A DNA stretch of 25,104 bases from a virus. Made by a program: the position numbers and the translations under genes. The notes beneath the pieces were generated by a model that was not told the origin of the DNA, ran no database searches, and was given only the letters and a program-made list of their open reading frames with translations. Location: positions 1 to 25,104 of the IMG/VR virus record IMGVR_UViG_3300020462_000046; one strand, written 5' to 3'. Positions 1 through 25,104 of this stretch are shown one piece after another (position 1 is the first letter of the stretch; each line of letters begins with the position of its first letter).

Positions 1-668
1 AATACTGTACCTTTATGCATATCAATAAGACCAGATGGACAATATGAAATTGAATCAAATGTTAATTTAACACCAGTAGAAGTATTATTAACTTGATGTC
101 CGTGTTGATTATATATGTAAAACTCTTTGAATTTTTTTACAACATCAACACCACCCTTTTTATCAGTTTGTACTTCTCTAACTTTTTTAATTTTTCTAGG
201 GTCAATATAACGAAGTTGTTGAATACCTTTTCTTGGACTTTTAGTATCAATAACTTTATGATAGAATAATCTTCCATCAACATACCATCTTCTAAAAATA
301 TCGTGTGCTTTATTATTAAAATCTAATAATTGAAGTATTCTTTCAAACTCTTCTTTTATTCTTTTTTTAATTGAAGTAGAAACTTGTAAATTATCTAATG
401 CAATAGATACACACATATCTCTTTCATCAGATGCGATTGCTTCACTCACGATATCTTCTATTGCACTATCACACTCTGGTTGTATTGCAATATCTCTATA
501 TCTTCGGATTAAATCATCTTCTGTGCGAGAACGACCATCTGTGTCTAGAATTGTGGAATAGAAACCACCACCAGATATATCGTATGTACCATCATCAGTA
601 GCTGGAGGCGTTACCGCCCCCAACTCTTTTTCTTTTCTTTTTATTTCAAAACCAAAAAACTCAGCCAT
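1..668 (-). CDS. 20: Portal vertex protein gp20, N-terminal part (truncated by window edge)
   Basis: This is the first ~222 codons of a T4-like portal protein, the dodecameric ring at the head vertex through which DNA enters and to which the neck attaches. The start is ATG at 668, preceded by a strong ribosome site AAAGGAG, and the frame stays open to the left edge. My translation begins MAEFFGFEIKRKEKEL. It continues with features typical of the N-terminal wing of gp20, including YDISGGGFYSTILD, RTEDDLIRRYRDIAIQPECD, AIEDIVSEAIA and DIFRRWYVDGRLFYHKVI. Its place directly after tail tube gp19 is the T4 order. It has its own late promoter at 694-701. The remaining portal residues lie outside the window. 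Confidence 0.93.
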   Translation of the reverse strand, partial: MAEFFGFEIKRKEKELGAVTPPATDDGTYDISGGGFYSTILDTDGRSRTEDDLIRRYRDIAIQPECDSAIEDIVSEAIASDERDMCVSIALDNLQVSTSIKKRIKEEFERILQLLDFNNKAHDIFRRWYVDGRLFYHKVIDTKSPRKGIQQLRYIDPRKIKKVREVQTDKKGGVDVVKKFKEFYIYNQHGHQVNNTSTGVKLTFDSISYCPSGLIDMHKGTV

Positions 669-693
669 TATCTACAACTCCTTTATATTGTTA

Positions 694-701
694 TATTTAT
701 A
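694..701 (-). promoter_or_regulatory. T4-type late promoter for gp20
   Basis: The minus strand reads TATAAATA, a perfect match to the T4 late promoter box recognised by the phage gp55-type sigma factor. It lies 25 bases before the gp20 start, in the short gap after gp19. Transcription would begin about 7 bases downstream, leaving a short leader that carries the AAAGGAG ribosome site. Confidence 0.72.
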
Positions 702-704
702 GAG

Positions 705-1238
705 TTATAAATTGATGCCTGTGACTCTGAATGTGTCATATCTCCAAATGATATCAAATTGTTCAATAGCATCATTAGTATCATATGCAAGTTCTATTGC
801 ACCTAATGATTGAGGATAACAACCTTCAAGAACATATTGATGAAGAATTGTATCATCTCTATCTAGTTGTTGAACAATCATATCTACTCTGTAATCAGCT
901 GGGTTTGTTGCACCAGTATTATTAACTAAGTCATTAATACCGTTCATCCATCTTTCAACTTCTCTACGAACTCCAAAATCTGTATCGTTAAATACAGAAG
1001 TAGTCCAAGTTTCAAATGTTCTTTCACCAGCAACATAAAGAGTTCTACCTCTGAATGGAATTGCAATTTCAGCAAGTGTTTGACCAGGCAAAGATGCTGA
1101 CCTACACAGAAATGCAAACTGTTCAGTATTGATAGCTGCAGTTACTTGTCCGACTGGAGGAGGTAATATTACCCTAAACTGATTGGCACGAGCACCACCA
1201 CCAGCGAGTCTTGATTTAAAATCGTTAATATTTGCCAT
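705..1238 (-). CDS. 19: Tail tube protein gp19
   Basis: 177 residues, close to the 163 of T4 gp19. The protein forms the stacked hexamer rings of the inner tail tube, through which DNA passes. Recognisable features are the N-terminus MANINDFKSRLAGGGARANQ, the FLCRSASLPGQTLAEI segment with GRTLYVAGERTFETW after it, and FNDTDFGVRREVERWMNGIN. These are typical of myovirus tube proteins. It starts 4 bases after the gp18 stop, with ribosome site AGGAGGG inside the end of gp18, so the two are probably translated from one message. Sheath and tube gene order is as in T4. Confidence 0.95.
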   Translation of the reverse strand: MANINDFKSRLAGGGARANQFRVILPPPVGQVTAAINTEQFAFLCRSASLPGQTLAEIAIPFRGRTLYVAGERTFETWTTSVFNDTDFGVRREVERWMNGINDLVNNTGATNPADYRVDMIVQQLDRDDTILHQYVLEGCYPQSLGAIELAYDTNDAIEQFDIIWRYDTFRVTGINL

Positions 1239-1242
1239 CTAA

Positions 1243-3255
1243 TTACCCTCCTATCTCTGTAAACGCAACACCAGTTCGTACAGCGACAAAGTTAAGAGTG
1301 ATAAAGTTGATAGACCTTGTTGGTTTGACAAAAATGTCAGCAACAAATTCGTTTCTATCAATTACTTCACCAGTGTTATTAGATTCATCTGCAACTACTT
1401 TAAAGTCAGTAATACCTCTTCGTCCTTGAATCTCTCTCAAGAAAGGTTCTACTAAGTTTTTAAACTGAGCTCTTGTGAATTCATCATTGAACTCAAATAG
1501 TTGGAACTTAGCTGCAGTTGCGATTGCCTTTTCAAGAATAATGAATAATCTTCTAACATTAATTCTGTCAAATGCACTTGGTTTTGCAAGAGCAGTCTTA
1601 TCACCAAATAACACAGTACCTTGGCCAGGAAATGAGTTAACTGGATTAATTCTTGCTTTATATAGTGTATCTCTTTGGTCTTTGTTAGGTTCGTATGCAA
1701 GTTTAACTGCACCTCTAATTTGACCTCTGGTAAAACCAGCAGGAGAGAAAAACGCATCTGCAACAGATTCAGTAAATGCAGTTACACCAGCGATATCACC
1801 ATTTAATGGTACATAACGATACACATCGTTAAATCTATCATATTGGTACTTGTAACCACTATCAAAAACTGCAAATGATGTACTTGGAAGTAAATCAAAA
1901 AAGTTCTTGACATTTGTAGTTTGTGTGTTAGAATCTGCAACACCTACAACATCACTTCTTTCTGGAGAAATAAAGACTAATGCATCTTTTCTTTTTTCCA
2001 CGATAGTTACTAAGTTTGTTGCAAGAGTTGAAGTTGCTTTTGCAGCCATAATTAGGTTTACATCAACTGCTTCACCGTCATCAAATCTTGCGTATGCAGT
2101 AAGTTGTTCACCGTCTGTAACAGCATAATCATCTGTTCCATTTGCAAGTGTAGACCTATCTACATTTTCTACACCAGTTGTAAGTTTATTAAAAGCACTT
2201 GAACCTTGTACTGATAAATCAGATGAAAGAGGTTGACCCCAGTCACCAGATGCATCAATAGCTGCAGTTGGGTGGTCTCCCCAATAAACAAATTTAGAAT
2301 CTCTGTAAATTACATCTGGATAAAAATTTGAATTACCTTGAGGTGTACTTGCTTCTGGGTGTTTTGATACAAATGCAAATGTTTCTAGTATAGAGTTTAA
2401 TCTCTCACCAGCAACATCGTTATCAAAACCAGTTTGTCTTCCAGATGAATCATATACAACAATGTGTATTTCATCATCAAGAACACCTCTTGCAGTTGCA
2501 AATTCAGATGTGCCTGGAGCAGTATCAAATAAATCTGAAAATCTCCAGTATCTTTTTACATAAGAGTCATCTGCTAGGTCTGCGATTAATCCACTACCAG
2601 CAGGGTCATCTAATTGTCTAAATGTAATTGTTTCAGCAGAAAAATCAACTGCTGTAATTTCGTATTTTTGTGCTTCGTGTCCAGTTGCAAAAACTGTACC
2701 ACCAGCGTCTGAATAAAATTCTATAACTTCACCAACTGCAAAATCACCAGTTGCAATCGCATCCATTGTAATTGTTGTTTCAGCTGCAGATGCAGAAGCA
2801 TCATTAACTTGTTTATTTGACATTTCTGAAAAGTTATTTTTATCACAAATGTCTATTTTAATTCCGTTTGCGTGTATACCAGCCGTTCTTGCTGACCAAG
2901 TACCGTGAGTACCTTGTCCGTCTGCAAAAGATTCTTGATAATGCAAAGTGTTTCTGATTAATATACCAGAACCACCAGAAGATGCATTTTTCAATGTACT
3001 TTCAGTTCTTACAACTCTTAGTGAATTTGAATACTGTAAAAAGTTTGCAGCTGTGAAAAAATACTCAAAATTGTTTGCATTTGGTTTACCAAATACTTCA
3101 ACGAGTTGTTTTTCGGAACTGATACTTGTTATTTCACTGACAGGCCCTTTTTCAAAGGGGCCACAAACAGCACCAATAGTTGTAGAAACAGCAGGGACGA
3201 TATTCGTTAGGTCAACTTCTTTGACTTCTACGCCTGGAGAAACTTGAAAACCCAT
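1243..3255 (-). CDS. 18: Contractile tail sheath protein gp18
   Basis: 670 residues, against 659 in T4 gp18. The protein forms the sheath around the tail tube that contracts on infection. The N-terminus MGFQVSPGVEVKEVDLTNIV is the classic start of sheath proteins. The C-terminal part (FLREIQGRRGITDFKVVADE, then FVADIFVKPTRSINFITLNF near the end) is the conserved domain by which subunits interlock with neighbours. The middle, from about residue 90 to 350, is the more variable outer region. The start is supported by ribosome site AAGGAG and by a perfect late promoter about 42 bases upstream. It is separated from gp17 by the plus-strand gene at 3354-3680, whereas in T4 gp18 follows gp17 directly. 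Confidence 0.96.
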   Translation of the reverse strand: MGFQVSPGVEVKEVDLTNIVPAVSTTIGAVCGPFEKGPVSEITSISSEKQLVEVFGKPNANNFEYFFTAANFLQYSNSLRVVRTESTLKNASSGGSGILIRNTLHYQESFADGQGTHGTWSARTAGIHANGIKIDICDKNNFSEMSNKQVNDASASAAETTITMDAIATGDFAVGEVIEFYSDAGGTVFATGHEAQKYEITAVDFSAETITFRQLDDPAGSGLIADLADDSYVKRYWRFSDLFDTAPGTSEFATARGVLDDEIHIVVYDSSGRQTGFDNDVAGERLNSILETFAFVSKHPEASTPQGNSNFYPDVIYRDSKFVYWGDHPTAAIDASGDWGQPLSSDLSVQGSSAFNKLTTGVENVDRSTLANGTDDYAVTDGEQLTAYARFDDGEAVDVNLIMAAKATSTLATNLVTIVEKRKDALVFISPERSDVVGVADSNTQTTNVKNFFDLLPSTSFAVFDSGYKYQYDRFNDVYRYVPLNGDIAGVTAFTESVADAFFSPAGFTRGQIRGAVKLAYEPNKDQRDTLYKARINPVNSFPGQGTVLFGDKTALAKPSAFDRINVRRLFIILEKAIATAAKFQLFEFNDEFTRAQFKNLVEPFLREIQGRRGITDFKVVADESNNTGEVIDRNEFVADIFVKPTRSINFITLNFVAVRTGVAFTEIGG

Positions 3256-3296
3256 ATTTCTACTCCTTATATAGTTTAATTAATCTACTACAACTA

Positions 3297-3304
3297 TATT
3301 TATA
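3297..3304 (-). promoter_or_regulatory. T4-type late promoter for gp18
   Basis: The minus strand reads TATAAATA, a perfect late promoter box. It lies in the 98-base divergent gap between gp18 and the plus-strand gene. Transcription would start near 3290, giving a leader of about 35 bases before the gp18 ATG at 3255. Confidence 0.75.
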
Positions 3305-3320
3305 AAAAATCGTTTTTTGT

Positions 3321-3680
3321 ATGTTTGTTTTTATACCAAGTCTAAATATAAATATGAGTGAACATTATCAAAAATACCGTAACACAATACGAAAAGTTGC
3401 ACGAAGACACCGTAGATTAAAAGACAAATGGATTAACGAACAGTTAAGAGATAAATCTTGTAAATATTGTGGTGAATCTGAAATAGTTGTATTAAAATTT
3501 TATCCAGATGATAGAAAGATTCGTGCAGATTCTAAAAAGAAAAGTTTAAAAAAAGATACTAGAAAATTGTTATTAGAACAAATAGATAACAATGTAATAG
3601 TCTGTCATAACTGTTTTTTGAAAAAAGATAATGATTTAATTGATGAAGATTCATTTACCAATTTGTATCATACTTCCTAA
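3321..3680 (+). CDS. Degenerate HNH-endonuclease-like zinc-binding protein
   Basis: This is the only credible plus-strand gene. The longest frame has 119 codons, but a start at ATG 3354 (MSEHYQKYRNTIRK, 108 residues) fits the family better. Neither start has a clear ribosome site. Numbering from 3354, a basic helical N-terminus (RRHRRLKDKWINEQL) is followed by two zinc knuckles, C36-K-Y-C39-G and C84-H-N-C87. This is the layout of small phage HNH homing-type nucleases, where CxxCGES...LxFxH and CxNCHR frame the active site. Here the FHH/FDH motif is F49-Y50-P51-D52, and NCHR is NCFL. The catalytic histidines are therefore missing, and it may bind nucleic acid without cutting. Its last 26 bases overlap the end of gp17 tail to tail. 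The lysine-rich sequence and reverse orientation suggest a mobile acquisition. Confidence 0.62.
   Translation: MFVFIPSLNINMSEHYQKYRNTIRKVARRHRRLKDKWINEQLRDKSCKYCGESEIVVLKFYPDDRKIRADSKKKSLKKDTRKLLLEQIDNNVIVCHNCFLKKDNDLIDEDSFTNLYHTS
3347..3354 (+). promoter_or_regulatory. Possible plus-strand late promoter box overlapping a start codon
   Basis: The plus strand reads TATAAATA at this site, a perfect late box whose last base is the A of the ATG at 3354. If it acted as a late promoter, transcription would begin inside the gene, after this ATG. It may therefore be chance in AT-rich DNA, or give a transcript antisense to the 3' end of gp17. Read as a sigma70 -10 (TATAAA), it has only a weak -35 (TTGTTT at 3325-3330, 16-base spacer). 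Confidence 0.25.
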
Positions 3681-5295
3681 CAACTGGTGTCCACCTTTCA
3701 CCATATTCATCTACTTGTGGTATAGGGTCATCAATACCATTATCTAGGAAACCAAATGGTGCAAGGTCTTGTTCTAATTGATTTTGACTTTCTGCAAACA
3801 ACTTAGCTCTAACATCACTGTCAGTAAGTTCTTTAAAATAAGTTTGTCCAGATAACCACGCAAATAGTACACAACACATCATTAAATCATCGTGGTGTCC
3901 TTCTTCTGCTTGATATGACTGTCCGTGAAGAACAAATGAAGACATCTCTGCAACTATATCGTAATCTTCCAATATAATCTTATTAGACTCTACCATTGTT
4001 TTTAGATTAGAACAACCGATTTTTTTAACTGCTTTAGTTGTTCTCACACCAAGTTGTGATTTACCACCACTAAATCCACCACCAACTATTTGACCAGCAC
4101 GACCTCTCATACTTGCCATAATTAGATTATCATATTCTAAATCAAATTGTAATGCATTTGCAACTTGGTCACCAATATCATTTACTTCTATTAATACAAA
4201 TGCTTGATTGTATGCAAGTGCAACATCTTTAATAATATTAGGAAATAACATAGGTTTTATTTCATTATTTTTATATTTTGCAACCATACGATATGGTAAT
4301 TGAGAAACATCAACAACTATAAATGCAGATGCATCACCTTGAATACCTCTAGCTACATCTGCAACAATTACATATGTACCACCTTTTTTAGGTTTTTCAT
4401 ATACATCAAGACCAGCATTAGATGTTAAAGGTGTTCTTAAAGGTATTGTTTTTATTTTAGATGCATTTATTAATGTATTAGTAGAACCTAAGAACTCACA
4501 CTCAAATTCTTTTTGAAACTGTGCTTCACTTGTATTTGCAATCGTTTCTTTTTTCCATTTCTCATCTCTGCCTGGTACTTCAGACCAATGAACCTCTATC
4601 GGTACATAAGTATTCTTTTTTGTTTCTGCATCTGTCCATAATTTATAATACATATTCATACCGTTTGGTGTTGACACAATAATCACCTTTGTAGATTGAC
4701 CAGATGAAATAGTAGGATAAACTGAACTAAAAAACTCTTCTGCAATATTTGTAGGTACAAACGCAAACTCATCTAAAAATATCATATTGTATGAACCACC
4801 ACGAACTGCACTTGATGATGTTGAAGCTGCAACTATGCGTGAACCATTTTCTAATTCTAAACTACCTTTATTCCACGATAGTATTCCTTGTTGCAACCAT
4901 TTAGGTAAATGTTCATATGCAAGTTGTAATCTAGATAAAATATCTCTTGCAGTTGCAGCTTTGTTTGCAAGTATCGCTACATTCATATTTTGATTAAATA
5001 AAACATAATGTAATATATACGAAACCATTGTGGTTGTTTTACCAGATTGTCTAGGTAGTTTACAGATTGTAAAACGATTGTTGTGAAATGTACCAACCAT
5101 TTCTTTTTGAAAAGGGTACATATCAAATGGTATTAAACCTTTATCTAATGATACAATTTTTATATATTTTTCTATAAAATACTGTGGGTCATTCATACAT
5201 TTTTGAAACTCAAGAATATTTTCTTTTGTAAACTCTTGACTTACAAATGCTTTCTTTAAATTAGGATTTCCTAGATATTGATTTTCTATGCCCAT
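3655..5295 (-). CDS. 17: Large terminase subunit gp17 (packaging ATPase and nuclease)
   Basis: 546 residues (T4 gp17 has 610). This is the motor that pumps DNA into the prohead and cuts the concatemer. The ATPase domain shows Walker A LPRQSGKTT (residues 80-88), Walker B MIFLDE (171-176) and the coupling motif STPNG (208-212). The RNase H-like nuclease domain shows acidic residues at D313 (VADVARG), E370 (LIEVND) and D469/D470 (HHDD), so both activities look intact. The start ATG at 5295 is nested within the last codons of the upstream fibre gene A (10-base overlap), which makes the N-terminus M-G-I. gp16 is not adjacent: three fibre-like genes lie between the two terminase subunits. The 3' end overlaps the plus-strand HNH-like gene by 26 bases. 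Confidence 0.96.
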   Translation of the reverse strand: MGIENQYLGNPNLKKAFVSQEFTKENILEFQKCMNDPQYFIEKYIKIVSLDKGLIPFDMYPFQKEMVGTFHNNRFTICKLPRQSGKTTTMVSYILHYVLFNQNMNVAILANKAATARDILSRLQLAYEHLPKWLQQGILSWNKGSLELENGSRIVAASTSSSAVRGGSYNMIFLDEFAFVPTNIAEEFFSSVYPTISSGQSTKVIIVSTPNGMNMYYKLWTDAETKKNTYVPIEVHWSEVPGRDEKWKKETIANTSEAQFQKEFECEFLGSTNTLINASKIKTIPLRTPLTSNAGLDVYEKPKKGGTYVIVADVARGIQGDASAFIVVDVSQLPYRMVAKYKNNEIKPMLFPNIIKDVALAYNQAFVLIEVNDIGDQVANALQFDLEYDNLIMASMRGRAGQIVGGGFSGGKSQLGVRTTKAVKKIGCSNLKTMVESNKIILEDYDIVAEMSSFVLHGQSYQAEEGHHDDLMMCCVLFAWLSGQTYFKELTDSDVRAKLFAESQNQLEQDLAPFGFLDNGIDDPIPQVDEYGERWTPVVRKYDTNW

Positions 5296-5297
5296 TG
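5286..5297 (-). repeat. Nested fibre/next-gene junction (fibre A to gp17)
   Basis: The minus strand reads CAATGGGCATAG. In the fibre frame it is Q-W-A-stop. One frame over it holds ATG-GGC-ATA, the M-G-I start of gp17. The identical 12-mer ends fibre D at 17042-17053, and near-identical forms end B and C. Confidence 0.8.
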
Positions 5298-7085
5298 AAG
5301 TGAAACACCGTGAATAGTATTAACATGAGATAATCCAGCACCTACTATTTTCCAGCGAACTTGTACTTGAGGACTTGCTGAACCAGTTAAAGGTGTACTA
5401 CCAGTAAATATTTTAGTTCCAGAAGAACCAGATACATACCCAGTATCTGTTAAAGTTATTGCATTAAAAGTTGTATTATCTCTAGTTGCAGATGCAGTTA
5501 GTTCTGAATTTAATGCACTATTAATTTCTGCGAATACCACTATTCTTGCTTTAGTCGGAGTAGAACTTGCAGTAAATGTATCAGATATTAAGGTTGTTGA
5601 TGTATCTGATATATTACCTTGTATTTCTTTAACAATAACAACACCAGGCCCACCATCTCCTCCAACAGCACCACCAGCAGGAGTGGAAGGATTAATATTT
5701 CTTGCACCAGCTCCACCTCCACCACTATTTACAGCACCAGGCAAGCCAGGAAACCAATTTGGTTGTACTAATGGGGTGGTGTTTGTATCTCCACCACCGA
5801 AAGGTACTGAAGTACCTTCTGGAAATTCGCCTGCACCAGCACCAGCACCACCACCAGCATAACCTACTGATGTAGTACCATCTGCAATATTATAAAGTAA
5901 ACCATTACCACCCTCTCCACCGATAGGGCCTTCTGCATCTCCACCAACACCACCAGCGCCGCCACCACCAGCAGTTGCTAGTTCACCCCCAGCATCTGGT
6001 TGATTTACACCACCATCATTTCCAAAACTTCCAGGCGAATTTACTGGTAAAATTGAAGGACTTAATGGAATAGGATGATTTTCATCTTGTTTACCTTCCC
6101 CACCAGGCCCCATATATGGCCCAGGCCCAGCACCACCACCACCACCAGAACCACCCTCGTGATAAGTTTCACCAGATACACCACCCATATATGGATGCGA
6201 ACCAGAAGTTAGATAACCACCACCAGCACCTCCACCTTCACCTATAAGAGGCCCGAAAGATGAATCAGAACCAGTTTCGCCAGGTGAATAATATGTATGT
6301 GCCATTGGGTATGAATATTGTGGGTGTTCATAACCACCGAATTCGCCAGTTCCTACACGGCCATCTGGTCTTGCAGTAGGAGTGTAAGGTGTTGAACCAG
6401 GCGCTGGAGGATTATATCCAGCACCTTCTCCACCAGCACCAACCACTACTGCAACTGTACCACCAGGCGTTACTGGATAATTTGGATAGTATATTAAACC
6501 ACCAGCACCAGCACCACCACCTTTAACAGTATTATAACCACCAGAGCCTCCACCTCCACCACCTCCAACAACTAAAACATTAACACTCGTAACTCCAGAC
6601 TCAACAGTATATGTGTGGGGCCCAGTTGCTGTAAATGAAAATATATTTTGAGTTGGTGGAGTAGAGGGCATAAAACCAGAACCACCAGAGTAAAAATCTG
6701 AAGAACTATCATATGTTACATTAGAATTTTCAGCAGTATCTATACCAGACTCATCATTAAACTCATCCACAACACCATCTTTTAAATTAAATATTGTGAG
6801 TCCCTCTGCGACTGCCATTTTAAAACCTAATACACCAATATTAAAAGTATTTGTATCTGATTGTGCTACATTTGCAACTTGAAATGCACCAGCACCATTT
6901 AATAATTCTGATGCACTACCAGGCAAATTTAATTTTGAAAATGCAATACTAGCTTGTGGTGATACATCTGTATTTGCGATAGTATTATCTAATATTATAT
7001 CTGAATTAACACTACTATCTGCAAGTTTATCAGAATCTAATGCACTATCACCAATAAGATTTTTATTTACTTTTGTTATTCCCAT
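5286..7085 (-). CDS. Glycine-rich tail fibre/adhesin paralogue A
   Basis: 599 residues, one of five paralogues, probably exposed on the virion as a receptor-binding or fibre-tip protein. Residues ~1-80 hold short repeats (DSALDSDKLADSSVNSD, NTDVSPQASIAFSKL), a pattern of fibre attachment regions. Then comes the family block FNIGVLGFKMAV...GLTIFNLKDGVVDEFND. The centre, from about residue 150 to 490, is a glycine-rich domain beginning TYTVESGVTSVNVLVVGGGG, with many GGGG runs broken by aromatic and proline residues. This pattern resembles polyglycine-II adhesins such as gp38-type tips. The last ~95 residues (DTFTASSTPTKARIVVFAE, ATRDNTTFN, KIFTGSTPLTGSASPQVQ) form a constant beta-rich domain. 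The centre is about 80% alike to B by eye. The function is inferred from pattern and context; no catalytic motif is seen. Confidence 0.75.
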   Translation of the reverse strand: MGITKVNKNLIGDSALDSDKLADSSVNSDIILDNTIANTDVSPQASIAFSKLNLPGSASELLNGAGAFQVANVAQSDTNTFNIGVLGFKMAVAEGLTIFNLKDGVVDEFNDESGIDTAENSNVTYDSSSDFYSGGSGFMPSTPPTQNIFSFTATGPHTYTVESGVTSVNVLVVGGGGGGGSGGYNTVKGGGAGAGGLIYYPNYPVTPGGTVAVVVGAGGEGAGYNPPAPGSTPYTPTARPDGRVGTGEFGGYEHPQYSYPMAHTYYSPGETGSDSSFGPLIGEGGGAGGGYLTSGSHPYMGGVSGETYHEGGSGGGGGAGPGPYMGPGGEGKQDENHPIPLSPSILPVNSPGSFGNDGGVNQPDAGGELATAGGGGAGGVGGDAEGPIGGEGGNGLLYNIADGTTSVGYAGGGAGAGAGEFPEGTSVPFGGGDTNTTPLVQPNWFPGLPGAVNSGGGGAGARNINPSTPAGGAVGGDGGPGVVIVKEIQGNISDTSTTLISDTFTASSTPTKARIVVFAEINSALNSELTASATRDNTTFNAITLTDTGYVSGSSGTKIFTGSTPLTGSASPQVQVRWKIVGAGLSHVNTIHGVSLQWA

Positions 7086-7087
7086 TG
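7076..7087 (-). repeat. Nested fibre junction (B to A)
   Basis: The minus strand reads CAATGGGAATAA: Q-W-E-stop for fibre B, and ATG-GGA-ATA, the M-G-I start of fibre A, in the other frame. The two genes overlap by 10 bases. Confidence 0.8.
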
Positions 7088-8875
7088 TAATGATACTCCG
7101 TGAATTTTATTTGCACCACTCAAAGATGAACCTACTATTTTCCAACGAAGTTGAACTTGTGGACTCGCTGAACCAGTTAAAGGAGTTGAACCAGTAAATA
7201 TTTTAATACCAGAACTTCCTGCTTCAAAACCCTCGTCTGTAAGAGTTATTGCATTGAATGTACTATTATCTCTTGTTGCACTTATAGTAAAATCAGAAAG
7301 ACCGTCTGGTAATTCTGCAAATACTACAATTCTTGCTTTAGTTGGTGTTGAACTTGCAGTGAAAGTATCTGATACTAAAGTCATACTTGTATTAGAAACA
7401 TTTCGTTTACTTTCTGCAACTATTATAATACCAGGCCCACCATCACCACCGTATGCACCACCAGCAGGAGAAGAAGGATTAACATTTCTTCCACCAGCAC
7501 CACCACCTCCACTATTTACAGCACCAGGCAAGCCAGGAAACCAATTTGGTTGTTGATGATTAGTTTGATTTGTATCTCCACCACCAAAAGGTACTGAAGT
7601 ACCATCTGGAAAACCAGGCGTATCAGAACCAGCACCACCACCAGCATAACCCACTGATGTAGTACCATCAGCAATATTATAATTTAATCCTATACCACCA
7701 GCTCCACCAGCTTCTCCACTTCCTTCAACATCTCCACCAACACCACCAGCGCCACCGCCGCCACCAGCTGCAGTGTCAGTAGGAACATCTGGTTGTAATG
7801 TACCACCATTATTACCAAAACTTCCAGGCGAGTTTACTGGTAAAACTGATGGAGTCAATGGTATTGGATGATTTGCAGTTTGTTTACCCTCTCCACCAGC
7901 ACCAACATAACTTTGTGGCCCAGAACCACCAGCACCACCACTTCCACCTTCGTGATAAGTTTCACCAGATACACCACCCATATATGGATGTGAACCACTG
8001 GTTAACCAACCACCACCAGCACCTCCACCTTCACCTATAAGAGGCCCAAATGCAGAATCAGTACCAGTTTGTCCAGGCGAGTAATATGTGTGTGACATTG
8101 GATAACTATATTGTGGATGTTCGTAACCACCAAATTCACCAGTTCCTACACGACTATCTGGTCTTGAAGTTGGTGTATAAGGTGCAGAACCAGGCGCTGG
8201 AGGATTGTACCCAGAACCCTCACCACCAGCACCTACTGATACTGAAACTGAACCACCAGGCGTTACTGGATAATCTGGGTAATAAATTAAACCACCAGCA
8301 CCAGCACCACCACCTTTAGTATAATTATAACCACCAGAACCACCACCTCCGCCGCCTCCAACGACTAATACATTAACTGTTGTAATGCCAGGTTCAACAG
8401 AATATGTTCCAGAACCAAGTGAAGTAATAGATGTTCTACCTACTTCTGGAGAAGGTATAGGAATATTTGTTCCTTGATTCGTATAAAAATCTGAACTAGA
8501 GTCGTAAGATGCAGTAACATTTTCAGCAGTATCTACGCCAGATTCATCATTAAATTCATCTACAACACCATCTTTTAAATTAAATATTGTGAGTCCATCA
8601 TTAACTGCCATCTTGAAACCTAAGACACCAATGTTAAATGCATTTTCATCAATACCAGTTGTATCAATAGCACCAAATGAACCATCACCACGAACAAATT
8701 GTGATGGTGGGCCAGGTAATGCAACCTTAGTTGCTGAAATGTTTGCACTAGGAGAAATATCTTCATTTGTAATTGTTGCACTTATTTTAGAAGTATCAAC
8801 TGCACCAGTATCTATTTCTCCACTTCCAATAGAATCATTACTTAAATTCTGATTTTCTAACTTAGTTATGCCCAT
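7076..8875 (-). CDS. Glycine-rich tail fibre/adhesin paralogue B
   Basis: 599 residues, exactly the length of A, with the same architecture. It has an N-terminal short-repeat region (ISATITNEDISPSANISATK), the block NAFNIGVLGFKMAVNDGLTI, a glycine-rich centre opening TYSVEPGITTVNVLVVGGGG, and the constant C-terminal domain ending NKIHGVSLQWE. Long identical stretches with A include RVGTGEFGGYEHPQYSYPM, SHPYMGGVSGETYHEGGSGG and QPNWFPGLPGAVNSGGGGAG, so this is a clear tandem duplication. The C-terminal domain, however, has AELPDGLSDFT and DEGFEAGSSGIK, which match D and E rather than A and point to recombination. The start is nested in the end of C and the stop overlaps the start of A, so translation of A, B and C is probably coupled. 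Confidence 0.75.
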   Translation of the reverse strand: MGITKLENQNLSNDSIGSGEIDTGAVDTSKISATITNEDISPSANISATKVALPGPPSQFVRGDGSFGAIDTTGIDENAFNIGVLGFKMAVNDGLTIFNLKDGVVDEFNDESGVDTAENVTASYDSSSDFYTNQGTNIPIPSPEVGRTSITSLGSGTYSVEPGITTVNVLVVGGGGGGGSGGYNYTKGGGAGAGGLIYYPDYPVTPGGSVSVSVGAGGEGSGYNPPAPGSAPYTPTSRPDSRVGTGEFGGYEHPQYSYPMSHTYYSPGQTGTDSAFGPLIGEGGGAGGGWLTSGSHPYMGGVSGETYHEGGSGGAGGSGPQSYVGAGGEGKQTANHPIPLTPSVLPVNSPGSFGNNGGTLQPDVPTDTAAGGGGGAGGVGGDVEGSGEAGGAGGIGLNYNIADGTTSVGYAGGGAGSDTPGFPDGTSVPFGGGDTNQTNHQQPNWFPGLPGAVNSGGGGAGGRNVNPSSPAGGAYGGDGGPGIIIVAESKRNVSNTSMTLVSDTFTASSTPTKARIVVFAELPDGLSDFTISATRDNSTFNAITLTDEGFEAGSSGIKIFTGSTPLTGSASPQVQLRWKIVGSSLSGANKIHGVSLQWE

Positions 8876-8877
8876 TG
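8866..8877 (-). repeat. Nested fibre junction (C to B)
   Basis: The minus strand reads CAATGGGCATAA: Q-W-A-stop for fibre C, with ATG-GGC-ATA as the M-G-I start of fibre B in another frame. The overlap is 10 bases. Confidence 0.8.
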
Positions 8878-10767
8878 TAGTGCAACTCCGTGAATTTTAT
8901 TTGTACCAGTAAGTGATGAACCAACAACTTTCCACCTCATCTGAACTTGTGGACTAGCACTTCCAGTTAAAGGAGTTGAACCAGTATATATCTTAATACC
9001 ACTTGAACCACTTACATATCCAGTATCAGTTAATGATACTGAATTATATGTAGTATTATCTCTTGTGACTGATATTGCAACATCGGTATTTAAATCATCT
9101 GCTAGTTCTGCGAATAAAACAATTCGTGAAGTAGATGGTGTTGAGTTTGCAGTAAAAGTATCTGATACTAAAGTCATACTTGTTGAACTTGAACCAGCAT
9201 CAAAAACTAAAAGAATACCACCATCACCACCAATGTTTGTAGTACCACTAGCTGCACCTTCACCTTGAGCTCCAGCTACAAAAAGTGCTTGTCTTGGTGA
9301 CGGTAATGCAGTATAATATGGTGCTTCATCAAACACACTTAATGGAGCAGGATGTGAATTTCTACTTCCAACTGCTGTTTCATATTCTAAAGATGGAGTG
9401 GGAACATATGTAGGATTAGAATATCCAGCACCACCACCAGCACCTCCAGTATAACCGCCTGGGTCAGATGTACCACCACCTCCGTGATATCCAGAACCAC
9501 CACCACCATAATGATAAGGTGGATAAGCAATACCACCACCTTGAAAATGTATTGCATCTGGATGTGGAGATTCTTGTGTCCACTCTGCTGGGCCAAACCC
9601 AGAACCCTCACCAAAAGGGTATGACCCTAAATGTCCGTTTGCTTCTTGGTCTGCACCACCACCAGATGCATTAGTACCACCAGAACCAGCAGTAGGTACA
9701 CTAAAACTACCAGAACCATTAGTACCAGCAGTAAATCCACCACCACCAGCTTGTGCTTGTGGAGCACCATTTGAGTTCTCACCACAAGCACCAGAACCTA
9801 CAATTAAAACTGATTCACTTGCATTAGTTGGGGAAACTGTATCTGCAAAACCTGGCCCTTCATCTGGATAAGTGCCAGGCGAATCTGGTTGATGATGAAG
9901 TCCAATTTCATTATATGCACCACCTTCTATAATTGTAACTTCACCATCAAAAATTCCAGTAAAACCACCACCGCCACCAACAGCACTACCACCTCCACCA
10001 CCATAACCACCATTACCACCTATTTGTGGAGCTGTGTATTGAGGGGTACTGTATTGTGGGCCAGTAGCACCTTCACCAACAACATAATCCCAAGTCGCAC
10101 CAGCAATAGATGGACTTGTTATTGTACCTTGTACACTACCACCAGAACCACCAGCACCATTACCATTATTAGCACCACCAGCACCAACCATAGTTGCTTC
10201 TATTGAAGTTGTTAATGTGGGAAATGTGATACTACCTTGAGTTCCAAATGCACCGAATGTTGCCTCTTGAGAAGTATATGTAATTAATGGTGCGTGTTCT
10301 GGGTTTTCAAATGTAACTGCATCTACACCGAGATGCATTGCAACACCAGGCGTAGGTGATAAATTTTGATAAAAGTCTGATGCAGATTCATAAGCTGCGT
10401 TAGAGTTTTCACTAGTATCAATACCACCCTCACTATTAAATTCGTCTACAATACCATCAACAAGATTAAAAATAGTCAGTCCTTCATTGACCGCCATTTT
10501 GAATCCTAACACACCAACATTAAATGCATTATTACCTACTGCACTTAAATCAACAGCACCAAAACTTCCATCACCTTTTAAAAAATCTGATGAACTTCCA
10601 GGCAAACTAAATTTATTTAATGCGATTGCAGCTGATGGAGAGATATCAGTATCAACTATTGATGCGTTTGATATATCAGCAGATGAAACTGAATTAGGTT
10701 GAATCTGACTAGAACTAACTTTACCAGAGTCTTGAATCATCTCACTGTTTACTTTAGTATCAGACAT
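8866..10767 (-). CDS. Glycine-rich tail fibre/adhesin paralogue C
   Basis: 633 residues, the longest of the five paralogues and the first of the tandem trio. The N-terminus MSDTKVNSEMIQDSGK is followed by docking-type repeats (SSADISNASIVDTDISPSAA). Then comes NAFNVGVLGFKMAVNEGLTI with VDGIVDEFNSEGGIDTSENS, closest to D. The glycine-rich centre is unrelated in detail to A and B: it opens FGAFGTQGSITFPTLTTSIE and contains HFQGGGIAYPPYHYGGGGSG. The C-terminal domain is the shared one (ISVTRDNTTYN, KIYTGSTPLTGSASPQVQ) and shares DTGYVSGSSG with A. It starts 5 bases after the gp16 stop and so interrupts the usual 16-17 pair. A role in receptor binding is inferred. Confidence 0.75.
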   Translation of the reverse strand: MSDTKVNSEMIQDSGKVSSSQIQPNSVSSADISNASIVDTDISPSAAIALNKFSLPGSSSDFLKGDGSFGAVDLSAVGNNAFNVGVLGFKMAVNEGLTIFNLVDGIVDEFNSEGGIDTSENSNAAYESASDFYQNLSPTPGVAMHLGVDAVTFENPEHAPLITYTSQEATFGAFGTQGSITFPTLTTSIEATMVGAGGANNGNGAGGSGGSVQGTITSPSIAGATWDYVVGEGATGPQYSTPQYTAPQIGGNGGYGGGGGSAVGGGGGFTGIFDGEVTIIEGGAYNEIGLHHQPDSPGTYPDEGPGFADTVSPTNASESVLIVGSGACGENSNGAPQAQAGGGGFTAGTNGSGSFSVPTAGSGGTNASGGGADQEANGHLGSYPFGEGSGFGPAEWTQESPHPDAIHFQGGGIAYPPYHYGGGGSGYHGGGGTSDPGGYTGGAGGGAGYSNPTYVPTPSLEYETAVGSRNSHPAPLSVFDEAPYYTALPSPRQALFVAGAQGEGAASGTTNIGGDGGILLVFDAGSSSTSMTLVSDTFTANSTPSTSRIVLFAELADDLNTDVAISVTRDNTTYNSVSLTDTGYVSGSSGIKIYTGSTPLTGSASPQVQMRWKVVGSSLTGTNKIHGVALQWA

Positions 10768-10772
10768 TTTAC

Positions 10773-11162
10773 CTACTTATTATTTTTTAACATTTTTTGT
10801 AGTTCTGTTGTAGAACCAACAAACAATGCGTTAGTTACATTCTTCGGCCCTTTGTCTGGTAATTCTTTCAACTTTTGCATCTTCAAATGTAAATCACCAA
10901 GTTTCTCTGTGACCTCTGCAACATTTTTTATTAGTTGTCCAGCAACTTCATATGTTCTTGGGTGTTCACTTTCCCTTGCAAGGTCTAATATACCTTCTAT
11001 TGCATCTTGTCCTTTTTCAACTAATGAATAAAAATTTTGTCTTTGATATTCAAAATCATTACCTTCATTATTTGTTTTGACAACAGTTTTTGGTTTATCT
11101 TCAACCTTCATAATTTGTTCACCTATTAATGTTTCATCTAGAATATTATTTACTTTAGACAT
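10773..11162 (-). CDS. 16: Small terminase subunit gp16
   Basis: 129 residues (T4 gp16 has 164). The protein recognises DNA and regulates the gp17 motor. The central helical part, DFEYQRQNFYSLVEKGQDAI followed by EGILDLARESEHPRTYEVAG and QLIKNVAEVTEKLGDLHLK, is the conserved coiled-coil core of T4-like small terminases. The start overlaps the stop of the fibre gene upstream by one base (TAATG), giving coupled translation. Downstream it is followed not by gp17 but by three fibre genes, about 5.5 kb of inserted coding sequence. Confidence 0.88.
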   Translation of the reverse strand: MSKVNNILDETLIGEQIMKVEDKPKTVVKTNNEGNDFEYQRQNFYSLVEKGQDAIEGILDLARESEHPRTYEVAGQLIKNVAEVTEKLGDLHLKMQKLKELPDKGPKNVTNALFVGSTTELQKMLKNNK

Positions 11163-12025
11163 TATTCATTTACACCATAAACAATAAATTTTCCCTCATC
11201 TATTGTACCACTTGATGGATAAAATCTTATCCAATTCATTGCAGATGCTAATGAACTTGAAAAGTAATTTATAACACCATAATGATTATTATTGTTATTA
11301 TAATGAATCCAATCAACTATATATTTTTTGTAATCATTAGTATCTGACCTACCAAAATTCACACAATCAATCTCAAAATAATTTCCTACATTTGCTTTAA
11401 AATTCCAACCCTCAAATTCATAATAATTTGATTTACTACTAGAACCTAAAGCGTGAGATGAAGAACCTAACTGTGAATAGTGAGAACCATAATAACCAGT
11501 AAATGATACAGTTGAACCATTATCTGGTGAATCTGCCATTCTTAAATCTGCTGTTGTTGAAAATGTAAGATTATGAACTACGATTTTAAATCTAGTATAA
11601 CCAGTCATTATTGTATTATCAAATATTACTTCAGAAACACTGCCTGTAACATCTGTTTCTGTAATTTTAACATGAGTACCAGCAGAACCAAATGTAAAAT
11701 CATTTCCAGCATCATTTACTTTAAGTGCAGTACCAGCAGAACCTAATGTGTTTATATTAAATAAATTTACTTTATCTAGAAAAGTTTCGTTAAATAATAC
11801 TCTATCATCTGCATTTGTACTAGAATTATCCGTACCATTTAGTGTTAAAAAATCACCTTTGTTTGCACCAGCACCATCTGTTCCATCTAATATAATTGAA
11901 TCGTTTTGCAGACCTAATCGTGTGTCTGCATCTATTTTTGCTTTTGATATACTATTACTTGCAATATCAACAGCCTGTATTGATGCATCTGCAATAGCTC
12001 TACTTGGTAATGTTCTTATCGGCAC
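11162..12025 (-). CDS. Tail fibre-type structural protein between gp15 and gp16
   Basis: 287 residues with a GTG start at 12025, preceded by AGGAG at a 6-base spacing. The N-terminus MPIRTLPSRAIADASIQAVD continues into IASNSISKAKIDADTRLGLQ. This is the same style of short hydrophobic/polar repeats (A-D-x-S-I, A-V-D-I) seen at the N-termini of the glycine-rich paralogues, and suggests a shared docking site. The second half has no glycine-rich centre. It looks like a compact beta domain with aromatic and asparagine/serine-rich patches (GYYGSHYSQLGSSSHALG, WIHYNNNNNHYGVINYF), plausibly a receptor-binding head. T4 has no gene here. No enzyme motif is visible. Confidence 0.6.
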   Translation of the reverse strand: MPIRTLPSRAIADASIQAVDIASNSISKAKIDADTRLGLQNDSIILDGTDGAGANKGDFLTLNGTDNSSTNADDRVLFNETFLDKVNLFNINTLGSAGTALKVNDAGNDFTFGSAGTHVKITETDVTGSVSEVIFDNTIMTGYTRFKIVVHNLTFSTTADLRMADSPDNGSTVSFTGYYGSHYSQLGSSSHALGSSSKSNYYEFEGWNFKANVGNYFEIDCVNFGRSDTNDYKKYIVDWIHYNNNNNHYGVINYFSSSLASAMNWIRFYPSSGTIDEGKFIVYGVNE

Positions 12026-12041
12026 TTTATTCTCCTACTCT

Positions 12042-12049
12042 TATTTATT
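12042..12049 (-). promoter_or_regulatory. Possible late promoter, one mismatch, upstream of the GTG-start fibre gene
   Basis: The minus strand reads AATAAATA, seven of eight matches to TATAAATA, spanning the end of gp15. The predicted start of transcription (about 12035) falls at the AGGAG ribosome site of the next gene, leaving almost no leader. The call is therefore tentative. Confidence 0.3.
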
Positions 12050-12845
12050 CATCACTACCAGTTTCTGGATTAAAGTCTTTTGCATCTTGGAAGAAAGATG
12101 TTGTTTCATTGAATCCAAAGTTGTCATCAAACTCAGCAGATACTGGTTCTGGTGTGACACTATATCTTTGTTCTCTCTTAGGTGATTTGTCTGGTAAATC
12201 TGTAAACTGGTCAACTTGAACTGATTTGATAACAGACTGTGAAGTAACAGGCCCATACAAATAAAATTTTGCAGTAAAAGATAATGTATAGATGATTGCT
12301 CGTCTTGTTGTGAAATCACCTTCATAATTATCTTCGTAATCTATACCAGTTAATACAATAGGTATATCTCTTTTTTGTTTCATATCTAAATTATCATTAA
12401 CTGTAATTGTATATTCTGGTTGAAAGAAAGGTAATATTTGTTCTATAATTTGTAGTGCATCATCACCACTTTTTGCCATAACAAATAATTGTAAATCAAC
12501 ATTATAAGGCACAGGCATATATTGTGTTTCTAATTTACCAGAACCTTTTGCACTTGTCTTTCTAATCTTTGTAACACGATTTAGTTTTCTAGTTGTATCA
12601 TAAGAAAGTGTTTGTATCTCAAATGCAATTCTTGGTAAAGTAATTGCAGTTGTTTTACTTATACTTGCATCTTCTCTAATTCGTGTAAGGAACTTTTGTT
12701 TAGGCCCATATGCAAGTGGAACTTTCATAGATTGTGTAATATTACCAGAACTATTTTTTCTGACAATCTGTACATTATTAAAAATAGTACCAAATGATAC
12801 TATTATTTTTCTAATTGTTTCGTGATAAAATTGTTGTCCTAACAT
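12045..12845 (-). CDS. 15: Tail sheath stabiliser / tail completion protein gp15
   Basis: 266 residues, against 272 in T4 gp15. The protein caps the finished tail as a hexamer and joins it to the neck. Typical features are the N-terminus MLGQQFYHETIRKIIVSFGT, with FNNVQIVRKNSSG and MKVPLAYGPKQKFLTRI after it. Further on are TLPRIAFEIQTLSYDTTRK, MPVPYNVDLQLFVMAKSGDD and ILPFFQPEYTITVND, a well-conserved signature of this family. It overlaps the gp14 stop by one base (TAATG). The acidic C-terminal tail of about 40 residues (SAEFDDNFGFNETTSFFQDA) appears variable. Confidence 0.94.
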   Translation of the reverse strand: MLGQQFYHETIRKIIVSFGTIFNNVQIVRKNSSGNITQSMKVPLAYGPKQKFLTRIREDASISKTTAITLPRIAFEIQTLSYDTTRKLNRVTKIRKTSAKGSGKLETQYMPVPYNVDLQLFVMAKSGDDALQIIEQILPFFQPEYTITVNDNLDMKQKRDIPIVLTGIDYEDNYEGDFTTRRAIIYTLSFTAKFYLYGPVTSQSVIKSVQVDQFTDLPDKSPKREQRYSVTPEPVSAEFDDNFGFNETTSFFQDAKDFNPETGSDE

Positions 12846-14014
12846 TATGATTCCTTCCCAGCGTCACCAAATGGATTTGATTCACTAAAGTCTAATATTG
12901 TATTATCTAAGTTTTCAAAATCTTCAATCTGAGATTTTTCATCAATGGTATCTACATTATATTCTTCATTGATTAGATAATGATTTTCTTCTTTTATTTC
13001 AGTTATCGTTGCAGTAAACCCATTGTTTCTACTAGTAATAACTTCATCTTTTGCAAATGTTCCAGTTATATATTCAAAATGCAATGTGTTACTATTTATT
13101 AACCTAATATAAGCTTGTCCACCGTTTGCACCAGTGATAACTTCGTCTTCTTCAAATGCACCAGTTTCATCTTTGACTGTAATGTAGAAAGTGTCAGCAG
13201 TCTCAAGTAATATAGAACTTGCACCAAACTGTGTTTCAGAAATTAAATTATCACCAGCATCAGAACCACCACCATCTGTTCTATCTAATAATAATAAATC
13301 ATTATCTTCTAATGAAATTTCTTCTGTGTATGTTCCAGTTTGTTCTAATGTGAACTGGTATGAAAGTGCATCTAAACTACTATCAGTTTCTATTTGGTCA
13401 ATCGCACTTACACCAGTATCAAGACCCTCACTACCATATTCAAATAATCTACATTTTAATTTATAAACTGGATTGTTATCTAATTGAAAGAAAGGTTCAT
13501 CGTGGTCAACAAAACTAATTTCAAACATTTTATTAATGATAGGATGAAAAACTAAATCACCCTCTAAAGGTCTATCTGCATCAGTAGATTCATCTTCATT
13601 TACAAGATATGCACTTTCACTTGTAGTTGTTTCATCTTCTAATAATACTGCACCAAAAGTTTCAGTAGTACCAGATTCTAAAACAACTTGTTTTGTTATG
13701 TCTTGAAATCTTTCTTTACTTACTACAAAGGTAACTTCGTCTTTGATATCTAATCCAAACTTTGATACTAATTCTTTCTCACCTTCAAGACCACCCTCTG
13801 CATTTTCTACATACATTTCTATAAGTTGTGATTCTGAAAAAGTTGATGATGTATCTTCACCAAATAAAGTATCTTCATTAACAAATGTTCTATTTACATA
13901 ATAGACATCGTGTCCATGAATCTGGATAGCTTCCTTAACTAGATTTTTATATAGGTCTCTCTCGGCAGATATAGAAGTCTTATTACTGTCGTGAAAAAAT
14001 TTATTGACTGCCAT
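12845..14014 (-). CDS. 14: Neck protein gp14
   Basis: 389 residues, notably longer than T4 gp14 (256). The protein joins gp13 to form the neck that closes the filled head and receives the tail. The N-terminus (MAVNKFFHDSNKTSISAERD, then LVKEAIQIHGHDVYYVNRTF) and the block LVFHPIINKMFEISFVDHDE with PFFQLDNNPVYKLKCRLFEY are family features. The extra length lies in the C-terminal part (about residues 235-360), where two related motifs occur: GAFEEDEVITGANGGQAYI and GTFAKDEVITSRNNGFTATI. Such G-x-F-x-x-x-E-V-I-T repeats are common in marine phage structural proteins. It starts 3 bases after the gp13 stop. Confidence 0.9.
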   Translation of the reverse strand: MAVNKFFHDSNKTSISAERDLYKNLVKEAIQIHGHDVYYVNRTFVNEDTLFGEDTSSTFSESQLIEMYVENAEGGLEGEKELVSKFGLDIKDEVTFVVSKERFQDITKQVVLESGTTETFGAVLLEDETTTSESAYLVNEDESTDADRPLEGDLVFHPIINKMFEISFVDHDEPFFQLDNNPVYKLKCRLFEYGSEGLDTGVSAIDQIETDSSLDALSYQFTLEQTGTYTEEISLEDNDLLLLDRTDGGGSDAGDNLISETQFGASSILLETADTFYITVKDETGAFEEDEVITGANGGQAYIRLINSNTLHFEYITGTFAKDEVITSRNNGFTATITEIKEENHYLINEEYNVDTIDEKSQIEDFENLDNTILDFSESNPFGDAGKES

Positions 14015-14017
14015 AAC

Positions 14018-14836
14018 TTATCCTACCATATAATTTACTGGTAACTCAAATCCTAGTTTCATTTCTTCTTCTAATTTAGTGATTTCATCTAACGCTTGTT
14101 GATAGATTGTTTCACCGTTCATAGTAACTCCACCTAACATTTGAACACCGTTAAATTTTGATAGGTTAGCACCCCATTGTTTTTTAATTAATGCAGTTGC
14201 ATATCTTTTTAAATACATATCATCAAACACATCTGTGTAAACTGTTGGGTCTAATTTTCTATAACATTCAATTAAAAGAAAGTCACCATTGTTGAAATCC
14301 TTTTCCATATCTGCGTGAATGTATAATCTGTTTTGATGTTCTTTAAAATCTATTGGATATTCACCAGTAAGAATGTGGTCTAGAAAATCTAGATGCCTCA
14401 TTGTCATTTCATAGTGAATTATTGAAGTTGAACTGAAATCATATAAATCATTTAATCTTAATTGATAACGAACATCAAATAAATTTTGAGTTAATTTATC
14501 TGTTACTGGATAGACTTTTACAACTGATAATACACTATCTGGAATAGGTATATAATTCTCTTGTTGTAAAAAGTCTGCTGTAATTGAACTGTCAACTTTA
14601 TCGGTTGCTGTAACTGCACTTTCATTACTTCTCATTCTTGCAATTTCAGCTGTAGTAAGTTGATGTTTTAGATATGCTCTTTCAATACCATCATAATGGT
14701 ATTTTGAGAAATATTGTAAAGCTTCATCTACTCTATCATCTATTTGGTCATCAGATACATTGATATCAATGACACCTTTACCTAATGCTCTTAAACAATA
14801 TTCTTTAAATGTTGACTTTGAAGTAGGTACTGCCAT
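14018..14836 (-). CDS. 13: Neck protein gp13 (head completion)
   Basis: 272 residues (T4 gp13 has 309). It begins MAVPTSKSTFKEYCLRALGK, followed by GVIDINVSDDQIDDRVDEAL and QYFSKYHYDGIERAYLKHQL, the conserved start of T4-like gp13. Later come LNDLYDFSSTSIIHYEMTMR and FLLIECYRKLDPTVYTDVFD. The C-terminal part is helical and ends GFELPVNYMVG. The start is well set by ribosome site AAAGGAT and a perfect late promoter 19-26 bases upstream. It heads the gp13-gp14-gp15 unit. Confidence 0.94.
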   Translation of the reverse strand: MAVPTSKSTFKEYCLRALGKGVIDINVSDDQIDDRVDEALQYFSKYHYDGIERAYLKHQLTTAEIARMRSNESAVTATDKVDSSITADFLQQENYIPIPDSVLSVVKVYPVTDKLTQNLFDVRYQLRLNDLYDFSSTSIIHYEMTMRHLDFLDHILTGEYPIDFKEHQNRLYIHADMEKDFNNGDFLLIECYRKLDPTVYTDVFDDMYLKRYATALIKKQWGANLSKFNGVQMLGGVTMNGETIYQQALDEITKLEEEMKLGFELPVNYMVG

Positions 14837-14854
14837 AACTAATCCTTTTATTAT

Positions 14855-14862
14855 TATTTATA
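14855..14862 (-). promoter_or_regulatory. T4-type late promoter for the gp13-14-15 unit
   Basis: The minus strand reads TATAAATA, a perfect late box in the 37-base gap before gp13. It lies within a short AT-only inverted repeat (TTATTA ... TAATAA, 14851-14866), which is probably too weak to act as a terminator. Transcription would start near 14848, at the AAAGGAT ribosome site. Confidence 0.72.
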
Positions 14863-14873
14863 ATAAAAAGAGA

Positions 14874-15620
14874 TTATGTTCTTTTCTCTGCACCCTCCAT
14901 AGTAAGAAAACCTTTTGCATCGTGTCCCTCTCTCTCTTCTTTATAAGTAGCATCTTTTTTATAACGAAAACTTAAATTACCAGAAACACTTACTCTTAAC
15001 CCTTTTTTACCCTTTAATTCTGATAAATTAGGTTCTACTTCGTGTACAGCCCAAGATGGAAACATAATTAATCTGCCTGGAACTGGAGCCCAATATACTT
15101 CATTAAGTGTTTCTCTTAATCTAGGTTTTTTTGGGTTGTATGGTAATTGAACTGCGATTGCTTGTGCTCTAGGGTCAGAAAACCATATTTGTCCACATTT
15201 TTCTGGAGATTGTAAATAGTAAACAAAACTAAAGTGTGAGCCTGGGTGAGTATGATTACGATTGTGAGCACCAAATTGAGAAACATTTGCCCACATATTA
15301 TCAATGACTGGTTCTGTATCTGGATTTAAATCCATTATTTCTTGTATTCTCAATCCTACTTTAAGTGCTTCTTTTCCCATGTCTTCATATTCTTCTCGTA
15401 TATGCATATCTACTGCACTATGCCAACCTCTTGAGTTAGAACGAACTATTCCTTTGTTATCATCATCTCTCCATTTAAAAATATGTTTTAACCATTTCTT
15501 ATTTCGTTCTTCATAGTTTAGAATATCTATAAAATGAAATAATGTAGGAAACCATATCTCAGATACGATTTTACCTCTTTTATCAAATGGAACTTGTTGT
15601 GCGATTTTATTAAATGTCAT
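14874..15620 (-). CDS. 2OG-Fe(II) oxygenase-like protein, intact metal site
   Basis: 248 residues from ATG 15620, which overlaps the upstream stop as ATGA; a longer frame starting at 15644 is less likely. The fold resembles the family of putative 2-oxoglutarate/Fe(II) oxygenases with WANVSQFGAHNRNHTHPGSH at residues 110-129 and FVYYLQSPEKCGQIWFSDPR at 132-151. These are followed by PGRLIMFPSWAVHEVEPN at 181-198. The iron ligands would come from the H123-x-H125 region and distal H193, all present. R209 could anchor 2-oxoglutarate. The substrate is unknown; protein or nucleotide hydroxylation are both open. It is the last gene of the cassette before gp13 and would be co-translated with the preceding oxygenase-like gene. 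Such genes are common in marine T4-like phages. Confidence 0.75.
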   Translation of the reverse strand: MTFNKIAQQVPFDKRGKIVSEIWFPTLFHFIDILNYEERNKKWLKHIFKWRDDDNKGIVRSNSRGWHSAVDMHIREEYEDMGKEALKVGLRIQEIMDLNPDTEPVIDNMWANVSQFGAHNRNHTHPGSHFSFVYYLQSPEKCGQIWFSDPRAQAIAVQLPYNPKKPRLRETLNEVYWAPVPGRLIMFPSWAVHEVEPNLSELKGKKGLRVSVSGNLSFRYKKDATYKEEREGHDAKGFLTMEGAEKRT

Positions 15621-16276
15621 ACATAACTTGGGCCGTGTAACCAACCCTCAATACAATTTCTTACACCCTTTGTGACTTTGGTAACACGCCAAGGAACAAA
15701 AGATGGGAATATAATTATTTGACCTTTTTCTCTAAATAATTTATTATCCGTGTTCATATTCATTAATTCAATATGTCCACCATCGTAATCTTTGGTGTCA
15801 GATAATTGAATAATAAAAGTTAATTTTCTAAATGGTGCATTGTTTCCTATGTCTAAATGATAATTATACATATCTTTGTTCTTATAACAAACTATTTGTG
15901 GATTGTCTGCTTGATAGAAACCAGCAAGTTGCATTTTAAAATTTTTATCATTAGCTTGTTGTGCAAGTTCCAACACTTTAGTGTAAGGCCAACCTTTGTC
16001 ATTCATAGGTAAAGATTGTTGTGTTGCTTTTCTTACACCCTTTAATGAACTATCAACCCATAATTCTTTAACCGTTTCTTTTACTATTGCATCACATTCT
16101 TTCTCTGCAAAAAACTGTGATGTTAATATAGAAACTATGTTTTTATTACCGACCAGTTTGACAATATTTTTATCATCTGGTTCAACTATATTTTTTTCTT
16201 GGGGTTCTTCTTTTTTTTCTTCTTCCTTTTTAGGAAGTTCCAGAGTATCAATCTCTGAGTCTGTAAACGAATTCAT
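15617..16276 (-). CDS. 2OG-Fe(II) oxygenase-like protein with altered iron site
   Basis: 219 residues from ATG 16276, chosen over a TTG at 16282 because AAGGA lies 6 bases upstream of the ATG. The first ~45 residues are a charged, probably disordered tail (KKEEEKKEEPQEKN). The rest is a prolyl-hydroxylase-like double-stranded beta-helix. YNYHLDIG supplies H140 and D142, FIIQLSDTKDYDGGHIELMN is the core strand pair, and FPSFVPWRVTKVTKGVR covers the distal site. The family normally has histidine as third iron ligand in FPSxxxHRVTPV; here that position is W196, while the 2-oxoglutarate-binding arginine at +10 (R206) is kept. The conserved end GWLHGPSY is also present. It may be inactive, use a different metal geometry, or act by binding only. 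Confidence 0.72.
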   Translation of the reverse strand: MNSFTDSEIDTLELPKKEEEKKEEPQEKNIVEPDDKNIVKLVGNKNIVSILTSQFFAEKECDAIVKETVKELWVDSSLKGVRKATQQSLPMNDKGWPYTKVLELAQQANDKNFKMQLAGFYQADNPQIVCYKNKDMYNYHLDIGNNAPFRKLTFIIQLSDTKDYDGGHIELMNMNTDNKLFREKGQIIIFPSFVPWRVTKVTKGVRNCIEGWLHGPSYV

Positions 16277-16278
16277 AT

Positions 16279-16500
16279 TCAATCCTTATAATATGACCAT
16301 AACTTATCTAAGCAATAATACCATAGTCCGTTTATTGCTGGTTCAATTAACGCAACCAGACCAGCTTCAAATAAACTTGCGTTAGTAATTGTACTAACAA
16401 CAATCATTGAAATAATTATGTGTCCTAAAGTATAAACTAATGCACGACCAAAACTCGTGCTTAATATTACTTTAAATATTCCACTTGTAAATTCTGTCAT
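16279..16500 (-). CDS. Small DUF2061-like membrane protein
   Basis: 73 residues with two hydrophobic segments, roughly residues 19-38 (ALVYTLGHIIISMIVVSTIT) and 42-59 (SLFEAGLVALIEPAINGL), and a short charged C-terminus (DKLWSYYKD). The pattern SFGRALVYTLGHIII...EAGLVALIEPAINGLWYY resembles the DUF2061 family of small inner-membrane proteins of unknown function. No ribosome site precedes the ATG. A perfect sigma70-type promoter places the transcription start at or within a base or two of the ATG, which suggests a leaderless message. It is followed after 2 bases by the oxygenase-like gene with the altered site. Confidence 0.65.
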   Translation of the reverse strand: MTEFTSGIFKVILSTSFGRALVYTLGHIIISMIVVSTITNASLFEAGLVALIEPAINGLWYYCLDKLWSYYKD

Positions 16501-16507
16501 AACAATA

Positions 16508-16535
16508 ATTATACATCATTTTTTTTCAATGTCAA
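16508..16535 (-). promoter_or_regulatory. Perfect sigma70-type promoter upstream of the DUF2061/oxygenase cassette
   Basis: The minus strand has TTGACA at 16530-16535 and TATAAT at 16508-16513 with a 16-base spacer, so both hexamers match consensus exactly. The -35 lies in the last codons of the preceding gene. Transcription would start about 16500-16502, at the ATG of the small membrane protein. This implies expression by the host polymerase, independent of the late programme. Confidence 0.65.
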
Positions 16536-17028
16536 TAGGGTTTTTTATTTGTTCAACATCTGCATTAGTGGGTTTTATTAACCATTGTTTAGTTCTATGT
16601 TTTTGTCCATTAAAAACTTTTCCCTCTTTTGCATCTTGCAACCATTTATGTAATCGTGTAGATTTTACTGGTTTATATTCTTCTACCCAACCACCATCTA
16701 ATCTTCTAGATAATTTACCACCAGTTTTAGGTTTAGGCATTTTATTCCAGTGAAAATGTTGTTTACTAGTATTATTATTCATATAATAATTTTTTTTGTG
16801 ATATCTTCCCTCTTTAATTGCAATCCAAGTTTTAATTTGTTCTTTTTGTCTTTCCTTTTTACGAATCATTCGTTCCCAACGAAACAGTCTTTGTGTTTCA
16901 TCTTCTACTGTATAGAAACGACCTTGTTCATCAACCATTGTACCACCGTATCTCTTATCGTGATAGGATATGATTGGGGGAAATTCTTCTTTAGTCGGAG
17001 TTTTATATTTTTGTTTAAATATTTTCAT
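16516..17028 (-). CDS. Unrecognised basic protein, 170 residues
   Basis: I do not recognise this protein. It is strongly basic, with many lysines, arginines, histidines and tryptophans (RLFRWERMIRKKERQKEQIK, KPVKSTRLHKWLQDAKEGK). It has no hydrophobic membrane segment and no cysteine pairs. The middle, around residues 45-65, is predicted to be helical. The composition would suit nucleic-acid binding or a virion-internal protein, but that is a guess. Its start overlaps as ATGA the end of an 8-codon reading frame (M-G-I-V-Y-I-L-L) that begins inside the end of fibre D. Its last codons contain the -35 of the downstream sigma70-type promoter. Confidence 0.6.
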   Translation of the reverse strand: MKIFKQKYKTPTKEEFPPIISYHDKRYGGTMVDEQGRFYTVEDETQRLFRWERMIRKKERQKEQIKTWIAIKEGRYHKKNYYMNNNTSKQHFHWNKMPKPKTGGKLSRRLDGGWVEEYKPVKSTRLHKWLQDAKEGKVFNGQKHRTKQWLIKPTNADVEQIKNPIDIEKK

Positions 17029-17041
17029 AATAATATATATA

Positions 17042-17053
17042 CTATGCCCATTG
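17042..17053 (-). repeat. Relic fibre junction after fibre D
   Basis: The minus strand reads CAATGGGCATAG, identical to the A/gp17 junction. Here the nested ATG-GGC-ATA start no longer leads into a long gene. It opens only an 8-codon frame that stops in an ATGA overlap with the next gene's start at 17028. Confidence 0.75.
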
Positions 17054-18586
17054 AAGAGCTACACCATGTATTTTATTTGCACCAGTTAAAGATGAACCTA
17101 CTATTTTCCATCTTAACTGAACTTGAGGACTCGCACTACCAGTTAAAGGTGTACTACCAGAAAATATCTTAATACCAGAACTTCCTGCTTGAAATCCCTC
17201 ATCAGTCAAAGTCATTGAGTTGAATGTGGTGTTATCTCTTGTTGCACTTACAGTGAAATCAGAAGTTCCGTCTGGTAATTCAGCAAATAAAACTATCCTT
17301 GCTTTACTTGGTGTTGCATTTGCAGTGAATGTGTCAGATATTAGTGTCATAGATGTATTACTATTTAAGAATTGTGATGTTGCAACAATAACTCTACCAT
17401 CTGCACCATCACCAGCTTCGCCAGGGTGGCCACCAGCACCACCGCCACCAGTATTAGCAACAGCATCTCCTCCAGAACCATCGCCTCCAGAACGACCCCC
17501 TTCATCACCTTCACCACCTTCACCGCCAGGACTTTGAGGATGTGGCCCAGCGCCTGCTCCACCTCCCCCACCAAAACCAACAGCTGTTGAACCATCTAAT
17601 ATGTTATAATCTAAACCCTCACCACCCATACTTTTTATTGATTGACCAGCACCATTAGGATGATTAAAGTTTGTACTTCCAGCACCACCACCACCAAAAC
17701 CATAAACTTGTGGCCCAGCTGCAGAATTACCAAAACTACCTACTTGTTCAGAACCTTCAGCAGAAAAACTTGGTGGAGAATTTACATATGCAGTTCCTTC
17801 AAAATCAGACAATCCAGTAACTGGATGATTAGATGATTGAGTTCCCAGTCCACCACTATTTCCAACTGGAGGTTGATTTGACAAACCACCACCAGAACCG
17901 CCTGGTCTTTGAGTACCATTTGTATAACCAGAAGCACCACCACCTTCACCTATGATATTTACACTTGGTGAATATACAAAAGTAGTATCACCTCCGTCTT
18001 CACCAGTGCCTGGGCCAGGATAACCAGTTCCTTCACCACCTTCTCCTATTGTAACAGAATAAGTTCCACCACTCGTAACTGATAAATTATTTAAATAAAT
18101 TAATCCACCAGCACCTCCACCACCACCAACATAAGATGGGTGGCCGTCAGCACCACCTCCACCACCACCGACTACTAATAAATTAATTGCAGTTGTTGTT
18201 GCTGGTGCAGTATATGTGCCTGGACTTGTAAAATCAGAAACTATGTATGGACTGCCTGGATATGGGCCTGATTGTTGATTAGTATAAAAATCTGAAGTAG
18301 AATCGTAAATTGCATTTGAATTTTCTGAAGTATCTACACCACCTTCACTATGAAACTCATCAACAATACCATCTACTAAATTAAATATTGTCAAACCTTT
18401 ATTGACTGCGTATTTAAATCCTAATACACCAATATTAAAAGGATTATTTGTCTCAGTTAAATCAGTTGCAATTCCAGTTTTTGTAGATGTGATACTTGCA
18501 CTAGGTGATATGTCTGCATCAACGATAGTTCCATCTGTGATGTCAGTTGATTTTATCTGAGTTAAACCAGTTAAAGGATTTGGCAT
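17042..18586 (-). CDS. Glycine-rich tail fibre/adhesin paralogue D
   Basis: 514 residues and the shorter member of the upstream pair. It has a brief N-terminal docking region (MPNPLTGLTQIKSTDITDGT, VDADISPSASI), the family block NPFNIGVLGFKYAVNKGLTI with VDGIVDEFHSEGGVDTSENS, and a glycine-rich centre opening YTAPATTTAINLLVVGGGGG. The centre shares the V-V-G-G-G-G opening and the DYNILDGSTAVGFGGGGGAG motif with A and B, but is otherwise its own. It also has GGEGGEGDEGGRSGGDGSGG, an acidic glycine stretch. The constant C-terminal domain ends NKIHGVALQWA, with AELPDGTSDFT and DEGFQAGSSGIK. It starts 3 bases after E stops and probably works as a virion receptor-binding part, as inferred for the others. 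Confidence 0.74.
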   Translation of the reverse strand: MPNPLTGLTQIKSTDITDGTIVDADISPSASITSTKTGIATDLTETNNPFNIGVLGFKYAVNKGLTIFNLVDGIVDEFHSEGGVDTSENSNAIYDSTSDFYTNQQSGPYPGSPYIVSDFTSPGTYTAPATTTAINLLVVGGGGGGADGHPSYVGGGGGAGGLIYLNNLSVTSGGTYSVTIGEGGEGTGYPGPGTGEDGGDTTFVYSPSVNIIGEGGGASGYTNGTQRPGGSGGGLSNQPPVGNSGGLGTQSSNHPVTGLSDFEGTAYVNSPPSFSAEGSEQVGSFGNSAAGPQVYGFGGGGAGSTNFNHPNGAGQSIKSMGGEGLDYNILDGSTAVGFGGGGGAGAGPHPQSPGGEGGEGDEGGRSGGDGSGGDAVANTGGGGAGGHPGEAGDGADGRVIVATSQFLNSNTSMTLISDTFTANATPSKARIVLFAELPDGTSDFTVSATRDNTTFNSMTLTDEGFQAGSSGIKIFSGSTPLTGSASPQVQLRWKIVGSSLTGANKIHGVALQWA

Positions 18587-18589
18587 AAT

Positions 18590-20170
18590 TTATTTCCACT
18601 GCAAAGCAACACCATGAATTTTGTTTGCACCAGTCAAAGATGAACCCACTATTTTCCATCTTAATTGTACTTGAGGTTGACCAGGCGCAGCTCCAGTCAA
18701 AGGTGTTGAACCAGTAAATATTTTAGTACCACTAGAACCAGCTGCATATCCTTCATCAGTCAAAGTAATATTGTTAAAATTAGTATTATCTCTAGTTGCA
18801 GAAACTGTAAAGTCTGATGTTCCATCTGGTAATTCTGCGAACACAACTATTCTTGCACTTGAAGGAGTTGAGTTTGCAGTAAAGGTATCTGAAACTAAAG
18901 TCATTGTAGATGCTGTTGCTTGAGTGGTAGCTTGTCTTATTATAACTATTCCGTTTCCACCATCTCCACCAGAAGCAGGAGGAGAAGGGCCACCAGCACC
19001 ACCTCCGCCACCACCAGTTCCGTCTACACCATCAAATCCACTTTTTTGGCCTGGGTGAGGACTTATGCCTGGTCTTGCACCACCTTGTCCACCACCACCA
19101 ACTGATGGGTGTGTTGCTACTGTTGAAAATCCAGTTCCTAAACTACCTCCACCACCACCACCGAATACACCAGTTGGGCCGATTGCAGTTGCAAGTGGGG
19201 AAGGTATCGTTGGTAAAGGTGAAAGAACTGGGCCAGGAAAATCTGTGAAAGGTTGTCCAGCACCAGCATCTCCTAATCCATTACCACCACCAGCTTCTCC
19301 AGCACCGCCAGCACCACCGCCGCCTCCACCGCCTCCAGAACCAGTGTTTCCTTGAGCTCCACCATTATTTCCAAATGCAGTAAAATCACTAGGAACTGGT
19401 TGGGTTACTTTTGGTATAGCAGTTCCAGAACTACCAGTACCTATGCCACCACCTCCACCACCACCAGAAGAACCACCTTGTGCTGTTGAATCTAATGGAG
19501 TCGGAGTACCATAGTTGTTTTGTAATCCTCCACCACCACCTATTGCAGTAACTACAAGAGGTGTAGGAAATGTAAATGTTGAATTCCCACCTTTTGCTCC
19601 AGGCGAGTTATAACCATTTGGGTCAGTTCCATCACCACCAGTACCACCAGAACCTACTGTTATAGGAAATGATGCACCTTGTGTCAATGTTACATTTTCA
19701 CCAAATACAACACCACCAGCACCACCACCGCCACCTTGACCATCAGCACCGCCACCACCACCAGCAACAATTAATATGTCACTAGCAGTAGTTGTACTAG
19801 GATTATTATATGTGCCTGGAGATGTAAATACTGAAAATGTAGATTGAGGAACTGGGTTTGGAGTAGCTGCACCTAAATTTTGATAAAAATCTGAAGTTGC
19901 ATCATAAGTTGCATTTGAGTTTTCTCCAGTATCTATACCAGATTCATCATTGAATTCATCTACGACACCATCTACTAGATTGAAAATAGTAAGTCCATCA
20001 TTAACTGCCATTTTGAAACCTAACACACCAATATTAAATGCATTTGCACTTATTTGTGCTGAATCTAATCCAGCAATTTTTGATTCAGTTATAGAAGCAG
20101 ATGGACTAATATCTGCGTTTTTTATTTCCGAGTCTTTTATGTTTGAAGATTTTATTGTTGTTAAGGGCAT
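18590..20170 (-). CDS. Glycine-rich tail fibre/adhesin paralogue E
   Basis: 526 residues. The N-terminus MPLTTIKSSNIKDSEIKNAD, then ISPSASITESKI, gives the docking repeats in their most compact form. The family block is NAFNIGVLGFKMAVNDGLTI with LVDGVVDEFNDESGIDTGEN. The glycine-rich centre opens YNNPSTTTASDILIVAGGGG and is very dense in glycine (about residues 280-300 are almost only G, A and E), with many proline-flanked loops (FTDFPGPVLSPLPTIPSPLA). The C-terminal domain carries a small insertion, TGAAPGQPQVQ where the other four have TGSASPQVQ, and ends QWK. Its downstream junction has a 3-base gap, not the nested ATGGGCATA form, so this copy does not share the cassette junction. Virion exposure is inferred. 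Confidence 0.74.
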   Translation of the reverse strand: MPLTTIKSSNIKDSEIKNADISPSASITESKIAGLDSAQISANAFNIGVLGFKMAVNDGLTIFNLVDGVVDEFNDESGIDTGENSNATYDATSDFYQNLGAATPNPVPQSTFSVFTSPGTYNNPSTTTASDILIVAGGGGGADGQGGGGGAGGVVFGENVTLTQGASFPITVGSGGTGGDGTDPNGYNSPGAKGGNSTFTFPTPLVVTAIGGGGGLQNNYGTPTPLDSTAQGGSSGGGGGGGIGTGSSGTAIPKVTQPVPSDFTAFGNNGGAQGNTGSGGGGGGGGAGGAGEAGGGNGLGDAGAGQPFTDFPGPVLSPLPTIPSPLATAIGPTGVFGGGGGGSLGTGFSTVATHPSVGGGGQGGARPGISPHPGQKSGFDGVDGTGGGGGGAGGPSPPASGGDGGNGIVIIRQATTQATASTMTLVSDTFTANSTPSSARIVVFAELPDGTSDFTVSATRDNTNFNNITLTDEGYAAGSSGTKIFTGSTPLTGAAPGQPQVQLRWKIVGSSLTGANKIHGVALQWK

Positions 20171-20172
20171 TT

Positions 20173-20973
20173 CTATCTCTGATATCTTGCAACCACAACA
20201 TCTCCATCAGATAAAGCAGATGCGAAAGTTACTGTATTACCACTTATAGAATAAGCAGATGTTGGGATTTGACAAATACCATTGATAAAAATAAATACAT
20301 CATTTGCAAGAACACTATGTGATAACGACATGGTAGTTGTTGAACCACCACTTACTGTAAGTGTATCTAATTGAAAACCAGTACCTCTTCTTACTGATGT
20401 TTTAATTCCTAAATCTCTAACTTCTATTTCAGCAGATGCAGATGGAGCAGATGTAAATGTAACAGTTGCACCAGAAGTAGAATAGTTTGTTGATGGTTTT
20501 TGAACTAGACCGTCAATCGTTACGATAAGAGAATTTGCAGACGATATGGTTGATGATGTAACAAATGCAACCGTAGAACCATCACCAGTAAATGTATCTA
20601 GTGTAAATGTTTTTAAAGTGTCGTCTAAAAGAGATGCAGTAATAGAACCAACTGCGATTGCAGTTTTTTCTGTACCAGGCCCTAAACCTTTGTGTATAAT
20701 ATAAATTTCATCACTTCCAGCTAATGCTTCAGAAAACTCTAAAATATTTGGAAGTCCGTTTGCATCATCTTTGATGAAGTATGCAACATCTGGTTCTTGT
20801 CTAATATTATTTACAAACACTTCTACATTTGATGCATTTAAGCCAGGAATCTCTCTTGAAAGAACAAGTGAATTTGCAATACTATTATTTGTACCAGTAT
20901 CAGAACCTACGAAATCTTCTTTTGCAAATGAATTGACTGGAACATTTAAAAATGGTTTACCTATATATGCCAT
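20173..20973 (-). CDS. Structural protein with repeated beta units (tail/fibre type)
   Basis: 266 residues built of about three related beta units. The clearest are residues ~126-187 (FTGDGSTVAFV, SLIVTIDGLVQKPSTNYSTS, ATVTFTSAPSASAEIEVRDL) and ~203-266 (LTVSGGSTTTMSL, DVFIFINGICQIPTSAYSIS, NTVTFASALSDGDVVVARYQ). An earlier, weaker unit near 45-95 has VEVFVNNIRQEPDVAYFIKD and LEFSEALAGSDEIYIIHKGL. The pattern x-V-x-I-N/D-G-x-x-Q-x-P-x-x-x-Y-x-x-x-G-x-x-V-T-F is common in phage tail and fibre proteins. It lies between structural genes and fibre E. GGAG precedes the start. Confidence 0.62.
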   Translation of the reverse strand: MAYIGKPFLNVPVNSFAKEDFVGSDTGTNNSIANSLVLSREIPGLNASNVEVFVNNIRQEPDVAYFIKDDANGLPNILEFSEALAGSDEIYIIHKGLGPGTEKTAIAVGSITASLLDDTLKTFTLDTFTGDGSTVAFVTSSTISSANSLIVTIDGLVQKPSTNYSTSGATVTFTSAPSASAEIEVRDLGIKTSVRRGTGFQLDTLTVSGGSTTTMSLSHSVLANDVFIFINGICQIPTSAYSISGNTVTFASALSDGDVVVARYQR

Positions 20974-20985
20974 TTACAAACTCCA

Positions 20986-21582
20986 TTAAGTTACATCTTC
21001 AAGTATTGATGCAACAACATCTAATGTAGCTGCACTTCCATATACTAATACTTTATCGTTACTATTTAAAACAACCTTTTGTCCAGACACAATTTTAAGA
21101 GTTGATTGTGGTGGAATAGGTGCATCTTTTACAATATGAAACGCTTTGTAGATTACTATCGTACCAGCTGCACTTCCATCTGATGCACTTGAGTTTTGTG
21201 CATATGTGAATGTGTTTGCACCAGTTCTTGTAATCTTATATATTCCATTAACATAGTTTGTTGTAGAACCAGTTACATTTACATACATACCAGTTTGTAA
21301 TCCGTGAGCACCAGCACAAGTTACTGTTGCAGTATCACTTGATGATGCAATACTTGTTATTGTTCCTAATGTTGCACTAGTGTCTTGAAGATATGCAGTT
21401 GCTGTTATTGCAGAAGCACCAGTATTAGCTGCATCTAATTCAATAAGAATTGAATTTACTCCAGAACCATTGTTTGCAGTATAAACTGTTTGTGGGCCTG
21501 TTAAAGAGTCAGTTGCATTAGACTGATAATATTCTCCAGCAGAACTTACACTTACGAATGAATTTTTAAAATTATTTGCCAT
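20986..21582 (-). CDS. Virion structural protein, small
   Basis: 198 residues. Composition and patterns suggest an all-beta virion protein: MANNFKNSFVSVSSAGEYYQ, NSILIELDAANTGASAITAT, and a DTATVTCAGAHGLQTGMYVN segment with YVNGIYKITRTGANTFTYAQ after it. This G-H-G-L-x-x-G-x-x-V unit is frequent in marine phage structural proteins. The C-terminal half ends LNSNDKVLVYGSAATLDVVA, again beta. There is no enzyme motif. The ribosome site is weak (GAGAG). Confidence 0.55.
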   Translation of the reverse strand: MANNFKNSFVSVSSAGEYYQSNATDSLTGPQTVYTANNGSGVNSILIELDAANTGASAITATAYLQDTSATLGTITSIASSSDTATVTCAGAHGLQTGMYVNVTGSTTNYVNGIYKITRTGANTFTYAQNSSASDGSAAGTIVIYKAFHIVKDAPIPPQSTLKIVSGQKVVLNSNDKVLVYGSAATLDVVASILEDVT

Positions 21583-21598
21583 TTGTGTTTCTCTCTAT

Positions 21599-21606
21599 TA
21601 TTTATC
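21599..21606 (-). promoter_or_regulatory. Possible late promoter, one mismatch
   Basis: The minus strand reads GATAAATA, seven of eight matches to the late box, 17 bases before the ATG at 21582. It also forms the end of the upstream gene (stop codon inside the box), so it could be chance. Confidence 0.3.
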
Positions 21607-21943
21607 CAAGTGCAACCGCTACTGCAATCGCAAAACCTTGTGTTGTTGCAGCTGTTGACTGTGAAGTTCCGTCTGCAAAAGTTAATGCACCAGAACTTAA
21701 TGTCACACCAGCAAAAGTGCTACTACCAGAAAATGTATTATTACCACTAAAAGAAATATTTGCAGTTGCATCAAAAGCAACAGCATTTAGTGCCACTATC
21801 GCTTCTACTATATCTGTTGAAGATGCAATAGTACCAGTTGCAGCTAGTAAATCTGCAATATCACCAACATCACTCGCAGTTGAGTTAAATGTTGTTCTGA
21901 AAGTTTCAAACGAATTTGATGCTAGTACACTTCTATCAGCCAT
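21602..21943 (-). CDS. Short fibre-type structural protein
   Basis: 113 residues. The N-terminus (ASNSFETFRTTFNSTASDVG) resembles the attachment region of marine T4-like fibre proteins. This is followed by SFSGNNTFSGSSTFAGVTL and LTFADGTSQSTAATTQGFAI. The F-A-D-G-T-x-Q-x-T-A motif is a common fibre segment that normally leads into a longer distal part. Here the protein ends soon after, so it may be a minimal form or a truncated fibre. Its start lies inside the end of the upstream gene (8-base overlap). Confidence 0.6.
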   Translation of the reverse strand: MADRSVLASNSFETFRTTFNSTASDVGDIADLLAATGTIASSTDIVEAIVALNAVAFDATANISFSGNNTFSGSSTFAGVTLSSGALTFADGTSQSTAATTQGFAIAVAVALG

Positions 21944-22166
21944 TACTCTTCTCTAATATTTGTTTCATCATACTTTTCATTTCATGCATTTCCGACTTAA
22001 TAGTATTTATCTCACGAACTGCATTTCTTAATTCATCTCTTTGTCTTTGTGCTTCCATTCTAATTTTTCTACTTTTATTAAATGCACTTTCATCTGTATT
22101 TAATATTGCACCAGAGTAAGTATCTCTTACTAAATGGTCTTTATCTTTTACTTTTAATTCTGACAT
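21936..22166 (-). CDS. Small coiled-coil protein, probably virion-associated
   Basis: 76 residues. The N-terminus VKDKDHLVRDTYSGAILNTD has a pattern (H-L-V-R-D-x-x-S-G-A-I-x-N-T-D) that I associate with short proteins next to structural genes in marine T4-like phages. The rest (about residues 28-72) is a charged helix with coiled-coil spacing, rich in R, E, K and M (ELRNAVREINTIKSEMHEMK). The function is unknown. It begins 3 bases after the end of the large structural gene and overlaps the next gene by 8 bases, which suggests translational coupling. Confidence 0.6.
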   Translation of the reverse strand: MSELKVKDKDHLVRDTYSGAILNTDESAFNKSRKIRMEAQRQRDELRNAVREINTIKSEMHEMKSMMKQILEKSNG

Positions 22167-22169
22167 AAT

Positions 22170-25104
22170 TTATCCAGTTGCAACAACCCTTAATCTTTTT
22201 AAGATTGGTGGGTTAGTAGAATCCGTTCCTCTCATTCTTATTTTTATTTGGAACGCATTAAAGTCTGCAAGGTCTTTCGCAGAGTATTCGTGTTCTATGA
22301 AGTCATCTCTTGTAGTAGATGAGTTAGTAGTAACATCTGGTTGTCCGTTTGTATTAAAGAAAGTATAACCGACATCATTAAAGTCTGATGAGTCATCTGT
22401 TCTTAATGTTTTAAACATTACATCAATAGTTGATGTTGCTGGTCTAACTGCATCAAATTTAACATTTATCTGATTAGCTGCACTCTTCATCTGAACTTGT
22501 CGTGTTAGATATATTGCTTCTAAACTATCACCTTCTGGTTCAGTTGCTGGAACAAACAATGTAGTTGGATAGACATCTGATGAACTTTGAATATTATTCA
22601 GTCTATGAGTTACAGCTGCAATAGATGCTCTATCTAAATCAACGACTGGTGTTAAGTTATCAAACTCTGAAGTCATAGTCAAAGTTAAGAAGAAAGATTT
22701 AGATGAGTTTAATTCATTTGTTTCATTAATAGTAGATGCAACCATTCTTGGTACATCGTAATAATAGTTTCTACCTAATACTATCGGTCTAGATGCACTG
22801 GTCGCTTGTAAATTAAATGATGTTTGTGTACCATCAACAGATGTTGCAGTTGTCGTTCTGATGTTTGCAGTAATTTTTGTATTAGGATATTCAACATTAC
22901 TTACAAGTGGTTTCATAACATCCATCATTGCGTTTTCAGTTGCAATAGTTGTACTACCACCAAATTTAATACCAGCGGTTGCAGTTGCAGCTGTTGTTGC
23001 AGTTGCAGTTTGAGTTGCAACTGAATTTGCAGTTGTAATTGTATACGAATCAATTCCTACATTTCCAACTGCTGTGTGAGTTCTATTAATCTGGTCTAAT
23101 GGTATTCCATCTATTTCATATAGTTCAATAGCAGCACCAGAAGTATGTGCAATCGCACCAGTGGGTCTTGTTATACTGGTTACAGAAGAACCAGAAATAG
23201 TACCACTAAAGATTTCATCTTCTCTTATTGCACCAGTAGTTGAATCTCTTGGAACTGTAATTTTTAATCTTACTGAACCACTGCCTGGAAACCCAGTATT
23301 ACTAGTTAATGTAAGTGAAGTATCTGAAGCACCAAAAGCACCGTTAAGAGTTGTATTAACTCCAGAAGATACACCACTTATATTAACATTGTTTGTTGTT
23401 GCATACATATGGTGATTTCTATGTGTAATTTTTACAACACCAGAACTTGCTAATGATTCTAATGGATTTTCTTTTAATGTTCTATTTTCTGTTGGTGCAT
23501 TTGTTAATACTAGATTTGATGTTTTACTTGTATCAAATTTTGCACGATAAATTGTAAACTTAACATCTTCATCTTGATATGCGTTCCAAGTTCTATTGTT
23601 TTGAGATTTAAATAACACACCAAGATATGGTTGGTCATTCACAATCGTTCCACTATCAATATCTGCATCACCTAATTTAGAAATCCATAACTTATAATCT
23701 CTTGAGTCTGTTTTGATAACTAATGCATATTCACTATGGTCTGCAACATAAATTGGTGATTCAAATTCAAATGTTGTAGCTACAGTTGCATCATCCGATA
23801 ATAATATTTCAGAAGATTCTAATGTTTTAGATGCAAGTGGTAATAGTTTTTCAGTTGGATAACCATCTCTCATTTCTCTAATTTGAATGGTTACTGGAAC
23901 TCTTTCATCTTTTTCTTGAAAATATAAATCTACTTTTGTGATGAATTCACCACCAACACTGTCAACAATAAATGATTGAGCAAGGGGATCCCACGGTTGT
24001 ATCAAAGTTCTACCTCTGTGTTGGAATTGTCTTGCTTCAAAAACTTCTTCTTGGAATAATTGTCCGTTTCTTGTTCTTGTAACAGTTTCTTCAATAGTGT
24101 TTAAGAAACCTCTTGCAGTATAGATACCCTCTGCATATGTTTCAACACCCTCTAAATTAACATCATCTGCTTCATTTATTCTAGATGAAGTCAATCTGAA
24201 TTGTCTTTCACCAGTTTTAAATGATGGATTGCCTGGAGCATTAGGGTCTGGTATACTAAAGACACCACTTATTGAACCAGTTGGGCCTGTGATAAATACA
24301 GAACCATCTTCGCCAGGTGGTAATAGTTTCTGAACAGTTCCACTTTCTGGAGTTTGTGTTCTTGTTCCAGTAAATAAGTTATATGTAATCTGAAGAACAG
24401 AATCTCTCATTTCTTCTGCAACACCAATATTACCAGGCGTTACTGCACCAACTGGAGGAACTATACCATCTATACTCGCACTTGGATTTGTTAAGTTTTG
24501 GAATTGTACAACAGAACAGAATTGTGTTAAATCAATATTAGTTGTTGCATCTGCATTAAAGAATTCTACACCATATAATCTGTGTCCAGCACAAGTATGA
24601 ATAGGGTCTACTGCTCTTTCAATTTGGATTCTCCAAAACTTTTCACCTTGAATATTTGGGCCAACAACACCCTCAGCTGCAGTTGTAAAGTCATAACTAT
24701 AAAACGCATTACTTCCTCTTGCAATATTAATTGTAGTGTGTAATGAAAATTGTCCTACTGTATTGAATCCGTACTCTGAATCAGAACTCATAATTTTTGC
24801 AACATAATCGTTTGCTTGGTCTGTGTTATCATAACCAAATCTAATTTTACCTACGGCAGTCCAGTTTGGAGTCTCTGGTAAAGTTATAGTTGTTAGTGTA
24901 CCACCAGGCTTACCACCGTCTGGAGTACAGAAAGTTCCAATAAATTGTCTATCAAAGAAAGGATAAACTCTTGTTTTAGGTTTCATTTTAGATGCTCTAA
25001 ATGTTACATTTCTAGAACGAATAAATGGAACTACATCTTGTCTAATTAATTCATTACCGATAGGTTTATGGTCATTAACTTCAGTTACAAAAGTTCTTGT
25101 ACCA
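22170..25104 (-). CDS. Large tail/baseplate-associated structural protein (start outside window)
   Basis: At least 977 residues are encoded; the gene runs off the right edge. A methionine at 24986 is not the start: the same frame stays open to 25104, and the 39 codons before it read on as GTRTFVTEVNDHKPIGNELI and VVPFIRSRNVTFRASK, joining KPKTRVYPFFDRQFIGTFC. This I-R-S-R-x-V-x-F...K-P-x-T-R-V-Y-x-F-F-D passage is familiar from large virion structural proteins of marine T4-like phages. Further on are AEGIYTARGFLNTIEETVTR, HRGRTLIQPWDPLAQSFIVD and VTIQIREMRDGYPTEKLLPL. These are also typical and place it in the tail or baseplate, but the exact position is unknown. It lacks recognisable enzyme motifs. 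Confidence 0.75.
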   Translation of the reverse strand, partial: GTRTFVTEVNDHKPIGNELIRQDVVPFIRSRNVTFRASKMKPKTRVYPFFDRQFIGTFCTPDGGKPGGTLTTITLPETPNWTAVGKIRFGYDNTDQANDYVAKIMSSDSEYGFNTVGQFSLHTTINIARGSNAFYSYDFTTAAEGVVGPNIQGEKFWRIQIERAVDPIHTCAGHRLYGVEFFNADATTNIDLTQFCSVVQFQNLTNPSASIDGIVPPVGAVTPGNIGVAEEMRDSVLQITYNLFTGTRTQTPESGTVQKLLPPGEDGSVFITGPTGSISGVFSIPDPNAPGNPSFKTGERQFRLTSSRINEADDVNLEGVETYAEGIYTARGFLNTIEETVTRTRNGQLFQEEVFEARQFQHRGRTLIQPWDPLAQSFIVDSVGGEFITKVDLYFQEKDERVPVTIQIREMRDGYPTEKLLPLASKTLESSEILLSDDATVATTFEFESPIYVADHSEYALVIKTDSRDYKLWISKLGDADIDSGTIVNDQPYLGVLFKSQNNRTWNAYQDEDVKFTIYRAKFDTSKTSNLVLTNAPTENRTLKENPLESLASSGVVKITHRNHHMYATTNNVNISGVSSGVNTTLNGAFGASDTSLTLTSNTGFPGSGSVRLKITVPRDSTTGAIREDEIFSGTISGSSVTSITRPTGAIAHTSGAAIELYEIDGIPLDQINRTHTAVGNVGIDSYTITTANSVATQTATATTAATATAGIKFGGSTTIATENAMMDVMKPLVSNVEYPNTKITANIRTTTATSVDGTQTSFNLQATSASRPIVLGRNYYYDVPRMVASTINETNELNSSKSFFLTLTMTSEFDNLTPVVDLDRASIAAVTHRLNNIQSSSDVYPTTLFVPATEPEGDSLEAIYLTRQVQMKSAANQINVKFDAVRPATSTIDVMFKTLRTDDSSDFNDVGYTFFNTNGQPDVTTNSSTTRDDFIEHEYSAKDLADFNAFQIKIRMRGTDSTNPPILKRLRVVATG

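Follow-up and report, generated by a model that had tools for sequence, protein, structure and literature searches.

Five phage proteins with shared ends and exchangeable glycine-rich centres, probable receptor-binding tips of a marine T4-like virus

The window, by which we mean the whole stretch of DNA analysed here, is the IMG/VR record IMGVR_UViG_3300020462_000046, one virus record of 25,104 bases. Its genes lie on the minus strand, except for one small plus-strand ORF. In the order of transcription they run from a large structural protein through fibre-like genes, E, D, a hypothetical gene and a small membrane protein to two 2OG-Fe(II) oxygenases, gp13, gp14, gp15, a fibre-like gene and gp16, and then to C, B, A, gp17 (terminase), gp18 (sheath), gp19 (tube) and gp20 (portal). 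The gp17 of the window is nearest to that of Methylophilales phage Melnitz (75.6%), with the Pelagibacter phages HTVC008M and Mosig at ~68%, so on sequence grounds we take this to be late structural DNA of an uncultivated marine T4-like myovirus of the Melnitz/HTVC008M group. A scan of genome contigs for host candidates brought up two contigs, one of Alphaproteobacteria and one that is phage-like and was in the bin of a Porticoccaceae MAG; both were rejected as too distant.

This work will focus on the genes A to E. The original prediction described them as one five-member family across 5286-20170, with shared ends and varied glycine-rich centres. ORFs and alignments confirm the five minus-strand genes, their ends and their centres, but the genes form two arrays: A-B-C, running from gp17 to gp16, and D-E, ~6 kb away. 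Between the arrays lie gp16, a fibre-like gene, gp15, gp14, gp13 and the two 2OG-Fe(II) oxygenases. We call the N-terminal block and the C-terminal domain together the frame, and the place of a gene in its array a slot. The features are as follows.

3655..5295, minus strand: gp17, terminase large subunit, downstream neighbour of array 1 (E 7.8e-71)
5286..5295, minus strand: 10-nt overlap of A and gp17, where the last codons of A, CAATGGGCATAG, include the gp17 start codon
7076-7085 (B/A) and 8866-8875 (C/B), minus strand: the same 10-nt overlap (sequence)
5286..7085, minus strand: gene A, frame protein with glycine-rich centre, 599 aa, in the slot adjoining gp17 (ORF, alignment, Gly_rich_2 E 1.7e-8)
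5289..5603, minus strand: C-terminal half of the predicted frame beta-sandwich in A (HMM boundaries, fold)
5604..6689, minus strand: exchangeable centre of A, residues 133-494 (N and C HMM boundaries)
6690..6983, minus strand: N-terminal frame block of A (HMM boundaries, fold)
7076..8875, minus strand: gene B, frame protein, 599 aa (ORF, Gly_rich_2 match)
7391..8482, minus strand: exchangeable centre of B, residues 132-495 (N and C HMM boundaries)
8866..10767, minus strand: gene C, frame protein with another centre type, 633 aa, after gp16 (ORF)
9184..10368, minus strand: exchangeable centre of C, residues 134-528 (N and C HMM boundaries)
10773..11162, minus strand: gp16, terminase small subunit, upstream neighbour of array 1 (E 2.3e-43)
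17042..18586, minus strand: gene D, frame protein, 514 aa, second in array 2 (ORF, Gly_rich_2 E 2.8e-14, AlphaFold2 model)
17357..18283, minus strand: exchangeable centre of D, residues 102-410 (comparison with slot D of relative L086, DNA profile)
18590..20170, minus strand: gene E, frame protein, 526 aa, first in array 2 after the 20173 fibre-like gene (ORF, Gly_rich_2 E 2.4e-21)
18911..19882, minus strand: exchangeable centre of E, residues 97-420 (comparison with slot E of L086, DNA profile)
7079-7390 (B), 8869-9183 (C), 17045-17356 (D) and 18593-18910 (E), minus strand: C-terminal frame halves of the other genes (HMM boundaries, fold)
8483-8776 (B), 10369-10662 (C), ~18284-18541 (D) and ~19883-20140 (E), minus strand: N-terminal frame blocks of the other genes (HMM boundaries)
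20173..20973, minus strand: fibre-like gene directly upstream of array 2 (tail fibre PHROGs, E 1.9e-16 and 3.6e-13)

The fibre-like gene at 20173 keeps its position in relatives. PHROG matches to 'tail fiber assembly' were set aside, being based on a glycine-rich segment.

The N-block reads FN[IV]GVLGFK...DEF...SDFY and is 60-71% identical to that of A. The C-terminal domains are 70-78% identical to that of A, with more than half of the columns invariant in the aligned set; the domain is shared by all five genes, as had been claimed, and is 105 aa long where ~95 had been given. HMMs of the two ends, trained on relatives, each recover all five genes (E ~1e-33 to 1e-54), and by these measures the similarity of the ends among A-E is far above chance.

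The C-terminal ends in array 1 also carry its gene junctions. The invariant Gln-Trp end is encoded CAATGG and the internal ATG starts the next gene, gp17 included. The overlapping junctions of relatives read CAA TGG in 40 of 40 distinct cases; frame genes that do not overlap have CAG in 12 of 67, and other codons as well. Because the overlap supplies its ATG, gp17 begins with MGI in the window; it begins with MS in Melnitz, MA in HTVC008M and MT in Mosig. The gp16-gp17 gap of Melnitz holds an F5/8 type C protein without the frame. A gene end that carries the next start codon would let copies be gained or lost with the translation start kept and gp17 unbroken, and the overlap may couple translation between neighbours.

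The centres of A-E are 309-395 aa long and 24-32% glycine. Those of A and B are alike, but calling them nearly the same was a little strong for 76% identity. The centres of C, D and E do differ, every pair except A/B standing at 26-41% identity, a range inflated by glycine bias. Scores against Gly_rich_2 (PF21722) are 35.2 (A), 37.4 (B), 54.1 (D) and 77.2 (E) bits, with a gathering cut-off of 24.3. The centre of gene C has no Pfam match and is set apart from Gly_rich_2; several further centre families among the relatives also have no Pfam match.

The centres had been likened to gp38-type tips. No search gave a gp38 match: gp38 chains are absent from the PDB profile search at E<1, and tblastn of phage records was likewise without a match. 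The best matches in sequence and structure are Pam3 gp24, a tail fibre, and the TG/GRD domains of ALK. Single-sequence searches of the PDB gave nothing useful, but the A3 profile (25 relatives), set against 177,635 PDB sequences, is confident only for the Pam3 fibre chains (E 9e-5; next chain E 1). Aligned with hhalign, the centre matches Pam3 gp24 at E 7.6e-5, with 38% identity over 66 columns, and gp24 itself scores 23.8 bits for Gly_rich_2, just below the cut-off of 24.3. The AlphaFold2 model of full-length D, the model for the polyglycine-II geometry check, has a pLDDT of 52, with values under 50 through the greater part of the centre's second half, and it was left out of the topology inference. 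With this low-confidence model the first PDB matches in Foldseek are the Bxb1 tail tip, the Pam3 fibre (E 1.7e-4) and ALK GRD/TG (7LIR, 7NX4, 7NX3). We believe the centre is probably a TNF-like/glycine-rich domain of the Pam3-fibre/ALK-TG kind; the fold matches of the D model support this and are not proof of it.

The organization of the frame is seen in relatives whose centre is missing. In these empty genes the N-block is joined to the C-domain by 4-6 aa. There are seven distinct sequences (one cut by a contig end) from at least three lineages: slot B of the L016 family (11 contigs), where the orthologue of B has 239 aa; the L093/L094/L112/L113 type; and L122. The L094 gene is empty where that of L093 is full, and the adjoining gene is 98% identical in both. 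AlphaFold2 predicts residues 101-239 of the empty L016 gene (54 sequences) as a single beta-rich domain, with block-mean pLDDT mostly 86-94 and two blocks at 73-81. This domain takes in all of the C-domain together with the final part of the N-block. The last third of the N-block would supply the first strands of the beta-sandwich, and the centre is predicted from the empty form to enter at the turn between strands 130-132 and 138-142. We extend this topology from the empty-gene model to the filled protein, where the centre would be an insertion. The two ends, originally taken as separate constant parts, appear from the empty genes and the model to be halves of one beta-sandwich. Fold searches place the frame loosely among carbohydrate-binding-like beta-sandwiches (CBM27, CBM35, ephrin-receptor ligand-binding domains) at E ~1e-3 and low TM; this is a likeness of fold type, not of function.

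The comparison of the same locus in related phages supports exchange. Searches of IMG/VR gave 64 loci with the C-domain and 74 with the N-block. The two array positions are conserved in most related contigs, with 2-3 genes in array 1 and 2-3 in array 2; three other long contigs (57, 47 and 42 kb) have five C-domains each, the usual number in the nearest relatives, and two more distant ones have six. A single genome with several tips, five here and five or six C-domains in relatives, agrees with the suggestion of a stored repertoire.

In L086, whose gp13, gp14, gp15, gp16 and gp17 are 98-100% identical to those of the window at the protein level, centres have been swapped in place. Slot E is 93% identical to ours in the N-block, 34% in the centre and 92% in the C-domain, and slot D is 90, 38 and 87% identical in the same order. 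At the DNA level slot E runs at ~90% to the end of the N-block, at ~55% over the centre and at 86-87% in the C-domain. Centres also move between slots: in 19 gene pairs the centres reach 80% identity or more while neither end exceeds ~82%, and several of these pairs span arrays. L028 and L043 are 97% identical in the centre, 62% in the N-block and 74% in the C-domain, and for L031 and L038 the values are 98, 72 and 82%. The centre of C recurs at 84% in slot E of L061, and the closest to that of A is slot A of L016, at 93%. Within one genome, L115, two frame genes have ends 90-93% identical and centres 44% identical. With near copies removed beforehand, a 60% identity threshold divides 92 non-redundant genes into 37 centre families; 11 of these are not singletons, and 9 of the 11 are found in both arrays. 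The array label changes 8 times on the C-domain tree (shuffled 21.8, SD 2.0) and 17 times on the centre tree (shuffled 21.9, SD 2.1). Because the array is largely kept on the first tree and is nearly random on the second, the ends descend largely with the slot and the centres move. The relatives have centre swaps, cross-slot moves, empty genes, changes in copy number and conserved slots of shared ends. They are not strictly vertical orthologues, and the centres are exchangeable as had been proposed.

It could be argued that the centres simply diverged fast in place, by selection or a diversity-generating retroelement, with no exchange at all. Some centres in the same slot do differ gradually (66-93% identity in slot A). 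However, near-identical centres lie in different slots between different ends, the centre tree scatters the array labels almost at random, and centre lengths differ by more than 100 aa. This idea is already largely refuted and we regard it as highly improbable. Four related contigs of 42-57 kb, all fragments, contain no reverse transcriptase (PF00078), and a diversity-generating retroelement was rejected as a candidate for these fragments.

The mosaic genes could also be assembly chimeras joined at the repeated ends. All of the relatives are metagenome contigs, and one of them, L033, is the same as L043 on the 5' side and the same as L029 on the 3' side. But short-read mis-joins would need ends more alike than those of different slots, whose DNA identity is only ~60-82%, and each in-place swap needs two joins while swaps are seen in many samples. 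Empty genes recur across 11 contigs, and the lineages that carry them differ in end sequence; isolated podophages have the same frame with different centres. We consider chimeras a very unlikely source of these genes. L033/L056 could be a chimera of L029-like and L043-like phages, most of the sequences being metagenome assemblies, in which chimeras do arise at times. The overall exchange pattern is independent of any single mosaic contig.

The frame also reaches beyond this group of myoviruses. HMMs built without them find it in the SAR11 podophages HTVC201P (gp43), HTVC011P and HTVC028P (gp29) and in the uncultured S35C6, at E 7e-11 to 2e-8 for the C-domain and 3e-5 to 0.01 for the N-block, where S35C6 is the weakest and marginal. 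HMMs that included the isolates gave inflated E-values and were rebuilt. The podophage proteins are 30-38% identical, occur as one copy per genome in the stretch read, and are annotated as hypothetical or lectin ('putative lectin' in S35C6). The centre of HTVC028P is ALK_LTK_GRD (PF12810), those of HTVC201P and HTVC011P are unassigned, and L072 has Laminin_G_3 between its frame halves. In Rhizobium phage RHph_Y60 only the C-domain is clearly common. Searching isolated phages by tblastn with the whole of A, the N-block or the joined empty frame gave no matches; only the distant empty frame from L122 reached the podophages.

We believe that A-E are probably tail receptor-binding proteins, the tips of fibres or of the baseplate, each with a fixed socket and an exchangeable tip. 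Attachment to the tail would fall to the N-terminus, which has a leader and then a long helix (residues 72-92 in the empty form). The C-domain would fold with the end of the N-block into the beta-sandwich, and the glycine-rich centre, inserted in a loop between two of its strands, would project as the tip that contacts the host. Recombination in or near the ends would then swap, relocate or remove the centre and leave the frame intact, which is feasible because the ends are conserved and in register across slots and lineages. The tail location, the binding of receptors and homologous recombination as the cause are what we infer.

A different possibility is that these proteins decorate the virion elsewhere, on the head, sheath or neck, as adhesive Hoc-like fibres keeping the phage close to cells or particles, and are not primary receptor-binding tips. 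Array 1 does lie among the packaging genes gp16 and gp17, between the tail-sheath-stabiliser and sheath genes and not by the baseplate genes, and the frame resembles carbohydrate-binding beta-sandwiches. However, array 2 comes after a fibre-like gene, with the large 22170 protein on one side and the neck genes on the other, a place that fits the VrlC-gp14 host recognition cluster (PMC7029224) if the 22170 protein is, as we suppose, VrlC. The podophage frame proteins come after the tail fibre gene and the centre resembles a tail fibre, so we think decoration is unlikely. A further reading keeps the proteins out of virions: the infected cell would make them to cover its own surface or to shut out competing phages. 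It seems to us scarcely credible. Alteration of the host surface has been suggested for pelagimyophages (PMC7029224), but the fibre-type N-termini, the position in the late structural operon and the tail fibre match all speak against it.

If A-E are receptor-binding tips, then a loop-inserted tip in a split domain, with several copies, 37 tip families and empty sockets, is a design that alters host recognition and leaves the protein intact. It would give a handle on how the phages of hard-to-culture SAR11-like bacteria may choose hosts. With the frame HMM, metagenomes can be searched for candidate receptor-binding tips, and the empty genes mark the tip boundaries. A wider idea, which we offer tentatively and with more doubt than conviction, is that the frame is a general socket in unrelated ocean phages, T4-like and T7-like, taking non-homologous binding domains (TNF-like/glycine-rich, Laminin G and others). 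The multi-copy arrays might then be a working store. Recombination at the constant ends would reshuffle it, both inside a genome and among co-infecting phages, and the empty socket would be one of the states of the system.

Modular fibre tips are already known, so it is important to say how these proteins compare. The ALK/LTK TG domain (PF12810) belongs to an animal receptor and has only the domain type in common with the centres. The gp38 adhesins (T2/S16/PP01-type) likewise have a glycine-rich receptor-binding domain with variable and fixed parts in a T4-like phage. In gp38 the glycine motifs are fixed and the loops vary (PMC12892980), whereas here the entire glycine-rich domain is exchanged. 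In pelagimyophages a host recognition cluster between VrlC and gp14 shows whole-gene plasticity (PMC7029224). Array 2 is at the matching position and variable, and array 1, at gp16-gp17, is outside the cluster. The word glycine is not in the text of that paper (PMC7029224), and no account of glycine-rich proteins in pelagiphages came up in literature searches. The SAR11 podophages have the same N-block and C-domain as here, around a non-homologous centre.

Also among the closest known systems is the tail fibre gp24 of the myocyanophage Pam3 (7YFW, 7YPX), whose tip is like the centre by profile and by fold. It has an N-terminal helix, a beta-sandwich and a glycine-rich tip (PMC9608196), as the frame proteins are predicted to have. 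No Tfa-type chaperone was recognised beside the frame genes. In gp24 the TNF-like/glycine-rich domain is C-terminal and there is one gene, whereas here a further beta-sandwich, separate from it, is predicted to take the domain as an insert, and there are five copies, exchange and empty forms. The frame proteins appear to work like the gp24 fibre, but we do not file them with it because the 105-aa conserved domain always follows the centre, so the glycine-rich domain is not the C-terminal end. What looks new here is that the constant ends appear to be halves of one domain with the centre in a loop between them, and that empty genes exist.

Genes A, B and C of array 1, which lies between the terminase genes gp17 and gp16, are each joined to the next gene downstream by an overlap at the CAATGG of the upstream gene, which encodes its terminal Gln-Trp and also holds the start codon of the downstream gene. 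Gene A thus supplies the first codons of gp17.

Features in the window and in its relatives
5286-5295, 7076-7085 and 8866-8875: start-codon overlaps, downstream start inside the upstream CAATGG
3321-3680, plus strand: 119-aa ORF between gp18 and gp17
16516-17028: gene after array 2 whose 170-aa product belongs to no known family
L098 7149-17823 and L116 9659-20333: more distant contigs, each with six frame genes packed into roughly 11 kb
L009 17921-19954 and L010 18064-20023: gp16-gp17 gap in relatives, unrelated genes inside

Each of the two more distant contigs carries six different centres within the constant frame. The 170-aa gene follows array 2 (D and E) in most relatives, and we consider its product a candidate fibre chaperone or partner.

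Another variable-tip gene, of a build unlike the frame genes, lies between gp15 and gp16 (11162-12025). In near relatives its product is 60-100% conserved over the first ~100 residues and, in most of them, only 12-57% over the last ~180, while the flanking gp15 and gp16 are 97-100% identical in the same comparison.

The 119-aa ORF is the only plausible plus-strand gene in the window. Its product has two Cys pairs (CKYCG ... CHNC) and no match in Pfam; Melnitz has a hypothetical gene in the same place in the opposite orientation. The gp16-gp17 gap is occupied by an F5/8 type C protein gene in Melnitz and by dioxygenase and tryptophan halogenase genes in HTVC008M.
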